Below are positions 1 through 64,000 of a stretch of 64,000 bases of DNA, one piece after another (the first letter of the stretch is position 1; each line of letters starts with the position of its first letter). The position numbers and the translations under genes were made by a program. The notes under the pieces were generated by a model. The model had not been told where the DNA came from, searched no databases, and saw nothing but the letters and a program-made list of their open reading frames with translations. Origin of the DNA: Leucobacter chromiiresistens (GTDB lineage: Bacteria; Actinomycetota; Actinomycetes; Actinomycetales; Microbacteriaceae); contig NZ_FNKB01000001.1 of the NCBI RefSeq assembly GCF_900102345.1, forward strand, positions 1-64,000. Direction: 5' to 3'.

Positions 1-197
1 AAGAAGTGCCGGCGGATCTCGTCACGCTCACGCTCGAACTCGCGGCCGGCGCGCTGATCTCCCCGCTCGGGATCTCGCGCGAGCAGGCTGGCGGCGTCTC
101 GGTGACGCTGAACCGCACCTCGAACTCGCTGCTCGTTGGCCCGGGCGGTGCCGACGCCGCGCGCCTCGAGCCGTACCGGTTGGGGGTGCTCCCGTGA
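1..197 (+). CDS. Head-tail connector protein (3' end only), copy A
   Basis: The window opens inside this gene. The first whole codon starts at base 3, and only the C-terminal 64 residues are present. The whole gene is seen at 35917-36447 (176 residues). Position right after the capsid block and before the stopper and tail-terminator genes, plus a helical segment PADLVTLTLELAAGAL, fits the gp6-like adaptors that sit under the portal in HK97-type phages. The stop TGA overlaps the GTG start of the next gene, suggesting translational coupling. Not a broken gene, just cut by the window edge. Confidence 0.75.
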   Translation, partial: EVPADLVTLTLELAAGALISPLGISREQAGGVSVTLNRTSNSLLVGPGGADAARLEPYRLGVLP

Positions 198-535
198 TCC
201 AGGACTCACCTCCCCGGCACGCCCTCATCCGCGAGCGCCCGCTCCTCGTTGACGACGGCCGCGGCGGGCACCGCTCCGACTTCACCGACGTCGTCGGCGT
301 CGACCTGCTCGGGTGGGCGCTCGATGCCGGCGCGACGACGAAGGACACCCAGAACCGCGACGGCGCGCTCATCGCGTGGACCGCGCGCGGCCCATTCGGC
401 GCCGACGTCGAACGGCACGACCGCATCACCGTGTTCGGTGAGCGGTACAAGATCAACGGCGCGGTGGTCCGTCAGCCGGGCCCGACTCCGTTGACCTCGC
501 ACACGATCCTGCTACTCGAACGATGGGACGGATGA
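194..535 (+). CDS. Head-tail stopper (head closure) protein, copy A, with local frame change
   Basis: A 113-residue protein in the slot of the head-completion stopper, which seals the portal channel after packaging. The GTG start overlaps the upstream stop (GTGA). The motif ERYKINGAVVRQPGP near the C-terminus is of the kind seen in small beta-rich stopper proteins. Compared with the second copy (36444-36785), a G is missing after base 203 and a C is added in the run 212-215, so residues 4-7 read DSPP instead of GLTS before the frame recovers. The copy B reading looks native. This could be a real mutation or a homopolymer sequencing error. Confidence 0.7.
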   Translation: MIQDSPPRHALIRERPLLVDDGRGGHRSDFTDVVGVDLLGWALDAGATTKDTQNRDGALIAWTARGPFGADVERHDRITVFGERYKINGAVVRQPGPTPLTSHTILLLERWDG

Positions 536-783
536 TGGCTACCGGTGTACGCATCAAGCTCAACAAGAAGGGCATCATCCGCCTGCTGCAGTCCCAGCAG
601 GTCGCAGACCACCTCAAGGAGCGCGGCGAGCGCATCGCCGACGCGGCCGGCCCCGGTTTCGAAGCGACTCCGCAGCTGAACAAGGACCGCGCGGTCGTGT
701 TCGTGCGTGCGGAGACCACTGAAGCACGACGCGCGCAGGCGGCGGACAACGCACTGCAGCGCGCGATCGACGCAGGGCGGTGA
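532..783 (+). CDS. HK97 gp10-like neck/tail-completion protein, copy A
   Basis: A short, basic, helical 83-residue protein between the stopper and the tail terminator, where siphophages carry the gp10-like neck protein. I chose the ATG at 532 because it forms an ATGA overlap with the preceding stop; an in-frame ATG at 523 would add three residues and one at 535 would remove one. The family assignment is from gene order, size and the conserved small-basic character, since no catalytic motif is expected. Confidence 0.6.
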   Translation: MMATGVRIKLNKKGIIRLLQSQQVADHLKERGERIADAAGPGFEATPQLNKDRAVVFVRAETTEARRAQAADNALQRAIDAGR

Positions 784-1202
784 CCGTGACCGAGCTCCTC
801 ATCCCCACCGACGTCGAAGTCGCGATCAAGCGTGAGATCGACGCGTCGCTCGTCGGCACCCAGTTCCAGGACGCGAAGGTCGGCACGAAGATCCCACTCG
901 AGCCGAAGCCGACGCACTTCATCCGCGTCACGGCGACCGGCGGCGGACAGCGCGACCTCGTTACCGATACCCCCACTGTCGTCCTGGACGCCTTCTCCGT
1001 CGATGAACAGCACGCCCGCGACCTCTCGGCCCTCGCTGTCGCTGTACTGCAGCGAGCGGGGCGCGTGGGAACGCTCGGCGGTGTGCCTTGTTACGGGGTG
1101 CGCGTCGGCGGCCTCCCCGCGAACCTCCCCCATCCGACGGTAACCACGCACTTCCGGTTCACCGCCACTGTCTCCGCCGCTCTGCGAAGAGCGTCGGTCT
1201 AG
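780..1202 (+). CDS. Tail terminator protein, copy A
   Basis: A 140-residue protein beginning at a GTG that overlaps the upstream stop. It occupies the tail-terminator slot immediately before the major tail protein. The N-terminal part (ELLIPTDVEVAIKREIDASL), then a central strand region and a basic helix (ARDLSALAVAVLQRAGRVGT), match the alpha/beta layout of phage tail terminators (gpU/DUF3168-like), which form the ring capping the tail tube and join it to the head. The assignment is by order and fold-like features, not by a diagnostic motif. Confidence 0.65.
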   Translation: MTVTELLIPTDVEVAIKREIDASLVGTQFQDAKVGTKIPLEPKPTHFIRVTATGGGQRDLVTDTPTVVLDAFSVDEQHARDLSALAVAVLQRAGRVGTLGGVPCYGVRVGGLPANLPHPTVTTHFRFTATVSAALRRASV

Positions 1203-1219
1203 GTTCCCCAACCACCCAC

Positions 1220-1247
1220 ACGCCCGGCAAACCCTGTCGGGCGTTTT
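1220..1247 (+). terminator. Hairpin terminator before major tail protein, copy A
   Basis: A 10-bp stem (ACGCCCGGCA at 1220-1229 with TGTCGGGCGT at 1235-1244, one G-T pair), 5-nt loop, then TTT. It separates the connector genes from the major tail protein gene and may set relative transcript levels. Confidence 0.6.
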
Positions 1248-1276
1248 CCGTTTCTGCCTGAAAGGGGCACCCCGCC

Positions 1277-1867
1277 ATGAGCGTGGATTCCAAGAACGTC
1301 TTTATCGGTGCGCCGGACCAGGCCGTCACCGGTGCGATCCTGTCCGGTCCCGAGACCGACACCATCCCGGCGACGATCGACGACTTCGACGTCGATGAGC
1401 TCACCGATTCCGGGTACGTGAACGAAGACGGCGTGACCATCACCCCGTCGGAGTCGACCGAGTCGATCAAGGACTGGTCGCTCAAGACCATCCGCAAGAT
1501 CCTGACCGAGTTCGAGGGCACCGTGGCGTGGTCGCACCTCGAGCTCTCGCTGGGCGCCCTGAAGAACTACATGGGCGACGACAACGTCGAGGTCACCGAC
1601 GCGACCGCGACGAAGGGCACGCAGACGCGGTCCGCGATCGCCGGCGAGCAGCGCCCCATCAAGCAGTGGGTGTTCCGCATCAAGGACGGCGCGCGTCGCG
1701 CGATCGTGTTCATCCCTCACGGCCAGATCACCGAGCGCGGCGAGATCCCCCTCGTCGCGTCCGGCGCGATCACCCTGCCGGTCACGCTGTCGACCTACCC
1801 CGACGCCGCCGGCAAGTCGATCTACATCTACACCGACGACGGCGTGGTCGCCGCATCGGGCGCGTAG
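1277..1867 (+). CDS. Major tail (tube) protein, copy A
   Basis: A 196-residue acidic, beta-rich protein with the pattern of siphophage tail-tube subunits: an N-terminal strand region, a stretch EDGVTITPSESTESIKDWS, and a central EFEGTVAWSHLELSLGALKNYMG helix-turn. It lies between the tail terminator and the two overlapping chaperone genes, the invariant position of the tube protein. It has its own leader and is flanked by hairpins on both sides (1220-1247 and 1878-1916), as expected for a gene needing a high and separate expression level. The ATG at 1277 follows GAAAGGGG. Confidence 0.9.
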   Translation: MSVDSKNVFIGAPDQAVTGAILSGPETDTIPATIDDFDVDELTDSGYVNEDGVTITPSESTESIKDWSLKTIRKILTEFEGTVAWSHLELSLGALKNYMGDDNVEVTDATATKGTQTRSAIAGEQRPIKQWVFRIKDGARRAIVFIPHGQITERGEIPLVASGAITLPVTLSTYPDAAGKSIYIYTDDGVVAASGA

Positions 1868-1877
1868 ATCCCCGACC

Positions 1878-1916
1878 AGAGCGCCCGGACGACCGGGGAA
1901 CCCGTCCGGGCGCTCT
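1878..1916 (+). terminator. Strong hairpin after major tail protein, copy A
   Basis: A perfect 14-bp stem (AGAGCGCCCGGACG 1878-1891 with CGTCCGGGCGCTCT 1903-1916) and 11-nt loop. There is no clear T-run, so it may work as an attenuator or mRNA-stabilising hairpin rather than a full stop. Confidence 0.6.
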
Positions 1917-1970
1917 GCTTCCCCCTCACGGTTCCCCACCCACAACACCCAATACCCCAGGAGGTTCCCC

Positions 1971-2342
1971 ATGGTGTTCCAGGTTCCGGCGTCGAAAGCG
2001 TCGATCAATCAGAACCGATTCGAGTTTGAACTCGACGTCCCCGCGGCGAACGGCAAGACCAAGAAGCGCAAGTTCTCGCTCCCGAAGATGCAGTTCGTGT
2101 CGTCGGACGTGCGCCACCGCATGCAGCGAGTCGGCGTGAAGATCGACGCCCTGCAGAAGGAAGGCGAGACCGTCGACCCCGCACTGCAGGTCGAAGCTGC
2201 GGAAATCCAGCGCGAGCTCATCGAGAAGTACGCGCCCGGCCTGTACGAACTCGTCACCGACGATCAGCTGCAGGCGATCCAGGAAGCGTGGCAGGAGGCG
2301 TCGAACATCGGCCTGGGGGAATCCTCGCCCTCTGCCGACTGA
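1971..2342 (+). CDS. Tail assembly chaperone, short form, copy A
   Basis: A 123-residue protein, the counterpart of lambda gpG, which binds the tape measure protein during tail assembly and is absent from virions. Evidence is its place between the tube and tape measure genes and its overlap with a second reading frame (2288-2728) in the -1 frame. A G-run slip site (2315-2321) lies seven codons before the stop, so part of the ribosomes should make a longer fusion. The ATG is preceded by CAGGAGG at good spacing. Confidence 0.85.
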   Translation: MVFQVPASKASINQNRFEFELDVPAANGKTKKRKFSLPKMQFVSSDVRHRMQRVGVKIDALQKEGETVDPALQVEAAEIQRELIEKYAPGLYELVTDDQLQAIQEAWQEASNIGLGESSPSAD

Positions 2343-2728
2343 TCGACCGGCACGAGGACGCAATCGAGTACGACCTGCTCAACGCGGGCTACTCGCTCGA
2401 CGATCTCGGCCACTCGCTCTCATGGCGCCACCTCTGGGTGCTGACGCGCAGGTGGCAAACGCTGCCCGGCACTGCCACCTGCGCGGCCGTACAGGGCCGC
2501 GAGCACTGGGGCGTGGCAGAGCAGCTTCTCGCGGAAATCATCGACCTCCTGAACATCGGCAACTGGCAGCGCGCCGGCCGCAAGCATGCGGCGAAACCGA
2601 AGCGCTTTCCCCGCCCATGGGAGAAAGCGAAAGCCCAGAAGCTCGGGTCTGACCCGATCCCAGTATCGAAGTTCTCCGACTGGTGGGACAGCTTCACCGA
2701 CAAGAAGAAGCGACGGAACCGGAGGTAG
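2288..2728 (+). CDS. Tail assembly chaperone, frameshift extension, copy A
   Basis: This frame has no convincing start of its own (the ATG at 2288 lies inside the upstream gene and has no ribosome binding site). It is most likely expressed as a C-terminal extension of the 1971-2342 protein by a -1 frameshift at 2315-2321, like lambda gpGT. The extension proper begins at ILALCRLIDRHEDAIEYDLL and carries the YSLDDLGHSLSWRHLWVL segment common in actinophage chaperones, ending with a basic tail KKKRRNRR. It ends three bases before the tape measure gene. Confidence 0.8.
   Translation: MAGGVEHRPGGILALCRLIDRHEDAIEYDLLNAGYSLDDLGHSLSWRHLWVLTRRWQTLPGTATCAAVQGREHWGVAEQLLAEIIDLLNIGNWQRAGRKHAAKPKRFPRPWEKAKAQKLGSDPIPVSKFSDWWDSFTDKKKRRNRR
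2315..2321 (+). other. Predicted programmed -1 frameshift site, copy A
   Basis: The heptamer GGGGGAA is read in the zero frame as G-GGG-GAA. Slipping back one base lets the P-site tRNA re-pair with GGG and continues into the overlapping frame as ATC-CTC-GCC. The resulting G-T fusion would be about 252 residues. Known for lambda-like tails in general; the exact slip bases here are inference. Confidence 0.7.
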
Positions 2729-2731
2729 GTC

Positions 2732-5584
2732 ATGGCCGATGGGGTCGAGCTGGCAACAGCATGGGTGCGTCTCGTGCCGTCCGTCGAGGGAATCACCGAC
2801 GGCATCACGAAGGCCGTCGTGCCGAGCATGGGGCCCGCGGGCAAGGATGCGGGGAAGCGCTTCGGTAGCGGCTTCAAGGGCGCGGCGAGCGGCTTCCTCA
2901 CCGGCGCCGTGTTCCTCGGTGTTGCCGCCGGCGTGAAGTCGTTTGTCACCGAGTCCGTGAACTCGCTCGCGCGCATCGAGAAGATCAACACGCAGACCGA
3001 GACCGTCATCAAGTCCACGGGCAACGCAGCAGGGGTATCCGCGAAGCACGTGGAAGATCTCGCGGGCGCGCTCGAGAATACGACCGCGACCGAGGCCGAA
3101 GCCACGCAGGAGGGCGCGAACCTCCTCCTCACCTTCAAGAACATCCGAAACGGTGTCGGGAAGGGCAACGACGTCTTCGATCAATCGACAAAGGCGCTCG
3201 TCGATATGTCGCGCGCGATGGGGACCGAGCCGAAGGCAGCCGCGATGCAGCTCGGCAAGGCGCTCAACGACCCGGTGAAGGGCATCACCCAGCTCACTCG
3301 CGTCGGCGTCACGTTCTCCGAAGAGCAGCAGAACACGATCAAGTCGATGGTCGAGATGGGCGACACCGCGGGCGCTCAGAAGATCATGCTCGAGGAGCTG
3401 AATTCACAGTTCGGCGGATCGGGCGAGGCGTACGCGAAGACGTACGCCGGGCAGATGGAGCTCCTCGGGCACTCGTTCGGGACGCTCGGCGAGACCATTA
3501 TGGGTGCGGTCATGCCCGCGCTGCAGGGCTTTATGAGCGGGCTCGTGCCCGTGTTTCAGTGGCTCTCCGAGAACCAGGGGGTGCTGCTCGGCGTTGCGGC
3601 CGCGATCGGGGTAACGCTCGTCGCGGCGTTCGTCGCGTGGACGGCGTCGATCTGGGCCTCAACGGTCGCGTTGCTCGCGAACCCGATGACGTGGATCGTC
3701 CTCGGCATCATGGCACTCATCGCGGCGATCGTGCTCCTGGTTGCGAACTGGGACACGGTCGTCGCGTGGATCAGTGAGGTGTGGGCGGGGTTCATCTCGT
3801 GGATCACGGGCGTCATCGACGGCTTCGTCGAGTGGTGGACGGGCGTCTGGTCCGCCATCACGCAGTTCTTCACGGACGTGTGGAACAACGTCGTGGCGTG
3901 GGTGACCGAGGTGTGGTCCGGCTTTATCTCCTGGATCACCGGCGTGATCGACGGGTTCGTTGCCTGGTGGAACGGCATCTGGAACAGCGTCGGTCAGTTC
4001 TTCTCCGACGTCTGGACCAACGTGTCGAGCTTCTTCCGCGGCATCTGGGACGGCATCGTCTCGTGGTTCCAGCAGAAGATCCTGTTCTGGCAGAACGTCT
4101 TCAAGGTCGGCCTCTACCTGTTCGTGTCGTTCTGGTCGAACACGTGGAACAACATCACGAGCTTCTTCCGGGGAATCTGGAACGGCATCGTGTCCTGGTT
4201 CCAGGAGAAGATCGCGTTCTGGCAGACCGTGTTCCGCCTCTCGCTCGCGATCCTGCGAGACACGTGGCAGAACATCTGGAACGGGATCAAGACGTTCTTC
4301 TCGAACATCTGGAACGGCATCAAGTCCGTGTTTATGACGATGATCAACTTCGTCAAGACCAAGCCCGTCGAAGCGTTCAAGGCCGCTCGCGACGCGATCG
4401 GCTCAGCGTGGAAGGGCATCCAGGAGCTCGCGAAGAAGCCGGTCCGGTTTGTCATCGACACCGTGATCAATGGCCTCATCGGGACCGTGAACAAGATCCT
4501 CCCGAAGGGGATGAAGATCCCGAAGATCGATCTCCCGAAGGGGTTCGCGGTCGGCGGCATCCTCCCCGGCATGTCGCGGATGAGCGACGGCGATAGCCAG
4601 CTCATCGCGGCCCGGCCGGGTGAGGGTGTCATGGTCTCCGAGGCCCTCCGCAGTTCGGCGGACAAGGCCGCGTTCCTCGCTGCCAACGCGGCGGGTCGGA
4701 AGGGTGTCGGCTTCGCGTCGATGCTGCAGGGCTTCGCGCGCGGCGGGCTGGTGAACCCGCTGCCGAAGGGCTCCTACTCGGTATCGCAGCCGTACCACGG
4801 CGGCCACAACGGCATCGACCTCGCCGCCGCCAGCGGCACCAGGGTCTACGCCGCGGCAGACGGCGTCGTGGGGCTCGCCGGGTCCGTCAACATGGGCGGC
4901 AACGAGGTCTACATCCAGCACGGCAACGGGCTGGGAACGCGCTACTCGCACCTCTCCCGCTTCGCGACGTCGGCCGGCACGAAGGTGAAGGCCGGCAACG
5001 TGATCGGCTATGTCGGCTCGACCGGCATGTCGACGGGCCCTCACCTGCACTACATGGTGCACAACCCGGGCGGCGGGGCCGTAAACTACGGCAGCCACGT
5101 GAACCCGGCACCGTACCTCGGCATCTACGGGAAAGACCTCGGAGAAGCCGGCGGTGCAGCGTCCATTCTCGACGGGCTTGTCGACTGGGCGGTCGGGAAG
5201 ATCAAGAGCCAGTTCCCGGGCGGCGGCCTCTGGGTCGACGTCGCGACAGCTATGGCGAAGAACGCCGCCGGTCTCATGTCGAAGGCATTCAACCCGTTCG
5301 CAGCCGCGGACGGGCACACGGCGCTGTACGACGACGGCGGGTTCCTGCCGACCGGTATCTCCCTCGTGGAGAACAAGACCGGCAGGCCGGAGCCAGTGTT
5401 CAGCCCCTCGCAGTGGTCCACGCTGCACGCCGCCGTCGACGCTCCCGAGCGCGGCGACGGCGAGGGCGTATTCCACCTGTATGACTCCGACGGTGTGCTG
5501 TTCGGCACCATCGACGGGCGCATCGCGGCCGCCTCTTCGGCGGGATCGGATCGCGTCCTGAACGACAGATTGGGAGTTCGATAG
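2732..5584 (+). CDS. Tape measure protein with M23 peptidase domain, copy A
   Basis: A 950-residue protein, the largest of the phage, which sets tail length and threads the tube. Order of parts: helical N-terminus (1-280), two hydrophobic stretches near 284-308 and 322-340, a long Trp-rich repeat region with recurring W-N-x-I-W units (about 345-560), basic helical segment, then an M23 (LytM) peptidase domain near 680-795. The zinc-site motifs GHNGIDL (about residue 690) and HLHY (about 771) are intact, so the tip may cut peptidoglycan cross-links during DNA entry. The C-terminus returns to tape-measure-like sequence. It follows the chaperones by three bases. Confidence 0.92.
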   Translation: MADGVELATAWVRLVPSVEGITDGITKAVVPSMGPAGKDAGKRFGSGFKGAASGFLTGAVFLGVAAGVKSFVTESVNSLARIEKINTQTETVIKSTGNAAGVSAKHVEDLAGALENTTATEAEATQEGANLLLTFKNIRNGVGKGNDVFDQSTKALVDMSRAMGTEPKAAAMQLGKALNDPVKGITQLTRVGVTFSEEQQNTIKSMVEMGDTAGAQKIMLEELNSQFGGSGEAYAKTYAGQMELLGHSFGTLGETIMGAVMPALQGFMSGLVPVFQWLSENQGVLLGVAAAIGVTLVAAFVAWTASIWASTVALLANPMTWIVLGIMALIAAIVLLVANWDTVVAWISEVWAGFISWITGVIDGFVEWWTGVWSAITQFFTDVWNNVVAWVTEVWSGFISWITGVIDGFVAWWNGIWNSVGQFFSDVWTNVSSFFRGIWDGIVSWFQQKILFWQNVFKVGLYLFVSFWSNTWNNITSFFRGIWNGIVSWFQEKIAFWQTVFRLSLAILRDTWQNIWNGIKTFFSNIWNGIKSVFMTMINFVKTKPVEAFKAARDAIGSAWKGIQELAKKPVRFVIDTVINGLIGTVNKILPKGMKIPKIDLPKGFAVGGILPGMSRMSDGDSQLIAARPGEGVMVSEALRSSADKAAFLAANAAGRKGVGFASMLQGFARGGLVNPLPKGSYSVSQPYHGGHNGIDLAAASGTRVYAAADGVVGLAGSVNMGGNEVYIQHGNGLGTRYSHLSRFATSAGTKVKAGNVIGYVGSTGMSTGPHLHYMVHNPGGGAVNYGSHVNPAPYLGIYGKDLGEAGGAASILDGLVDWAVGKIKSQFPGGGLWVDVATAMAKNAAGLMSKAFNPFAAADGHTALYDDGGFLPTGISLVENKTGRPEPVFSPSQWSTLHAAVDAPERGDGEGVFHLYDSDGVLFGTIDGRIAAASSAGSDRVLNDRLGVR

Positions 5585-7770
5585 TGGCTATCTCGTGGGG
5601 TCCGTATCAGAATCACGTCCGCCTCGGCATCGACGTGATCATGTCACCGAGCTCGGTCGGTACATCGACCAGCTCGGTGACGCTGACGGTGCGCACCTAT
5701 GTGCAGATGGACGGCTCGTCGTCGATCTACTACAACGGGCTCTCGCTGTCGTTCTCCGGCTCATGGTCAGGTGGCACGTCCGTGAACGTGAACCTGGGGC
5801 CAGGGCAGTCCGCCCTGATCCACACTGCGACGTTCACGCGTGCCACTTCATCCTCGAGTCAGGGACAGACGTTCAACGCGACGTTGTCGCATGTGTTCGG
5901 GTCGACGTCGATCTCGCGGGGGTTCACGATCCCCGCGAGACCGGCGGCGCCACCGCCGCGCCCGAATGCCCCCTCTGGGCTGAGCGCAGTTCGCAACTCG
6001 GATTCGCAGATCACGCTGACCTGGTCGCGCAACAGCACGTACACGAGTGTCATCGTGCAGCGCTCGACTGGGAACGGCACATGGACGCAGGTTGGCCGCC
6101 CCTCGGGGAACGCGTTTACATTCGTCGACCGCACGGTGAAGCCGAACGAGCGCTACTACTACCGCGTCTACGGCGTGAATGCGGGCGGGACGTCGCCGGT
6201 GTCCGGCACCGCGGGCCCGGTATACACGACACCGCGAATCCCCTCGCGCATCACGGCGACCCGAGTTGCTGCCGGTATTCGTGTCAACGCAGAAGAGGGT
6301 GGCCGTCCACCGTACGCGGCGTCGTACGACATCATGGACGGCTCGACCTTGGTGGCGTCCAACGTCGCCCTGCCGTGGACGCATGCGAACCCGTCGCCGA
6401 CCGCGCACGTGTACAAGGTGCGCGCAAGGATCGGGTCGCTGGCATCCGGGTGGTCGGTAGCGTCGAACGTCGTCGAGATCGCCGCACCTCCGAAGGCTCC
6501 GACAAACCTGTCCCCCAACGGGCAGGTGGTATCGAAGCTTGCGGTGCTGCTGCTGAGCTGGCGCCATAACCCGGTGGATGCCTCGGAGCAGACGGTGCGT
6601 CAGCTTCAATGGCGCAAAGCGGGCACCTCGGCCTGGACGGTGCTCACCGCGGTGTCTACGGACTCCGAAAGCGCAACCTTCGTCAGCTCTGAGGCCACCT
6701 TCGGAGAGGGTGACATCGAGTGGCAGGTGCGCACGAAGGGGCAGCACGCCGACTACAGCCCGTGGTCGGCGACAGCGACCTTCACGCTCACCTCACCGCC
6801 CAACGTCTCGATCACGTCACCGGTCTCGCCGTGGGACCAGGCGCGGGCGCTCGCCCGGTGGGACTACTCGCAGGATCTCGGCCGCCCGCAATCCTCGTGG
6901 GAAGCCGAGCTCTACGACGGCAACGACCTCCTCGTCGCGCGCCGGTCCGGCACCGGCGCAACGAACTCGGTGACGTTCCCCGACATGCTCACCGACGACG
7001 AAACGTACACCGTCAAGGTGCGCGCCGCGACGGGCACGCTCTGGTCCGACTGGGACACGTTCACCTTCACCGTCTCGTTCGTGCCGCCCGCGCTCCCGAA
7101 CATCTCGGGCGAATGGAGCGAGGACACCGGCGCCGTCACCCTCAGCGTCGGCGCCGGCGACCCCGTGCCTGGCGGGCCGCCGGTCGCAGAGACCGGCACG
7201 ATCGACCTGCTGCGGTCCGTCGATAACGGCCAGGTGTGGGAGTCCGTGCTCGCCGACAGCCCCGATGTGAACCTGATCGTGGACGATCCCGAAGCGCTGT
7301 CGAACGGGCAGACGATGTACCGCGCGATCGCGTACGCGACCGTCACCGGGGCGTCGGCCTACGCCGACATCACGGTTCTGGCGCAGTCGCAGGCGCTCTG
7401 GCTCGGCGGCGGCGAGCAGTTCGGCCTCACGGCGCGCCTGCCGTACTCGCCCAAGGTGAAGGTCGACGCCGGCCGGGAGCGCTCGGTGCAGCGCTACGAG
7501 GGGCGCAGCCGAGGCGTTGCGTACGCCGGCGAGCAGGTGACGCGCGTCGTCGACGCGTCCGGGGCGCTCATCGAGAGCGATGACGCGAACGCGACGGTGG
7601 CGCTGCTCGAGGAGCTCGCGCAGGATCCGTCACCGCTGCACCTGTACCGAGACCCGGACGGGCGCCGCATCTACGGGGTGCTCGGCTCGATCTCGCTCCC
7701 CCGCAACGGCGGCAACGCCGCGGCGATCATGTGGGGCTGGTCGTTCCAGCTCGAAGAGACCGACCGATAA
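5584..7770 (+). CDS. Distal tail/minor tail protein with fibronectin III modules, copy A
   Basis: A 728-residue protein starting at a GTG that shares one base with the tape measure stop. The N-terminal 120 residues are Ser/Thr-rich beta sequence. From about 125 on there are fibronectin type III-like modules (first module: PSGLSAVRNSDSQ to YYYRVYGVNAGGTSP), with at least two further beta modules up to about 560, and a C-terminal 150-residue region that resembles tail-tip attachment sequence. Position after the tape measure gene means distal tail or tail tip. FN3 modules in phage tails usually aid weak surface binding. It might contribute to host recognition. Confidence 0.8.
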   Translation: MAISWGPYQNHVRLGIDVIMSPSSVGTSTSSVTLTVRTYVQMDGSSSIYYNGLSLSFSGSWSGGTSVNVNLGPGQSALIHTATFTRATSSSSQGQTFNATLSHVFGSTSISRGFTIPARPAAPPPRPNAPSGLSAVRNSDSQITLTWSRNSTYTSVIVQRSTGNGTWTQVGRPSGNAFTFVDRTVKPNERYYYRVYGVNAGGTSPVSGTAGPVYTTPRIPSRITATRVAAGIRVNAEEGGRPPYAASYDIMDGSTLVASNVALPWTHANPSPTAHVYKVRARIGSLASGWSVASNVVEIAAPPKAPTNLSPNGQVVSKLAVLLLSWRHNPVDASEQTVRQLQWRKAGTSAWTVLTAVSTDSESATFVSSEATFGEGDIEWQVRTKGQHADYSPWSATATFTLTSPPNVSITSPVSPWDQARALARWDYSQDLGRPQSSWEAELYDGNDLLVARRSGTGATNSVTFPDMLTDDETYTVKVRAATGTLWSDWDTFTFTVSFVPPALPNISGEWSEDTGAVTLSVGAGDPVPGGPPVAETGTIDLLRSVDNGQVWESVLADSPDVNLIVDDPEALSNGQTMYRAIAYATVTGASAYADITVLAQSQALWLGGGEQFGLTARLPYSPKVKVDAGRERSVQRYEGRSRGVAYAGEQVTRVVDASGALIESDDANATVALLEELAQDPSPLHLYRDPDGRRIYGVLGSISLPRNGGNAAAIMWGWSFQLEETDR

Positions 7771-7785
7771 CAGGAAGGGGGCGGC

Positions 7786-8823
7786 ATGGACCTCACAGGA
7801 GCGCGCCGCCCCCGGTGGCTGTACACCCTCCTCGACGCCGCGGACGTGCCGCTGCGCGCGCTCGACGGCGTGAAGGGCGGCAGCTGCGAGGTCGCCGCGA
7901 CCACTCGTCTCGGCGGCTCCGCATCGCTCACGATCGACGATCGCGGACAGAATATCGACTGGATGAGCCACCGGGTGCGCATCACCTACGATCCCGGCAT
8001 CCGAGGCGTCGAAGCGTGGCCGATCGCCACGATGCTCTTCACCACCCCGAAGACCCGCCACGGCATGATCGTCACCCAAACGGTCGACCTGCTCTCGAAG
8101 ATGTCGATCATCGACGAGGACTCCGTCGCGGCGCGCTTCAGCCTCGCCGCCGGAACTCCCATCATCCCCGCGGTCGTGAGCCTCATCCAGTCCACCGGCG
8201 AGACCCGCATCGCGGTCACCGACTCCGATGCGACGCTCACGAACGCGATGGTGTGGGAGCCGGCGGAGTCGAAGCTCACCATTATTAACGACCTGCTCGA
8301 TGCCGCCGGTTACTGGGCGCTGTGGTGCGACGGCAGCGGACAGTTCCGCGTCGAGCCCTACATCGCGCCGGCCGACCGCGCGGTGTCGTTCGTGTTCGAG
8401 GCCGGCGAGGTGTCGATCCACTCCCCTGAATGGGATCAGGAGCAGGATCTCTCCTCCGTGCCGAACCGGTACATCGTCGTCGGCACCGGCTCCGACAGCG
8501 CGCCCGCGCTCTCCGCGGAGGCGATCAACGAAGACCCCGAATCGCCGTACTCGGTGCAGAACCGGGGCCGCGTGATCACCCGCTCCGAGACCGGCGCCGA
8601 AGGCACCCTGCCCGTCCTGCAAGCCCTCGCGCAACGCCGACTCCGCGACGCCATGTCACCCGTCGCGAAGCTCGCCGTATCCCACGCGATCGTCCCCCTC
8701 GACCCCAACGACGTCGTCGACTTCCGACCACGCAACGCCGACCCCGCCCGCGCGACCATCCAGCGCATGTCCTACGGACTCACATTCGACGGCCAATGCT
8801 CTGCCGAGTGGAGGGAGGTGTGA
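7786..8823 (+). CDS. Minor tail protein (Gp37-like tail-tip/hub), copy A
   Basis: A 345-residue protein behind the distal tail gene, in the slot of the tail-tip hub. Features: an early WLYTLLDAADVPL strand, central ATLTNAMVWEPAESKLTIIN linker and the C-terminal VVDFRPRNADPARATIQ strand. These resemble Gp37-like minor tail proteins of actinobacterial siphophages, which are distant relatives of the T4 gp27 hub. The start ATG follows AGGAAGGGGG. Whether it binds receptor or only builds the tip cannot be told from sequence. Confidence 0.72.
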   Translation: MDLTGARRPRWLYTLLDAADVPLRALDGVKGGSCEVAATTRLGGSASLTIDDRGQNIDWMSHRVRITYDPGIRGVEAWPIATMLFTTPKTRHGMIVTQTVDLLSKMSIIDEDSVAARFSLAAGTPIIPAVVSLIQSTGETRIAVTDSDATLTNAMVWEPAESKLTIINDLLDAAGYWALWCDGSGQFRVEPYIAPADRAVSFVFEAGEVSIHSPEWDQEQDLSSVPNRYIVVGTGSDSAPALSAEAINEDPESPYSVQNRGRVITRSETGAEGTLPVLQALAQRRLRDAMSPVAKLAVSHAIVPLDPNDVVDFRPRNADPARATIQRMSYGLTFDGQCSAEWREV

Positions 8824-8825
8824 GC

Positions 8826-9356
8826 ATGCCCGACGTCCTCGCACCGATCGTCGATCGGATCGCCGCGCTCGCCGCAGCGGTCCGCGGTGCCCCTCACTTC
8901 GAGTGGGGCACCGTGGCGTCTTCGTCACCGCTCACGGTGCAACTCGACGGCGACAGCGAGCCGATGCTCGGTACCCCCTCAAGGCTCGTTTCGAACTTGT
9001 CCCCCGGTGAACGGGTGCTCGTCATGATTCAGAACCGCCGCGCGACAGTAGTCGGCCGCGGCGGCGGGACCGTATACCGGAGCGGTGAGGTACTGGTCTC
9101 CACCGGAACCCTCACCAACATCAGCGGCACGGGCACCTATGGAACGACGCTCACCTTCACAGTCCCTGCAGTCCCCCCACCCGGCTGCGCCGTCCGTGTT
9201 GAAGCCCTTCGTGTCGGCACCGGATACGGGAGCATCGCACTCGTAAGCCAAGCCCCTGGGGTATCAAGCACGACCGTGACTATCCGCTTCACACAAGTTG
9301 GGGCGGGCACAGCTCAGACGCTCACCGTTCGCTGGGAGATCGTCCCGAACTCGTAG
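8826..9356 (+). CDS. Small minor tail protein, copy A
   Basis: A 176-residue protein whose ATG at 8826 lies 2 bases after the previous stop (TGAGCATG) and is preceded by GGAGGTG. The N-terminal 85 residues (VLAPIVDRIAALAAAV, then a beta segment ending RRATVVGRGGG) look like a short OB-like domain found in tail-tip proteins; the C-terminal half is a Thr/Gly-rich beta domain that could be exposed. Function is inferred from its place in the tail-tip cluster; no receptor-binding motif is identifiable. Confidence 0.65.
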   Translation: MPDVLAPIVDRIAALAAAVRGAPHFEWGTVASSSPLTVQLDGDSEPMLGTPSRLVSNLSPGERVLVMIQNRRATVVGRGGGTVYRSGEVLVSTGTLTNISGTGTYGTTLTFTVPAVPPPGCAVRVEALRVGTGYGSIALVSQAPGVSSTTVTIRFTQVGAGTAQTLTVRWEIVPNS

Positions 9357-9366
9357 AAGGAGCCCC

Positions 9367-9666
9367 ATGGCTGACTATCTCACTCAAGCAACGCTCGCTG
9401 AGGACTCACTGCTTCTCGCGCGCATCGCAGCATGCGCTTTCGAAGAAGGACTTGCCCGGCCGCCTGCAGCCGATCCCCGCGAATGGGCGCGCGCGCAAGC
9501 CTGGGCCTTCGCAACCCAACCGGGATGGGATGAGGCAGTGCTCCGTGCGAACGGCAACATCCAGGCGGGAGTGACAGACGAAATGATCCGCGTCGCTGCT
9601 CACAACATCGTCACTACCCACCCGCCAGCGGCTTCTCCCGAAGAACCCTCGATCCCCGCCGAGTAG
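9367..9666 (+). CDS. Hypothetical phage protein between tail tip and endolysin, copy A
   Basis: A 99-residue acidic, Ala-rich helical protein. The ATG at 9367 follows AGAAGGAG. The region DYLTQATLAEDSLLLARIAACAFEEG and then AGVTDEMIRVAAHNIV suggests three helices. Proteins of this size in this slot of actinobacterial siphophages are commonly of unknown function. I do not recognise a family. Its position suggests a late, possibly structural or lysis-associated role. Confidence 0.7.
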   Translation: MADYLTQATLAEDSLLLARIAACAFEEGLARPPAADPREWARAQAWAFATQPGWDEAVLRANGNIQAGVTDEMIRVAAHNIVTTHPPAASPEEPSIPAE

Positions 9667-9701
9667 CGGGGCACTCTCGTTCCCATAGAAAGGAGTAGCG
9701 C

Positions 9702-10340
9702 ATGACTGGAGTCATCTGGCCTGCGGTCAAGCCGCGAGTCACCGAAGAAGCCGGCACCCGCAACGGCACTCACACGGGCATCGATCTCGCTGCCGAGCGC
9801 GGAGATCCGGTCCTTGCACCGTTTGACGGGACCGTCGTGTTTGTCGGCGGAGACGGCGCATCCGGTCGCCTCTGGCTCGGTGATCGGTGGCTGTACCCCA
9901 ACGGGCAAGGCCGCACGGTCGAAATCCAACGCGCGGACGGGCTCATCTCCCGTGTCGGCCACCTCGAGGGATACAACGTGCGCGTGGGCGACAAGGTGCG
10001 CGCCGGCGACGTCACCGGGTACGCGGGTGACTCCGGTTACTCGACCGGCGTGCACATCCACTGGGAGCTGCGCTGGGACCGCGCATGGAACGGCGGCCGC
10101 TGGATCAACCCGCGCAGCGTCGCACCCACGACGTTCACCGCACAACAGTCACTCACCACGATTCACGAGGAGGAAGACATGCTCATCAATCTGCGAGGCA
10201 AGACGGGCTCACACAAGGCCGGGCTCTACCTGTTCAAGGGTGGCAAGGCCACGTACCGAGGGAAGAAGCAGAGCGGTTTCCCGACGCTGAGCGACCTGAC
10301 GATCATCGCCGGTCTGTTCAAGGAGTACAAGCTCTCATGA
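9702..10340 (+). CDS. Endolysin, M23 family peptidase, copy A
   Basis: A 212-residue protein predicted to cut cell-wall peptide cross-links at lysis. An M23/LytM fold covers about 1-150 with the zinc motifs HTGIDL (about 24-29) and HIHW (about 115-118). After it comes a separate C-terminal module of about 60 basic residues starting MLINLRGKTGSHKAG, probably for wall binding. There is no signal peptide, so release needs the holin downstream. It is followed by an ATGA overlap with a small membrane protein, forming the lysis cassette. The start ATG is preceded by GAAAGGAG. Confidence 0.88.
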   Translation: MTGVIWPAVKPRVTEEAGTRNGTHTGIDLAAERGDPVLAPFDGTVVFVGGDGASGRLWLGDRWLYPNGQGRTVEIQRADGLISRVGHLEGYNVRVGDKVRAGDVTGYAGDSGYSTGVHIHWELRWDRAWNGGRWINPRSVAPTTFTAQQSLTTIHEEEDMLINLRGKTGSHKAGLYLFKGGKATYRGKKQSGFPTLSDLTIIAGLFKEYKLS

Positions 10341-10438
10341 GCGCGACGGTGGTGGTGCTGCTGGTCGCCGCGTTCTGTCTCGTGGTTCTCGGCGGCATCA
10401 TCGCTGTCCGGCAGTGGTTCGAGCGGCGGTCCAAATGA
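10337..10438 (+). CDS. 33-residue membrane protein of the lysis cassette, copy A
   Basis: A very small reading frame whose ATG overlaps the endolysin stop (ATGA) and whose stop overlaps the next start (ATGA). It encodes one clear membrane helix (VVVLLVAAFCLVVLGGIIAV) followed by a basic tail RQWFERRSK. Perfect coupling on both sides supports a real gene. It may act as an accessory holin or antiholin; that role is inference from position. Confidence 0.7.
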   Translation: MSATVVVLLVAAFCLVVLGGIIAVRQWFERRSK

Positions 10439-10818
10439 CAGAACCCATTTGGGTCGCCCTCATCGTCGCGATGCAGGGTGTCGTAGTCGCTCTCATCAGC
10501 AAGGTCACGATCGATGCGCGCCGCACGAAGCGATCGACTGAGGCCGTCAAAGAGCAAGTCGCGAACTCGCACGTGCTCCCGAACGGCGAGCCGTACAACC
10601 TGCGCGACAACATCGACCACAACCAGTTGGCCGTGCTCGGCGAGATTCGAGGCATCCGCCGTGACATCGGCCGGCTCGACCAGCGTGACATCGAGCGCGG
10701 CCGCGAGATGCGCGAACTGCACGTCAAGATCGACGAGCTCGGAACGGCCGACCGCGGCGCAGCCGACCGTCTCACCAACATCGAGGACACTCTCGACCTA
10801 CGAAAGGACCGCCCGTAA
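10435..10818 (+). CDS. Membrane-anchored coiled-coil protein of the lysis cassette, copy A
   Basis: A 127-residue protein with an N-terminal membrane helix (IWVALIVAMQGVVVALIS, about 5-22) and a charged helical remainder with heptad-like character (REMRELHVKIDELGTADRG). The ATG at 10435 overlaps the previous stop. Such N-anchored coiled-coil proteins (DUF2746-like) are typical neighbours of actinophage holins. A role as second holin or spanin-like partner is plausible but not shown. Confidence 0.72.
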   Translation: MTEPIWVALIVAMQGVVVALISKVTIDARRTKRSTEAVKEQVANSHVLPNGEPYNLRDNIDHNQLAVLGEIRGIRRDIGRLDQRDIERGREMRELHVKIDELGTADRGAADRLTNIEDTLDLRKDRP

Positions 10819-11120
10819 TGGAGATCCAGATTCCCGCGATCCCCGCCGGCGTACTGACGCTCCTCGCGTTCTTCAGCCCGTTCGCGATCGCGCTCATCAA
10901 CCACCCGAGCTGGCCTTCAGGTTCCAAGCGCATCGTATCGATCGTCGTGAGTGTCGTGCTCGCCGCGATCGTGCTCGTGCTGTACTTCGTGATGACGGGC
11001 GACGTCGTGCCGCACTGGCCCGTGTTCGTGCTTCTCGCGATCGTCGTGCAGCAAGCCGCCTACGCACTCATACTGAAGACCTCCGCGAAGAACATCGAAG
11101 GAAAGTACGGCGCGCACTGA
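10818..11120 (+). CDS. Holin, copy A
   Basis: A 100-residue protein with three predicted membrane helices (about 9-27, 39-60 and 70-87) and a short charged C-terminus. Size, topology and place as the last gene of the lysis cassette, right before a strong terminator, support a holin that permeabilises the inner membrane and times lysis. The ATG overlaps the preceding TAA by one base. Confidence 0.8.
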   Translation: MEIQIPAIPAGVLTLLAFFSPFAIALINHPSWPSGSKRIVSIVVSVVLAAIVLVLYFVMTGDVVPHWPVFVLLAIVVQQAAYALILKTSAKNIEGKYGAH

Positions 11121-11140
11121 GCGCCCTCTCCCAAGACATT

Positions 11141-11179
11141 GCGCCCCCTCCTAGCCTCCGGGCTGGGAGGGGGCGCTTT
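11141..11179 (+). terminator. Late operon terminator, copy A
   Basis: A 16-bp stem (11141-11156 with 11161-11176, one G-T pair) closed by a TCCG tetraloop and followed by TTTC. It ends the late operon after the holin and isolates the accessory genes behind it. Confidence 0.85.
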
Positions 11180-11299
11180 CGTCGTTCTCCGATGCCCCTT
11201 CTAGTGTCAAGGCCTGCATCTCCTTCCCTCGGCCCGCTCTACTGGAATGTGAAGGATGCCAACGGCCGACGCTGGCCACCGACGGAAGGACGACCACTC

Positions 11300-11650
11300 A
11301 TGGGATCGATCAGGTACGACGGACTCACGATTCACTTCAACGACCGCCTGCTTGCGCACATGCAGGTAGTCATCGTGCAGAAGATCATGCGTGAGGAATC
11401 GTTCCTCATGGCTTGGAAGAATGGGACGAGCGCGGGCGAGGGCCGCACCGCGATCTGGATAGCTCCAAGCACGCGACTGACGTTCAGCTTCGAGGAGAGT
11501 GAGATGCCGGACATGGATGAGGAGTGGTTGCAGCGCCTCGGCGAGTCCGCGAACTCGAACACGGGAATGATCGTGACTGAGGCAGACGGATCGTTGGCTC
11601 GCGCAGAAGCAGCAGACACTCCATACCCGGGAAATCTGCCGGATGCTTAG
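11300..11650 (+). CDS. DUF7882-type accessory protein 1, copy A
   Basis: A 116-residue protein, first of two paralogues behind the late terminator. Shared pattern: short Gly/Tyr start, DRLLAHMQVVIVQK, then ESFLMAW, a G-E-GR-T-x-IW segment and an aromatic strand. From memory, this pattern is that of short proteins frequent in Microbacteriaceae, now grouped as DUF7882 and often mislabelled as ATP-dependent DNA ligase; function unknown. The ATG at 11300 is chosen because the paralogue and family begin there; the open frame continues upstream but without conservation. Likely a moron expressed in the lysogen. Confidence 0.75.
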   Translation: MGSIRYDGLTIHFNDRLLAHMQVVIVQKIMREESFLMAWKNGTSAGEGRTAIWIAPSTRLTFSFEESEMPDMDEEWLQRLGESANSNTGMIVTEADGSLARAEAADTPYPGNLPDA

Positions 11651-11742
11651 ACCAGAAAGCAACCCGTTCGCTGGCCAATACTCCATATCCTGAAGTGAAT
11701 CAACCCCTGACCTATTTTGTTTTCAATGCCAAGATTTGGCGT

Positions 11743-12072
11743 ATGGGGTATTTGAAACACGGTGGACGGGAATACGAATTTGAAGACAGGTTGCTCGCGC
11801 ACCTGCAGTTCGTGATCGGGCAGAAACTGAAAAAGCAGGAGAGCTTCTTCCTGAGCTGGAATAAGGCCCACGATCAGGGCGATGGAAGGGTGTCGGTATG
11901 GTTGTCGCCCTACACGGGCGTCGCATTCCATTTCTCCGGTAGCCGGGAGCCCGAGCTGAGCAAGGCGTGGGTTCGGGCGCTCAACGCGCTGGCGCACACG
12001 CCCCGGGGGCTTCTCGCGATCAGCGAAGACGAAGCCAATAGGTTCGTGAAGAACAATCCCGACCTGACGTAA
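11743..12072 (+). CDS. DUF7882-type accessory protein 2, copy A
   Basis: A 109-residue paralogue of the 11300-11650 protein (common pattern DRLLAH-x-Q-x-VI-x-QK, ESF, W, G-x-GR, P-x-T, F-x-F). The first 100 bases of the gene and its upstream DNA are clearly richer in A+T than neighbours, a sign of its own promoter or separate origin. I took ATG 11743 rather than GTG 11695 since it aligns with the paralogue. It is followed by a perfect 16-bp hairpin. Two adjacent diverged copies in one phage suggest selection for variation or different partners. Function unknown. Confidence 0.75.
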   Translation: MGYLKHGGREYEFEDRLLAHLQFVIGQKLKKQESFFLSWNKAHDQGDGRVSVWLSPYTGVAFHFSGSREPELSKAWVRALNALAHTPRGLLAISEDEANRFVKNNPDLT

Positions 12073-12078
12073 GACTAA

Positions 12079-12118
12079 AAGGACGGTCCCTCTCGGAGTT
12101 CTGAGAGGGACCGTCCTT
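12079..12118. terminator. Bidirectional terminator after DUF7882 pair, copy A
   Basis: A perfect 16-bp stem (AAGGACGGTCCCTCTC 12079-12094 with its complement 12103-12118), 8-nt loop, flanked by AAAA on the left and TT on the right. It can stop rightward transcription and that of the convergent gene 12237-12524. Confidence 0.85.
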
Positions 12119-12236
12119 CGTCGTATCCCGGTTGATGTATGGGGTACACGGTAGCCCGGGGCGACGCGACCAGAGTGCAACACTGCACACCGTCTGAGTA
12201 AGCCGTTGACCTCTCCGCGGAGCAGAAGCTATAGGC

Positions 12237-12524
12237 TCACGTGTGCAACGGCCCGCCTCCATTCGGCGGCCCCGACGTCTTCCGCTGCGCATGCGCAATG
12301 TGCGCCGCATTGTCGTACAGCACCGACGCGTCCGCCTGCTCGAGCGTCGGGAAGATACCCGTCATGCGCCGCTGCGCCGGATCGAGAGCCCACTTCAGCA
12401 CCAGGAACCGCGCCTCACCCGTCGTGTCCGTGACGCGGTTCACGATCGCGGTCGGGTGATCCTTCGCGCTGCGCATGATCACCCACGTGTCCGCGTCGAG
12501 GCGGACCGGTGCAGGTCTACTCAT
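12237..12524 (-). CDS. Small hypothetical protein on the opposite strand, copy A
   Basis: A 95-residue leftward reading frame between two terminators. From the chosen ATG it reads MSRPAPVRLDADTWVIM, then a short beta-rich domain with FLVLKWALDPAQRRMTGIF and a His/Gly-rich tail. Other in-frame ATGs lie nine bases upstream (12533) and at 12680; the 12680 start would overlap the start of the rightward 12670 gene and is less likely. Codon third positions are strongly G/C in this frame. No family recognised. It converges on the DUF7882 pair and may be expressed in the lysogen. Confidence 0.55.
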   Translation of the reverse strand: MSRPAPVRLDADTWVIMRSAKDHPTAIVNRVTDTTGEARFLVLKWALDPAQRRMTGIFPTLEQADASVLYDNAAHIAHAQRKTSGPPNGGGPLHT

Positions 12525-12669
12525 GCGCAGCATCGTACGTCGTGCCGTCGACACTGGGACGGCAGGGTGATCTTCCGGGTGATCTCGTGTCGTCTGCGCA
12601 TCAGTCTGTGGCACGCTAGGGAGAAGTCGGATCGCGTCGGTGCGGTCCTCTGAATAGATCGGAATCGCA

Positions 12670-13398
12670 ATGGCGGACATTGCTGCAGGTTGGTACGACG
12701 ACGGCTCGGGACGACAGCGCTGGTGGGACGGATCGGCATGGACCGATCAGTTCGCTGAGGAGCAGCCCGCCGCTCCTGAACGCTCGAGCGCCATGCAGAA
12801 GGCCGCGTCCCAGATGCAGTCATTTGGTCGCAAAATGACGAACAAACACGACCTCAGTGGCGATGAGGATGCGATCTGGACGGCAGTGGGCAAGCCGCTC
12901 ACTGGGATTGGCGGCGGACGTTACAAGCTCACCGCAGAATACCTGATCTTCGAGGTCGGCACGCTCTCGTCGCGCGGCCAGCAGATTCGTACACGCGAGA
13001 TCTTCGATGTTGATTCCTCGCAGACGATGGCGCAAAAGGCCCGAGGCGTAGGGAACATCACCCTTCAGGCCCGACGAGAGTCTGGCGAGGAGAAGGTCAC
13101 CCTGCAGGACATCACGAACTTCCGGGAGGGCGTGAACATCATCAACCGCGTCTCCGATGAAGCCAGGCATTCGCATAGCCTGCGGGAGCGCACCTCACAC
13201 TCAACGGTCTCCTACAATGGTCAGCCGCATTCCACTTCAGCCCCGCCGGCCGCCGCGCCTCCCGTCACGACCGTGGCCGAGGCATCAGGCGCGAGTGATC
13301 TGAACAGCGAACTCGAGCGTCTCGCAGCCCTCAAGGCGCAAGGCGTTCTCGACGATGAGGAGTTCAAAGCTGCGAAGCGGAAGCTGCTCGGTCTCTAG
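12670..13398 (+). CDS. DUF2510-PH domain-SHOCT protein, copy A
   Basis: A 242-residue three-part protein. Residues about 5-27 are a DUF2510 motif (GWYDDGSGRQRWWDGSAWTD). About 60-160 form a bacterial PH-like domain (YKLTAEYLIFEVGTLSS, TREIFDVDSSQ, NITLQ). A Pro/Ala-rich linker follows, and the last 33 residues are a SHOCT motif (LERLAALKAQGVLDDEEF). SHOCT often mediates oligomerisation; DUF2510 is common in actinobacterial membrane-linked proteins, though this one lacks a membrane helix. It lies next to attP and is followed by a nested hairpin, so it is probably a lysogenic-conversion gene. Biochemical role unknown. Confidence 0.8.
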   Translation: MADIAAGWYDDGSGRQRWWDGSAWTDQFAEEQPAAPERSSAMQKAASQMQSFGRKMTNKHDLSGDEDAIWTAVGKPLTGIGGGRYKLTAEYLIFEVGTLSSRGQQIRTREIFDVDSSQTMAQKARGVGNITLQARRESGEEKVTLQDITNFREGVNIINRVSDEARHSHSLRERTSHSTVSYNGQPHSTSAPPAAAPPVTTVAEASGASDLNSELERLAALKAQGVLDDEEFKAAKRKLLGL

Positions 13399-13483
13399 AG
13401 CCGCACAGCCCCATCACTCGACAAGCACCCCCTGGTTCTGAGCTTTTGCTCCGCGCGAGGGGGTGCTTCACTTTTGTGCGGCT
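13399..13483 (+). terminator. Nested double hairpin after the PH-SHOCT gene, copy A
   Basis: An outer 9-bp stem (AGCCGCACA 13399-13407 with 13475-13483) encloses a perfect inner 11-bp stem (AAGCACCCCCT 13423-13433 with 13458-13468). TTTT follows the inner hairpin at 13472-13475. Likely an effective terminator. Confidence 0.75.
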
Positions 13484-13497
13484 GCCAGCATGGACGG

Positions 13498-13755
13498 ATG
13501 AAGGATGAATACGGTTACCGTCTACCCACCGAGGCTGAGTGCCTCAAGGTCGCAGGTCGCGCTCTCACCAAAGGCATCCTCCGAACCATGTCTATGGATC
13601 CGCACGAAGCGGCACTCGGCGCCTACATCCCGAACGTCACGCCCTCTGTAGAAGAACTCGAGGCCCAGATCCGCGGCTTTCATGCGGAAGCAGAAGCCAG
13701 GGCTGCGAAAAAGTGTGGGCAAAATGTGGGCAAACACCCAAACGGCGACAGTTAG
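13498..13755 (+). CDS. Small hypothetical protein next to attP, copy A
   Basis: An 85-residue protein (MKDEYGYRLPTEAECLKV, then SVEELEAQIRGFHAEAEAR, a likely helix). No family recognised. Its last codons (CGQNVGK) are spelled by the 20-bp sequence that recurs at 13921-13940, a likely integrase arm site, so the end of the gene doubles as part of attP. An upstream GTG at 13474 would add eight residues but would lie inside the hairpin of the previous gene. Confidence 0.6.
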   Translation: MKDEYGYRLPTEAECLKVAGRALTKGILRTMSMDPHEAALGAYIPNVTPSVEELEAQIRGFHAEAEARAAKKCGQNVGKHPNGDS

Positions 13756-13940
13756 AAGCCGCCGCGATCCCAGTCATAGCAACGATTATCGCTTAAGAGA
13801 TTGCGGTGCCCCGGATAGGAATCGATTCGAGAAAGACCGAATCAGCCACTCAACTTCCGCATGATCACGCCACTTTTGAGGGAGTGTGAGGGGGTGTCGA
13901 AGGGGGTCCGGGTTGCTCGAGTGTGGGCAAAATGTGGGCA
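13713..13940. other. attP-like junction between the two prophage copies
   Basis: The 19-bp core 13807-13825 equals the 3' end of the tRNA-Arg gene at 50057-50075. Here it has phage DNA on both sides (late end on the left, integrase end on the right), the POP' arrangement of an unjoined phage site. The 20-bp sequence gtgtgggcaaaatgtgggca occurs on each side in the same orientation (13713-13732 and 13921-13940), and each is itself a pair of TGTGGGCA units spaced by AAA. These are candidate integrase arm-binding sites. The truncated tRNA end is not a gene. Confidence 0.85.
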
Positions 13941-15052
13941 CGGCGGGCCTGATCGAGTGCCGATGCGACGAGGTCGAGATCGTCATCGAATAGGTCCGCG
14001 TAGACATCGAGGGTCATCGCCGCTGACGCGTGCCCGAGCATGCGCTGCACGGCCTTCACATTCGCTCCGCTCGCGATTGCCAGCGACGCCGCAGTGTGGC
14101 GGAGATCGTGCGGTGTGACCCTCGGGAAAGTCGGGTCTGCGGCCTGGCAGCGCTTCACGGCCTCGGCGAACCATCCACGCTTCGAAGCCGACACTGGAAG
14201 GTGAGCGGCGCCCGTCCCGAACAGCGGTGAGTCGAGTTCCTTCCCGACCGCGAGCTCGGCGAACTCCTCGCGAAGGAATGACGGGATCGGCACGGACCGG
14301 GCGCGGTGAGTCTTCGGAGTGCCGACCACGAGCTGCCCGGACACTGTGACGGCGTTCTGAGTCACACGGACGCGCCCGCGCATGAAGTCACAGTCGATCA
14401 CGCGAAGGCCGGTGATTTCACCCCATCGCAGCCCCGTGTAGGCGAGCGCATTGACGAGGGTCGAGTGGGCGCGGCTCTCGCGCGCGAGGTGGGCGACCTG
14501 CGCGTGCGTGAGGTAAGCGTGGCTGCGACGCACTTTCCTGGGCAGTTTCACACCCCGTGCTGCATTCGACGAGATCAGTCGATCGCGCGCGGCGACGTCG
14601 AGGATCGATGAGAGCACCCCGTGTGCACGGTTGACGGTCGATGCTGATTTCGGCTTCCGCTCCCACTCCCCTTCACGCGCGCCGGGAATCCCGGTCGAGA
14701 GCTCCGCCACCCATGCCTGTACCTCGGAGAACGTGATCGATGCGATCTGACGCGTCCCCCACTTCGGCTTCACATGTGTGCGCCAAGACCCTTCCATCGC
14801 GACGCGCGACGCTGGCTTGAGGTGCAGCTGCGCTGCGATCCACGCGTCGCCGATCGCCGCGACTGTCGTTCGCCCGAGCGAGGGGTCAACGTAGTCGCCG
14901 GTCGCTTTCAAAACGGCGACCGTTGCAGCGAAGAGCTCGGCCTCGCGCTTCGTCTTGAACCCGCGCTTGTCCGTCTGGGTGCGGTCGGGCTTCCGGTAGC
15001 GCACTCGGTATCTGCGCCCCGAGGCTGTTTCGTACGGTGTGATCGTGGCCAT
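13865..15052 (-). CDS. int: Tyrosine recombinase, phage integrase
   Basis: A 395-residue site-specific recombinase that joins attP with the tRNA-Arg site. Parts: N-terminal arm-binding domain (1-60), SAM-like core-binding domain (about 65-165), catalytic domain (about 175-365). The catalytic set is complete: R209 (TGLRWGE), K247, H315 and R318 (HDLRHT), H341 (LGH), Y351. The gene reads leftward and its 3' end overlaps the right-hand arm repeat, close to the core it acts on. It starts 4 bases after the DUF2335 stop, so it is co-transcribed with the immunity genes. No copy is seen for prophage A inside the window. Confidence 0.96.
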   Translation of the reverse strand: MATITPYETASGRRYRVRYRKPDRTQTDKRGFKTKREAELFAATVAVLKATGDYVDPSLGRTTVAAIGDAWIAAQLHLKPASRVAMEGSWRTHVKPKWGTRQIASITFSEVQAWVAELSTGIPGAREGEWERKPKSASTVNRAHGVLSSILDVAARDRLISSNAARGVKLPRKVRRSHAYLTHAQVAHLARESRAHSTLVNALAYTGLRWGEITGLRVIDCDFMRGRVRVTQNAVTVSGQLVVGTPKTHRARSVPIPSFLREEFAELAVGKELDSPLFGTGAAHLPVSASKRGWFAEAVKRCQAADPTFPRVTPHDLRHTAASLAIASGANVKAVQRMLGHASAAMTLDVYADLFDDDLDLVASALDQARRAHILPTLEQPGPPSTPPHTPSKVA

Positions 15053-15056
15053 GAGG

Positions 15057-15719
15057 CTATTTCTGCCGGGGCTTCTTGTGCCGCGCTGTGAACTCGCCAG
15101 CGTCTTTCGATCGCCCCTGCCTACTCGGACGGACTTGGCTAATCACCTGTGCACCGCCCCCGATGACACCTGTTACCGCAGCGATATACCCAGCTGCATC
15201 TTTCCCATTGATCAGCAGAAGCATTCCGAGGACCACAAGCAACGTCGGCAACAGAGTAACCACGGTAACCGCGAAACGATATGAGTATGCTTCGGCGCGG
15301 ATCGGGAGTAGATCGGCATCGATCTGCGCCTTCTGCTCGCGCTCCGCCATTGCGAGAATTCGGCCAGGCATGGATGGATCCACTCGCTTGTAGCCTTCAA
15401 GGGCTTCGGGCGAATGGAGTTGCGGCTGCGCCTCGAGAAAGACCTGCGTGATCTCCTGCTGAACAGTCTGCTGAACGAGTGCGACTAAGCGATCTTCTTG
15501 TTGGCTATCGTCGCGGCCGTGCTCATGTAGCGGCCGGTTCTCTGCCACGCCAGTGCCGTGTATGGCTTCCGCCTCGACGCTTCGCTGAGGGCCCGCAGGC
15601 GCCGCGGAGTCGGGGCGAAGCTCGTCTTGACGGCCCGCTTCAAGCCCGTCACTGCTGCGTGGCTCGGGGTCGTGGTCATGGGACAACTGTACGTCCTTTC
15701 TGATGAATGTCGCATCCAT
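15057..15719 (-). CDS. DUF2335-type membrane protein
   Basis: A 220-residue protein with a long charged, probably disordered N-terminus (1-75), a helical region with the DUF2335-like signature PEALEGYKRVDPSMPGRILAMAE (about 104-126), and two membrane helices (about 148-170 and 175-194) with a basic C-terminus. Proteins of this type recur in phage and plasmid DNA and their function is unsettled. Here it sits between the ImmA-type protease and the integrase on the lysogenic transcript, so it should be made in the lysogen. A role in superinfection exclusion is my inference. Confidence 0.75.
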   Translation of the reverse strand: MDATFIRKDVQLSHDHDPEPRSSDGLEAGRQDELRPDSAAPAGPQRSVEAEAIHGTGVAENRPLHEHGRDDSQQEDRLVALVQQTVQQEITQVFLEAQPQLHSPEALEGYKRVDPSMPGRILAMAEREQKAQIDADLLPIRAEAYSYRFAVTVVTLLPTLLVVLGMLLLINGKDAAGYIAAVTGVIGGGAQVISQVRPSRQGRSKDAGEFTARHKKPRQK

Positions 15720-15744
15720 GCGTCATTCAGGCTCATTTTCGAAT

Positions 15745-16227
15745 TCAAACTGCTGCGAGCCCGCATGTCATGCGTCGCTCGGTCTTGAGGCTGTGGCGCA
15801 GGGAGTCCTCGAAGTAGTCTTCGTCCTCGAGTTCGCCGAAGATGTTGCGTGGAGCAGCGAGCGCATCGCGCTGCAGGTGGTGCTCCTGGTAGAGCAGCAC
15901 GATCCGTCGCGTCGTGCGTAGCTTCTGAGCGATTGCCAGCGGGTGGGGATCCTCGAGCTCTGCGTTCCGGTACGCCTCGAGATTGACGAGCAGCTTCGCA
16001 GCGTAGATCCAGGCGCGCGCCTCCGCTTCGGGGCTGCTGCATCGATCGCCGTACTTGCAGTGGCCGAGCTCGTGGGCACACGACTCCCGCTGCTGCACGA
16101 GGTCGAGTCGGTCGTTCAGGAGAATCAGTCGCTGGTCGTCGAGGTACGCGCCGCGGCGGTGAGCGGGGAGCGACGCGAACGCAACTCCGACGCCGAGCCG
16201 TTGTGCCTCATCGAGCAGATCCTGCAT
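15745..16227 (-). CDS. ImmA/IrrE-type metallo-endopeptidase
   Basis: A 160-residue zinc protease carrying the HEXXH motif as H52-E-L-G-H56, with a further acidic ligand candidate in SSPEAEARAW (about 65-72). In ImmA/ImmR pairs the protease cleaves the phage repressor to trigger induction. The repressor-like gene lies directly upstream on the same strand, 9 bases away. A good ribosome binding site (AAGGAG) precedes the ATG. The Cys-rich surroundings (CAHELGHCKYGDRC) are unusual and might add a second metal or redox control. Substrate cleavage is inferred from the family and gene pair. Confidence 0.88.
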   Translation of the reverse strand: MQDLLDEAQRLGVGVAFASLPAHRRGAYLDDQRLILLNDRLDLVQQRESCAHELGHCKYGDRCSSPEAEARAWIYAAKLLVNLEAYRNAELEDPHPLAIAQKLRTTRRIVLLYQEHHLQRDALAAPRNIFGELEDEDYFEDSLRHSLKTERRMTCGLAAV

Positions 16228-16236
16228 GACTTCTCC

Positions 16237-16752
16237 TTACGGGGTTTCCTGTGATCGTTCTTGTTCTTCGTCGACGCCGGCCTCATCATGCGCAGCGAGC
16301 GCGTATCCGTCCAGTTCGACCTTCCCGAGGTGGGGAATGTCATCTTCACTTTGACCACCGACATTCGAGGCGTTTCCCGGGAGCGGATCGCTGAGCGAAT
16401 CAACATCCATCGGCTCGGTGAGGGTCGAGGTCGCAGAGCTGTCCTGCACCCGACGCAAGATCTCTTTCGCCAACTGTTCATCGGTGGCGGTCACGAGCGC
16501 ATTGGCGCCCGTCATGAACTTCGCCTCCGATTCTGTGATGAAGCCGATCGCGACAAGTTCTGGAAGCACCGGGATGCCGTACTCACGACAGATGCGGACG
16601 AGGAGTTCAGGGCGCAGTTCAGATTCGATCTGTCGTCCGATCGTGGTCGGCGCGACCCCGATGCGCAGGGCGATCGCACGCACGCTCTTTTCTCCGGTAA
16701 TTCGCTTCAGGTAGTCAGACGCGTTCTCATTCACACGTTCATAATGATGCAT
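16237..16752 (-). CDS. Immunity repressor (HTH, ImmR-like)
   Basis: A 171-residue DNA-binding protein with a helix-turn-helix near 21-45 (EKSVRAIALRIGVAPTTIGR) and an acidic C-terminal half ending in DEAGVDEEQERSQETP. It is divergent from the Cro-like gene, and the DNA between them has inverted-repeat operators, the usual lysis/lysogeny switch layout. I start at ATG 16752. The frame extends upstream to a TTG at 16815, but the added residues are spelled by operator and promoter DNA. The first operator overlaps the first codons, allowing self-repression. It pairs with the ImmA-type protease downstream. Confidence 0.82.
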   Translation of the reverse strand: MHHYERVNENASDYLKRITGEKSVRAIALRIGVAPTTIGRQIESELRPELLVRICREYGIPVLPELVAIGFITESEAKFMTGANALVTATDEQLAKEILRRVQDSSATSTLTEPMDVDSLSDPLPGNASNVGGQSEDDIPHLGKVELDGYALAAHDEAGVDEEQERSQETP

Positions 16753-16763
16753 CTTTGCATCAT
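16744..16763. promoter_or_regulatory. Operator 1 of the immunity switch
   Basis: Perfect 8-bp inverted repeat ATGATGCA-TCTT-TGCATCAT overlapping the start codon of the repressor. The same ATGATGCA half-site recurs at 16807-16814, which supports a shared regulator. Confidence 0.65.
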
Positions 16764-16806
16764 GCGCAAGCTGAACTGCCGCGTAATTACGCCGTTCCAA
16801 ATTACA

Positions 16807-16826
16807 ATGATGCAATTTGCGTTCAT
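16807..16826. promoter_or_regulatory. Operator 2 of the immunity switch
   Basis: Half-site ATGATGCA (16807-16814) followed by the degenerate partner TGCGTTCAT (16818-16826). It lies just upstream of the -35 of the rightward early promoter, so occupation could control that promoter. Confidence 0.5.
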
Positions 16827-16832
16827 TTCGTG

Positions 16833-16861
16833 TTGCATTCGTTGCGTCCTGCGTGCATAGT
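16833..16861 (+). promoter_or_regulatory. Early rightward promoter
   Basis: TTGCAT (-35, 16833-16838), 17-bp spacer, CATAGT (-10, 16856-16861). The transcript would start near 16868, 35 bases before the Cro-like gene. It adjoins the ATGATGCA operator sites. Confidence 0.55.
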
Positions 16862-16902
16862 TATCTCACCACGTAGCGTTCACGCAACAGAGAGGAACAG
16901 CA

Positions 16903-17166
16903 ATGACGATGACGATCAAGATCAAAAAAGATCTTCTGAAGCGCATCCGCGAAATTCGCTCCATACCGAGCGAGGAAGTGCAAGCACGAATGATCGGTGT
17001 TGATCGGGTCACCCTGCGTCGAGTCGACAAGGGCAGCACCCCCTCGGCTGGCTTCATGGCCGGGGTTCACGAAGCGTTCGGACTGGGCCTCAGCGAAGCG
17101 TTCGACGTCGTGCCAGTTGAAGCAGTCGGTAGCAACAAGGCAGCGCAGGAAGCACCCGCAGCATGA
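16903..17166 (+). CDS. Cro-like HTH protein
   Basis: An 87-residue protein, first gene of the rightward early operon. The middle (PSEEVQARMIGVDRVTLRRVDKG) reads as a helix-turn-helix, and the C-terminus is Ala-rich. It is divergent from the repressor across shared operators, which supports a Cro-type role in shutting off the repressor. The ribosome site AGAGAGG precedes ATG 16903. Its stop overlaps the next start (ATGA). Confidence 0.75.
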   Translation: MTMTIKIKKDLLKRIREIRSIPSEEVQARMIGVDRVTLRRVDKGSTPSAGFMAGVHEAFGLGLSEAFDVVPVEAVGSNKAAQEAPAA

Positions 17167-17396
17167 GCGCCGCAGTCACGCCGATACGGAAGTCGGCAGC
17201 ATCGCCCTCTCCGGTGTGGCTGTCCCCCGAGCAAGTCTGTGAGCGCATTCCCGGCATGACGACCACGATCCTCGCCGAACGCCGCAAGGCCAACCTCTCC
17301 CCCCGCTACTTCAAGCCGTCGAATAAGACGGTCATCTACGAGCAGGGCGAAGTCGACGAGTGGGTACGCGAGACCGCGTCCACTCCTCGCCACTAA
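17163..17396 (+). CDS. Excisionase candidate, winged-helix HTH protein
   Basis: A 77-residue protein with the short HTH layout of the AlpA/MerR-type excisionase family: WLSPEQVCERIPGMTTTILAERRKANLSP, then a wing YFKPSNKTVIYEQGEVDEWV. The PSNKTVIYEQGEVDEWV end matches the usual 'K...Y...DLDAWL' form. It is second in the early operon, coupled by ATGA. It could direct the integrase toward excision or act as a regulator; sequence alone does not separate these. A second HTH protein of similar size lies at 26634-26867. Confidence 0.65.
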   Translation: MSAAVTPIRKSAASPSPVWLSPEQVCERIPGMTTTILAERRKANLSPRYFKPSNKTVIYEQGEVDEWVRETASTPRH

Positions 17397-17476
17397 CGCA
17401 CCGCTCCCGTTCTCGCCTCCGCCGACCTGGTGGAGGGCCGATTTGTCGTACCCGAAAACGAAGGAACTCCCCTCTC

Positions 17477-17746
17477 ATGGACATCAACGTCATCGCCGGC
17501 GTCGCAGCGTTTCTCATCGCCGCGCTGCTCCTGCGGCTCGCTACTCACCGGTACGAGAAGGCGCTCGAACACCGCGCCGAGGCGGCCAACATGCTCGCCG
17601 AAGCGCGCGACGAGCGCGCAGACGCGGTGCGCATCAACGCCGAAACCGCCGGCATGCTCGCCCACGCACCCATCTCCGCAGACGAAGCGCGACGCATCTA
17701 CGCGGACCTGGCTGATCCGCGCCGGGCCGAGGCGGGTGTGAAGTGA
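17477..17746 (+). CDS. Small membrane-anchored helical protein
   Basis: An 89-residue protein with an N-terminal membrane helix (INVIAGVAAFLIAALLLRLA) and a charged Ala/Glu/Arg-rich helical remainder. The ATG at 17477 is used because the frame upstream of it is unconserved-looking leader; weak GAAGGAA precedes. The next gene starts directly after its stop. No family recognised. Confidence 0.65.
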   Translation: MDINVIAGVAAFLIAALLLRLATHRYEKALEHRAEAANMLAEARDERADAVRINAETAGMLAHAPISADEARRIYADLADPRRAEAGVK

Positions 17747-17995
17747 ATGCGCAAGATCAGCGGCCCGCTCACCGTCGCGTGGCGCATCCTGTGCCTGCTC
17801 GCATGCACGTCAGCGCTGCTGCCATTCACGGCGGCGTGGTTCGTGATCGGCCCGGTCGTGCAGGGCGTCGCGATCTTGCTCTTCGTGATCTTCATGCTCG
17901 TCATCGCGCTAGCGGACTACGCCTCCTCCGCCGACTCGCCGCCGCGGTCCGCCGCGTCGCTCGAGCAGTCGGGATCGTGCAATGAGCGCCGGTAG
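17747..17995 (+). CDS. Small two-helix membrane protein
   Basis: An 82-residue protein with two hydrophobic stretches (about 10-33 and 35-57) and a polar tail SADSPPRSAASLEQSG. It begins immediately after the preceding stop and overlaps the resolvase gene by 14 bases. Role unknown; with its neighbour it forms a two-gene membrane pair in the early operon. Confidence 0.6.
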   Translation: MRKISGPLTVAWRILCLLACTSALLPFTAAWFVIGPVVQGVAILLFVIFMLVIALADYASSADSPPRSAASLEQSGSCNERR

Positions 17996-18581
17996 TGCGC
18001 CGCGGTACGCGGTCGGCCTCGATCTCTCGCTCACCGGCTCCGGTGTCGCGGTGATCAGCCTGCACACCGGGCAGGTCGCCCTCGGCCTCGTCGAGACGAA
18101 GGGCACTGCGAAGGCTCGTCTCGACCAGACGCTCGACCGGTTGCAGGTCGCGCTCGCTGGGATCGCCGCTTACGTGCCCGCCGAGCGCAGCGTAATCGTG
18201 ATCGAAGCGCCCTCGCTCGGCTCGCAGAACGGGAAGTCGCACGAGCGCGCAGGGCTCTGGTGGCGGACGGCGGGACTGCTGCACTCCCGCGGGCACATCG
18301 TCACCCAGGCGTATCCCCGCACCCGGGCAAAGTACGCCGCCGGCCACCTCCCCGTGAAGAGCACCCGGAAGGGCCCCGACAAGAACGAGGTCGTGGCCGC
18401 GCTCGCCGCCGAGCACCCGCACCTGCACCTCTCCAACGACAACATCGCCGACGCGTTCGCGCTGGCATGCATCGGCGCCCGACACCTCGGCGCCCCCATC
18501 GACTCCTCCACCCCGCAGCGGGTGCAGGCCACGGCCGCCGTCCGGTGGCCGACCACCGACCAGGAAGGAACCACCCGATGA
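17982..18581 (+). CDS. RuvC-like Holliday junction resolvase
   Basis: A 199-residue RNase H-fold nuclease. The first strand GLDLSLTGSG carries acidic residue D14, the second IEAP carries E75, and the late helix SNDNIADAFALA carries D153/D157, as expected for the four-acid active site of RuvC family enzymes. Phages use such enzymes to resolve branched DNA before packaging. It opens the recombination/replication cluster that includes the Cas4-like nuclease and primase-helicase. Specificity for four-way junctions is inferred from the family. Confidence 0.85.
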   Translation: MSAGSAPRYAVGLDLSLTGSGVAVISLHTGQVALGLVETKGTAKARLDQTLDRLQVALAGIAAYVPAERSVIVIEAPSLGSQNGKSHERAGLWWRTAGLLHSRGHIVTQAYPRTRAKYAAGHLPVKSTRKGPDKNEVVAALAAEHPHLHLSNDNIADAFALACIGARHLGAPIDSSTPQRVQATAAVRWPTTDQEGTTR

Positions 18582-18976
18582 CCGTCAAACTCCTGTCCGC
18601 CCTGCCGAAGGACGACAAGAACGGGCTCGCCTCGATCGAGTCCACCCTCGCGGACCGCTACTACTCCGGCGGGCGCACCACCGCGATCGTCGTGCTCGAA
18701 TCGCTCCGCGTAACGGACGAGGCCGGCGAGCGCACCCCCGCGGTGAAGGTCGTCCGCATCGAGCCCGTCACCGGCGAAGACGAGAATGCGGCGCTCGACC
18801 TGCTGCAGGGAGCGCTCGAGCAGCGCGTCGGCCGCCGCCCGGACACGCTCGACCTGTCCGACCCGGCTGACGAATTCGTCGACGTGCCCGCGTCGCCGTC
18901 GCTCGCGATCGAAGGTGACGTCGTTGACGCGGAGATCGTCGACGAGCCGGTCGCGGCGGCCGGGAGGACGTCGTGA
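18578..18976 (+). CDS. Hypothetical early protein
   Basis: A 132-residue protein starting at an ATGA overlap with the resolvase stop. The N-terminal 80 residues look globular (KLLSALPKDDKNGLASIEST, RTTAIVVLESLRVTDEAG, ENAALDLLQGALEQRVG); the last 50 are acidic and low in complexity. Its position between resolvase and nuclease suggests a DNA-metabolism helper. No family recognised. Confidence 0.7.
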   Translation: MTVKLLSALPKDDKNGLASIESTLADRYYSGGRTTAIVVLESLRVTDEAGERTPAVKVVRIEPVTGEDENAALDLLQGALEQRVGRRPDTLDLSDPADEFVDVPASPSLAIEGDVVDAEIVDEPVAAAGRTS

Positions 18977-19320
18977 GCGTCGCGCTCGGCAGCCCCGCGG
19001 CGTGGGTGCGGAACCTCCTCGGCGTCGACCCTGCAGGCGCGCCGGAGAGCACCACCGTGACCGGGCTGCGCAGCCCGCTCGGCGACACCATCACGGCGAC
19101 CGTGTTCGACACCCCCGCACTGTCCGACGGGCACGACAACGCGCGCCTCGAGCTCGCCGAACTCGAGCGCGGCGACAACGACGCCGACCTCGGCATCGTC
19201 GTCTCCCCCGCCGGCCTCACCGGCATCGACGAAACCGCCCCCGAAGCGTGGAACGTCACCATGACGCTCCCCACCCTGCGCCGCATCCTCGGCCAGGACA
19301 CCCACAACGAGAAGGAATGA
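18973..19320 (+). CDS. Hypothetical early protein
   Basis: A 115-residue protein beginning at a GTG that overlaps the previous stop. It reads as beta-rich in the middle (TVTGLRSPLGDTITATVFDTP) and acidic later. It is coupled by ATGA to the next gene. I see no motif that gives a function. Confidence 0.65.
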   Translation: MSVALGSPAAWVRNLLGVDPAGAPESTTVTGLRSPLGDTITATVFDTPALSDGHDNARLELAELERGDNDADLGIVVSPAGLTGIDETAPEAWNVTMTLPTLRRILGQDTHNEKE

Positions 19321-19679
19321 GCACCATGACCACCACCACCTCCCCGCACACCGAGCAGACCGTCGACAACCTCGTACTCCGCCGCGTCGAACTCGACGAC
19401 CTCATCGCCCGCGCCACCGAGGAGAAGCAGACCATCAACCTGCAGATCATCGAGAAGCTCGGCGACGGCACCCACGAGACGCAGCACGCGAAGGTCGTCA
19501 TCGCGCGCCGCGGCACGCTCGACGCGAAGCAGCTCGAAGCCGCCTACCCGGCCGAGCAGTTCCCGCAGCTGTACACGACGTCGACGCGCCTCGACACCGC
19601 GCAGGTGAAGAAGGAGTTCGCGCCGACCGCGCTCGAGGAGTTCAAGACGTACTCCGCCCCGTCGGTCACGATCAAGTAG
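19317..19679 (+). CDS. Hypothetical protein upstream of the Cas4-like nuclease
   Basis: A 120-residue protein. The sequence LRRVELDDLIARATEEKQTINLQIIEKLGDGTHETQ is a helix and turn, and the C-terminus FKTYSAPSVTIK ends in a beta strand. Small proteins with this shape are common directly before RecB/Cas4-like nucleases in actinophages and probably work with them. ATGA overlap at the start; eight bases separate it from the nuclease. Confidence 0.65.
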   Translation: MSTMTTTTSPHTEQTVDNLVLRRVELDDLIARATEEKQTINLQIIEKLGDGTHETQHAKVVIARRGTLDAKQLEAAYPAEQFPQLYTTSTRLDTAQVKKEFAPTALEEFKTYSAPSVTIK

Positions 19680-19687
19680 CCGCCGCC

Positions 19688-20557
19688 ATGACCGAGCATC
19701 CCGTCGAAGCCCTCTACAAGGGGGTGATCGAGAACGCGATCGCCGCCCACCCCCGCTCCCTGCAGAAGCGCATCGGGCCCAGCGAGATCGGCATCGAATG
19801 CGACCGCCGCATCCTGTACAAGATCGCCGGCGTCGAAGAACCCCCGCGCCCGCCCGCGTGGAAGCCCGCAGTCGGGACCGCCGTGCACGACCAGCTCGAA
19901 CGCTGGTTCGACGCAACGAACCCATCCGGCGACGTCGCGAAGACGGACTGGGTGACCGAGTGGGAGATCACCGTCGGGATGCTCGGCGCCGGCCCCGATG
20001 CGACACCGATCACCGGGCACAGCGACCTGTTCCACGTCCCCACGGGCACGGTGATCGACCACAAGATCATCGGCCCGAAGCAGCTCACGAAGTACCGCCT
20101 CCACGGCCCATCGCAGCAGTACCGCGTGCAGGCCCACCTCTACGGGAAGGGCTTCACCGAGACCGGCGGATGGGGAGACGCGAAGCACGTCGCGATCTCG
20201 TTCCTTCCCCGCGACGGCGAGCTCGGGAAGTCGTACTGGTGGCAGGAGCCGTACAACCCGCACCTCGCGCTCGACGCCCTCAATCGGCTCAACGCGCTGT
20301 ACGGGCTGCTGCAGATCGTCGGCCTCGAGGCCGCGCTGCGCACGAAGGAGCTGTGCGCGGACGAGTGGTGCCCGTGGTGCTCACGCGAACGCCCGCAGCC
20401 CGAGCGGCGCAGCGTGTTCGAAGCCGGCACCGGGCCCGTGATCTCCCGACCGGCGACCCCGGCGCCCGCGCCGCCGGCCGCCACCCTCCAACCTCTGCCC
20501 GGCCTCGGGCAGATACCGCAGACGCCGCAACCGCAGCGCCTCAACCTCTTCCAATAA
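19688..20557 (+). CDS. Cas4/RecB-like PD-(D/E)XK nuclease with Fe-S cysteines
   Basis: A 289-residue nuclease. Motifs: H67 (GTAVHDQL), D113 (GHSDLF), D124-H-K126 (IDHK), and Q144/Q148 (QQYRVQAHLYG), the standard PD-(D/E)XK set. Four cysteines, C38 before the catalytic core and C223, C228, C231 after it, match the iron-sulfur cluster arrangement of Cas4/AddB proteins. The last 50 residues are Pro-rich linker. The protein probably resects DNA ends for phage recombination. There is no CRISPR array or other cas gene nearby, so this is a stand-alone phage nuclease. Confidence 0.85.
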   Translation: MTEHPVEALYKGVIENAIAAHPRSLQKRIGPSEIGIECDRRILYKIAGVEEPPRPPAWKPAVGTAVHDQLERWFDATNPSGDVAKTDWVTEWEITVGMLGAGPDATPITGHSDLFHVPTGTVIDHKIIGPKQLTKYRLHGPSQQYRVQAHLYGKGFTETGGWGDAKHVAISFLPRDGELGKSYWWQEPYNPHLALDALNRLNALYGLLQIVGLEAALRTKELCADEWCPWCSRERPQPERRSVFEAGTGPVISRPATPAPAPPAATLQPLPGLGQIPQTPQPQRLNLFQ

Positions 20558-20582
20558 CGCAACAACGAAACGAGGAAACACC

Positions 20583-21239
20583 ATGTCACTGTTTGCAACC
20601 AGCACCGGTAAGGGCGTCAAGTTCAACGAGATCGGCGCCCGCATCACGGGGAAGATCGCGCAGCTGCCCTTCGAGAAGCAGGCCACGAAGTTCGGGTCGC
20701 AGGAACCCGACTACTGGCCCAACGGCGACCCGAAGATGCAGGTCGTCGTGCCGCTCACCGAAACGAACGCGCCCCGCGAGGACGGCAACGACGACGGCGA
20801 CCGCACCCTGTATGTGTCGTCGACCGCGATGAAGAAGGCGATCTTCGCAGCGATCAGCGCCGCCGGCGCGCAGGACGTGCAGGTCGGCGGCACCCTCACT
20901 GTGCAGTACACCGGCAACGACCCCGCGAGCCAGAACCCCGCGAACCCGAAGAAGCTGTACCAAGCGCAGTACTCGCCGCCCGCGACCGGCCTCGCCCAGC
21001 CCGCAGCCGCACCCGCGGCACCGCAGGCCGCCCCCGCACCGCAGGGAGCACCTGCGCCCGCACCGCAGGCCGCGCCGGCGCCCGCCGCGTTCGCCCCGTC
21101 GCTGCCCGTCGGCGTCACCCAGGAGCAGTACGACAAGGCGAAGCAGCTGCTCGCGATCGGCAGCGAGAGCGCGCTGATCCAGACCGCGCTCGGCCTCACC
21201 GCCGAGCAGGTCCAGCACATCGCCGCCGGCACCTTCTAA
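20583..21239 (+). CDS. Putative single-stranded DNA-binding protein
   Basis: A 218-residue protein with an N-terminal beta-rich domain (about 1-125; GARITGKIAQLPFEKQATKF, QVGGTLTVQYTG), a Pro/Ala/Gln linker (about 133-170) and a short C-terminal helical part (TQEQYDKAKQLLAIGSE to LGLTAEQVQHIAAGTF). Its place between the Cas4-like nuclease and the primase-helicase is that of phage ssDNA-binding proteins. The OB-fold reading is inference, since no bacterial SSB signature or acidic SSB tail is present. Confidence 0.6.
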   Translation: MSLFATSTGKGVKFNEIGARITGKIAQLPFEKQATKFGSQEPDYWPNGDPKMQVVVPLTETNAPREDGNDDGDRTLYVSSTAMKKAIFAAISAAGAQDVQVGGTLTVQYTGNDPASQNPANPKKLYQAQYSPPATGLAQPAAAPAAPQAAPAPQGAPAPAPQAAPAPAAFAPSLPVGVTQEQYDKAKQLLAIGSESALIQTALGLTAEQVQHIAAGTF

Positions 21240-21308
21240 CCCCACCCGAACCGCGTGGGCGCCGACCACACCGGCGGCGCCCACGCCCCACCCCAGACAG
21301 GGAACACC

Positions 21309-21509
21309 ATGCGCGACCTCGCACCCCGCCGCCTCATCCGCGCCGGCGACATCGTCCACATCAAGAACCAGGACGGCAGCTGGAAGATCACCCGCACCAT
21401 GCCCGCCCAGGGAGGCGGCACCCGCATCACCGCATCCAGCCTCCACGCATACCCCCGCGTCGACATCACCATCGCAGCGTCGCGCGCCACCCTCGCACAC
21501 CAGGAGTAA
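21309..21509 (+). CDS. Small hypothetical protein
   Basis: A 66-residue protein with an SH3-like beta pattern (RAGDIVHIKNQDGSWKITRT). The ATG at 21309 follows AGACAGGGAAC. It lies 4 bases before the TTG start of the primase-helicase. No function assignable. Confidence 0.6.
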   Translation: MRDLAPRRLIRAGDIVHIKNQDGSWKITRTMPAQGGGTRITASSLHAYPRVDITIAASRATLAHQE

Positions 21510-21513
21510 CCCC

Positions 21514-23979
21514 TTGACCTACGCCGCCACCGTCGCAGAGCTGTTCCAGGCTGGCATCTCGGTCGTTCCCGTCGCCACCGACGGCACGAAACGACCTGCC
21601 ATCGCATGGAAGCAGTACACGCAGCAGCGCGCCGACATCGACCAGCTCGACGCCTGGTTCATGCGCGAAGGCACCACCGTCGGTGTCGGCCTCATCACCG
21701 GACGCATCTCCGGCGCCCTCGAAATGCTTGAGCTCGAAGGCCGCGCCGCGCACCGCGTCCCCGAACTGAAAGCACTCGCCGACGCCACCGGCCTCACCGA
21801 GCTCTGGGACCGCATCACCACCGGCTGGTTCGAACTCTCACCCTCCGGCGGCGTGCACTGGTTCTACCGCCTCGCCAACGCCGACGTGCCCGGCAACACG
21901 AAGCTCGCCGCCGGCCCCGACCGCATCACCCTCGCCGAAACCCGCGGCGAAGGCGGGTTCGTCGTCGCCGCACCCACCGGCGGCACTGCGCACCCCTCCG
22001 GGAAAGCCTGGATGCGGCTCGCCGGCGGCCCCGCCACCGTCCCCACCATCACCAGCGACGAACGCGAGCAGCTGCACGCCCTCATCCGCACCATCGACGA
22101 AACCGTCGACACCACCCCCACCCAGCCCAACGGGCCCGTCGCCGCGATCTGGTCCACCTACCAGCAGCACGACGGCGACATCACCCCCGGCGACGACTTC
22201 GAGCAGAAGACCGACTGGGCCGACATCCTCACCCCCCACGGGTGGACCCTCATCCACCAGCGCGGCAACCTCCGCTACTGGTGCCGGCCCGGCAAGAAGG
22301 ACGGCATCAGCGCGAGCACCGGCCGCGCCGACGACCGCGACCGCCTCTACGTGTTCACGTCGAGCACCGCGTTCGAACCCGAAACCCCGTACACGAAGTT
22401 CGGCGCGTACGCCCTCCTCGAGCACGGAGGAGACCACGCCGCCGCCGCGAAGCAGCTCGCCGCCGACGGGCACGGACACCGCGCACCCCGCCCGCTCGCA
22501 CCCGCCCGCCACCTCACCGCCGTACCGCGCGCCGGCGAGCTCGCCGTCATCGACCACAGCAACACCGTCACCGCGCCCGCACCCTCACCGCTCGTCGGCT
22601 CCGACTCCGCCGACCTCACCGACGCCGGCAACGCCCGCCTCCTCGCCGCCGACTACACCTCGCAGCTGCGCTTCATCCCCGACGCCGGCCGCTGGGCCGA
22701 GTGGACCGGCACCCGCTGGGAATGGGCGCCCGACGACGCCCCCGCCCTGCAGGCAGCACTCGACATTGCCGACCGACTCCCCACCGATAACGACCAGATC
22801 CGCAAGCACCGCGTCCGCTCACTCAGCACTCGCGCCCTCACCAACGTCGTCCGCCTCGCCCGCGCACTCCCCACCATGCGCACCGCCGCCGCCGAGTTCG
22901 ACACGCACCCCTGGCAGCTCAACACCCCCGGCGGCGTCGTCGACCTCACCACCGGCGCCGTCACCCCCGCCACCCCACACCTCTACCACTCGAAGCAGAC
23001 CAGCGTCGCACCCGACCCCGAACGACCCACCCCGCTCTGGACCCGGTTCCTGCACACCACCTTCGGCGACGACGAACCCATGATCACGTACGTGCAGCGC
23101 CTCGCCGGCCTCTCGCTCGCCGGCACCGTCGTCGAGCACATCCTCCCCTTCCTCCACGGCGCAGGCGGCAACGGCAAGACCGTCTACCTCGAAACGCTCA
23201 CCACCCTCCTCGGCGACTACGCCACCGAAGCACCCCACGGGTTCCTCCTCGCCGGCCGCGACCGCCACGAAACCGAACTCGCATCCCTGCAGGGCCGCCG
23301 CTTCGTCGTCGCCGCCGAGATCAACGAGGGCACCCGATTCGACGAAGCCAAAGTGAAAGCCCTCACCGGCGGCGACAAGATCACCGCCCGCTTCATGCGG
23401 CAGGACTTCTTCACCTTCAACCCCTCGCACACGCTCTGGCTCATGGGCAACAACCAGCCCAAGGTCGAGTCCGGCGGCAACAGCTTCTGGCGCCGCCTAC
23501 GCCTCATCCCCTTCACCCGCATCATCCCCGAATCTGAACGCATCGAGAACCTGCAGCAGCGACTCGTCGACGAAGAAGGCCCCGGCATCCTCGCCTGGCT
23601 CATCCAAGGATGCGTCGACTACGTCGCCAACGGCGTCCGCGAACCCGACAGCGTGCGCGCCGCCACCGCCACCTACCAGCAAGAGGAGGACCACCTCGCC
23701 CGCTTCATCGAAGACCGCTGCATCCTCGGCGGCGGCGAACACGCCCGCATCCAGACCTCCGAACTGCGCCGCGTCTACGACCAGTGGTGTCGCGACGAGA
23801 ACGAGCGCGAGCTCTCCGGCCAGTCGTTCGGGCGACAGCTGCGGCAGAAGTTCGACATCGACGTCGCGAAGTCGAACGGTCGCCGCTACTACACCGGACT
23901 CATGCTCGCCGAGCACGAAGCCGAATCCGACGACCAGTCGCAGGGCGGCCTGTTCGGCACACACTGGGCCGACCGATGA
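21514..23979 (+). CDS. Primase-polymerase/SF3 helicase replication protein
   Basis: An 821-residue fusion. Residues about 1-200 are a prim-pol domain (bifunctional DNA primase/polymerase type: ISVVPVATDGTKRPAIAWKQY, WFELSPSGGVHWFY). Then comes a linker, a D5-N-like region (about 380-500), and a P4-type SF3 helicase with Walker A GAGGNGKT (about 549-556), a Walker B region VVAAEINEG and sensor WLMGNNQPKV. It should start and unwind phage replication at one locus. The start is a TTG with AGGAG upstream. An iteron-like cluster follows directly after the gene, suggesting the origin it acts on. Confidence 0.92.
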   Translation: MTYAATVAELFQAGISVVPVATDGTKRPAIAWKQYTQQRADIDQLDAWFMREGTTVGVGLITGRISGALEMLELEGRAAHRVPELKALADATGLTELWDRITTGWFELSPSGGVHWFYRLANADVPGNTKLAAGPDRITLAETRGEGGFVVAAPTGGTAHPSGKAWMRLAGGPATVPTITSDEREQLHALIRTIDETVDTTPTQPNGPVAAIWSTYQQHDGDITPGDDFEQKTDWADILTPHGWTLIHQRGNLRYWCRPGKKDGISASTGRADDRDRLYVFTSSTAFEPETPYTKFGAYALLEHGGDHAAAAKQLAADGHGHRAPRPLAPARHLTAVPRAGELAVIDHSNTVTAPAPSPLVGSDSADLTDAGNARLLAADYTSQLRFIPDAGRWAEWTGTRWEWAPDDAPALQAALDIADRLPTDNDQIRKHRVRSLSTRALTNVVRLARALPTMRTAAAEFDTHPWQLNTPGGVVDLTTGAVTPATPHLYHSKQTSVAPDPERPTPLWTRFLHTTFGDDEPMITYVQRLAGLSLAGTVVEHILPFLHGAGGNGKTVYLETLTTLLGDYATEAPHGFLLAGRDRHETELASLQGRRFVVAAEINEGTRFDEAKVKALTGGDKITARFMRQDFFTFNPSHTLWLMGNNQPKVESGGNSFWRRLRLIPFTRIIPESERIENLQQRLVDEEGPGILAWLIQGCVDYVANGVREPDSVRAATATYQQEEDHLARFIEDRCILGGGEHARIQTSELRRVYDQWCRDENERELSGQSFGRQLRQKFDIDVAKSNGRRYYTGLMLAEHEAESDDQSQGGLFGTHWADR

Positions 23980-24257
23980 GCAACCGGAGTAACGCGCCCT
24001 GCGATCGGTCCCTGCCCGCGGCCAACGAGGGACAGAAAGGGACCGAAAGGGACCGACCAAAATCAGCAACTGGCCCTGCCAACTTCGCTGAAATCACGGG
24101 ACAGAACGCGACTCAGGGACCGATAGGGACCGATATTTCGAAGTACGCCAGCTCATTGATAGGTAACAGGGCAACAGAGGGTTCTGCCCCTACCTATACG
24201 CAGCCGATGCCAGTAAGCGCGAAATCGGTCCCTGACGGCCCTCGAGGCCGGCCATGA
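23976..24257 (+). CDS. Doubtful small protein overlying iteron-like repeats
   Basis: A 93-residue frame with ATGA overlaps at both ends (with the primase stop and the next start), which argues for translation. Against it, codon use is unlike its neighbours: many AGG, ATA, CGA, TCA and AAA codons and weak G/C third positions. The protein is polar and featureless (QKGTERDRPK). The region is better explained as a repeat cluster, perhaps a replication origin, through which coupling of the operon is kept by an open frame. Confidence 0.4.
   Translation: MSNRSNAPCDRSLPAANEGQKGTERDRPKSATGPANFAEITGQNATQGPIGTDISKYASSLIGNRATEGSAPTYTQPMPVSAKSVPDGPRGRP
24005..24232. repeat. Iteron-like cluster, candidate replication origin
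   Basis: The octamer GGGACCGA occurs at 24039, 24049, 24116 and 24126 in direct orientation, and as TCGGTCCC at 24005-24012 and 24225-24232, bracketing the set. The variant GGGACAGA occurs at 24029 and 24098. Within each half the spacing is 10 bp, one helical turn (24029/24039/24049 and 24116/24126). The stretch follows the primase-helicase gene directly and is richer in A+T than its neighbours. This is the normal form of a protein-binding origin. Confidence 0.65.
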
Positions 24258-24616
24258 AACACCACGCCTTCCCCGCCGAATGCCCCCGATGCCACGCCCC
24301 CGTGCTCGCCACCCAATGGGACTTCTCCGACCTCATGCCCACCCACGGCACCCGACGAGCCGACCCCGTCGAAATCCCCGCCGACATCGAAGCCGCCTGC
24401 ATCATCATCGGCCGCCCCACCTACAACCTCCACCGACGAGCAGGCCGCCCACACCTCACCCGCCGAGACCCCGAATGGCACCGCCGACACCACCACGGCC
24501 CACCCAACGCAATCCTCCCCGCCCACGAATGCGGCCGACCACTCCCCGGCACACCCCACCCCCTCGAACCCGCCACCACCGAAACCACCGACACCACCGA
24601 CACCACCCCCTTCTGA
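24254..24616 (+). CDS. His/Pro-rich protein with a zinc-binding N-terminus
   Basis: A 120-residue protein. The N-terminus has C-P-R-C (PAECPRCHAPVLATQWDFSD), with a later Cys at HECGRP and several His, so a zinc ribbon is possible. The C-terminal third is repetitive Pro/Thr (TTETTDTTDTT). It starts at ATGA. The codon bias is extreme (nearly all third positions C). No family recognised. Confidence 0.65.
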   Translation: MKHHAFPAECPRCHAPVLATQWDFSDLMPTHGTRRADPVEIPADIEAACIIIGRPTYNLHRRAGRPHLTRRDPEWHRRHHHGPPNAILPAHECGRPLPGTPHPLEPATTETTDTTDTTPF

Positions 24617-24630
24617 GAAAGGCACCCGAC

Positions 24631-24861
24631 ATGGCGAAGATCAGCCCGAAACTCGTCGACGAAACCGTCACCACCAGCGGCTACCGCATCACCCGCGCCA
24701 GCACCGTCGTACACATCACCGACACCCACGGCACCACCATCGGCGAAGGCACCCACACCGTCAGCGGCCGCCTCCGCATCTTCATCAACCCCCTCAAGCG
24801 CCACGTCACCACCGTCACCGACCTCGGCGCAGCACTCGACGAAGTCAGAGCAGCACGATGA
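24631..24861 (+). CDS. Small hypothetical protein
   Basis: A 76-residue protein, beta-rich (TTSGYRITRASTVVHITDT) with a short C-terminal helix. The ATG at 24631 follows GAGAAAGG. It is linked by ATGA to the next frame. Function unknown. Confidence 0.65.
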   Translation: MAKISPKLVDETVTTSGYRITRASTVVHITDTHGTTIGEGTHTVSGRLRIFINPLKRHVTTVTDLGAALDEVRAAR

Positions 24862-25034
24862 CCACCTACGCGCCTCTCACCGAGACCGACCTCGACGCCC
24901 TCGCCCGCATGGGGCTCCCCCGAACATCACTCGACCTCCCGAAGGAGCGGAGGTCGGCAGCTATCGAAGTCGGCCGTGCTCCCGCTGCTCATCCGAGTGA
25001 GCACGAAGAGCAGAAAGAACACCGGCGCGAATGA
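24858..25034 (+). CDS. Short hypothetical protein, overlapped by an antisense frame
   Basis: A 58-residue frame starting at an ATGA overlap. The first 35 residues (TTYAPLTETDLDALARMGLP) look like a normal phage protein with good codon use; the last 20 are charged and lie over the end of a leftward frame (24961-25119). The coupling favours translation, but its C-terminal end might be fortuitous. Confidence 0.45.
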   Translation: MTTYAPLTETDLDALARMGLPRTSLDLPKERRSAAIEVGRAPAAHPSEHEEQKEHRRE

Positions 25035-25119
25035 CAGCCCACAGCAGCAGCCAGAACAGCACGAAGCCGACGATCCCGGCGGCGATGTAGATGAAGAACA
25101 AGAGCTGCGCATTTTCCAT
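24961..25119 (-). CDS. Candidate 52-residue single-helix membrane protein, antisense
   Basis: A leftward frame encoding MENAQLLFF then one strongly hydrophobic helix (IYIAAGIVGFVLFWLLLWAV), followed by a basic/polar tail. Third positions in this strand are strongly G/C, which is not required of a random antisense frame. The ribosome binding site is weak. If real, it is the only leftward gene inside the early operon and its transcript would oppose that operon. Confidence 0.4.
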   Translation of the reverse strand: MENAQLLFFIYIAAGIVGFVLFWLLLWAVIRAGVLSALRAHSDEQREHGRLR

Positions 25120-25146
25120 GCGCACAGACTACCGAGAGGCGACACC

Positions 25147-25758
25147 ATGACGAACCAGAAGGCCCCCGTGCAGGGTGGCGTACCCGAGGAACAGATTGAG
25201 GCGGCTGCACGTGCTCTCGCGTGCCTCGAGCCGGGCGAAGACTGGCCTACGAACGGCGAGCTCGGCGGGTCGCCGACGGGCACGCGCGACGACGAGTACC
25301 GGGACCGCATGCGCGATCAAGCACTGGCCGCTATGGAAGCTGCCACGGCGGTGTCAGCGTCGGCGTCCGCCGATCCAGCGGGCGAGCACCACGATGCCGA
25401 GGAGCGCGAGGCCGAGTGCCGGTGCTACGGCGCGGACGGTGTGACTGAACCGAAATGCCCCGCCTGCGAGGCCGAGTCCGAGGATCATGCGGCAACGGTA
25501 ACAGGCGACCGCGAGAAGCTGACCGCGCGACTTCGGCACGGCGCGGAGGTGGTCGATTGGTACTCGCATGAGTGCGCCGACACGATGCGCGAAGCCGCTG
25601 ACGCTCTCGCCGCTCCGGTCGAGGTAGACGAAGCGAAGCTCGCCGAGTTGGCCGACATGATCGACTCCCGCGAGTGGACGTGGTCGACGTTCGGCAACAC
25701 CCTCGGTCGGCAGATAGCCGAACTCGTCGCCGAGTGGCTGCGAGGTGAGGGGCGATGA
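25147..25758 (+). CDS. Hypothetical protein with Cys cluster
   Basis: A 203-residue acidic protein. The N-terminal part (EEQIEAAARALACLEPGEDWPTNGE) is a form common in actinophages, followed by an Ala/Ser linker, a short C-R-C...C-P-A-C stretch (ECRCYGADGVTEPKCPACEA) that could bind zinc, and a helical C-terminus rich in Trp and acidic residues. The ATG at 25147 follows GAGAGGCGAC. Four-base overlap with the next gene. Function unknown. Confidence 0.7.
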   Translation: MTNQKAPVQGGVPEEQIEAAARALACLEPGEDWPTNGELGGSPTGTRDDEYRDRMRDQALAAMEAATAVSASASADPAGEHHDAEEREAECRCYGADGVTEPKCPACEAESEDHAATVTGDREKLTARLRHGAEVVDWYSHECADTMREAADALAAPVEVDEAKLAELADMIDSREWTWSTFGNTLGRQIAELVAEWLRGEGR

Positions 25759-26030
25759 GCCGCGAGCTCGCCGTGATCGTGCACGCGGCAGAGGCGCAGA
25801 CCCCGTTCGGCGACATCCCGTTCGGCTACGAGGCCCGCGTCGTGGACGGCACGATCGAGCGATACAACCCGCGCAGCATCGTCGACCTCTGGCGTCCGAC
25901 CGCCGCGTGGGCGAAGGCCGCCGGCGACGCCTGGATCCGCCGCGCTCGTCGCCGCGAAGAACGAACCCGCCGTCGCGAGCAGCGCGCTCGCCGCGCCACC
26001 GGATACGAGGAGAAATCGCATGCAGACTGA
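25755..26030 (+). CDS. Small basic hypothetical protein
   Basis: A 91-residue protein with a compact N-terminus (FGDIPFGYEARVVDGTIERY) and an Arg-rich helical tail (RRARRREERTRRREQRARR) that could bind nucleic acid. It starts by ATGA coupling and overlaps the next gene by 11 bases. No family recognised. Confidence 0.65.
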   Translation: MSRELAVIVHAAEAQTPFGDIPFGYEARVVDGTIERYNPRSIVDLWRPTAAWAKAAGDAWIRRARRREERTRRREQRARRATGYEEKSHAD

Positions 26031-26637
26031 GAGCTCATGGTCGGGTTCGTTCAAGTGGCACCTCGAGCAGGTGCCGTTCCAGCTCATGCACATGCGCGAG
26101 CTCGCGGAGAACACCCTCGCAGCGCAGGACACGAGCGCCGTCGTCGTGTCGGGCACGAGCGAGAAGGCCAGGCTTCCATACCGCGTCGACCCCGCCGACG
26201 ACGCCGACCTGCTCTACGCAACCCTGATCATCTTCGGGCGCGAGGTCGCGGAGAAGATCGGCGGCGCCTCCCCACGCCCGCTCCGCGCCCGCATGTGGTC
26301 GGGACGCGACGAACCGCAAGGGCTGCCGCTCTGCACCCCGTCCGATGCGTTCGCGATGTCGACCGAGATCATCCGGTGGCTCATCGCGTGCACACACCAG
26401 ATCGCCCATGATGCGACCTTGAACGACGCCCCCGAGTCGCTCATCGACCTCATCCGCGAAGTACGCGGACGCTACCCGCGAGCCGAGCCGAAGTTCCGCG
26501 CCTACCGGCGCAGACCGTGCCCAACCTGCGGAGAGCGCCTGATTCACCCCACGTACGAAGAATCGGCGGACGAACCCACCATGAGGTGTGACGGATGCCG
26601 GGACTCCTGGCCCTGGAAGGACTACCTCGAGGCATGA
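26020..26637 (+). CDS. Hypothetical protein with C-terminal zinc ribbon
   Basis: A 205-residue protein. The helical body (about 20-150) is followed by a clear zinc-ribbon-like end, CPTCGE then CDGC with about 23 residues between. Proteins of this layout are frequent in actinobacterial prophages near the end of the early region. Its role is not known; DNA binding is possible. The stop overlaps the next start. Confidence 0.7.
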   Translation: MQTESSWSGSFKWHLEQVPFQLMHMRELAENTLAAQDTSAVVVSGTSEKARLPYRVDPADDADLLYATLIIFGREVAEKIGGASPRPLRARMWSGRDEPQGLPLCTPSDAFAMSTEIIRWLIACTHQIAHDATLNDAPESLIDLIREVRGRYPRAEPKFRAYRRRPCPTCGERLIHPTYEESADEPTMRCDGCRDSWPWKDYLEA

Positions 26638-26867
26638 GCGAATGGCTGACCTACCGGGAGGCTGCCGAGCAGGTCGGCCGTTCTAAGCGTGCCCTGCAGC
26701 GCTGGCGACGACACGGGATGCCGATGCAGCTCGACGCAGAGGGCCGACGGATCGTGCACGAAACTACGTTGTTCGCCTGGTATCGCAAGAACCTCAAAGC
26801 GTGGCCTGCACACCAGGCGAAGCTCCGCAGAATCATGCGCGACACGCCGGGTGGCACGGAGGCTTGA
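26634..26867 (+). CDS. HTH DNA-binding protein (excisionase-like)
   Basis: A 77-residue protein. Residues 3-30 (EWLTYREAAEQVGRSKRALQRW) form a MerR/excisionase-type helix-turn-helix, with a wing (DAEGRRIVHETTLFAWYRK). It is the last gene of the early operon, before a terminator. It might be a late-gene activator or excisionase; the 17163-17396 gene is the other excisionase candidate. Confidence 0.7.
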   Translation: MSEWLTYREAAEQVGRSKRALQRWRRHGMPMQLDAEGRRIVHETTLFAWYRKNLKAWPAHQAKLRRIMRDTPGGTEA

Positions 26868-26909
26868 CCGCCCCCTAGTGTCACCCCCTACCTTGAGTGT
26901 TGAGCAAGT

Positions 26910-26940
26910 GGGCCGGAGCGCGATAGCGACCGGCCCTTTC
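26910..26940 (+). terminator. End of early operon
   Basis: Stem GGGCCGG (26910-26916) with CCGGCCC (26930-26936), 13-nt loop, followed by TTTC. It ends rightward early transcription after the HTH gene. Confidence 0.75.
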
Positions 26941-26952
26941 TCATTCCTTCCG

Positions 26953-26988
26953 GGGTGCGCGGCTCACGGGCGGTGGTGCCGCGCACCC
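26953..26988 (-). terminator. Hairpin after the leftward membrane gene
   Basis: Perfect 11-bp stem (GGGTGCGCGGC 26953-26963 with GCCGCGCACCC 26978-26988) touching the stop codon of the leftward gene. There is no T-run, so termination is likely but not certain. Confidence 0.55.
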
Positions 26989-27321
26989 TCAATTCACGAG
27001 AACGTCTTCAAGACGCAGCAGCAACATTATGACGGTGACCGTCACTGCAGCCGCGGTCAATGCCTTCGCCGCCGAATCGAGCCGGTCGGCCCAGGTGCGT
27101 TTGCCGGGCTTCGCAACCGTTCTTCTATGGAGCTTCCCCACCAAGTGTTCGATGACGTCGTCAAGCTGGCTCGACCCGGGGGCGTCATCACGGAGATTGT
27201 TCCGTGCATTCGTCAGCCGGTCGATACGGCGAGATAGCTCTCGGTCAGTGATCACACCTACCGCAAGAACGATGAGGCCGACCGCCCCTGCAATCATCGC
27301 CGAAATGACAGTCGCGTCCAT
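26989..27321 (-). CDS. Two-helix membrane protein, accessory
   Basis: A 110-residue protein with membrane helices near the N-terminus (ISAMIAGAVGLIVLAVGVIT) and C-terminus (ALTAAAVTVTVIMLLLRL), and a charged cytoplasmic loop between. The start at ATG 27321 is preceded by GTAAGGTCGG; an upstream ATG at 27345 would add eight residues. It is divergent from a lipoprotein gene and sits between early and packaging genes, where it would be free of both operons. Such isolated membrane genes in prophages often serve superinfection exclusion; that is inference. Confidence 0.65.
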   Translation of the reverse strand: MDATVISAMIAGAVGLIVLAVGVITDRELSRRIDRLTNARNNLRDDAPGSSQLDDVIEHLVGKLHRRTVAKPGKRTWADRLDSAAKALTAAAVTVTVIMLLLRLEDVLVN

Positions 27322-27367
27322 GAGCACCGACCTTACCCGACGCATAGCTCTCCGCTAAGTTGGAGCC

Positions 27368-27934
27368 ATGAAGCGCACCCTCGCCGCCGCGGCAATCGCC
27401 CTCCTCGCCCTCACCGGATGCTCCTCGGACCCCGAAGAAGCGCCAGAGACGTCGGAGACCGAGGTGACCACGCCGGCCGAGACCACCGAAACTGAAGAGC
27501 CCGAAGCAGAGCCCGCGGAGCCGGAGGTTGAGGCCGCGAAGATCGGGACGCCCGTCGTCGCCGGCGACTGGGAAGTCACCATCAACTCGTGGACGGCCGA
27601 CGCCGACGCCGCCGTGCTCGAAGCCTCCGGCGGCGTCGACGTGCCCGACGAGGGCAAACAATTCGCCGTGATGAACGTCACGATGAAGTACAACGGGGAA
27701 GGCACCGGCGACAACGCCAACGTGCAGATCCTCTACGTACCCGACAGCGACGGCGTGGCCGCCGGCCTCTGGGAAGCCTTTGGCACCACCCCGGGCGAGA
27801 ACAAGCTCACGTACGAGACCCTCACGCCGGGCGGCGAAGTGACCGGCGACGCGCTCTACCTCATCGACGCCGACACCACCGGCACCTTCGAGGTGTACGC
27901 CGGCAACGAAGAACCCGTCGTCGTCACCCCGTAG
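27368..27934 (+). CDS. Lipoprotein with DUF4352-like domain
   Basis: A 188-residue exported lipoprotein. The signal peptide ends in a lipobox LTGC with Cys at about residue 18, then an acidic Glu/Thr/Pro-rich linker (about 24-60) and a beta-sandwich-like domain (KIGTPVVAGDWEVTINSW, KQFAVMNVTMKYNGEGTGDN) typical of DUF4352/telokin-like proteins. It is anchored outside the membrane, where it could mask a receptor or block DNA entry of related phages. It is paired divergently with a membrane protein. Followed by a hairpin at 27953-27983. Confidence 0.85.
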   Translation: MKRTLAAAAIALLALTGCSSDPEEAPETSETEVTTPAETTETEEPEAEPAEPEVEAAKIGTPVVAGDWEVTINSWTADADAAVLEASGGVDVPDEGKQFAVMNVTMKYNGEGTGDNANVQILYVPDSDGVAAGLWEAFGTTPGENKLTYETLTPGGEVTGDALYLIDADTTGTFEVYAGNEEPVVVTP

Positions 27935-27952
27935 CTCCCGCCCCTTCGCATC

Positions 27953-27983
27953 GAGCCCCTGCACTCACCGAGTGTGGGGGCTC
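27953..27983 (+). terminator. Hairpin after lipoprotein gene
   Basis: Imperfect 14-bp stem (GAGCCCCTGCACTC 27953-27966 with GAGTGTGGGGGCTC 27970-27983) with a very short loop. It probably separates the lipoprotein transcript from the HNH/packaging genes. Confidence 0.55.
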
Positions 27984-28006
27984 AGTCGTTCCAGGACGGA
28001 GGCAGC

Positions 28007-28315
28007 GTGGCCACCGACCTGATTCACTCCCGCGCCTACCAGGACATGCGCGCCACCCTAAAGGCGGCATGGCAGCGCATCAACGCGGCCTGCTACTTCT
28101 GCGGGCAAGCCACGATCAACTGGGACGGGGAAGCGAACCAGCCCGACAGCTTCGAGCTGCAGCACATCATCAGCCGGCGCGACGCGAAACGCATGGGCCG
28201 CCCCGACCTTATCGTCGACCCCACGAACTGCGCACCATCGCATCACCGCTGCAACCGCAGCGCCGGCGCCCGAGCCGGACGCCCATCCATCGGAGAGACC
28301 TCGGAGGAGTACTGA
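28007..28315 (+). CDS. HNH endonuclease
   Basis: A 102-residue nuclease of the HNH/beta-beta-alpha-metal type: CYFCGQ, then LQHIISRRDAKRMG (general-base His), PTNCAPSHHRCNRSAG with N and H of the motif and a second Cys pair to hold zinc. HNH proteins beside terminase genes often assist packaging by nicking at cos. The GTG at 28007 has GGACGGAGG upstream; a GTG at 27974 in the same frame lies in the hairpin and is less likely. The terminase genes follow after four small genes. Confidence 0.85.
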   Translation: MATDLIHSRAYQDMRATLKAAWQRINAACYFCGQATINWDGEANQPDSFELQHIISRRDAKRMGRPDLIVDPTNCAPSHHRCNRSAGARAGRPSIGETSEEY

Positions 28316-28470
28316 TGGACCCCATCGAGCAGCTGCGCGCGTTGCTCGCCGAGTTCACCGACTACGAGCCCGGTGTGCCGAAGTGCCTCACGATCACCGA
28401 CCATCAGTTCCTCGACCTCGAGTTCTGGGGCCGACTCATCCACATCATCGAAAACGCGGAGGACTACTGA
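28315..28470 (+). CDS. 51-residue hypothetical protein
   Basis: A small acidic protein (MDPIEQLRALLAEFTDYEPG) beginning at the last base of the HNH stop (TGATG) and ending the same way before the next gene. Tight coupling on both sides supports expression. No known domain. Confidence 0.6.
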   Translation: MDPIEQLRALLAEFTDYEPGVPKCLTITDHQFLDLEFWGRLIHIIENAEDY

Positions 28471-28661
28471 TGCTGAGACGATTCCTCGTGCGCAAGCGCG
28501 AAGCCGCGAGCCAGCGGTGGCAGCAAGACTGCTATGTCGCCGAGGTATTGCAGGGGTGCAACATGCGCCACCTCGCTCTTCGCGACCGCGACCGCTCGCG
28601 CACCTGCCTCCGGCTCTGGGATCTCGCGCTCGACATCTTCACCCTCAACGGAAGGATCTGA
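28470..28661 (+). CDS. 63-residue basic hypothetical protein
   Basis: A small Arg-rich protein (LRRFLVRKREAASQRWQQD) coupled by TGATG to its upstream neighbour. It probably folds as two helices. Function unknown. Confidence 0.6.
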   Translation: MLRRFLVRKREAASQRWQQDCYVAEVLQGCNMRHLALRDRDRSRTCLRLWDLALDIFTLNGRI

Positions 28662-28663
28662 TC

Positions 28664-28966
28664 ATGCGACGCATCACCCTCAAGGACGGCCCGCTCGACG
28701 GCAAGACCTACGACGTGCCCGACAACGCCGTGCGGATTCCCGCCGTCGGCGGCGCCTACCGTCTCACCCCGAAGACCGGGCAGTGGGAACCCACGAAGGC
28801 AGCGAAGCCCGCACAGGCCCGAGCGGCCCGCAAGCGCGAGACGAAGCCGAAGCCGAAGCCGACACCCGGTGCCGAGGTCGCACCCGCGGACGCCCCAGTC
28901 GACACTGCCACAGCGGCAGTCACCGACGCAGCAGAGCAGACAAGCGCAGCAGACGCGAGCGAGTGA
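28664..28966 (+). CDS. Hypothetical protein with a basic linker
   Basis: A 100-residue protein. The first 45 residues are a compact beta domain (LKDGPLDGKTYDVPDNAVRI, GAYRLTPKTGQWEPTK); the rest is Lys/Pro/Ala-rich and then acidic, probably unstructured. The ATG follows GAAGGATC. It ends by TGATG into the next gene. Confidence 0.65.
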   Translation: MRRITLKDGPLDGKTYDVPDNAVRIPAVGGAYRLTPKTGQWEPTKAAKPAQARAARKRETKPKPKPTPGAEVAPADAPVDTATAAVTDAAEQTSAADASE

Positions 28967-29391
28967 TGAACCTCGGCAGCCTCGAACTGAACCTGCGCAT
29001 CCGAGTAGACGCTGGCATCGGTGACGAACTCACCGAGGTCGGACACGTCGAGACCCAAGTTCCCGTTCCACTGAAGGCAACGATGCGCGGCTCCACTCTG
29101 CACATCGACGCACCGGACACCGTCGCGATCGTCTCTGCGATCCTCGATGCAGCGGCGAACGCAGCAACCAAGCCGGCGCATTGCAGCGAAGTGTTCCCGA
29201 GGATCGACGAACTTACCGATCCGCCTCCGTGCCCAGAGCATCGTCCGGTGCAACACCGCGACGCGAAGCCACCGTGGTGCAACACCTGCAAGCGCACCGC
29301 CGATGGTCGATGCGCCCAGTGCATGAAGCCGATCCGCGTAACCACCGACTTCATCTGCGAGAACTGCGGCACCGACTACTCCAAGGGGTAG
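28966..29391 (+). CDS. Hypothetical protein with two Cys-pair zinc ribbons
   Basis: A 141-residue protein. The N-terminal half is beta-rich (LGSLELNLRIRVDAGIGDE). The C-terminal 65 residues contain CPEH, CNTC, CAQC and CENC, enough for two zinc sites. It is the last gene before the terminase block. Function unknown; nucleic-acid binding is possible. Confidence 0.65.
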   Translation: MNLGSLELNLRIRVDAGIGDELTEVGHVETQVPVPLKATMRGSTLHIDAPDTVAIVSAILDAAANAATKPAHCSEVFPRIDELTDPPPCPEHRPVQHRDAKPPWCNTCKRTADGRCAQCMKPIRVTTDFICENCGTDYSKG

Positions 29392-29509
29392 GGGGTTCGG
29401 ATCGCTGGCAACCCGACCAGGTGAAGAGTTCGCCGGCAGTGATTTCCCCCACCGGGGTCCGCCCGTCCGCGGACGTCGTGTCCGCGTCCGCAAAATCGGA
29501 GGTTGCTTC
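29392..29509. other. Intergenic stretch before the terminase genes, possible cos/pac region
   Basis: 118 bp without a convincing frame. It holds a perfect palindrome GTCCGCGGAC (29465-29474) and two further GTCCGC copies (29480-29485, 29486-29491). Terminase recognition sites usually lie next to the small subunit gene, so this is the best candidate, but no cohesive end can be read directly. Confidence 0.35.
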
Positions 29510-29968
29510 ATGGCGATGTCTCCCGAGGAACGGCGCGCGAAAGACGCTGAGCGTAAGCGGAGAGCGCGCGCGAAGGCTGCAGCGAGCCGGGATGCGGGGC
29601 GTGCCGAGGCGCGGACGCAGAACGCGTCCGCAGCGCCGCGTACGATGCGTGACGCGGTCGACGAGGCGCTCGCGTCGATGAAGTGGCTGGTGGCGTCTGA
29701 TGTCGCGTCGAAGATGCAGGCGAAGGAGCTCGCGCGCGAGATCGACGAACTCACTCACGAGGGCGAGCGCACGAAGGCGCTGAGCGCTCACCGTGCGCTT
29801 TCTCGCGTGCTGTCGGACCTCGGCGGCACCCCGAACATGCGCATGCAGCGCGAGCTGCGGTCACTGAAGCACGCACCGGAAGCGGAGGGGGACGATGAGC
29901 GCGACGACGCGACCCCGACGCCGGACAACGTCACGAAGCTCAAGCGGCCCCCGAAGCGGCGCGCGTAA
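29510..29968 (+). CDS. terS: Terminase small subunit
   Basis: A 152-residue DNA-recognition protein for genome packaging. The N-terminus is very basic (PEERRAKDAERKRRARAKA), followed by a helical oligomerisation region (MRDAVDEALASMKWLV, MQAKELAREIDELTHEGER) and an acidic tail. It precedes and overlaps by 74 bases the large subunit gene, as in many actinobacterial siphophages. The ATG follows GGAGG. Confidence 0.8.
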   Translation: MAMSPEERRAKDAERKRRARAKAAASRDAGRAEARTQNASAAPRTMRDAVDEALASMKWLVASDVASKMQAKELAREIDELTHEGERTKALSAHRALSRVLSDLGGTPNMRMQRELRSLKHAPEAEGDDERDDATPTPDNVTKLKRPPKRRA

Positions 29969-31628
29969 GAAGCTCTACGGCTGCCAGACTCCCCGCCTGT
30001 TCACCCCGCCGCTGCGCGAGCTGACCCCGGAGACGTCCCTCGGGTACGAGGTCATCGAGTTCTGGGACTGGATGCGGGACCGCCTCGAGGAGCTCGACCG
30101 GACTCGAACCGTCGAGGACGATACCGACTACCTCGGCCTGCTTCCGCGCGCTCTCGAATGGCAGCGCTGGCTGTTCATCCACGCGCTCGAACTTCTCGAC
30201 GGCCCGGGCGCGGTGTTTCGGTTCCGCACTGTGCTGCTGCTCGTCGCCCGCCAGAACGGGAAGTCGACGCTCCTCACGGTGCTGTTCCTGTGGCGCCTGT
30301 TCCAGGACGGCGCGAGAATGGCGCTCGAGACGCATGCGTCGAACGATCATGCGCGCGCGGCATGGGAGGAAGTCGTCGCGGTCGCCGAGGCGATCCCGGA
30401 GCTCGCCGACGAGATCGCGAAGGTGCAGGAGGGCAAGAACTCCGAGCTGATGCTGCTCGACGGTGGTGAGAAGTTCAAGATCGCCACCGCGAACCGTCGC
30501 GGCGGGCGCGGGTTCCGCGGCGACCTCGTCATCTTCGACGAGCTGCGCGAGCACCAGGACTGGCGCGCGTGGTCGGCGACGTCGAAGACGACTATGGCTC
30601 GCCGGCGCGCGCAGGTGTGGGGTGTGTCGAACGCTGGCGACCTCTCGTCGGTCGTGCTGCGGCACCTGCGCAAGGTCGCGATCGCGAACATGAGCGGCGA
30701 GATCCCCGACGGCGTCCCCGAAGATCTCGCGGATGAGCTCGATCTCGACTCGATCGGCCTGTTCGAGTGGTCCGCCGGCACCGTCGACGGCACCGAGGAC
30801 GGGCAGCCCGTCGGCCGCTGGGACCGTGAAGGGTGGGCGCGCGCGAACCCGTCGCTCGGCTACACCGAGCTCGACGAGCGCGCGATCGCCGCGGCCGCGA
30901 ACAGCGACCCCGAGGTCGAGTTCCGCACGGAGGTGCTCTGCCAGTTCGTGAACACCTCCGGCACGGGCCCATTCCCGACCGGTTCATGGCCCAACGCGCT
31001 CGACGCGAAGGACGACCGCATCGCGCGAGGCGTCGTGCGCGACCGGACCCGGACGGCCTGCTACGGCGTCGACATGTCACACGACCGCACGATGGTGTAC
31101 GTCGCGCTCGCCTTCTGGGATTCCGAGGGGCGGATCCGCGCCGAGATCGTCGCGCACCGCGCCGGCCCCGACTGGGTCATCCCCTGGCTGCAATCCCCCG
31201 CCCGAAAGGTCGCGCCGACACACCTCGCATTCCAGCGGCGCGGCGCGCCGATCTCGTCGCTCTGGAAGGACTTCGAGGACGCCGGGCTCACGGTGCACCC
31301 GTGGGGCGAGTCCGAGCTCGCCGGCTGGCACGGCAAGGTGTACGACCTCGTGAAGCGCGCCGCCCCCGACGAAGCCCCAAAGAAAGAGACGCCCGAACAA
31401 TTCCGGCAGCGCGTCGGCTTCTCGCACGGCGTACAGCCCGTGCTCGACGTCGCCGCATCATCCGCACAGATCAAGGCCGTCGGCGACGGCTGGGTGATCG
31501 ACCGGAAGGCGTCGCCCGCCGACGCGTCCCCGCTGCTCGCGATAATCGCGGCCGTCGGAATGCTGCTCACCAACCCGAAGCCGAAGTTCGAATCGGCGTA
31601 CGAACGCGAGGGACTCCTCGTCGTCTAG
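29895..31628 (+). CDS. terL: Terminase large subunit
   Basis: A 577-residue packaging motor. The N-terminal ATPase has Walker A ARQNGKST (about 118-125) and Walker B LVIFDELRE (about 211-218). The C-terminal RNase H-like nuclease starts near CYGVDMSHDRTMV (about 388-400), with further acidic residues expected near the end. It cuts and pumps DNA into the prohead through the portal. The first 28 residues are Arg/Ser-rich and lie over the small-subunit gene; the true start could be a later codon. No damage seen. Confidence 0.94.
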   Translation: MSATTRPRRRTTSRSSSGPRSGARKKLYGCQTPRLFTPPLRELTPETSLGYEVIEFWDWMRDRLEELDRTRTVEDDTDYLGLLPRALEWQRWLFIHALELLDGPGAVFRFRTVLLLVARQNGKSTLLTVLFLWRLFQDGARMALETHASNDHARAAWEEVVAVAEAIPELADEIAKVQEGKNSELMLLDGGEKFKIATANRRGGRGFRGDLVIFDELREHQDWRAWSATSKTTMARRRAQVWGVSNAGDLSSVVLRHLRKVAIANMSGEIPDGVPEDLADELDLDSIGLFEWSAGTVDGTEDGQPVGRWDREGWARANPSLGYTELDERAIAAAANSDPEVEFRTEVLCQFVNTSGTGPFPTGSWPNALDAKDDRIARGVVRDRTRTACYGVDMSHDRTMVYVALAFWDSEGRIRAEIVAHRAGPDWVIPWLQSPARKVAPTHLAFQRRGAPISSLWKDFEDAGLTVHPWGESELAGWHGKVYDLVKRAAPDEAPKKETPEQFRQRVGFSHGVQPVLDVAASSAQIKAVGDGWVIDRKASPADASPLLAIIAAVGMLLTNPKPKFESAYEREGLLVV

Positions 31629-31642
31629 ATGAAGGAGGCCAC

Positions 31643-33592
31643 GTGGCTATTCGTGATGCGCTGGCCGCGCTGTTCGGCCGCCAGGACACCAGTCGTGCGG
31701 TGGAGTGGCTTGGCCCTTCGCTGCAGCAGATGGTTCTCGGTCTGACCGCGGAGGAGCTGTACCGCACGCAGCCGCACCTGCGAATCGTGCTCGACTTCGT
31801 GGCACGGAACGTCGCGCACCTGGGCCTTCCAGCATTCGAGCGCGTCGATGACAACGACCGGCGTCGCCTCAAGGACGACCCGCTCGCGCAGCTGTTCGCT
31901 CGCCCGAACCCGTCGATGACGCGGTATGAACTGATCGAGTCGCTCGTGCTCGACCTCGGGCTCTACGACATCGCGTACTGGCTGGTGCTGGAGGTGCCCG
32001 ATTCGCCGTCAGGGTGGCGGATCCAGCCGATTCCGCCGTCATGGGTGGTAGGCCATTCGGGCGGCACCGCGTTTGCACCAGGCAAGTACAAGGTGCGTAT
32101 GCCGACGAACACGACCGAGGAGATCTCGGCGGAGGACATGCTCGTCTTCCACGGCTGGAATCCCGGCCGCCCGAAGCAGGGAACCTCCCCCGTGGAAACT
32201 CTGAAGCAGATCCTCGCCGAGCAGATCCAGGCGTGGTCGTACCGCGAGCAGGTATGGCAGCGCGGCGGCCGCGCCAGCGCGATCATCACGCGCCCCGCCG
32301 GCGCCAACTGGTCAGACTCCGCGCGCGAGCGCTTCGTCACCGACTGGAAGGCCCGGTGGACCGGGGCGAACGGTGCGAAGGCCGGTGGTACTCCAATCCT
32401 CGAAGACGGCATGACCATCAACAACCTCGGTTTCTCCGCCCGCGAGGACGAGTGGGCTGAGGTCGCGAAGGTCGCACTCTCGACCGTCGCCGCGGTGTAT
32501 CACGTGAACCCGGTCATGGTCGGCATCCTCGACAACGCGAACTTCTCGAACACCAAGGAGTTCCGGAAGATGCTCTACAGCGAGACGCTGGGGCCGCTCC
32601 TGGCGATGATCGAGGACCGCTTGAACACATTCCTCGTCCCCCGCGTCACGAAGGCTCAGGGGGCGTATCTCGAGTTCAATATCGCGGAGAAGCTGCAGGG
32701 CGACTTCGAGGAGCAAGCGACGATCCTCTCGACATCGACCGGGGCACCTTGGATGCTGCGCAGCGAAGCTCGTGCACGCATGAACATGCCGTACATCGAG
32801 GGCATGGACGAACCTGTCGTGCCACTGAACGTGCTCATCGGAGGACAGGCATCACCGCGCGACACGGGCTCTCAGAACCAGAACGCTGCGCCCGTGCGAG
32901 TGAAGTCACAACACGAGCCCGGTCGCATCCGCGCGAAGGCGCACCCGTCTGAGACGTACGAGGCGAAGGCCGACGAGGTGGTACGCGCGTTCTTCAAACG
33001 ACAGCGCAAGAGCGTGCTCGATGAACTCGGGGCCAAGGACGCGGACTGGTGGGAGGAAGAGCGTTGGAATCGCGAGCTCGCCGATGACCTACATGCGCTC
33101 GCGCTCACCGTGACTGCGAGCGTCGGCACTGCGACGGCGGAACAGATGGGTTTCGACCCGGACGAGTACGACGTCGACCGCACGCAGGCTTTCCTCAAGG
33201 AGGTTGCGGCATCGCGCGCGGGCGCGATCAACTCGACAACGCGCGACCAGATTGCCGCGATCCTCGACGGTGAAGGCCCCGAGGACGCCGATGGTCCGGC
33301 TCACGTGTTCGACGTCGCGGAGGAGTCACGCTCGAGCGGGATTGCGGCCACGATCACGACGACGCTCGTCGCGTTCGCAACCGTGGAAGCCGCCCGGCAG
33401 ACGGCACCCGCTGCGACGAAGACATGGCTCGTCACCTCCGGCCGCCCACGCGCTGAACACGCGCAGATGGACGGAGAGACCGTCGGAATCGACGACCTGT
33501 TCTCGAACGGCGCGAAGTGGCCGGGAGATCCCGTGCTCGGTGCCGATGGAGTCGCGGGATGCACCTGCGATGTCGAAATCATCTACGGCTGA
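31643..33592 (+). CDS. Portal protein fused to MuF-like head morphogenesis domain
   Basis: A 649-residue fusion. Residues about 1-400 are an HK97-family portal (RIVLDFVARNVAHLGLP, MLVFHGWNPG, VAAVYHVNPVMVGILDNANF), which forms the DNA channel. A polar linker (about 400-430) follows. Then about 430-649 form a phage Mu gpF/SPP1 gp7-like domain with the end EHAQMDGETVGIDDLF to GVAGCTCDVEIIYG. The two are usually separate genes; here there is one continuous frame. The GTG start has GAAGGAGG at ideal spacing. The fused part would place the morphogenesis protein at the portal vertex in fixed 1:1 ratio. Confidence 0.88.
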   Translation: MAIRDALAALFGRQDTSRAVEWLGPSLQQMVLGLTAEELYRTQPHLRIVLDFVARNVAHLGLPAFERVDDNDRRRLKDDPLAQLFARPNPSMTRYELIESLVLDLGLYDIAYWLVLEVPDSPSGWRIQPIPPSWVVGHSGGTAFAPGKYKVRMPTNTTEEISAEDMLVFHGWNPGRPKQGTSPVETLKQILAEQIQAWSYREQVWQRGGRASAIITRPAGANWSDSARERFVTDWKARWTGANGAKAGGTPILEDGMTINNLGFSAREDEWAEVAKVALSTVAAVYHVNPVMVGILDNANFSNTKEFRKMLYSETLGPLLAMIEDRLNTFLVPRVTKAQGAYLEFNIAEKLQGDFEEQATILSTSTGAPWMLRSEARARMNMPYIEGMDEPVVPLNVLIGGQASPRDTGSQNQNAAPVRVKSQHEPGRIRAKAHPSETYEAKADEVVRAFFKRQRKSVLDELGAKDADWWEEERWNRELADDLHALALTVTASVGTATAEQMGFDPDEYDVDRTQAFLKEVAASRAGAINSTTRDQIAAILDGEGPEDADGPAHVFDVAEESRSSGIAATITTTLVAFATVEAARQTAPAATKTWLVTSGRPRAEHAQMDGETVGIDDLFSNGAKWPGDPVLGADGVAGCTCDVEIIYG

Positions 33593-33603
33593 AAGGGGCC
33601 GAC

Positions 33604-34353
33604 ATGAAGATCAAGAGTGTGGCTCTCGGCCGAGTGAAAGCGGGCGAAGCGGACGGGCTCGCCGAGGGCGAGTTCCTCGTCTACCCGTCCACGTTCACGC
33701 GCGAGCCCGACAGTTACGGCGATGTGGTCGCGAAGGGTGCCTTCGTCGACGGCATCAAGGCGTGGCAGGAGTCGGGCGATGTCATGCCCGGCATGTACCT
33801 CCACGACCCGAACCAGATCGTTGCGAGCGCGATCGATATGGGCGAGGACGATACCGGCTGGTGGGTGAAGGGCGTCTTCGACGATGACCCTGAGGCGCAG
33901 CGCATCTACCGACTCCTCAAGGGGCGACGCCTGTCGTCGCTGTCGTTCGCGTTCGACGTACTCGAGGAAGGCGCGGTCGAGCTCGAGGACGGTCGGAAGG
34001 CCAATGAGCTGCGCAAGCTCATGCCGCATGAGTTCTCGTTCCTGCCGAAGGGGTTCGCCGCGAACGACGACACGAGCGTCGTCGCGGTGAAGGCCGCGGT
34101 CGACACGATCGCGATTGACCTCAAGGCGGGCCGCGTGCTCGCTGCGAAGCACATCGACTCCCTGCGCGCCGCGCAGGACGCTATCGGCACGGTAATCGCC
34201 GCGGCCGAAGCAACAGAAGACCAGGAGAAGGCCAGCGGTCAAGCTGCGCTCAACGACGAGGGCCCCACCGGGGTCAAGTCGGAGGAGCCCGGCGTCAGCC
34301 CGTCCGCCCGAGCACTGGCACAAGCACAAATCACGATCCTGCGCGGAGCGTAG
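33604..34353 (+). CDS. HK97-type prohead maturation protease
   Basis: A 249-residue serine protease that trims the capsid scaffold domain. Family features are FLVYPSTFTREPDSYGDVV at the N-terminus, catalytic His in YLHDP (about residue 67), and catalytic Ser in LSSLSFAF (about 111-114). The C-terminal 80 residues are linker-like and may be self-cleaved. It lies between portal and capsid genes, as always in this phage type. GAAAGGGG before the ATG. Confidence 0.9.
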   Translation: MKIKSVALGRVKAGEADGLAEGEFLVYPSTFTREPDSYGDVVAKGAFVDGIKAWQESGDVMPGMYLHDPNQIVASAIDMGEDDTGWWVKGVFDDDPEAQRIYRLLKGRRLSSLSFAFDVLEEGAVELEDGRKANELRKLMPHEFSFLPKGFAANDDTSVVAVKAAVDTIAIDLKAGRVLAAKHIDSLRAAQDAIGTVIAAAEATEDQEKASGQAALNDEGPTGVKSEEPGVSPSARALAQAQITILRGA

Positions 34354-34370
34354 GGGAAAGGGGTTCACCC

Positions 34371-35603
34371 ATGAATCTCAAAGAACAGCTTGCAGCCCTG
34401 CTCAAGGCGATGCAGGCAATCATCGACGGCGCGAAGGCGTCCGAGCGTGAACTCACCGAAGAGGAGATCAAGAACCTCGAGGCGAAGAACGCAGAGGCGA
34501 CCGAACTCAAGGGCAAGATCGAGCGCCAGGAAAAGGGTGCTGCGATCGCGGCCTCCATCGATGGTCTCGGCGTGCAGCCGGACGAAGAGCCCGGCGGCGC
34601 CCCGGTCCACGCCAAGAGCCTCGGCGCGTTCGTGAAGAACGACCTCGGCCCGAAGCTCAAGGGCGTGCGAGGCACCCGCTTCCAGGCTCAGACCGAGTAC
34701 AAGGCCGCAACCGACGTGCAGGTCACCGGAGGCGCCGCAGGCGTCCTCGGCCCGGCCCTGACGCAGGTCGACACGAACATCGTGACCGGCAATCGTCGCC
34801 GTCTCACCGTCGAGGATCTCCTCGGCACGGAGACGATCAGCGGGGCCGCGATCACGTACTTCGTGGAGGGCGCGCTCGAGGGCGCACCGACGACCGTCGC
34901 GGAGAACGGCAAGAAGCCGCAGCTCCACTTCGCCGATCCGACCGCCGTCACCGAGGCGCTTGCCAAGGTCGCGGCGTACATCAAGGAGTCGGACGAGATC
35001 GTCGACGATCTGCCGTGGCTCGCGTCCGCGATCGACGGCCGCCTGCTGTATCAGCTGTCGCTCTTCATCGAGGACCAGCTGCTCAACGGGAACGGCACCG
35101 GCACCAACATCCGCGGCCTGCTCAACCGGTCCGGCATCCAGACGGAGACCGCCGCCGACCGTACGGACAACGCTGACGCGCTGTTCCGGGCGATCTCGAA
35201 GACCGCCCTCAACAGCGGACTCGAGGCCGACGGCATCGTCATCAACCCCGCCGACTACCAGTCGTTGCGCCTGTCGAAGGACAACAACGGCCAGTACTTC
35301 GGTGGCGGGTTCTTCACGGGCCAGTACGGCAACGGCACGATCGTCGAGCAGCCCCCGCTGTGGGGTCTGCGCACGGTCGTCACGCCGGCGATCGAGGCGG
35401 GCACCGCGCTCGTCGGCGCGTTCGCGCAGGCAGCGTCGGTGATCTCGAAGAGCGGCATCACCGTGGAGGCGGTCAACACGAACGAGGACGACTTCGTCAA
35501 CAACCGCATCACGGTGCGCGCCGAGCGTCGCCTCCTCCTCGCGAACCGGCGCCCGTCCGGCTTCACGAAGGTCACCCTCTCCAACGCTGCGCCCACCGCG
35601 TAG
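34371..35603 (+). CDS. HK97-type major capsid protein
   Basis: A 410-residue coat protein. The first about 100 residues are a charged coiled-coil delta domain (LTEEEIKNLEAKNAEATELK) serving as built-in scaffold, which the protease at 33604-34353 should remove. The HK97 fold follows: VLGPALTQVDTNIV, ISGAAITYFVEG, AAYIKESDEIVDDLPWLAS, VINPADYQSLRLSKD, and the C-terminal EDDFVNNRITVRAERRLLL strand. There is no separate scaffold gene, in keeping with the delta domain. It ends just before a hairpin. Confidence 0.93.
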   Translation: MNLKEQLAALLKAMQAIIDGAKASERELTEEEIKNLEAKNAEATELKGKIERQEKGAAIAASIDGLGVQPDEEPGGAPVHAKSLGAFVKNDLGPKLKGVRGTRFQAQTEYKAATDVQVTGGAAGVLGPALTQVDTNIVTGNRRRLTVEDLLGTETISGAAITYFVEGALEGAPTTVAENGKKPQLHFADPTAVTEALAKVAAYIKESDEIVDDLPWLASAIDGRLLYQLSLFIEDQLLNGNGTGTNIRGLLNRSGIQTETAADRTDNADALFRAISKTALNSGLEADGIVINPADYQSLRLSKDNNGQYFGGGFFTGQYGNGTIVEQPPLWGLRTVVTPAIEAGTALVGAFAQAASVISKSGITVEAVNTNEDDFVNNRITVRAERRLLLANRRPSGFTKVTLSNAAPTA

Positions 35604-35614
35604 CCACCCATCCA

Positions 35615-35645
35615 GGTGGGGCGGGCCGATCTGGTCTGCCCCACC
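35615..35645 (+). terminator. Hairpin after capsid gene
   Basis: Perfect 8-bp stem GGTGGGGC (35615-35622) with GCCCCACC (35638-35645) and 15-nt loop. No T-run. It may weaken read-through so that capsid mRNA exceeds that of the connector genes. Confidence 0.5.
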
Positions 35646-35668
35646 GCTACTACCCCGGAGGTAATCAC

Positions 35669-35902
35669 ATGGCTCTGAAGGAGTACGAGGTGAACGGCTC
35701 GACCTGGCAGTACGAGGAGGGTCAGCAGCCCAGCGGCGCGAAGCTCGTCGGGTCCAAGGCCGCACCGAAGCCCGCCAACAAGGCGAAGCCGGTCACGAAC
35801 AAGACCGACAAGGCCGCAGCCGACAAGGCCGCAGCGGCATCCGCGCCCGCCACTCCGGCTGGCGGCGTCGAAGACGCGTCCGACCCGAGCGCGAGCGAGT
35901 AA
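35669..35902 (+). CDS. Small capsid-associated hypothetical protein
   Basis: A 77-residue protein: a 30-residue N-terminus (LKEYEVNGSTWQYEEGQQP) and a Lys/Ala/Pro-rich tail (KPANKAKPVTNKTDKAAAD) that is likely unstructured. Small proteins of this type directly behind the capsid gene may decorate the head or form the neck in related phages; that role is inferred only. ATG after CCGGAGG. Confidence 0.6.
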   Translation: MALKEYEVNGSTWQYEEGQQPSGAKLVGSKAAPKPANKAKPVTNKTDKAAADKAAAASAPATPAGGVEDASDPSASE

Positions 35903-35916
35903 CGGAGGTGGCGGCG

Positions 35917-36447
35917 ATGGAGAGCTTCGCGACACCCGCTGAAATGCAAGAGCGCACCGGCGGCATCATCGCCGCCACCCACCCGTTCCTCGCGAAGGAG
36001 CTCGCATCGGCGACGCGCGCTATCCGACTGCACTGCGGCTGGCACATCGCGGGGCAAGAAACTCGCCGCTTCCAGAGGGTGCGGCCCTACCACGACGCGG
36101 TGTGGCTACCTGCGATGGAGATCGTCAGCATCACCTCAGCTACCGTCAACGGGGCCGCGGTCGACGTCGACACGATCGACTTCGACCCACAGACCGGGTG
36201 GACGTCGCTCACCGGGCGCAAGTTCAACGTCTCGTTCGTAGCCGGCTTCGAAGAAGTGCCGGCGGATCTCGTCACGCTCACGCTCGAACTCGCGGCCGGC
36301 GCGCTGATCTCCCCGCTCGGGATCTCGCGCGAGCAGGCTGGCGGCGTCTCGGTGACGCTGAACCGCACCTCGAACTCGCTGCTCGTTGGCCCGGGCGGTG
36401 CCGACGCCGCGCGCCTCGAGCCGTACCGGTTGGGGGTGCTCCCGTGA
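35917..36447 (+). CDS. Head-tail connector protein (gp6-like adaptor), copy B
   Basis: The complete 176-residue form of the gene cut at the window's left edge. N-terminal helix SFATPAEMQERTGG, a region FQRVRPYHDAVWLPAME, then a turn-rich segment and a C-terminal helix-strand. I start at ATG 35917 because GGAGG (35904-35908) is at good distance; a GTG at 35908 would overlap that ribosome site. It should form the ring under the portal. The stop overlaps the next GTG. Confidence 0.78.
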   Translation: MESFATPAEMQERTGGIIAATHPFLAKELASATRAIRLHCGWHIAGQETRRFQRVRPYHDAVWLPAMEIVSITSATVNGAAVDVDTIDFDPQTGWTSLTGRKFNVSFVAGFEEVPADLVTLTLELAAGALISPLGISREQAGGVSVTLNRTSNSLLVGPGGADAARLEPYRLGVLP

Positions 36448-36785
36448 TCCAGGGACTCACCTCCCGGCACGCCCTCATCCGCGAGCGCCCGCTCCTCGTT
36501 GACGACGGCCGCGGCGGGCACCGCTCCGACTTCACCGACGTCGTCGGCGTCGACCTGCTCGGGTGGGCGCTCGATGCCGGCGCGACGACGAAGGACACCC
36601 AGAACCGCGACGGCGCGCTCATCGCGTGGACCGCGCGCGGCCCATTCGGCGCCGACGTCGAACGGCACGACCGCATCACCGTGTTCGGTGAGCGGTACAA
36701 GATCAACGGCGCGGTGGTCCGTCAGCCGGGCCCGACTCCGTTGACCTCGCACACGATCCTGCTACTCGAACGATGGGACGGATGA
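36444..36785 (+). CDS. Head-tail stopper protein, copy B
   Basis: Second copy of the 194-535 gene. Residues 4-7 read GLTS here versus DSPP in the left copy, because this copy has AGGG and CCC where the other has AGG and CCCC. The remaining 109 residues are the same. The frame continues upstream through the connector gene, but the GTG with GTGA overlap is the sensible start. Confidence 0.72.
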   Translation: MIQGLTSRHALIRERPLLVDDGRGGHRSDFTDVVGVDLLGWALDAGATTKDTQNRDGALIAWTARGPFGADVERHDRITVFGERYKINGAVVRQPGPTPLTSHTILLLERWDG

Positions 36786-37033
36786 TGGCTACCGGTGTAC
36801 GCATCAAGCTCAACAAGAAGGGCATCATCCGCCTGCTGCAGTCCCAGCAGGTCGCAGACCACCTCAAGGAGCGCGGCGAGCGCATCGCCGACGCGGCCGG
36901 CCCCGGTTTCGAAGCGACTCCGCAGCTGAACAAGGACCGCGCGGTCGTGTTCGTGCGTGCGGAGACCACTGAAGCACGACGCGCGCAGGCGGCGGACAAC
37001 GCACTGCAGCGCGCGATCGACGCAGGGCGGTGA
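36782..37033 (+). CDS. HK97 gp10-like neck protein, copy B
   Basis: Same 83-residue protein as 532-783; start by ATGA overlap. Tail-neck completion role by order. Confidence 0.6.
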   Translation: MMATGVRIKLNKKGIIRLLQSQQVADHLKERGERIADAAGPGFEATPQLNKDRAVVFVRAETTEARRAQAADNALQRAIDAGR

Positions 37034-37452
37034 CCGTGACCGAGCTCCTCATCCCCACCGACGTCGAAGTCGCGATCAAGCGTGAGATCGACGCGTCGCT
37101 CGTCGGCACCCAGTTCCAGGACGCGAAGGTCGGCACGAAGATCCCACTCGAGCCGAAGCCGACGCACTTCATCCGCGTCACGGCGACCGGCGGCGGACAG
37201 CGCGACCTCGTTACCGATACCCCCACTGTCGTCCTGGACGCCTTCTCCGTCGATGAACAGCACGCCCGCGACCTCTCGGCCCTCGCTGTCGCTGTACTGC
37301 AGCGAGCGGGGCGCGTGGGAACGCTCGGCGGTGTGCCTTGTTACGGGGTGCGCGTCGGCGGCCTCCCCGCGAACCTCCCCCATCCGACGGTAACCACGCA
37401 CTTCCGGTTCACCGCCACTGTCTCCGCCGCTCTGCGAAGAGCGTCGGTCTAG
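37030..37452 (+). CDS. Tail terminator protein, copy B
   Basis: Same 140-residue protein as 780-1202, GTG start overlapping the upstream stop. It caps the tail tube at the head end. Confidence 0.65.
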   Translation: MTVTELLIPTDVEVAIKREIDASLVGTQFQDAKVGTKIPLEPKPTHFIRVTATGGGQRDLVTDTPTVVLDAFSVDEQHARDLSALAVAVLQRAGRVGTLGGVPCYGVRVGGLPANLPHPTVTTHFRFTATVSAALRRASV

Positions 37453-37469
37453 GTTCCCCAACCACCCAC

Positions 37470-37497
37470 ACGCCCGGCAAACCCTGTCGGGCGTTTT
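37470..37497 (+). terminator. Hairpin terminator before major tail protein, copy B
   Basis: Second copy of the 10-bp stem with TTT tail at 1220-1247. Confidence 0.6.
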
Positions 37498-37526
37498 CCG
37501 TTTCTGCCTGAAAGGGGCACCCCGCC

Positions 37527-38117
37527 ATGAGCGTGGATTCCAAGAACGTCTTTATCGGTGCGCCGGACCAGGCCGTCACCGGTGCGATCCTGTCCGGTCC
37601 CGAGACCGACACCATCCCGGCGACGATCGACGACTTCGACGTCGATGAGCTCACCGATTCCGGGTACGTGAACGAAGACGGCGTGACCATCACCCCGTCG
37701 GAGTCGACCGAGTCGATCAAGGACTGGTCGCTCAAGACCATCCGCAAGATCCTGACCGAGTTCGAGGGCACCGTGGCGTGGTCGCACCTCGAGCTCTCGC
37801 TGGGCGCCCTGAAGAACTACATGGGCGACGACAACGTCGAGGTCACCGACGCGACCGCGACGAAGGGCACGCAGACGCGGTCCGCGATCGCCGGCGAGCA
37901 GCGCCCCATCAAGCAGTGGGTGTTCCGCATCAAGGACGGCGCGCGTCGCGCGATCGTGTTCATCCCTCACGGCCAGATCACCGAGCGCGGCGAGATCCCC
38001 CTCGTCGCGTCCGGCGCGATCACCCTGCCGGTCACGCTGTCGACCTACCCCGACGCCGCCGGCAAGTCGATCTACATCTACACCGACGACGGCGTGGTCG
38101 CCGCATCGGGCGCGTAG
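37527..38117 (+). CDS. Major tail (tube) protein, copy B
   Basis: Same 196-residue tail-tube subunit as 1277-1867. In this copy the whole head-to-tail operon can be read through from the terminase, confirming the order capsid, connectors, tube, chaperones, tape measure. Confidence 0.9.
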   Translation: MSVDSKNVFIGAPDQAVTGAILSGPETDTIPATIDDFDVDELTDSGYVNEDGVTITPSESTESIKDWSLKTIRKILTEFEGTVAWSHLELSLGALKNYMGDDNVEVTDATATKGTQTRSAIAGEQRPIKQWVFRIKDGARRAIVFIPHGQITERGEIPLVASGAITLPVTLSTYPDAAGKSIYIYTDDGVVAASGA

Positions 38118-38127
38118 ATCCCCGACC

Positions 38128-38166
38128 AGAGCGCCCGGACGACCGGGGAACCCGTCCGGGCGCTCT
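38128..38166 (+). terminator. Strong hairpin after major tail protein, copy B
   Basis: Second copy of the perfect 14-bp stem at 1878-1916. Confidence 0.6.
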
Positions 38167-38220
38167 GCTTCCCCCTCACGGTTCCCCACCCACAACACCC
38201 AATACCCCAGGAGGTTCCCC

Positions 38221-38592
38221 ATGGTGTTCCAGGTTCCGGCGTCGAAAGCGTCGATCAATCAGAACCGATTCGAGTTTGAACTCGACGTCCCCGCGGCGAA
38301 CGGCAAGACCAAGAAGCGCAAGTTCTCGCTCCCGAAGATGCAGTTCGTGTCGTCGGACGTGCGCCACCGCATGCAGCGAGTCGGCGTGAAGATCGACGCC
38401 CTGCAGAAGGAAGGCGAGACCGTCGACCCCGCACTGCAGGTCGAAGCTGCGGAAATCCAGCGCGAGCTCATCGAGAAGTACGCGCCCGGCCTGTACGAAC
38501 TCGTCACCGACGATCAGCTGCAGGCGATCCAGGAAGCGTGGCAGGAGGCGTCGAACATCGGCCTGGGGGAATCCTCGCCCTCTGCCGACTGA
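38221..38592 (+). CDS. Tail assembly chaperone, short form, copy B
   Basis: Same 123-residue protein as 1971-2342 (lambda gpG-like), with the slip site at 38565-38571 before its stop. Confidence 0.85.
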   Translation: MVFQVPASKASINQNRFEFELDVPAANGKTKKRKFSLPKMQFVSSDVRHRMQRVGVKIDALQKEGETVDPALQVEAAEIQRELIEKYAPGLYELVTDDQLQAIQEAWQEASNIGLGESSPSAD

Positions 38593-38978
38593 TCGACCGG
38601 CACGAGGACGCAATCGAGTACGACCTGCTCAACGCGGGCTACTCGCTCGACGATCTCGGCCACTCGCTCTCATGGCGCCACCTCTGGGTGCTGACGCGCA
38701 GGTGGCAAACGCTGCCCGGCACTGCCACCTGCGCGGCCGTACAGGGCCGCGAGCACTGGGGCGTGGCAGAGCAGCTTCTCGCGGAAATCATCGACCTCCT
38801 GAACATCGGCAACTGGCAGCGCGCCGGCCGCAAGCATGCGGCGAAACCGAAGCGCTTTCCCCGCCCATGGGAGAAAGCGAAAGCCCAGAAGCTCGGGTCT
38901 GACCCGATCCCAGTATCGAAGTTCTCCGACTGGTGGGACAGCTTCACCGACAAGAAGAAGCGACGGAACCGGAGGTAG
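38538..38978 (+). CDS. Tail assembly chaperone, frameshift extension, copy B
   Basis: Same frame as 2288-2728, expressed as the C-terminal part of a gpGT-like fusion rather than from its own start. Confidence 0.8.
   Translation: MAGGVEHRPGGILALCRLIDRHEDAIEYDLLNAGYSLDDLGHSLSWRHLWVLTRRWQTLPGTATCAAVQGREHWGVAEQLLAEIIDLLNIGNWQRAGRKHAAKPKRFPRPWEKAKAQKLGSDPIPVSKFSDWWDSFTDKKKRRNRR
38565..38571 (+). other. Predicted programmed -1 frameshift site, copy B
   Basis: Second copy of GGGGGAA (2315-2321), leading from the 38221 frame into the 38538-38978 frame. Confidence 0.7.
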
Positions 38979-38981
38979 GTC

Positions 38982-41834
38982 ATGGCCGATGGGGTCGAGC
39001 TGGCAACAGCATGGGTGCGTCTCGTGCCGTCCGTCGAGGGAATCACCGACGGCATCACGAAGGCCGTCGTGCCGAGCATGGGGCCCGCGGGCAAGGATGC
39101 GGGGAAGCGCTTCGGTAGCGGCTTCAAGGGCGCGGCGAGCGGCTTCCTCACCGGCGCCGTGTTCCTCGGTGTTGCCGCCGGCGTGAAGTCGTTTGTCACC
39201 GAGTCCGTGAACTCGCTCGCGCGCATCGAGAAGATCAACACGCAGACCGAGACCGTCATCAAGTCCACGGGCAACGCAGCAGGGGTATCCGCGAAGCACG
39301 TGGAAGATCTCGCGGGCGCGCTCGAGAATACGACCGCGACCGAGGCCGAAGCCACGCAGGAGGGCGCGAACCTCCTCCTCACCTTCAAGAACATCCGAAA
39401 CGGTGTCGGGAAGGGCAACGACGTCTTCGATCAATCGACAAAGGCGCTCGTCGATATGTCGCGCGCGATGGGGACCGAGCCGAAGGCAGCCGCGATGCAG
39501 CTCGGCAAGGCGCTCAACGACCCGGTGAAGGGCATCACCCAGCTCACTCGCGTCGGCGTCACGTTCTCCGAAGAGCAGCAGAACACGATCAAGTCGATGG
39601 TCGAGATGGGCGACACCGCGGGCGCTCAGAAGATCATGCTCGAGGAGCTGAATTCACAGTTCGGCGGATCGGGCGAGGCGTACGCGAAGACGTACGCCGG
39701 GCAGATGGAGCTCCTCGGGCACTCGTTCGGGACGCTCGGCGAGACCATTATGGGTGCGGTCATGCCCGCGCTGCAGGGCTTTATGAGCGGGCTCGTGCCC
39801 GTGTTTCAGTGGCTCTCCGAGAACCAGGGGGTGCTGCTCGGCGTTGCGGCCGCGATCGGGGTAACGCTCGTCGCGGCGTTCGTCGCGTGGACGGCGTCGA
39901 TCTGGGCCTCAACGGTCGCGTTGCTCGCGAACCCGATGACGTGGATCGTCCTCGGCATCATGGCACTCATCGCGGCGATCGTGCTCCTGGTTGCGAACTG
40001 GGACACGGTCGTCGCGTGGATCAGTGAGGTGTGGGCGGGGTTCATCTCGTGGATCACGGGCGTCATCGACGGCTTCGTCGAGTGGTGGACGGGCGTCTGG
40101 TCCGCCATCACGCAGTTCTTCACGGACGTGTGGAACAACGTCGTGGCGTGGGTGACCGAGGTGTGGTCCGGCTTTATCTCCTGGATCACCGGCGTGATCG
40201 ACGGGTTCGTTGCCTGGTGGAACGGCATCTGGAACAGCGTCGGTCAGTTCTTCTCCGACGTCTGGACCAACGTGTCGAGCTTCTTCCGCGGCATCTGGGA
40301 CGGCATCGTCTCGTGGTTCCAGCAGAAGATCCTGTTCTGGCAGAACGTCTTCAAGGTCGGCCTCTACCTGTTCGTGTCGTTCTGGTCGAACACGTGGAAC
40401 AACATCACGAGCTTCTTCCGGGGAATCTGGAACGGCATCGTGTCCTGGTTCCAGGAGAAGATCGCGTTCTGGCAGACCGTGTTCCGCCTCTCGCTCGCGA
40501 TCCTGCGAGACACGTGGCAGAACATCTGGAACGGGATCAAGACGTTCTTCTCGAACATCTGGAACGGCATCAAGTCCGTGTTTATGACGATGATCAACTT
40601 CGTCAAGACCAAGCCCGTCGAAGCGTTCAAGGCCGCTCGCGACGCGATCGGCTCAGCGTGGAAGGGCATCCAGGAGCTCGCGAAGAAGCCGGTCCGGTTT
40701 GTCATCGACACCGTGATCAATGGCCTCATCGGGACCGTGAACAAGATCCTCCCGAAGGGGATGAAGATCCCGAAGATCGATCTCCCGAAGGGGTTCGCGG
40801 TCGGCGGCATCCTCCCCGGCATGTCGCGGATGAGCGACGGCGATAGCCAGCTCATCGCGGCCCGGCCGGGTGAGGGTGTCATGGTCTCCGAGGCCCTCCG
40901 CAGTTCGGCGGACAAGGCCGCGTTCCTCGCTGCCAACGCGGCGGGTCGGAAGGGTGTCGGCTTCGCGTCGATGCTGCAGGGCTTCGCGCGCGGCGGGCTG
41001 GTGAACCCGCTGCCGAAGGGCTCCTACTCGGTATCGCAGCCGTACCACGGCGGCCACAACGGCATCGACCTCGCCGCCGCCAGCGGCACCAGGGTCTACG
41101 CCGCGGCAGACGGCGTCGTGGGGCTCGCCGGGTCCGTCAACATGGGCGGCAACGAGGTCTACATCCAGCACGGCAACGGGCTGGGAACGCGCTACTCGCA
41201 CCTCTCCCGCTTCGCGACGTCGGCCGGCACGAAGGTGAAGGCCGGCAACGTGATCGGCTATGTCGGCTCGACCGGCATGTCGACGGGCCCTCACCTGCAC
41301 TACATGGTGCACAACCCGGGCGGCGGGGCCGTAAACTACGGCAGCCACGTGAACCCGGCACCGTACCTCGGCATCTACGGGAAAGACCTCGGAGAAGCCG
41401 GCGGTGCAGCGTCCATTCTCGACGGGCTTGTCGACTGGGCGGTCGGGAAGATCAAGAGCCAGTTCCCGGGCGGCGGCCTCTGGGTCGACGTCGCGACAGC
41501 TATGGCGAAGAACGCCGCCGGTCTCATGTCGAAGGCATTCAACCCGTTCGCAGCCGCGGACGGGCACACGGCGCTGTACGACGACGGCGGGTTCCTGCCG
41601 ACCGGTATCTCCCTCGTGGAGAACAAGACCGGCAGGCCGGAGCCAGTGTTCAGCCCCTCGCAGTGGTCCACGCTGCACGCCGCCGTCGACGCTCCCGAGC
41701 GCGGCGACGGCGAGGGCGTATTCCACCTGTATGACTCCGACGGTGTGCTGTTCGGCACCATCGACGGGCGCATCGCGGCCGCCTCTTCGGCGGGATCGGA
41801 TCGCGTCCTGAACGACAGATTGGGAGTTCGATAG
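38982..41834 (+). CDS. Tape measure protein with M23 peptidase domain, copy B
   Basis: Same 950-residue protein as 2732-5584, including the Trp-rich repeat region and the intact M23 zinc motifs GHNGIDL and HLHY. Even this long, internally repetitive gene shows no difference between copies, which speaks for a very recent duplication or a single phage read twice. Confidence 0.92.
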   Translation: MADGVELATAWVRLVPSVEGITDGITKAVVPSMGPAGKDAGKRFGSGFKGAASGFLTGAVFLGVAAGVKSFVTESVNSLARIEKINTQTETVIKSTGNAAGVSAKHVEDLAGALENTTATEAEATQEGANLLLTFKNIRNGVGKGNDVFDQSTKALVDMSRAMGTEPKAAAMQLGKALNDPVKGITQLTRVGVTFSEEQQNTIKSMVEMGDTAGAQKIMLEELNSQFGGSGEAYAKTYAGQMELLGHSFGTLGETIMGAVMPALQGFMSGLVPVFQWLSENQGVLLGVAAAIGVTLVAAFVAWTASIWASTVALLANPMTWIVLGIMALIAAIVLLVANWDTVVAWISEVWAGFISWITGVIDGFVEWWTGVWSAITQFFTDVWNNVVAWVTEVWSGFISWITGVIDGFVAWWNGIWNSVGQFFSDVWTNVSSFFRGIWDGIVSWFQQKILFWQNVFKVGLYLFVSFWSNTWNNITSFFRGIWNGIVSWFQEKIAFWQTVFRLSLAILRDTWQNIWNGIKTFFSNIWNGIKSVFMTMINFVKTKPVEAFKAARDAIGSAWKGIQELAKKPVRFVIDTVINGLIGTVNKILPKGMKIPKIDLPKGFAVGGILPGMSRMSDGDSQLIAARPGEGVMVSEALRSSADKAAFLAANAAGRKGVGFASMLQGFARGGLVNPLPKGSYSVSQPYHGGHNGIDLAAASGTRVYAAADGVVGLAGSVNMGGNEVYIQHGNGLGTRYSHLSRFATSAGTKVKAGNVIGYVGSTGMSTGPHLHYMVHNPGGGAVNYGSHVNPAPYLGIYGKDLGEAGGAASILDGLVDWAVGKIKSQFPGGGLWVDVATAMAKNAAGLMSKAFNPFAAADGHTALYDDGGFLPTGISLVENKTGRPEPVFSPSQWSTLHAAVDAPERGDGEGVFHLYDSDGVLFGTIDGRIAAASSAGSDRVLNDRLGVR

Positions 41835-44020
41835 TGGCTATCTCGTGGGGTCCGTATCAGAATCACGTCCGCCTCGGCATCGACGTGATCATGTCACCGA
41901 GCTCGGTCGGTACATCGACCAGCTCGGTGACGCTGACGGTGCGCACCTATGTGCAGATGGACGGCTCGTCGTCGATCTACTACAACGGGCTCTCGCTGTC
42001 GTTCTCCGGCTCATGGTCAGGTGGCACGTCCGTGAACGTGAACCTGGGGCCAGGGCAGTCCGCCCTGATCCACACTGCGACGTTCACGCGTGCCACTTCA
42101 TCCTCGAGTCAGGGACAGACGTTCAACGCGACGTTGTCGCATGTGTTCGGGTCGACGTCGATCTCGCGGGGGTTCACGATCCCCGCGAGACCGGCGGCGC
42201 CACCGCCGCGCCCGAATGCCCCCTCTGGGCTGAGCGCAGTTCGCAACTCGGATTCGCAGATCACGCTGACCTGGTCGCGCAACAGCACGTACACGAGTGT
42301 CATCGTGCAGCGCTCGACTGGGAACGGCACATGGACGCAGGTTGGCCGCCCCTCGGGGAACGCGTTTACATTCGTCGACCGCACGGTGAAGCCGAACGAG
42401 CGCTACTACTACCGCGTCTACGGCGTGAATGCGGGCGGGACGTCGCCGGTGTCCGGCACCGCGGGCCCGGTATACACGACACCGCGAATCCCCTCGCGCA
42501 TCACGGCGACCCGAGTTGCTGCCGGTATTCGTGTCAACGCAGAAGAGGGTGGCCGTCCACCGTACGCGGCGTCGTACGACATCATGGACGGCTCGACCTT
42601 GGTGGCGTCCAACGTCGCCCTGCCGTGGACGCATGCGAACCCGTCGCCGACCGCGCACGTGTACAAGGTGCGCGCAAGGATCGGGTCGCTGGCATCCGGG
42701 TGGTCGGTAGCGTCGAACGTCGTCGAGATCGCCGCACCTCCGAAGGCTCCGACAAACCTGTCCCCCAACGGGCAGGTGGTATCGAAGCTTGCGGTGCTGC
42801 TGCTGAGCTGGCGCCATAACCCGGTGGATGCCTCGGAGCAGACGGTGCGTCAGCTTCAATGGCGCAAAGCGGGCACCTCGGCCTGGACGGTGCTCACCGC
42901 GGTGTCTACGGACTCCGAAAGCGCAACCTTCGTCAGCTCTGAGGCCACCTTCGGAGAGGGTGACATCGAGTGGCAGGTGCGCACGAAGGGGCAGCACGCC
43001 GACTACAGCCCGTGGTCGGCGACAGCGACCTTCACGCTCACCTCACCGCCCAACGTCTCGATCACGTCACCGGTCTCGCCGTGGGACCAGGCGCGGGCGC
43101 TCGCCCGGTGGGACTACTCGCAGGATCTCGGCCGCCCGCAATCCTCGTGGGAAGCCGAGCTCTACGACGGCAACGACCTCCTCGTCGCGCGCCGGTCCGG
43201 CACCGGCGCAACGAACTCGGTGACGTTCCCCGACATGCTCACCGACGACGAAACGTACACCGTCAAGGTGCGCGCCGCGACGGGCACGCTCTGGTCCGAC
43301 TGGGACACGTTCACCTTCACCGTCTCGTTCGTGCCGCCCGCGCTCCCGAACATCTCGGGCGAATGGAGCGAGGACACCGGCGCCGTCACCCTCAGCGTCG
43401 GCGCCGGCGACCCCGTGCCTGGCGGGCCGCCGGTCGCAGAGACCGGCACGATCGACCTGCTGCGGTCCGTCGATAACGGCCAGGTGTGGGAGTCCGTGCT
43501 CGCCGACAGCCCCGATGTGAACCTGATCGTGGACGATCCCGAAGCGCTGTCGAACGGGCAGACGATGTACCGCGCGATCGCGTACGCGACCGTCACCGGG
43601 GCGTCGGCCTACGCCGACATCACGGTTCTGGCGCAGTCGCAGGCGCTCTGGCTCGGCGGCGGCGAGCAGTTCGGCCTCACGGCGCGCCTGCCGTACTCGC
43701 CCAAGGTGAAGGTCGACGCCGGCCGGGAGCGCTCGGTGCAGCGCTACGAGGGGCGCAGCCGAGGCGTTGCGTACGCCGGCGAGCAGGTGACGCGCGTCGT
43801 CGACGCGTCCGGGGCGCTCATCGAGAGCGATGACGCGAACGCGACGGTGGCGCTGCTCGAGGAGCTCGCGCAGGATCCGTCACCGCTGCACCTGTACCGA
43901 GACCCGGACGGGCGCCGCATCTACGGGGTGCTCGGCTCGATCTCGCTCCCCCGCAACGGCGGCAACGCCGCGGCGATCATGTGGGGCTGGTCGTTCCAGC
44001 TCGAAGAGACCGACCGATAA
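41834..44020 (+). CDS. Distal tail protein with fibronectin III modules, copy B
   Basis: Same 728-residue protein as 5584-7770, GTG start sharing one base with the tape measure stop. Confidence 0.8.
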   Translation: MAISWGPYQNHVRLGIDVIMSPSSVGTSTSSVTLTVRTYVQMDGSSSIYYNGLSLSFSGSWSGGTSVNVNLGPGQSALIHTATFTRATSSSSQGQTFNATLSHVFGSTSISRGFTIPARPAAPPPRPNAPSGLSAVRNSDSQITLTWSRNSTYTSVIVQRSTGNGTWTQVGRPSGNAFTFVDRTVKPNERYYYRVYGVNAGGTSPVSGTAGPVYTTPRIPSRITATRVAAGIRVNAEEGGRPPYAASYDIMDGSTLVASNVALPWTHANPSPTAHVYKVRARIGSLASGWSVASNVVEIAAPPKAPTNLSPNGQVVSKLAVLLLSWRHNPVDASEQTVRQLQWRKAGTSAWTVLTAVSTDSESATFVSSEATFGEGDIEWQVRTKGQHADYSPWSATATFTLTSPPNVSITSPVSPWDQARALARWDYSQDLGRPQSSWEAELYDGNDLLVARRSGTGATNSVTFPDMLTDDETYTVKVRAATGTLWSDWDTFTFTVSFVPPALPNISGEWSEDTGAVTLSVGAGDPVPGGPPVAETGTIDLLRSVDNGQVWESVLADSPDVNLIVDDPEALSNGQTMYRAIAYATVTGASAYADITVLAQSQALWLGGGEQFGLTARLPYSPKVKVDAGRERSVQRYEGRSRGVAYAGEQVTRVVDASGALIESDDANATVALLEELAQDPSPLHLYRDPDGRRIYGVLGSISLPRNGGNAAAIMWGWSFQLEETDR

Positions 44021-44035
44021 CAGGAAGGGGGCGGC

Positions 44036-45073
44036 ATGGACCTCACAGGAGCGCGCCGCCCCCGGTGGCTGTACACCCTCCTCGACGCCGCGGACGTGCC
44101 GCTGCGCGCGCTCGACGGCGTGAAGGGCGGCAGCTGCGAGGTCGCCGCGACCACTCGTCTCGGCGGCTCCGCATCGCTCACGATCGACGATCGCGGACAG
44201 AATATCGACTGGATGAGCCACCGGGTGCGCATCACCTACGATCCCGGCATCCGAGGCGTCGAAGCGTGGCCGATCGCCACGATGCTCTTCACCACCCCGA
44301 AGACCCGCCACGGCATGATCGTCACCCAAACGGTCGACCTGCTCTCGAAGATGTCGATCATCGACGAGGACTCCGTCGCGGCGCGCTTCAGCCTCGCCGC
44401 CGGAACTCCCATCATCCCCGCGGTCGTGAGCCTCATCCAGTCCACCGGCGAGACCCGCATCGCGGTCACCGACTCCGATGCGACGCTCACGAACGCGATG
44501 GTGTGGGAGCCGGCGGAGTCGAAGCTCACCATTATTAACGACCTGCTCGATGCCGCCGGTTACTGGGCGCTGTGGTGCGACGGCAGCGGACAGTTCCGCG
44601 TCGAGCCCTACATCGCGCCGGCCGACCGCGCGGTGTCGTTCGTGTTCGAGGCCGGCGAGGTGTCGATCCACTCCCCTGAATGGGATCAGGAGCAGGATCT
44701 CTCCTCCGTGCCGAACCGGTACATCGTCGTCGGCACCGGCTCCGACAGCGCGCCCGCGCTCTCCGCGGAGGCGATCAACGAAGACCCCGAATCGCCGTAC
44801 TCGGTGCAGAACCGGGGCCGCGTGATCACCCGCTCCGAGACCGGCGCCGAAGGCACCCTGCCCGTCCTGCAAGCCCTCGCGCAACGCCGACTCCGCGACG
44901 CCATGTCACCCGTCGCGAAGCTCGCCGTATCCCACGCGATCGTCCCCCTCGACCCCAACGACGTCGTCGACTTCCGACCACGCAACGCCGACCCCGCCCG
45001 CGCGACCATCCAGCGCATGTCCTACGGACTCACATTCGACGGCCAATGCTCTGCCGAGTGGAGGGAGGTGTGA
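44036..45073 (+). CDS. Minor tail protein (Gp37-like), copy B
   Basis: Same 345-residue tail-tip protein as 7786-8823. Confidence 0.72.
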   Translation: MDLTGARRPRWLYTLLDAADVPLRALDGVKGGSCEVAATTRLGGSASLTIDDRGQNIDWMSHRVRITYDPGIRGVEAWPIATMLFTTPKTRHGMIVTQTVDLLSKMSIIDEDSVAARFSLAAGTPIIPAVVSLIQSTGETRIAVTDSDATLTNAMVWEPAESKLTIINDLLDAAGYWALWCDGSGQFRVEPYIAPADRAVSFVFEAGEVSIHSPEWDQEQDLSSVPNRYIVVGTGSDSAPALSAEAINEDPESPYSVQNRGRVITRSETGAEGTLPVLQALAQRRLRDAMSPVAKLAVSHAIVPLDPNDVVDFRPRNADPARATIQRMSYGLTFDGQCSAEWREV

Positions 45074-45075
45074 GC

Positions 45076-45606
45076 ATGCCCGACGTCCTCGCACCGATCG
45101 TCGATCGGATCGCCGCGCTCGCCGCAGCGGTCCGCGGTGCCCCTCACTTCGAGTGGGGCACCGTGGCGTCTTCGTCACCGCTCACGGTGCAACTCGACGG
45201 CGACAGCGAGCCGATGCTCGGTACCCCCTCAAGGCTCGTTTCGAACTTGTCCCCCGGTGAACGGGTGCTCGTCATGATTCAGAACCGCCGCGCGACAGTA
45301 GTCGGCCGCGGCGGCGGGACCGTATACCGGAGCGGTGAGGTACTGGTCTCCACCGGAACCCTCACCAACATCAGCGGCACGGGCACCTATGGAACGACGC
45401 TCACCTTCACAGTCCCTGCAGTCCCCCCACCCGGCTGCGCCGTCCGTGTTGAAGCCCTTCGTGTCGGCACCGGATACGGGAGCATCGCACTCGTAAGCCA
45501 AGCCCCTGGGGTATCAAGCACGACCGTGACTATCCGCTTCACACAAGTTGGGGCGGGCACAGCTCAGACGCTCACCGTTCGCTGGGAGATCGTCCCGAAC
45601 TCGTAG
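45076..45606 (+). CDS. Small minor tail protein, copy B
   Basis: Same 176-residue protein as 8826-9356; ATG two bases after the preceding stop. Confidence 0.65.
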   Translation: MPDVLAPIVDRIAALAAAVRGAPHFEWGTVASSSPLTVQLDGDSEPMLGTPSRLVSNLSPGERVLVMIQNRRATVVGRGGGTVYRSGEVLVSTGTLTNISGTGTYGTTLTFTVPAVPPPGCAVRVEALRVGTGYGSIALVSQAPGVSSTTVTIRFTQVGAGTAQTLTVRWEIVPNS

Positions 45607-45616
45607 AAGGAGCCCC

Positions 45617-45916
45617 ATGGCTGACTATCTCACTCAAGCAACGCTCGCTGAGGACTCACTGCTTCTCGCGCGCATCGCAGCATGCGCTTTCGAAGAAGGA
45701 CTTGCCCGGCCGCCTGCAGCCGATCCCCGCGAATGGGCGCGCGCGCAAGCCTGGGCCTTCGCAACCCAACCGGGATGGGATGAGGCAGTGCTCCGTGCGA
45801 ACGGCAACATCCAGGCGGGAGTGACAGACGAAATGATCCGCGTCGCTGCTCACAACATCGTCACTACCCACCCGCCAGCGGCTTCTCCCGAAGAACCCTC
45901 GATCCCCGCCGAGTAG
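45617..45916 (+). CDS. Hypothetical phage protein before endolysin, copy B
   Basis: Same 99-residue helical protein as 9367-9666; family not recognised. Confidence 0.7.
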   Translation: MADYLTQATLAEDSLLLARIAACAFEEGLARPPAADPREWARAQAWAFATQPGWDEAVLRANGNIQAGVTDEMIRVAAHNIVTTHPPAASPEEPSIPAE

Positions 45917-45951
45917 CGGGGCACTCTCGTTCCCATAGAAAGGAGTAGCGC

Positions 45952-46590
45952 ATGACTGGAGTCATCTGGCCTGCGGTCAAGCCGCGAGTCACCGAAGAAG
46001 CCGGCACCCGCAACGGCACTCACACGGGCATCGATCTCGCTGCCGAGCGCGGAGATCCGGTCCTTGCACCGTTTGACGGGACCGTCGTGTTTGTCGGCGG
46101 AGACGGCGCATCCGGTCGCCTCTGGCTCGGTGATCGGTGGCTGTACCCCAACGGGCAAGGCCGCACGGTCGAAATCCAACGCGCGGACGGGCTCATCTCC
46201 CGTGTCGGCCACCTCGAGGGATACAACGTGCGCGTGGGCGACAAGGTGCGCGCCGGCGACGTCACCGGGTACGCGGGTGACTCCGGTTACTCGACCGGCG
46301 TGCACATCCACTGGGAGCTGCGCTGGGACCGCGCATGGAACGGCGGCCGCTGGATCAACCCGCGCAGCGTCGCACCCACGACGTTCACCGCACAACAGTC
46401 ACTCACCACGATTCACGAGGAGGAAGACATGCTCATCAATCTGCGAGGCAAGACGGGCTCACACAAGGCCGGGCTCTACCTGTTCAAGGGTGGCAAGGCC
46501 ACGTACCGAGGGAAGAAGCAGAGCGGTTTCCCGACGCTGAGCGACCTGACGATCATCGCCGGTCTGTTCAAGGAGTACAAGCTCTCATGA
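45952..46590 (+). CDS. Endolysin, M23 family peptidase, copy B
   Basis: Same 212-residue lysin as 9702-10340 with zinc motifs HTGIDL and HIHW and a basic C-terminal module. Confidence 0.88.
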   Translation: MTGVIWPAVKPRVTEEAGTRNGTHTGIDLAAERGDPVLAPFDGTVVFVGGDGASGRLWLGDRWLYPNGQGRTVEIQRADGLISRVGHLEGYNVRVGDKVRAGDVTGYAGDSGYSTGVHIHWELRWDRAWNGGRWINPRSVAPTTFTAQQSLTTIHEEEDMLINLRGKTGSHKAGLYLFKGGKATYRGKKQSGFPTLSDLTIIAGLFKEYKLS

Positions 46591-46688
46591 GCGCGACGGT
46601 GGTGGTGCTGCTGGTCGCCGCGTTCTGTCTCGTGGTTCTCGGCGGCATCATCGCTGTCCGGCAGTGGTTCGAGCGGCGGTCCAAATGA
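46587..46688 (+). CDS. 33-residue membrane protein of the lysis cassette, copy B
   Basis: Same single-helix protein as 10337-10438, ATGA-coupled on both sides. Confidence 0.7.
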   Translation: MSATVVVLLVAAFCLVVLGGIIAVRQWFERRSK

Positions 46689-47068
46689 CAGAACCCATTT
46701 GGGTCGCCCTCATCGTCGCGATGCAGGGTGTCGTAGTCGCTCTCATCAGCAAGGTCACGATCGATGCGCGCCGCACGAAGCGATCGACTGAGGCCGTCAA
46801 AGAGCAAGTCGCGAACTCGCACGTGCTCCCGAACGGCGAGCCGTACAACCTGCGCGACAACATCGACCACAACCAGTTGGCCGTGCTCGGCGAGATTCGA
46901 GGCATCCGCCGTGACATCGGCCGGCTCGACCAGCGTGACATCGAGCGCGGCCGCGAGATGCGCGAACTGCACGTCAAGATCGACGAGCTCGGAACGGCCG
47001 ACCGCGGCGCAGCCGACCGTCTCACCAACATCGAGGACACTCTCGACCTACGAAAGGACCGCCCGTAA
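46685..47068 (+). CDS. Membrane-anchored coiled-coil protein, copy B
   Basis: Same 127-residue protein as 10435-10818, N-terminal anchor and charged helix. Confidence 0.72.
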   Translation: MTEPIWVALIVAMQGVVVALISKVTIDARRTKRSTEAVKEQVANSHVLPNGEPYNLRDNIDHNQLAVLGEIRGIRRDIGRLDQRDIERGREMRELHVKIDELGTADRGAADRLTNIEDTLDLRKDRP

Positions 47069-47370
47069 TGGAGATCCAGATTCCCGCGATCCCCGCCGGC
47101 GTACTGACGCTCCTCGCGTTCTTCAGCCCGTTCGCGATCGCGCTCATCAACCACCCGAGCTGGCCTTCAGGTTCCAAGCGCATCGTATCGATCGTCGTGA
47201 GTGTCGTGCTCGCCGCGATCGTGCTCGTGCTGTACTTCGTGATGACGGGCGACGTCGTGCCGCACTGGCCCGTGTTCGTGCTTCTCGCGATCGTCGTGCA
47301 GCAAGCCGCCTACGCACTCATACTGAAGACCTCCGCGAAGAACATCGAAGGAAAGTACGGCGCGCACTGA
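47068..47370 (+). CDS. Holin, copy B
   Basis: Same 100-residue, three-helix membrane protein as 10818-11120. Confidence 0.8.
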   Translation: MEIQIPAIPAGVLTLLAFFSPFAIALINHPSWPSGSKRIVSIVVSVVLAAIVLVLYFVMTGDVVPHWPVFVLLAIVVQQAAYALILKTSAKNIEGKYGAH

Positions 47371-47390
47371 GCGCCCTCTCCCAAGACATT

Positions 47391-47429
47391 GCGCCCCCTC
47401 CTAGCCTCCGGGCTGGGAGGGGGCGCTTT
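47391..47429 (+). terminator. Late operon terminator, copy B
   Basis: Second copy of the 16-bp TCCG-loop terminator at 11141-11179. Confidence 0.85.
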
Positions 47430-47549
47430 CGTCGTTCTCCGATGCCCCTTCTAGTGTCAAGGCCTGCATCTCCTTCCCTCGGCCCGCTCTACTGGAATGT
47501 GAAGGATGCCAACGGCCGACGCTGGCCACCGACGGAAGGACGACCACTC

Positions 47550-47900
47550 ATGGGATCGATCAGGTACGACGGACTCACGATTCACTTCAACGACCGCCTG
47601 CTTGCGCACATGCAGGTAGTCATCGTGCAGAAGATCATGCGTGAGGAATCGTTCCTCATGGCTTGGAAGAATGGGACGAGCGCGGGCGAGGGCCGCACCG
47701 CGATCTGGATAGCTCCAAGCACGCGACTGACGTTCAGCTTCGAGGAGAGTGAGATGCCGGACATGGATGAGGAGTGGTTGCAGCGCCTCGGCGAGTCCGC
47801 GAACTCGAACACGGGAATGATCGTGACTGAGGCAGACGGATCGTTGGCTCGCGCAGAAGCAGCAGACACTCCATACCCGGGAAATCTGCCGGATGCTTAG
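47550..47900 (+). CDS. DUF7882-type accessory protein 1, copy B
   Basis: Same 116-residue protein as 11300-11650; paralogue of the next gene; function unknown. Confidence 0.75.
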   Translation: MGSIRYDGLTIHFNDRLLAHMQVVIVQKIMREESFLMAWKNGTSAGEGRTAIWIAPSTRLTFSFEESEMPDMDEEWLQRLGESANSNTGMIVTEADGSLARAEAADTPYPGNLPDA

Positions 47901-47992
47901 ACCAGAAAGCAACCCGTTCGCTGGCCAATACTCCATATCCTGAAGTGAATCAACCCCTGACCTATTTTGTTTTCAATGCCAAGATTTGGCGT

Positions 47993-48322
47993 ATGGGGTA
48001 TTTGAAACACGGTGGACGGGAATACGAATTTGAAGACAGGTTGCTCGCGCACCTGCAGTTCGTGATCGGGCAGAAACTGAAAAAGCAGGAGAGCTTCTTC
48101 CTGAGCTGGAATAAGGCCCACGATCAGGGCGATGGAAGGGTGTCGGTATGGTTGTCGCCCTACACGGGCGTCGCATTCCATTTCTCCGGTAGCCGGGAGC
48201 CCGAGCTGAGCAAGGCGTGGGTTCGGGCGCTCAACGCGCTGGCGCACACGCCCCGGGGGCTTCTCGCGATCAGCGAAGACGAAGCCAATAGGTTCGTGAA
48301 GAACAATCCCGACCTGACGTAA
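47993..48322 (+). CDS. DUF7882-type accessory protein 2, copy B
   Basis: Same 109-residue protein as 11743-12072, with the same A+T-rich leader. Confidence 0.75.
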   Translation: MGYLKHGGREYEFEDRLLAHLQFVIGQKLKKQESFFLSWNKAHDQGDGRVSVWLSPYTGVAFHFSGSREPELSKAWVRALNALAHTPRGLLAISEDEANRFVKNNPDLT

Positions 48323-48328
48323 GACTAA

Positions 48329-48368
48329 AAGGACGGTCCCTCTCGGAGTTCTGAGAGGGACCGTCCTT
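48329..48368. terminator. Bidirectional terminator after DUF7882 pair, copy B
   Basis: Second copy of the perfect 16-bp stem at 12079-12118. Confidence 0.85.
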
Positions 48369-48486
48369 CGTCGTATCCCGGTTGATGTATGGGGTACACG
48401 GTAGCCCGGGGCGACGCGACCAGAGTGCAACACTGCACACCGTCTGAGTAAGCCGTTGACCTCTCCGCGGAGCAGAAGCTATAGGC

Positions 48487-48774
48487 TCACGTGTGCAACG
48501 GCCCGCCTCCATTCGGCGGCCCCGACGTCTTCCGCTGCGCATGCGCAATGTGCGCCGCATTGTCGTACAGCACCGACGCGTCCGCCTGCTCGAGCGTCGG
48601 GAAGATACCCGTCATGCGCCGCTGCGCCGGATCGAGAGCCCACTTCAGCACCAGGAACCGCGCCTCACCCGTCGTGTCCGTGACGCGGTTCACGATCGCG
48701 GTCGGGTGATCCTTCGCGCTGCGCATGATCACCCACGTGTCCGCGTCGAGGCGGACCGGTGCAGGTCTACTCAT
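48487..48774 (-). CDS. Small hypothetical protein on the opposite strand, copy B
   Basis: Same 95-residue frame as 12237-12524 (MSRPAPVRLDADTW start chosen; 48783 and 48930 are in-frame alternatives). Confidence 0.55.
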   Translation of the reverse strand: MSRPAPVRLDADTWVIMRSAKDHPTAIVNRVTDTTGEARFLVLKWALDPAQRRMTGIFPTLEQADASVLYDNAAHIAHAQRKTSGPPNGGGPLHT

Positions 48775-48919
48775 GCGCAGCATCGTACGTCGTGCCGTCG
48801 ACACTGGGACGGCAGGGTGATCTTCCGGGTGATCTCGTGTCGTCTGCGCATCAGTCTGTGGCACGCTAGGGAGAAGTCGGATCGCGTCGGTGCGGTCCTC
48901 TGAATAGATCGGAATCGCA

Positions 48920-49648
48920 ATGGCGGACATTGCTGCAGGTTGGTACGACGACGGCTCGGGACGACAGCGCTGGTGGGACGGATCGGCATGGACCGATCAG
49001 TTCGCTGAGGAGCAGCCCGCCGCTCCTGAACGCTCGAGCGCCATGCAGAAGGCCGCGTCCCAGATGCAGTCATTTGGTCGCAAAATGACGAACAAACACG
49101 ACCTCAGTGGCGATGAGGATGCGATCTGGACGGCAGTGGGCAAGCCGCTCACTGGGATTGGCGGCGGACGTTACAAGCTCACCGCAGAATACCTGATCTT
49201 CGAGGTCGGCACGCTCTCGTCGCGCGGCCAGCAGATTCGTACACGCGAGATCTTCGATGTTGATTCCTCGCAGACGATGGCGCAAAAGGCCCGAGGCGTA
49301 GGGAACATCACCCTTCAGGCCCGACGAGAGTCTGGCGAGGAGAAGGTCACCCTGCAGGACATCACGAACTTCCGGGAGGGCGTGAACATCATCAACCGCG
49401 TCTCCGATGAAGCCAGGCATTCGCATAGCCTGCGGGAGCGCACCTCACACTCAACGGTCTCCTACAATGGTCAGCCGCATTCCACTTCAGCCCCGCCGGC
49501 CGCCGCGCCTCCCGTCACGACCGTGGCCGAGGCATCAGGCGCGAGTGATCTGAACAGCGAACTCGAGCGTCTCGCAGCCCTCAAGGCGCAAGGCGTTCTC
49601 GACGATGAGGAGTTCAAAGCTGCGAAGCGGAAGCTGCTCGGTCTCTAG
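48920..49648 (+). CDS. DUF2510-PH domain-SHOCT protein, copy B
   Basis: Same 242-residue protein as 12670-13398. In this copy it is close to the chromosomal end of the prophage, the typical place for genes active in the lysogen. Confidence 0.8.
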   Translation: MADIAAGWYDDGSGRQRWWDGSAWTDQFAEEQPAAPERSSAMQKAASQMQSFGRKMTNKHDLSGDEDAIWTAVGKPLTGIGGGRYKLTAEYLIFEVGTLSSRGQQIRTREIFDVDSSQTMAQKARGVGNITLQARRESGEEKVTLQDITNFREGVNIINRVSDEARHSHSLRERTSHSTVSYNGQPHSTSAPPAAAPPVTTVAEASGASDLNSELERLAALKAQGVLDDEEFKAAKRKLLGL

Positions 49649-49733
49649 AGCCGCACAGCCCCATCACTCGACAAGCACCCCCTGGTTCTGAGCTTTTGCT
49701 CCGCGCGAGGGGGTGCTTCACTTTTGTGCGGCT
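49649..49733 (+). terminator. Nested double hairpin, copy B
   Basis: Second copy of the nested hairpin at 13399-13483; insulates the tRNA region from prophage transcription. Confidence 0.75.
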
Positions 49734-49747
49734 GCCAGCATGGACGG

Positions 49748-50005
49748 ATGAAGGATGAATACGGTTACCGTCTACCCACCGAGGCTGAGTGCCTCAAGGT
49801 CGCAGGTCGCGCTCTCACCAAAGGCATCCTCCGAACCATGTCTATGGATCCGCACGAAGCGGCACTCGGCGCCTACATCCCGAACGTCACGCCCTCTGTA
49901 GAAGAACTCGAGGCCCAGATCCGCGGCTTTCATGCGGAAGCAGAAGCCAGGGCTGCGAAAAAGTGTGGGCAAAATGTGGGCAAACACCCAAACGGCGACA
50001 GTTAG
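49748..50005 (+). CDS. Small hypothetical protein next to attR, copy B
   Basis: Same 85-residue protein as 13498-13755; its end again spells the 20-bp arm-type repeat (49963-49982). Confidence 0.6.
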   Translation: MKDEYGYRLPTEAECLKVAGRALTKGILRTMSMDPHEAALGAYIPNVTPSVEELEAQIRGFHAEAEARAAKKCGQNVGKHPNGDS

Positions 50006-50075
50006 AAGCCGCCGCGATCCCAGTCATAGCAACGATTATCGCTTAAGAGATTGCGGTGCCCCGGATAGGAATCGA
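49963..50075. other. attR: prophage right end in tRNA-Arg
   Basis: The left arm repeat (49963-49982) and the core (50057-50075) are present; the right arm repeat found at 13921-13940 is absent because chromosome follows. Identity with the phage-phage junction ends at base 50075. The core is at least 19 bp; its left limit cannot be fixed without the unoccupied chromosomal site. Confidence 0.88.
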
Positions 50076-50129
50076 ACCTACGACACCTTCTTTAGGAGAG
50101 AAGTGCTCTATCCACTGAGCTACCGGGGC
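50057..50129 (-). tRNA. tRNA-Arg (anticodon CCT)
   Basis: A 73-nt tRNA on the minus strand: acceptor stem GCCCCGG/CCGGGGC, D-arm with AGCTCAGTGGATAGAGC, anticodon stem CTTCT/AGAAG with loop CTCCTAA giving anticodon CCT (reads AGG), T-arm GTAGG-TTCGATT-CCTAT, discriminator A. CCA is not encoded. The 3' 19 nt are the prophage attachment core and are kept intact by the insertion. Confidence 0.97.
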
Positions 50130-50189
50130 GCGGGACCGGTCGACCGGCCCATGCGAGTCTAGCGCACCGCCCCCTCCGCCTTCACTCAG

Positions 50190-50265
50190 TGCGAGCGGGG
50201 TCGCTTCGAGAGCGTGTCGCGGCGGAACGCATGGCCGACACACTCCCGAAGTGACCCCGCTCGCA
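50190..50265. other. Large stem-loop between tRNA-Arg and the NlpC/P60 gene
   Basis: A 19-bp stem with one G-T pair (TGCGAGCGGGGTC... at 50190-50208 with 50247-50265) encloses a second stem GTGTCG/CGACAC. It lies in chromosomal DNA just outside the prophage. It could be a terminator of the region or a REP-like structure; no T-run is present. Confidence 0.5.
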
Positions 50266-50295
50266 CAATTTAGAGTCGGCGGCGCGGGAACGCGA

Positions 50296-50325
50296 AAGCG
50301 GGCGGGGTCGAAACCCCGCCCGCTT
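50296..50325. terminator. Terminator after the NlpC/P60 gene
   Basis: Perfect 13-bp stem (AAGCGGGCGGGGT 50296-50308 with ACCCCGCCCGCTT 50313-50325) and CGAA tetraloop, 21 bases beyond the stop of the leftward gene at 50347. Confidence 0.8.
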
Positions 50326-50346
50326 GAGCGCGTGTACCCGTTCGGG

Positions 50347-51117
50347 TTAGAAGCGGACCACCGTCAGGCCGGTCTCGCCGCCGGGAGCGATCGGGCCGAT
50401 GCGGGTCGTGCCGCCCCAGCCGCCGTGCACGGCCTGGCCGTTGCCGATGTAGACGCCGACGTGCTGGCCCGGGAAGACGAGGATGTCGCCGGGAGCGTAG
50501 CTGCCGCTCGTGACCACCGTGCCGCCGAGCGCGGTGTACTCGTGCACCTGCGTGCCGAGGTCGCCGGCGGGGATGCCCACTGCGCGCAGCGACTTCTCGA
50601 CGAGCGCGGTGCAGTCCTGGTTGACGCCGAGCTGCGCGAGCGCCGCGTCGACGATGCCCTGAGCGCCGCTTCCGGGAGGAACGTCGCCCTCCTGCGGAGC
50701 CTCGGGAGCCTCGCCCGCAGCGGCGGGTGCGCCGCCCTCGGCGGGAGCTGCGGCGTCTGCAGCCTGCTGCTCGGCGAGCTGCTCGGCCTTCTCGGCGTCC
50801 GCTTCGGCCTTGTCGGCCGCCTTCTTCTTCTCGGCGGCGACCGCAGTGGCTTCGCTGCCCTCGGCGTCGACGACGACGTTCGCCACCGGCGCGGCAGTGC
50901 TCGTCTGGAGCGTCTGCGCGGCCAGGAACCCGTCGGGAACCTCGTTGACACCGGCGGGCGTCTCGTTCGTCGCGTACGCCGGGATGGAGAACGTGCCGAC
51001 CATGCCCAGGCTCAGTGCAGCTGCGCCGGCCATCTGTACGATCCGCTTCGCTCGCGACGGAGTGCGTCCGACGAGCTCGCTCGGAAGCACGATGTCCGTG
51101 CTGGAGTGCTGAGTCAC
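50347..51117 (-). CDS. NlpC/P60 family cell-wall endopeptidase, secreted
   Basis: A 256-residue peptidoglycan hydrolase. Basic N-terminus, then a signal/anchor segment (IVQMAGAAALSLGMVGTFSIPAYA, about 26-49), a long Ala/Glu/Lys-rich helical linker (about 85-145), and a C-terminal NlpC/P60 domain with Cys169 (DCTALVEKSL), His219 (GQHVGVYIG) and a further His231. It should cut the peptide stem of peptidoglycan during growth or division, as in RipA-like proteins. The gene stands alone with a strong terminator behind it. Chromosomal, not phage. Confidence 0.9.
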   Translation of the reverse strand: MTQHSSTDIVLPSELVGRTPSRAKRIVQMAGAAALSLGMVGTFSIPAYATNETPAGVNEVPDGFLAAQTLQTSTAAPVANVVVDAEGSEATAVAAEKKKAADKAEADAEKAEQLAEQQAADAAAPAEGGAPAAAGEAPEAPQEGDVPPGSGAQGIVDAALAQLGVNQDCTALVEKSLRAVGIPAGDLGTQVHEYTALGGTVVTSGSYAPGDILVFPGQHVGVYIGNGQAVHGGWGGTTRIGPIAPGGETGLTVVRF

Positions 51118-51310
51118 GTGTATATCTGCCTTACTGTTGCCAACTGGTGTCTGCGTCAGGTGCAGCCCTTGCGGGCCGCGACCGTTAAAGCGTAACCGAA
51201 CATCACGAATATGTCACGCTCAGGTCACGAAACCTTCAAGTACCGCTGAAACAAGCGCCCGCGCTCGCCTGCGGGGGCCTCGGAGTATCTCGATGCCGAG
51301 CGACCACGAC

Positions 51311-54593
<3,283 letters not shown>

Positions 54594-54609
54594 GCGCGAG
54601 CGGCGCCGG

Positions 54610-54638
54610 GACGGCCCGCCCGGGCGGGGCGGGCCGTC
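54610..54638 (+). terminator. Hairpin after serC
   Basis: 11-bp stem GACGGCCCGCC (54610-54620) with GGCGGGCCGTC (54628-54638), 7-nt loop. No T-run. The DNA from 54640 to 54855 holds nothing I can assign. Confidence 0.6.
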
Positions 54639-54855
54639 GGGCCCGGGCGCCTAGGGGGTAAGCTCCGGGCCCGACGGGAAGCGGGGGTCGCGAGCGCTCG
54701 GGCATCGCCGCAGCGATCGCGACGCGCATCCGCTTCTGTTCCGGGGCGCCCGTCGGCAGGAAGACCCCGGACGCCCCGGCCCTGCACCCACGATATGCAG
54801 CGGCGCACGGAACCGGATCCGGGAGATCTACGTATTCCGCGCGCGGCGGGGGCGG

Positions 54856-55130
54856 CTACTCCTCGGAGTCGTCGTCCTCGGAGTCGTCGTCTTCGGAGTC
54901 GTCGTCCGATTCGTCGTCGACGTCGTCGGTGTCCTCGTCGAAGAGGTCGGCGTCGTCGGAGTCGTCGTCGATGTCCTCGTCCTCGGAATCGTCGTCATCC
55001 GTGTCGTCGCCGTCCGAATCGTCGTCGTCCGAATCGTCGTCGAACGCATCGGCGTCCTCGTCGAGGTCGACGCCGTCGAGGTCGTCGTCGAAATCGTTCT
55101 CGAGCTCGTCGTCCTCCGCGTCCGCCGCCT
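54856..55130. repeat. GTC/TCG trinucleotide-rich repeat coding the acidic tail
   Basis: On the plus strand this stretch is dominated by TCGTCG, TCCTCGGAG and TCGTCCGAATCG units, coding Asp-Asp-Asp-Ser-Glu-type repeats on the minus strand. Such repeats can change length by slippage. Confidence 0.7.
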
Positions 55131-55494
55131 CGTCGTCATGCGGGTCTCCCGCGGCATCCGCCTGCTTGGCGTGCCCCTCGCGGTACTGCGCGAGGCGCTC
55201 GGACCACGGCACCCAGTCAGGAGCGATCACCGAGTCGGGGCCGGGCAGCAGCTCCACCTCGAGCACCGTCACCGGCGCGTCCTCGCTCGTGCGGGCGAGG
55301 GTCGCGGCCCACCGCCACCCCGGGTAGCCCGCCAGACGGCATTCGAACAGCAGGGTGAGCACGTGGGCCTCTTCGACCTCGTATCCCGCGTCGGCACCGA
55401 TCATCGAGGGGTCGGTGATCTCGGCCAGGGCGGCGCGCGCCTGGTCGCGCGCGGCCAGCAGCACCGCGTCGGGCGTGAGCTCGGTCTCAGACAT
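54856..55494 (-). CDS. DUF3027 family protein with acidic repeat tail
   Basis: A 212-residue protein. Residues about 1-110 are a DUF3027-type domain, known only from actinobacteria (AARDQARAALAEITDPSMIG, EEAHVLTLLFECRLAGYPGWRWAATL, PGPDSVIAPDWVPWSERL). The remaining about 90 residues are nearly all Asp, Glu and Ser. I use ATG 55494 since it overlaps the stop of the cold-shock gene slightly; another ATG at 55503 is in frame. The pairing with a cold-shock protein gene is usual in this group and suggests an RNA-related role, but the function is not established. Confidence 0.85.
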   Translation of the reverse strand: MSETELTPDAVLLAARDQARAALAEITDPSMIGADAGYEVEEAHVLTLLFECRLAGYPGWRWAATLARTSEDAPVTVLEVELLPGPDSVIAPDWVPWSERLAQYREGHAKQADAAGDPHDDEAADAEDDELENDFDDDLDGVDLDEDADAFDDDSDDDDSDGDDTDDDDSEDEDIDDDSDDADLFDEDTDDVDDESDDDSEDDDSEDDDSEE

Positions 55495-55864
55495 CGAAAT
55501 CATCCGCCACCCGTCGCAGCATCGTGGCGACCTTTCGCGATTGCGAGCGCTCGGGGTACTGCCCGTGCTTCAGCCGCTCGCCGAGCCCGTCGAGCAGCTT
55601 GACCAGATCCTCGATGATCACCGCCATCTCGTCGGCCGACTTGCGGCTGCGCTTCGCGAGGCGCGGGGTGTCGAGCACCTGCACGGAGAGCGCCTGCGGG
55701 CCGCGCCGTCCATCGGCGACGCTGTACTCCAGACGCGTTCCGGCCTGGATGTCGGCGTCCTCCGGAACGACCGACGCGTGCAGGTACACCTGTGCGCCGT
55801 CATCCCCCTGGATGAACCCGAAGCCCTTCGCCTCGTCATAGAACCTGACCTTGCCGTTCGGCAT
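55487..55864 (-). CDS. Cold-shock domain protein with C-terminal extension
   Basis: A 125-residue protein. The first 67 residues are a cold-shock domain with RNP1 KGFGFI and an RNP2-like VYLHASV, which binds single-stranded RNA/DNA. The extra about 58 residues (LDTPRLAKRSRKSADEMAVI and a helical end) are found in a longer actinobacterial CspA subgroup. ATG 55864 follows GGAGGGG. It is the upstream partner of the DUF3027 gene, with an 8-base overlap. Confidence 0.9.
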   Translation of the reverse strand: MPNGKVRFYDEAKGFGFIQGDDGAQVYLHASVVPEDADIQAGTRLEYSVADGRRGPQALSVQVLDTPRLAKRSRKSADEMAVIIEDLVKLLDGLGERLKHGQYPERSQSRKVATMLRRVADDFDV

Positions 55865-55990
55865 GCCTCGTTCCCCTCCGTCTCCTCGTGATGCGCCGCG
55901 GAGCCCGCGCGCTCGTTCGCGAGCGCGCTCCCCGAGCATTCAGCCAATTCTAGCGGAGCAACTTGCTCTCGCGCGGAGCCGGGATGCCGA

Positions 55991-55996
55991 TAAAAT
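55991..55996 (+). promoter_or_regulatory. -10 element, leaderless start of small membrane gene
   Basis: TAAAAT ends seven bases before ATG 56004, as for serC. Confidence 0.55.
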
Positions 55997-56003
55997 GGAG
56001 CGG

Positions 56004-56270
56004 ATGTCCACTGAACCCAGCACCCCGTCGATCCTCGAGCGGATCCTCGCCTACGCGTCGCTCTCCATCATCGCGCTGGCGCTCCTCTCCTTCTTCGCGA
56101 CCCTGATCGTGGGGATGAACGATCGCTTCGCGCTCGCCGAGGGCCTCTGGCCCCTCGTGTACGGCATCTCGATGATCGGTCTGCCGATCGGCTTCGTGCT
56201 GCTGATCGCGCTGCTGATCCTGACCCAGCGCCGCCGCCGCACGGAAACCCGGAAGCTCTCCGGCCGCTAG
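56004..56270 (+). CDS. Small two-helix membrane protein
   Basis: An 88-residue protein with membrane helices near 17-38 and 52-75 and a basic tail QRRRRTETRKLSGR. The start at 56004 fits the -10 box; an ATG at 55995 lies inside that box. It precedes the helicase-associated gene by 13 bases. Conserved hypothetical in appearance; no function assignable. Confidence 0.7.
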   Translation: MSTEPSTPSILERILAYASLSIIALALLSFFATLIVGMNDRFALAEGLWPLVYGISMIGLPIGFVLLIALLILTQRRRRTETRKLSGR

Positions 56271-56283
56271 GTCGGATGCGCTG

Positions 56284-58242
56284 ATGAGCGGCACACTCGC
56301 GCTCGCCTCCGCCATCGCGGAGATGGATCGCGACACCCTTGCGGCTCTGGTGCGCAGCCGACGGCCCCACGCGCACGCGAGCATCAACGACCCGATCGGG
56401 CTCGCGTCGGATCTCTTGAAGCCGGACTCGATCGCCCGCGCACTCGCCCCGCTCGATCGCGCGCAGCTGGCGGCGGTCCGCGACCCGCGCTCCGCCGACT
56501 CGGCCCGCATCGAGCAGCTCCGGGGCCTCGGGCTCGTCGGTCGCGACGGCGACGCGGCCGTCGCGCTGCCCGAGGTCGAAGCCGTGCTCGACGATGCGCT
56601 GGCCGCGGCTGGATCGGGTGATGCGCCGCGCGCGGCGGGCGCGCTGCCGACCGGCGCCGAGGCCGGCCCCGACCCCGATCCCGACCCCGACCCCGACACG
56701 AGCGTCTGGTTCACCTCGGCCCTGACCGCAGTGGGGCAGGCGGCCGAGTGCCTCCGCATGCTGCGCGACCGCCCGGGCAAGCTCAACCGGTCGGGCAGCA
56801 TCGCCGTCGCCACGGTGAAGCACCTCGCGGAGGCCACGGCGATCGAACCCGACGAGGTGACGCTCGCGCTCGCCGCACTGCTGCGCGCAGACCTCATCGC
56901 CGCGCTCGCCGACGACCAGCTCCTCATCGCCGCATCCGGCTCCGGTTCCTGGCTCGCCAGCGCCCACGTCGAGCGGTGGATCGCGCTCGCCCGGGCCGCC
57001 GCGCTCTCCATGCCGGCCCCGCTGCGCGCCGAGTGGGCGGCGGCGGCTCGGCCCAGCTGCGACGTGCGAGCGCTCGCCGCAGCCGTGCCCGAGGAGTACC
57101 CCCTGCTCCCCGCGGCCGATCTCGCCGCGGTCGCCGATTTCGCGCGGCTCGCCGAGTACCTCGGCCTCACCGTGGCCGGCCGCTGCACCGACGTCGCCGA
57201 CGCGCTGCTCGCCCGGGACGGCGTCGGCGTCGCCGAACCCCGCGGCGCCGGCGACGCCGACGTGGTCGCCCGGGTCGCCGCAGCCATGCCCGAGACCGCC
57301 GCGGGCGTGTACGTGCAGCCCGACCTCAGCGTCGTCGTACCGGGCCCGCTGCCGCCCCGCGACGAAGCGGTGCTGGTGGCGCTCGCCCGGCCCGAGCACA
57401 TCGGGGTCGCATCGACCCGCCGCATCAGCGAGGCCTCCATCGCGGGCGCGTACGAGCGGGGCCTCACCCCCGCCACGGCGCGCGAGGCGTTCGCGCGCAT
57501 CTCGCTCACCGGCATCCCCCAGCCGCTCGAGTACCTGCTCAGCTCCCTCGGGGAGCGGGTCGGCGGCATCGTCGTGAGCGAGCACCACGGCGACGAGGGC
57601 CGCACACGGCTGGCGTTCGCGCGCGCCGAGCTCGCCGCGACGATCCTCGTCGATCGCACCCTGCAGCACCTGCAGCTGCACCGCACCCGCGCGTCGGAGA
57701 CGGAGCTCTTCTCGCGCCTGAGCCCCGACCATGTGCTCGCCGCCCTCGCCGACGCCCGCTACCACGCCTCATCGGGGGCGGCGGCGCTGCACGAGGCGGA
57801 GGGGGCGCTCGATGCCCCGCCGGAGGCCGCGCGCACGGACGAGCCGGAGACCGAGCCGGGCGCGGACGCGAATGCGGACGGCGCGCCGAGCAACGCGCCG
57901 CGCACCGGGTCGGGCACCGCGCCGAGCAGCGCAGCGGGCGCTGCGGCGAGCGCAGCGGCCCCCGACCGGGATCACTCGCCTTCTCCGCAGGAGGCGCTGG
58001 TCGATCGCGTCTTCACCGCCGCGCGCTCCGAGCCGGGCACCGGCGACTTCACGCGGCGGCTCGAACTCGCGATCCGCGACCGCAGCCCCGTGCGCGTCAC
58101 GGCGGAGTCGCGCGGTGAGGTGCGCACGTTCACGCTGCTGCCGGTCTCCGTGAGCGCGGGGCGGCTGCGGGCCGCCGACCAGTCGGCCGGCGTCGAGCGC
58201 ACCCTGCCGATCACCCTGATCACGGCGGTCGAGTCGGTCTGA
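56284..58242 (+). CDS. Helicase-associated (XPB partner) protein
   Basis: A 652-residue protein of the type that lies next to XPB helicases in actinobacteria. The N-terminus (LASAIAEMDRDTLAALVRSRRP, IGLASDLLKPDSIARALAPL) carries winged-helix-like repeats. The middle (about 290-500) holds VYVQPDLSVVVPGPLPP and ATAREAFARISLTGIPQPLEYLL, matching a helicase C-terminal-associated domain. A low-complexity Ala/Glu/Pro linker (about 500-565) follows, then a WYL-like end (SPVRVTAESRGEVRTFTLLPVSV). It has no ATPase motifs itself. Probably a partner in transcription-coupled or repair processes of the downstream helicase. Confidence 0.8.
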   Translation: MSGTLALASAIAEMDRDTLAALVRSRRPHAHASINDPIGLASDLLKPDSIARALAPLDRAQLAAVRDPRSADSARIEQLRGLGLVGRDGDAAVALPEVEAVLDDALAAAGSGDAPRAAGALPTGAEAGPDPDPDPDPDTSVWFTSALTAVGQAAECLRMLRDRPGKLNRSGSIAVATVKHLAEATAIEPDEVTLALAALLRADLIAALADDQLLIAASGSGSWLASAHVERWIALARAAALSMPAPLRAEWAAAARPSCDVRALAAAVPEEYPLLPAADLAAVADFARLAEYLGLTVAGRCTDVADALLARDGVGVAEPRGAGDADVVARVAAAMPETAAGVYVQPDLSVVVPGPLPPRDEAVLVALARPEHIGVASTRRISEASIAGAYERGLTPATAREAFARISLTGIPQPLEYLLSSLGERVGGIVVSEHHGDEGRTRLAFARAELAATILVDRTLQHLQLHRTRASETELFSRLSPDHVLAALADARYHASSGAAALHEAEGALDAPPEAARTDEPETEPGADANADGAPSNAPRTGSGTAPSSAAGAAASAAAPDRDHSPSPQEALVDRVFTAARSEPGTGDFTRRLELAIRDRSPVRVTAESRGEVRTFTLLPVSVSAGRLRAADQSAGVERTLPITLITAVESV

Positions 58243-58315
58243 TCCGGCTTGCGCCGGACCATGCGCGGGGCCGCGCTGAGCGCACGACGCACTCCGCCGG
58301 TACAGCGATGCGCGG

Positions 58316-58321
58316 TAGACT
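58316..58321 (+). promoter_or_regulatory. -10 element of the XPB helicase gene, leaderless
   Basis: TAGACT lies eight bases before ATG 58330, giving a near-leaderless transcript. No Shine-Dalgarno precedes the ATG. Confidence 0.5.
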
Positions 58322-58329
58322 CGCTCGTT

Positions 58330-59994
58330 ATGACTCTCGGCCCCCTCATCGTGCAGAGCGACCACACCGTGCTCCTCGAAGTCGCCCACCCCGACGCCGA
58401 GGACGCGCGGCACGCGCTCGCCGTGTTCGCCGAACTCGAGCGCGCGCCCGAGCACATCCACACCTACCGCATCACCCGCCTCGGCCTGTGGAACGCGCGC
58501 GCCGCCGGCCACACCTCCGAGGAGATCCTCGAGACGCTGAACCGGTACGCGAAGTTCCCCGTGCCGAGCGGGGTCGCGAATGAGATCGCCGACACGATGC
58601 GCCGCTACGGGCGCCTCACGATCGAGCGCGCACCGGTGCCCGGCGAAGCCTCCGCCGAGGAGGCCCCCACTCAGCTCGTGCTGCGCTCGGAGGATCCGAT
58701 GGTGCTGCGCGAGGTCGCGAGCGCGAAGAAGATCGCCCCGCTGCTCGGCAACCGGATCGACGAGCACACGTTCCCCGTCGAGGCGTGGGCCCGCGGCGAG
58801 CTCAAGCAGCAGCTGGTGGCCCGCGGCTGGCCCGCGGAGGACCTCGCCGGCTATCGCGCCGGGGAGCCCTACGACATCTCGCTGGCTGAAGACGGCTGGG
58901 AACTGCGCGACTACCAGGCGAAGGCCGTCGAGGCCTTCCAGCGGGGCGGCTCGGGCGTCGTCGTGCTGCCGTGCGGTGCGGGCAAGACCATCGTGGGCGC
59001 GGCGTCGATGGCGGCGGTCGGCGCGAAGACCCTGATCCTCGTCACGAACGCGGTGTCGGCGCGCCAGTGGCGCGACGAGCTGCTGCGCCGCACGAGCCTC
59101 ACCGAGGACGAGATCGGCGAGTACTCGGGGCAGGTGAAGGAGGTCAAGCCCGTCACCATCGCGACGTACCAGATTCTCACGAGTCGCAGGAAGGGCGAGT
59201 ACGCGCACCTCTCCCTGCTCGACGCGGAGGACTGGGGCGTGATCGTGTACGACGAGGTGCACCTGCTGCCCGCGCCCGTGTTCAAGCTCACGGCCGACCT
59301 GCAGGCGCGCCGCCGCCTCGGCCTCACCGCGACGCTGGTGCGCGAGGACGGCCGGGAGGGCGACGTGTTCAGCCTCATCGGGCCGAAGCGCTACGACGCG
59401 GCGTGGAAGGACATCGAGGCGCAGGGCTTCATCGCCCCCGCAGCCTGCTTCGAGGTGCGCGTCGACTTCGGGGAGGCGGAGCGCATGGAGTACGCCGTCG
59501 CCGAGGATCAGGATCGCTACCGCATCGCCTCGAGCGCCCTCATCAAGCAGCCGGTCGCCCGGCGCATCATCGACCGCCACCCGGGCGAGAGCGTCCTGGT
59601 GATCGGGCAGTACATCGACCAGCTCGAGTCGATGGCGGAGGCGCTCGGCGCACCCCTCATCACGGGGCAGACCCCGGTGGACGAGCGCGAGCGGCTGTTC
59701 CAGGCGTTCCGCAGCGGCGCGGAGAAGATCCTCGTCGTGTCGAAGGTCGCGAACTTCTCGGTGGATCTCCCCGACGCCTCGGTCGCGATCCAGATCTCGG
59801 GATCGTTCGGCTCGCGCCAGGAGGAGGCTCAGCGGCTCGGGCGACTGCTGCGCCCGAAGTCGAACGGCGCCACGGCGTCGTTCTACACGCTGATCACCCG
59901 CGACACCGTCGACCAGGATTTCGCGCAGAACCGGCAGCGCTTCCTCGCCGAGCAGGGGTACGCGTACACGATCCTCGACGCCGACCAGCTCTGA
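58330..59994 (+). CDS. XPB/Ssl2-type DNA repair helicase
   Basis: A 554-residue SF2 helicase. Damage-recognition-like N-terminus with a helicase-XPB N-domain (about 1-160), then Walker A LPCGAGKT (about 213-220), DEVH box (308-311), TATLVREDGREGD (motif III and the RED motif), and QRLGRLLRPK (motif VI). Bacterial XPB unwinds DNA with 3'-5' polarity and is thought to serve repair. It is preceded by its likely partner protein. Full length. Confidence 0.93.
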   Translation: MTLGPLIVQSDHTVLLEVAHPDAEDARHALAVFAELERAPEHIHTYRITRLGLWNARAAGHTSEEILETLNRYAKFPVPSGVANEIADTMRRYGRLTIERAPVPGEASAEEAPTQLVLRSEDPMVLREVASAKKIAPLLGNRIDEHTFPVEAWARGELKQQLVARGWPAEDLAGYRAGEPYDISLAEDGWELRDYQAKAVEAFQRGGSGVVVLPCGAGKTIVGAASMAAVGAKTLILVTNAVSARQWRDELLRRTSLTEDEIGEYSGQVKEVKPVTIATYQILTSRRKGEYAHLSLLDAEDWGVIVYDEVHLLPAPVFKLTADLQARRRLGLTATLVREDGREGDVFSLIGPKRYDAAWKDIEAQGFIAPAACFEVRVDFGEAERMEYAVAEDQDRYRIASSALIKQPVARRIIDRHPGESVLVIGQYIDQLESMAEALGAPLITGQTPVDERERLFQAFRSGAEKILVVSKVANFSVDLPDASVAIQISGSFGSRQEEAQRLGRLLRPKSNGATASFYTLITRDTVDQDFAQNRQRFLAEQGYAYTILDADQL

Positions 59995-60070
59995 GGGCCG
60001 CGCTGCGGGGCGCTGCACGCTCCCCCGCTCCTCGCTCCGCGCCTCCCCGAATGCGGCGTGCGTACACTAA

Positions 60071-60084
60071 TGTGAACGTACACA
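60071..60084. promoter_or_regulatory. LacI-type operator upstream of its regulator gene
   Basis: TGTGAACGTACACA, a near-palindrome, 25 bases before the regulator ATG. A close match lies at 61188-61201 before mmsA, suggesting autoregulation plus control of the transporter. Confidence 0.75.
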
Positions 60085-60109
60085 TTCGACTTTCGGCGTG
60101 GAGGCCCTG

Positions 60110-61132
60110 ATGCCCGGAGAAGCGCGGGCCAAGCCCGCGAGCATCCGCGACGTGGCGCGCCTCGCATCGGTCTCCTATCAGACCGTCTCGCGCGTGCTCA
60201 ACGATCACCCGAGCATCCGCGAAGACACGCGGCAGCGCGTGCTCGACGCCATCCGCGCCCTCGACTACCGACCCAACCAGGCGGCGCGCGCCCTCGCCTC
60301 CGCCCGCCCCAGCGTGCTCGGGATCCTCTCGACGACAGTGGGCGAGTACGGCACCACGTCGGCGATCGTCGCGATCGAGCAGGTGGCCCGCGAGCGGGGC
60401 TTCTCGATCAGCACGCTCAACCTCGCAGCCGCATCACCCGAGGCGATCGGCGAGGCCGTGCGGCAGTTCGAGCACGAGCAGGTCGCCGGCATCATCGTGC
60501 TCGCGCCGCAGGTGCGCGTCTTCAACGTGATCGGCGGGCTGGGTCTGCGCGTGCCGATCGCGACGCTCCACACCGGGGCGGGCGGCGCGGCGGAGACCAT
60601 CGCCTCCGATCAGCGGGCGGGCGCGCGCATCGCCGTCGAGCACCTCGTGTCGCTCGGGCACCGCGACATCCTGCACCTCGCCGGCCCTCAGGACTGGATC
60701 GAGGCCGAGTCGCGGATGCACGGGTACCTCGACGCGATGTTCGAGGCCGACCTCTCCACGCTGCCGCCGATCCGCGGGGACTGGACCGCCGATTTCGGGC
60801 ACTTCGCCGGGCGCGAGCTCGCGGGTCGACGCGACTTCACGGCGATCTTCGCGGCGAACGACCTGATGGCGATCGGGCTGATGCACGGGTTCCGCGATGC
60901 CGGGGTGCGCGTGCCCGACGACGTGTGCGTCATCGGCTTCGACGACATCCCGGTCGCGGCGCACGTGTGGCCGACCCTGTCGACGGTGCGCATGGACTTC
61001 GCGGAGCTGGGCACGCGCGCGATCATGCACCTGCTCGCCGCCATCGCCGGAGAGCCCGCCCCGCAGTTCGCCCCGGTCAGTCCGCAGCTGATAGTGCGGC
61101 AATCGACAAACGCCGCCGCAACGCGCCGGTAA
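60110..61132 (+). CDS. LacI-family transcription regulator of a sugar transporter
   Basis: A 340-residue repressor. Helix-turn-helix at 11-31 (SIRDVARLASVSYQTVSRVLN) and hinge helix (YRPNQAARALAS), then a periplasmic-binding-like sugar domain (LGILSTTVGEYG, IASDQRAGARIAVEHLVSLGHRDI, IFAANDLMAIGLMHGFRDAG, VIGFDDIPVAAHVWPTLSTVR). The ATG at 60110 has GGAGG five bases upstream; a GTG at 60098 overlaps this site. The neighbouring mmsAB genes and shared operators say it controls uptake of a monosaccharide; the inducer is not readable. Confidence 0.92.
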   Translation: MPGEARAKPASIRDVARLASVSYQTVSRVLNDHPSIREDTRQRVLDAIRALDYRPNQAARALASARPSVLGILSTTVGEYGTTSAIVAIEQVARERGFSISTLNLAAASPEAIGEAVRQFEHEQVAGIIVLAPQVRVFNVIGGLGLRVPIATLHTGAGGAAETIASDQRAGARIAVEHLVSLGHRDILHLAGPQDWIEAESRMHGYLDAMFEADLSTLPPIRGDWTADFGHFAGRELAGRRDFTAIFAANDLMAIGLMHGFRDAGVRVPDDVCVIGFDDIPVAAHVWPTLSTVRMDFAELGTRAIMHLLAAIAGEPAPQFAPVSPQLIVRQSTNAAATRR

Positions 61133-61158
61133 CGATTCTGTAATCAGCCCACAACGCC

Positions 61159-61188
61159 TTGACACGCGGGCGCCCCGTGTTCCACGAT
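61159..61188 (+). promoter_or_regulatory. mmsA promoter with overlapping operator
   Basis: TTGACA (-35, 61159-61164), 18-bp spacer, CACGAT (-10, 61183-61188). The operator at 61188-61201 starts at the last base of the -10, so bound repressor would block initiation. Confidence 0.6.
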
Positions 61189-61201
61189 GTGAACGGTCAC
61201 A
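61188..61201. promoter_or_regulatory. LacI-type operator upstream of mmsA
   Basis: TGTGAACGGTCACA, palindromic except in the centre, sharing 12 of 14 bases with the site at 60071-60084. Confidence 0.78.
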
Positions 61202-61212
61202 CGAGTGACGAC

Positions 61213-62802
61213 ATGGATGACAGCGAGGTCAATCAAGTGGAACGAGCGACGCACCGGCCCGACGAGGCTCCCGTGCTGCAGATGCGCGACATCACCAAGA
61301 TCTTCCCCGGAGTGAAGGCGCTCTCCGACGTCTCGCTCACCGTGCGCCCGGCGACGATCCACGCGATCTGCGGCGAGAACGGCGCCGGCAAGTCGACGCT
61401 CATGAAGGTGCTCTCCGGCGTCTACCCCCACGGCACGTACACCGGCGACATCATCGTCGAGGGCCGCGAGATGCGCTTCCGCGACATCCGCGCGAGCGAA
61501 GAGGCCGGCATCGTCATCATCCACCAGGAGCTCGCGCTGATCCCCGAGCTGTCGATCACCGAGAACATCTTCCTCGGCAACGAGCTGCGCCGCGGCGCCG
61601 CCATCGACTGGCGCACCGCGCGCTCGCGCACCGTCGAGCTGCTCGACCGGGTCGGGCTGCGCGAAGACCCCGATACGCCGATCAAAGCGCTCGGCGTCGG
61701 CAAGCAGCAGCTCATCGAGATCGCGAAGGCGCTCAACAAGAACGTGCGCCTCCTCATCCTCGACGAGCCCACGGCGGCGCTCAACGACACCGATTCCGAG
61801 CACCTGCTCGGCCTGATCCGGGGCCTCCGCGACCGCGGCATCGCCTCCATCATCATCAGCCACAAGCTCAACGAGATCGAGCAGATCGCCGACGACATCA
61901 CGATCATCCGCGACGGCCGGGTCGTGGAGACCCTCGACGTGCAGCAGGGCGGCATCAACGAGGACCGCATCATCCACGGCATGGTCGGCCGCTCGCTCGA
62001 GCACCGCTACCCCGACCGCACTCCGAACCCCGGCGAGGTCTTCTTCGAGGTGCGCGACTGGGTGGTGCAGCACCCCACCGTGCCCGAGCGGTACGTGGTG
62101 AAGGGGTCGAGCCTGAACGTGCGCCGCGGCGAAGTCGTGGGCATCGCCGGCCTCATGGGCGCCGGGCGCACGGAGCTCGCGATGAGCGTCTTCGGCCGCT
62201 CCTACGGCCGATTCATCTCGGGAACGCTCATGAAGGACGGCGCCGAGATCGAGGTGCCCGACGTGCCCGCCGCGATCCGGCACGGAATCGCCTACGTGAG
62301 CGAGGATCGCAAATCGCTCGGGCTCAACCTCCTCGACTCGATCAAGCGCTCCATCGTCTCGGCGAAGCTCTCGAAGATCACCCACCGCGGCATGGTCGAC
62401 GCGCGCGAGGAGCGCACCGTCGCGGAGCGGTACCGCACCTCGCTGCGCATCAAGACGCCCGACGTCAACAACGGCGTCTCCAGCCTCTCGGGCGGCAACC
62501 AGCAGAAGGTCGTGCTGGCGAAGTGGATGTTCACCGACCCCGACCTGCTGATCCTCGACGAGCCCACCCGCGGCATCGACGTCGGCGCGAAGTACGAGAT
62601 CTACTCGATCATCAACGAGCTCGCGAACGCCGGCAAGGGCGTCGTGGTGATCTCGAGCGAACTCCCCGAACTGCTCGGCATCTGCGATCGCATCTACACG
62701 GTGTTCGAGGGCCGCATCACCGATTGCATCCCGGCCGACCGGGCCACCCCCGAGACGCTCATGCGCAGCATGACGTCGCTGAACGAGAAGGCGCACGCAT
62801 GA
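61213..62802 (+). CDS. mmsA: Monosaccharide ABC transporter, ATP-binding protein
   Basis: A 529-residue protein with two fused ABC ATPase domains, as in XylG/GguA/MmsA. The first has Walker A GENGAGKST (about 54-62), a degenerate signature VGKQQLIEIAKAL and Walker B LLILDEPTAAL. The second lacks a normal P-loop (IAGLMGAGRTE) but keeps LSGGNQQKVVLAKW and LLILDEPTRGID, usual for this family. ATG 61213 fits the promoter; GTG 61237 with GAGG upstream is an alternative. It energises sugar import with the permease MmsB and a binding protein outside the window. Confidence 0.92.
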   Translation: MDDSEVNQVERATHRPDEAPVLQMRDITKIFPGVKALSDVSLTVRPATIHAICGENGAGKSTLMKVLSGVYPHGTYTGDIIVEGREMRFRDIRASEEAGIVIIHQELALIPELSITENIFLGNELRRGAAIDWRTARSRTVELLDRVGLREDPDTPIKALGVGKQQLIEIAKALNKNVRLLILDEPTAALNDTDSEHLLGLIRGLRDRGIASIIISHKLNEIEQIADDITIIRDGRVVETLDVQQGGINEDRIIHGMVGRSLEHRYPDRTPNPGEVFFEVRDWVVQHPTVPERYVVKGSSLNVRRGEVVGIAGLMGAGRTELAMSVFGRSYGRFISGTLMKDGAEIEVPDVPAAIRHGIAYVSEDRKSLGLNLLDSIKRSIVSAKLSKITHRGMVDAREERTVAERYRTSLRIKTPDVNNGVSSLSGGNQQKVVLAKWMFTDPDLLILDEPTRGIDVGAKYEIYSIINELANAGKGVVVISSELPELLGICDRIYTVFEGRITDCIPADRATPETLMRSMTSLNEKAHA

Positions 62803-64000
62803 CCTCGACCGACACGAAGACCACGGAGCGGCACGGCTTCCGGTTCTCAGACATCCGCGGAATGTTCGGCGGCGGGCAGTCCACGGCCCGCCAGTTCGGC
62901 ATCCTCGGCAGCCTGATCGCCATCATCCTGATCTTCCAGATCTTCTCCGACGGGCTGACCCTGTCGCCCGGCAACGTGATCAACGTGATGCAGCAGTACT
63001 CCTACATCCTGATCCTCGCGATCGGCATGGTGATGGTGATCATCATGGGGCACATCGACCTGTCGGTCGGATCCGTTGCGGCGTTCGTCGGCATCGTCGT
63101 CGCGAAGTCGATGTCGGAGTGGAACCTCCCCTGGTGGGGCGCCATCCTGCTCGGTCTCGGCCTCGGCGCGCTCGTCGGAGCGTGGCAGGGGCTCTGGGTG
63201 GCCTACGTCGGGGTTCCCGCCTTCATCGTGACGCTCGCGGGCATGCTCTTCTTCCGCGGCGCGAATCAGTGGATCGGCGACTCCATCTCCGTTCCCGTGC
63301 CCCGCGAGTTCGTGACCATCGGGGCGGGCTACCTGCCCGAGATCGCCGGGATCCCGATCCCCTACAACGTGCCCACCCTCATTCTCGGCGTGCTGGCCGC
63401 GGCATGGCTCGTGTTCTTCGAGTGGCGCACCCGCCGGCAGCAGAAGAAGATGGGGTCGGAGCGCGCTCCCCTCTGGGTGAGCGTCGTCAAGGTGGTGCTC
63501 CTCTGCGCGGTGATCCTCGGCGCCGCACTGCTCTTCGGCAGCGGCCGCCCCGGCACCAGCTTCCCCGTCTCCGGCATCATCCTGCTGGCGCTCGTGATCC
63601 TCTACTCGTTCGTCACGAACCACACCGTGTTCGGCCGCCACATCTACGCCGTCGGCGGCAACCGTCAGGCTGCGAAGCTCTCGGGGGTGAAGGATCGCCG
63701 AGTCGACTTCTTCGTCATGATGAACATGTCGGTGCTCGCCGCCGTGGCGGGCATGATCTTCGTCGCCCGCTCGCAGGCCTCGGGCCCGCAGGACGGCAAC
63801 GGCTGGGAGCTCGACGCGATCGCGGCGGTGTTCATCGGAGGCGCCGCCGTCTCGGGCGGCATCGGAACGGTGATCGGCTCGATCATCGGCGGGCTCGTGA
63901 TGGCGTTCCTCAACAACGGCATGCAGCTGCTCAGCTTCGGCGCCGACACGGTGCAGATGGTGAAGGGCGCCGTGCTGCTCGTCGCCGTCGGCATCGACGC
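62799..64000 (+). CDS. mmsB: Monosaccharide ABC transporter, permease (cut by window end)
   Basis: Starts at an ATGA overlap with mmsA; 400 codons are present before the window ends and the frame is still open. It is a XylH/GguB/MmsB-type permease: polar N-terminus, then many membrane helices with the family signatures MGHIDLSVGSVAAFVGI, VGVPAFIVTLAGMLFFRG, NRQAAKLSGVKDRRV and AVFIGGAAVSGGIGTVIGS. It carries sugar across the membrane with MmsA. The missing end is probably only a few dozen residues. Confidence 0.92.
   Translation, partial: MTSTDTKTTERHGFRFSDIRGMFGGGQSTARQFGILGSLIAIILIFQIFSDGLTLSPGNVINVMQQYSYILILAIGMVMVIIMGHIDLSVGSVAAFVGIVVAKSMSEWNLPWWGAILLGLGLGALVGAWQGLWVAYVGVPAFIVTLAGMLFFRGANQWIGDSISVPVPREFVTIGAGYLPEIAGIPIPYNVPTLILGVLAAAWLVFFEWRTRRQQKKMGSERAPLWVSVVKVVLLCAVILGAALLFGSGRPGTSFPVSGIILLALVILYSFVTNHTVFGRHIYAVGGNRQAAKLSGVKDRRVDFFVMMNMSVLAAVAGMIFVARSQASGPQDGNGWELDAIAAVFIGGAAVSGGIGTVIGSIIGGLVMAFLNNGMQLLSFGADTVQMVKGAVLLVAVGID

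Follow-up and report, generated by a model that had tools for sequence, protein, structure and literature searches.

A prophage at a tRNA-Arg gene of a Leucobacter-like actinobacterium, with an attP junction near a contig end

The prophage and its gene content

The DNA analysed here (the window) is a stretch of 64,000 bases that corresponds to C1:1-64000; base 1 of the window is base 1 of contig C1 and hence a contig end. The assembly consists of two contigs, C1 (2,823,343 bases) and C2 (391,652 bases), and five sampled stretches have a G+C content of 68-72%. Within the window lies one whole prophage unit of 36,250 bp (13826-50075, copy B), its extent given by the spacing of two copies of an attachment core. 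The start of C1 is taken up by a partial copy of the same phage (1-13825, copy A), which comprises its right 13.8 kb including the core. All features are on the plus strand unless the minus strand is indicated.

At the left end of the unit, a gene for a tyrosine integrase (13865-15052, minus strand; phrog_1, E 1.4e-68; Pfam PF00589, E 2.1e-18) starts 39 bp beyond the core. It is accompanied on the same strand by an M78/ImmA-like metalloprotease (15745-16227; PF06114, E 1.6e-9) and by a protein with a weak helix-turn-helix match that falls below Pfam's cut-off (16237-16815). The plus strand encodes a RuvC-like Holliday junction resolvase (17982-18581; phrog_159), an exonuclease that matches phrog_1674 and is without a Pfam match (19688-20557), and a primase-polymerase/helicase (21514-23979; phrog_2478, PF09250, PF08706). 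Packaging and head functions are represented by the small (29510-29968; PF23931, E 2.4e-17) and large (29895-31628; phrog_9) terminase subunits, the portal protein (31700-33592; phrog_2662), the head maturation protease (33604-34353; phrog_3244) and the major capsid protein (34371-35603; phrog_10). Head-tail adaptor and head closure genes follow at 35917-36785 (phrog_442, phrog_501), the first of which contains base 36251, the equivalent of base 1. Further downstream are the major tail protein (37527-38117; phrog_117), the tape measure protein with an M23-like stretch (38982-41834; phrog_58, phrog_971) and an M23 peptidase that is an endolysin candidate (45952-46590; PF01551, E 5.5e-23). The M23-like peptidase stretch of the tape measure protein spans about residues 663-800 and is distinct from the M23 peptidase encoded at 45952-46590. 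The PHROGs and Pfam scans covered 20 proteins each, some proteins being in both, and several had no match; neither a repressor nor a holin was identified among the proteins scanned. Terminase, portal, protease, capsid, connectors, tail, tape measure and M23 peptidase together amount to a gene set for packaging, lysis and the building of head and tail, and judged by its genes the unit is apparently a complete 36,250-bp temperate prophage of the siphovirus type.

Elsewhere on the same contig, at C1:675074-676403, there is another capsid gene, which is diverged (33% identity) and contains an internal TAG, and a 79-bp stretch adjoining it is 86% identical to window positions 29378-29455. This region is probably the remnant of a related prophage.

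The attachment site

A 21-bp core is common to attL on C2, to the junction at 13805-13825 and to attR at 50055-50075, and it constitutes the 3' end of a tRNA-Arg(CCT) gene. This attachment gene is whole at attR (50055-50129, minus strand), where it was identified by ARAGORN and matches Rfam RF00005 at 50057-50129 with 69.5 bits. At 13805-13825 the core joins the right end of the phage to its left end. It is flanked by an exact 21-bp repeat resembling integrase arm sites, with one copy on the right-end (P) side at 13712-13732 and the other on the left-end (P') side at 13920-13940; with up to 3 mismatches allowed, the window contains three matches to the repeat, the remaining one of which, at 49962, belongs to the second copy, where shuffled sequences lead one to expect none. 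An 11-bp inverted pair is present at 13680 and 13854. The junction has the anatomy of an attP and looks like a true one, and the flanking repeats may be the arm sites of the integrase. The assembly contains all three junctions, attL, attP and attR, in addition to one full unit.

When the chromosomal flank on C2 is joined to the flank to the right of attR, the composite aligns through the core to an empty site (L111) in the relative G009 with 88% identity over 3,051 columns. C1 and C2 therefore neighbour one and the same integration site. In a second relative, G002, the joined flanks align in two pieces. The core of G002 is identical, and that of G009 differs by one base and has extra bases just to its left. 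An integrase gene beside the core, a core shared by attL and attR, an empty site and the gene set are all present, and the element belongs to the integrated temperate phages that use a tyrosine integrase. Its excision is plausible because it combines a whole-phage gene set with an attP bordered by arm-like repeats.

The core, with at most 3 mismatches, also occurs at 5 of 79 integrase loci, in every case at a distance of 55-97 bp beyond the integrase match; two of these loci (L031 and L032) have the orientation seen in the window and three the opposite one. A tRNA gene was looked for in L031 and L032, and none was found. Within the phage itself, ARAGORN predicted a tRNA-Thr(TGT) at 35780-35860, antisense to a small phage ORF; this prediction has no Rfam support and was treated as false.

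To the right of the tRNA gene, the window contains at 50163-50268 an element of ~75-105 bp that recurs with roughly 73-86% identity at many places on C1 and, among the matches listed, in the relatives G009, G002 and G025. It is often matched on both strands, is probably an imperfect palindrome and may belong to a dispersed intergenic repeat family.

The repeat and the state of the assembly

Bases 1-13825 recur at 36251-50075 with a period of exactly 36,250. In an ungapped comparison the two copies differ at 8 positions, all of them within 204-212, and past base 13825 the identity between the period-shifted sequences falls to 29%; the repeat is far beyond chance. The differences amount to two compensating one-base homopolymer indels that cancel in frame, and the IMG/VR record UViG_2548876797_000002 carries the letters of copy B at this place, not those of copy A. 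They are most likely consensus errors at the contig end. A preliminary description of this DNA had reported both the 36250-bp period and an attP-like core at the junction of the copies: the former is exact, and the latter is borne out by the 21-bp core, its flanking repeats and the adjacent integrase gene.

The IMG/VR record in question (IMGVR_UViG_2548876797_000002) equals window positions 21075-50005 over the stretches compared (25,126 of 28,931 bases). It likely derives from a different assembly since its left end lies inside a gene. On the right it ends at an ORF stop, as a trimmed provirus would, and because it stops 49 bp before the core the record cannot separate attP from attR.

The preliminary description had predicted that a true dimer would have an attL about 22.4 kb to the left of base 1. 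An attL does exist; it is found on C2 and is not contiguous with base 1. Read in reverse, C2 leads from the chromosome through the attL core into the phage (equivalent to window positions 13805-27139) and terminates there, its phage portion measuring 13,329 bp (about 13.3 kb). Relative to the window this tail has 18 one-base indels, all inside the last 4.3 kb of the C2 end (1 mismatch and 17 gap openings in a second alignment), and at 18 of these 18 places the IMG/VR record sides with the window. A second copy of the 9,111 bp equivalent to window positions 27140-36250 was not found in the genome, which holds short diverged matches to them elsewhere, and the major capsid gene of the phage occurs a single time in the assembly.

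At their far (right) ends, C1 and C2 share a tail-to-tail overlap of ~10.8 kb, in opposite orientation and with 99.6% identity, and they have been left unmerged. This overlap includes 36 indel columns, 30 of which fall in the final 3.3 kb of C1; another alignment of the same stretch counts 4 mismatches and 31 gap openings. Since C1 and C2 both end in the phage and overlap at their other ends, C1 and C2 make up one circle whose sole break lies inside the phage, and by arithmetic a circular chromosome with one prophage would measure about 3,177,070 bp. Indel-type differences are seen at the start of C1 (204-212), in the phage tail of C2 and in the overlapping tails of C1 and C2. The assembly, presumably a long-read one, is unfinished and its contig tails are poor and thin. 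With 2 indels in 13.8 kb, the tail of C1 that carries attP is cleaner than the attL-bearing tail of C2, where 13.3 kb contain 18; the difference is a hint that reads crossing attP were not rare, this being a single comparison whose outcome polishing could also cause.

Toy assemblies of single and tandem prophages

The behaviour of such a locus was modelled by a toy best-overlap assembly with reads of mean ~7 kb and maximum 20 kb, 40-fold cover and exact overlaps of at least 2 kb. Sixty runs were made per model with one random seed; the procedure represents the mechanism only and not a real assembler. The pattern observed here, an attP-attR contig plus an attL tail, arose in 18 of 60 runs for a chromosome with two tandem copies. 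For a single prophage accompanied by 0.05, 0.2, 0.5, 1 or 3 circles per chromosome it arose in 2, 11, 11, 18 and 10 of 60 runs, respectively. Other outcomes were the mirror image (an attL-attP contig), a resolved single copy, accompanied or not by an attP contig, and separate attL and attR contigs with no contig for attP. Both copies were placed in one contig in none of the 60 dimer runs, and a dimer can even pass for a single prophage, as 17 of 60 such runs resolved one copy together with an attP contig. Within this model the contig pattern fails to separate a dimer from circles unless circles are rare, and it suggests that attP was not scarce in the sequenced material.

A probable single active prophage with free circles, or possibly a tandem pair

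The preliminary description had left two readings side by side, a tandem double prophage and a circular phage folded into the assembly. The phage, its site and the attP-type core on which it built are real. The tandem arrangement, for its part, stands unproven, with no link from the chromosome through copy A and copy B back to the chromosome and with 9,111 bp that lack a second copy; the circular phage is the likelier half of the two. Its caution about a contig end was well placed: base 1 is the end of C1, the very circumstance that it had named as speaking against a true dimer.

We consider that the locus probably holds one integrated, active prophage and that free circular phage DNA was present beside it. 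The phage of 36,250 bp would have integrated once, by means of its tyrosine integrase, at the 3' end of the tRNA-Arg(CCT) gene, and part of the phage DNA in the culture would have been excised and circular, or replicating from a circle, such that some long reads crossed attP. The assembler would then have faced a branch at which attL, attP and attR all lead into an identical 36-kb unit spanned by no read; coming from the prophage, it would have followed attP leftwards until the reads ended at base 1, and the attL side would have been left as the end of C2. The evidence for free circles is the attP junction at 13805-13825, bordered on either side by an arm-like repeat, which a dimer predicts just as well, and we infer that the attP reads came from free circles and not from a second integrated copy. 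Induced prophages with reads across attP are met more often than identical tandem lysogens, and it is this prior, not a result of the analysis, that favours a single prophage with circles. What speaks against it is that, going by the toy assemblies, excision would have to be fairly frequent, given that 0.05 circles per chromosome produced the pattern so seldom.

A true tandem double lysogen, in which a second, identical phage inserted at an att site of the first to give attL-phage-attP-phage-attR with two identical direct copies, is the less likely alternative, to which we grant an appreciable chance. It accounts for the existence of attL, attP and attR with the same 21-bp core, it generated the contig pattern in the toy runs, and the cleaner attP tail would fit attP reads equal in frequency to attL reads. 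There is, moreover, an actinobacterial precedent for tandem prophages at a single site: in the parts of PMC9934374 that deal with them, Mycobacterium abscessus T36 and its kin carry the tandem prophages prophiT36-2a/2b at one att site, an arrangement that the authors ascribe to integrase-mediated insertion. Those are two different phages, whereas the copies here are identical and only one of them is whole in the assembly. Passages of PMC8112680 likewise describe tandem or nested prophages in E. coli. Against a dimer, no contig joins both flanks via two copies, the 9,111 bp were not found again and the capsid gene occurs once, an argument that is weak as toy dimers never appeared in one contig; in addition, nothing observed requires a second chromosomal copy. 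One also expects identical tandem lysogens to be unstable. Continuity from chromosome through attL, copy, attP, copy and attR to chromosome is not seen in this assembly, which does not mean that the cell lacks it. That this Leucobacter-like isolate is a stable, sequence-identical double lysogen, keeping two copies side by side despite the attP between them, is a tentative proposition that we think rather unlikely. A decision between dimer and circle from the quality of the contig ends was dropped, as it would depend on one comparison in which polishing history may matter, and the difference is kept as a hint only.

Two further explanations concern the assembly and the copies themselves. A chimeric join made by the assembler, without any attP molecule in the sample, might be suspected from a junction 13.8 kb from a contig end in an unfinished assembly; it is very improbable, as the join falls exactly on the core common to attL and attR and adjoins the integrase, and a 21-bp core would by itself be too short for a long-read overlap. 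That the locus comprises two slightly diverged copies, with copy A mutated at 204-212, would explain the two indels by which copy A departs from copy B and is scarcely credible: the indels cancel in frame, lie ~200 bp from the contig end and are changes in homopolymer length, the separate IMG/VR record holds the letters of copy B, and differences of the same kind occur at other contig ends.

Relationship to known phages and prophages

The anatomy is that of a lambda-type prophage that integrates into a tRNA gene by a tyrosine integrase: the integrase gene beside attP, a core equal to the 3' end of the tRNA, repeats flanking the core, attL and attR, and an empty attB in a relative are all alike, and no difference that matters was noted, the arm sites being putative here. 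The nearest integrases are from Leucobacter, with identities of 69% (Leucobacter chironomi, the best), 64% and 67%, the last for a match to part of the protein. Of 50,697 phage records, 786 contain a capsid relative, and in 784 of these the identity is below 60%; the best 20 of the 786 have 47-60% identity and without exception actinobacterial hosts. Among these 20 are siphoviruses with HK97-type heads such as Arthrobacter phage Shoya and Microbacterium phage Eden, whose capsid proteins are homologous, and several of the siphoviruses listed have a maturation protease annotated beside the capsid gene, as in the present phage. In contrast, similarity at the DNA level is confined to short matches in 45 records (the best 20 of these cover 2% of the query at 71-72% identity), so this phage represents a different lineage.

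Prophage Tracer reportedly searches for reads that contain attP or attB. The tool recognises active prophages from split reads in sequence data (PMC8682789). In such cases the junction is seen in the reads, whereas here it has been built into a contig.

Implications for prophage biology in Leucobacter

The sequence of the locus by itself is compatible with one inserted copy accompanied by free circles and with two copies in a row. Either reading, an active prophage with circles or a tandem lysogen, is of an already known kind, and there is nothing new in kind. The finding carries a caution: a phage repeat at a contig end with an attP seam points to a prophage that is active or doubled and that the assembly process failed to resolve, and only single-molecule evidence would justify calling it a tandem prophage. 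For the Leucobacter group the locus yields an apparently complete phage with a precisely located attachment site, and an indication that this phage forms attP.
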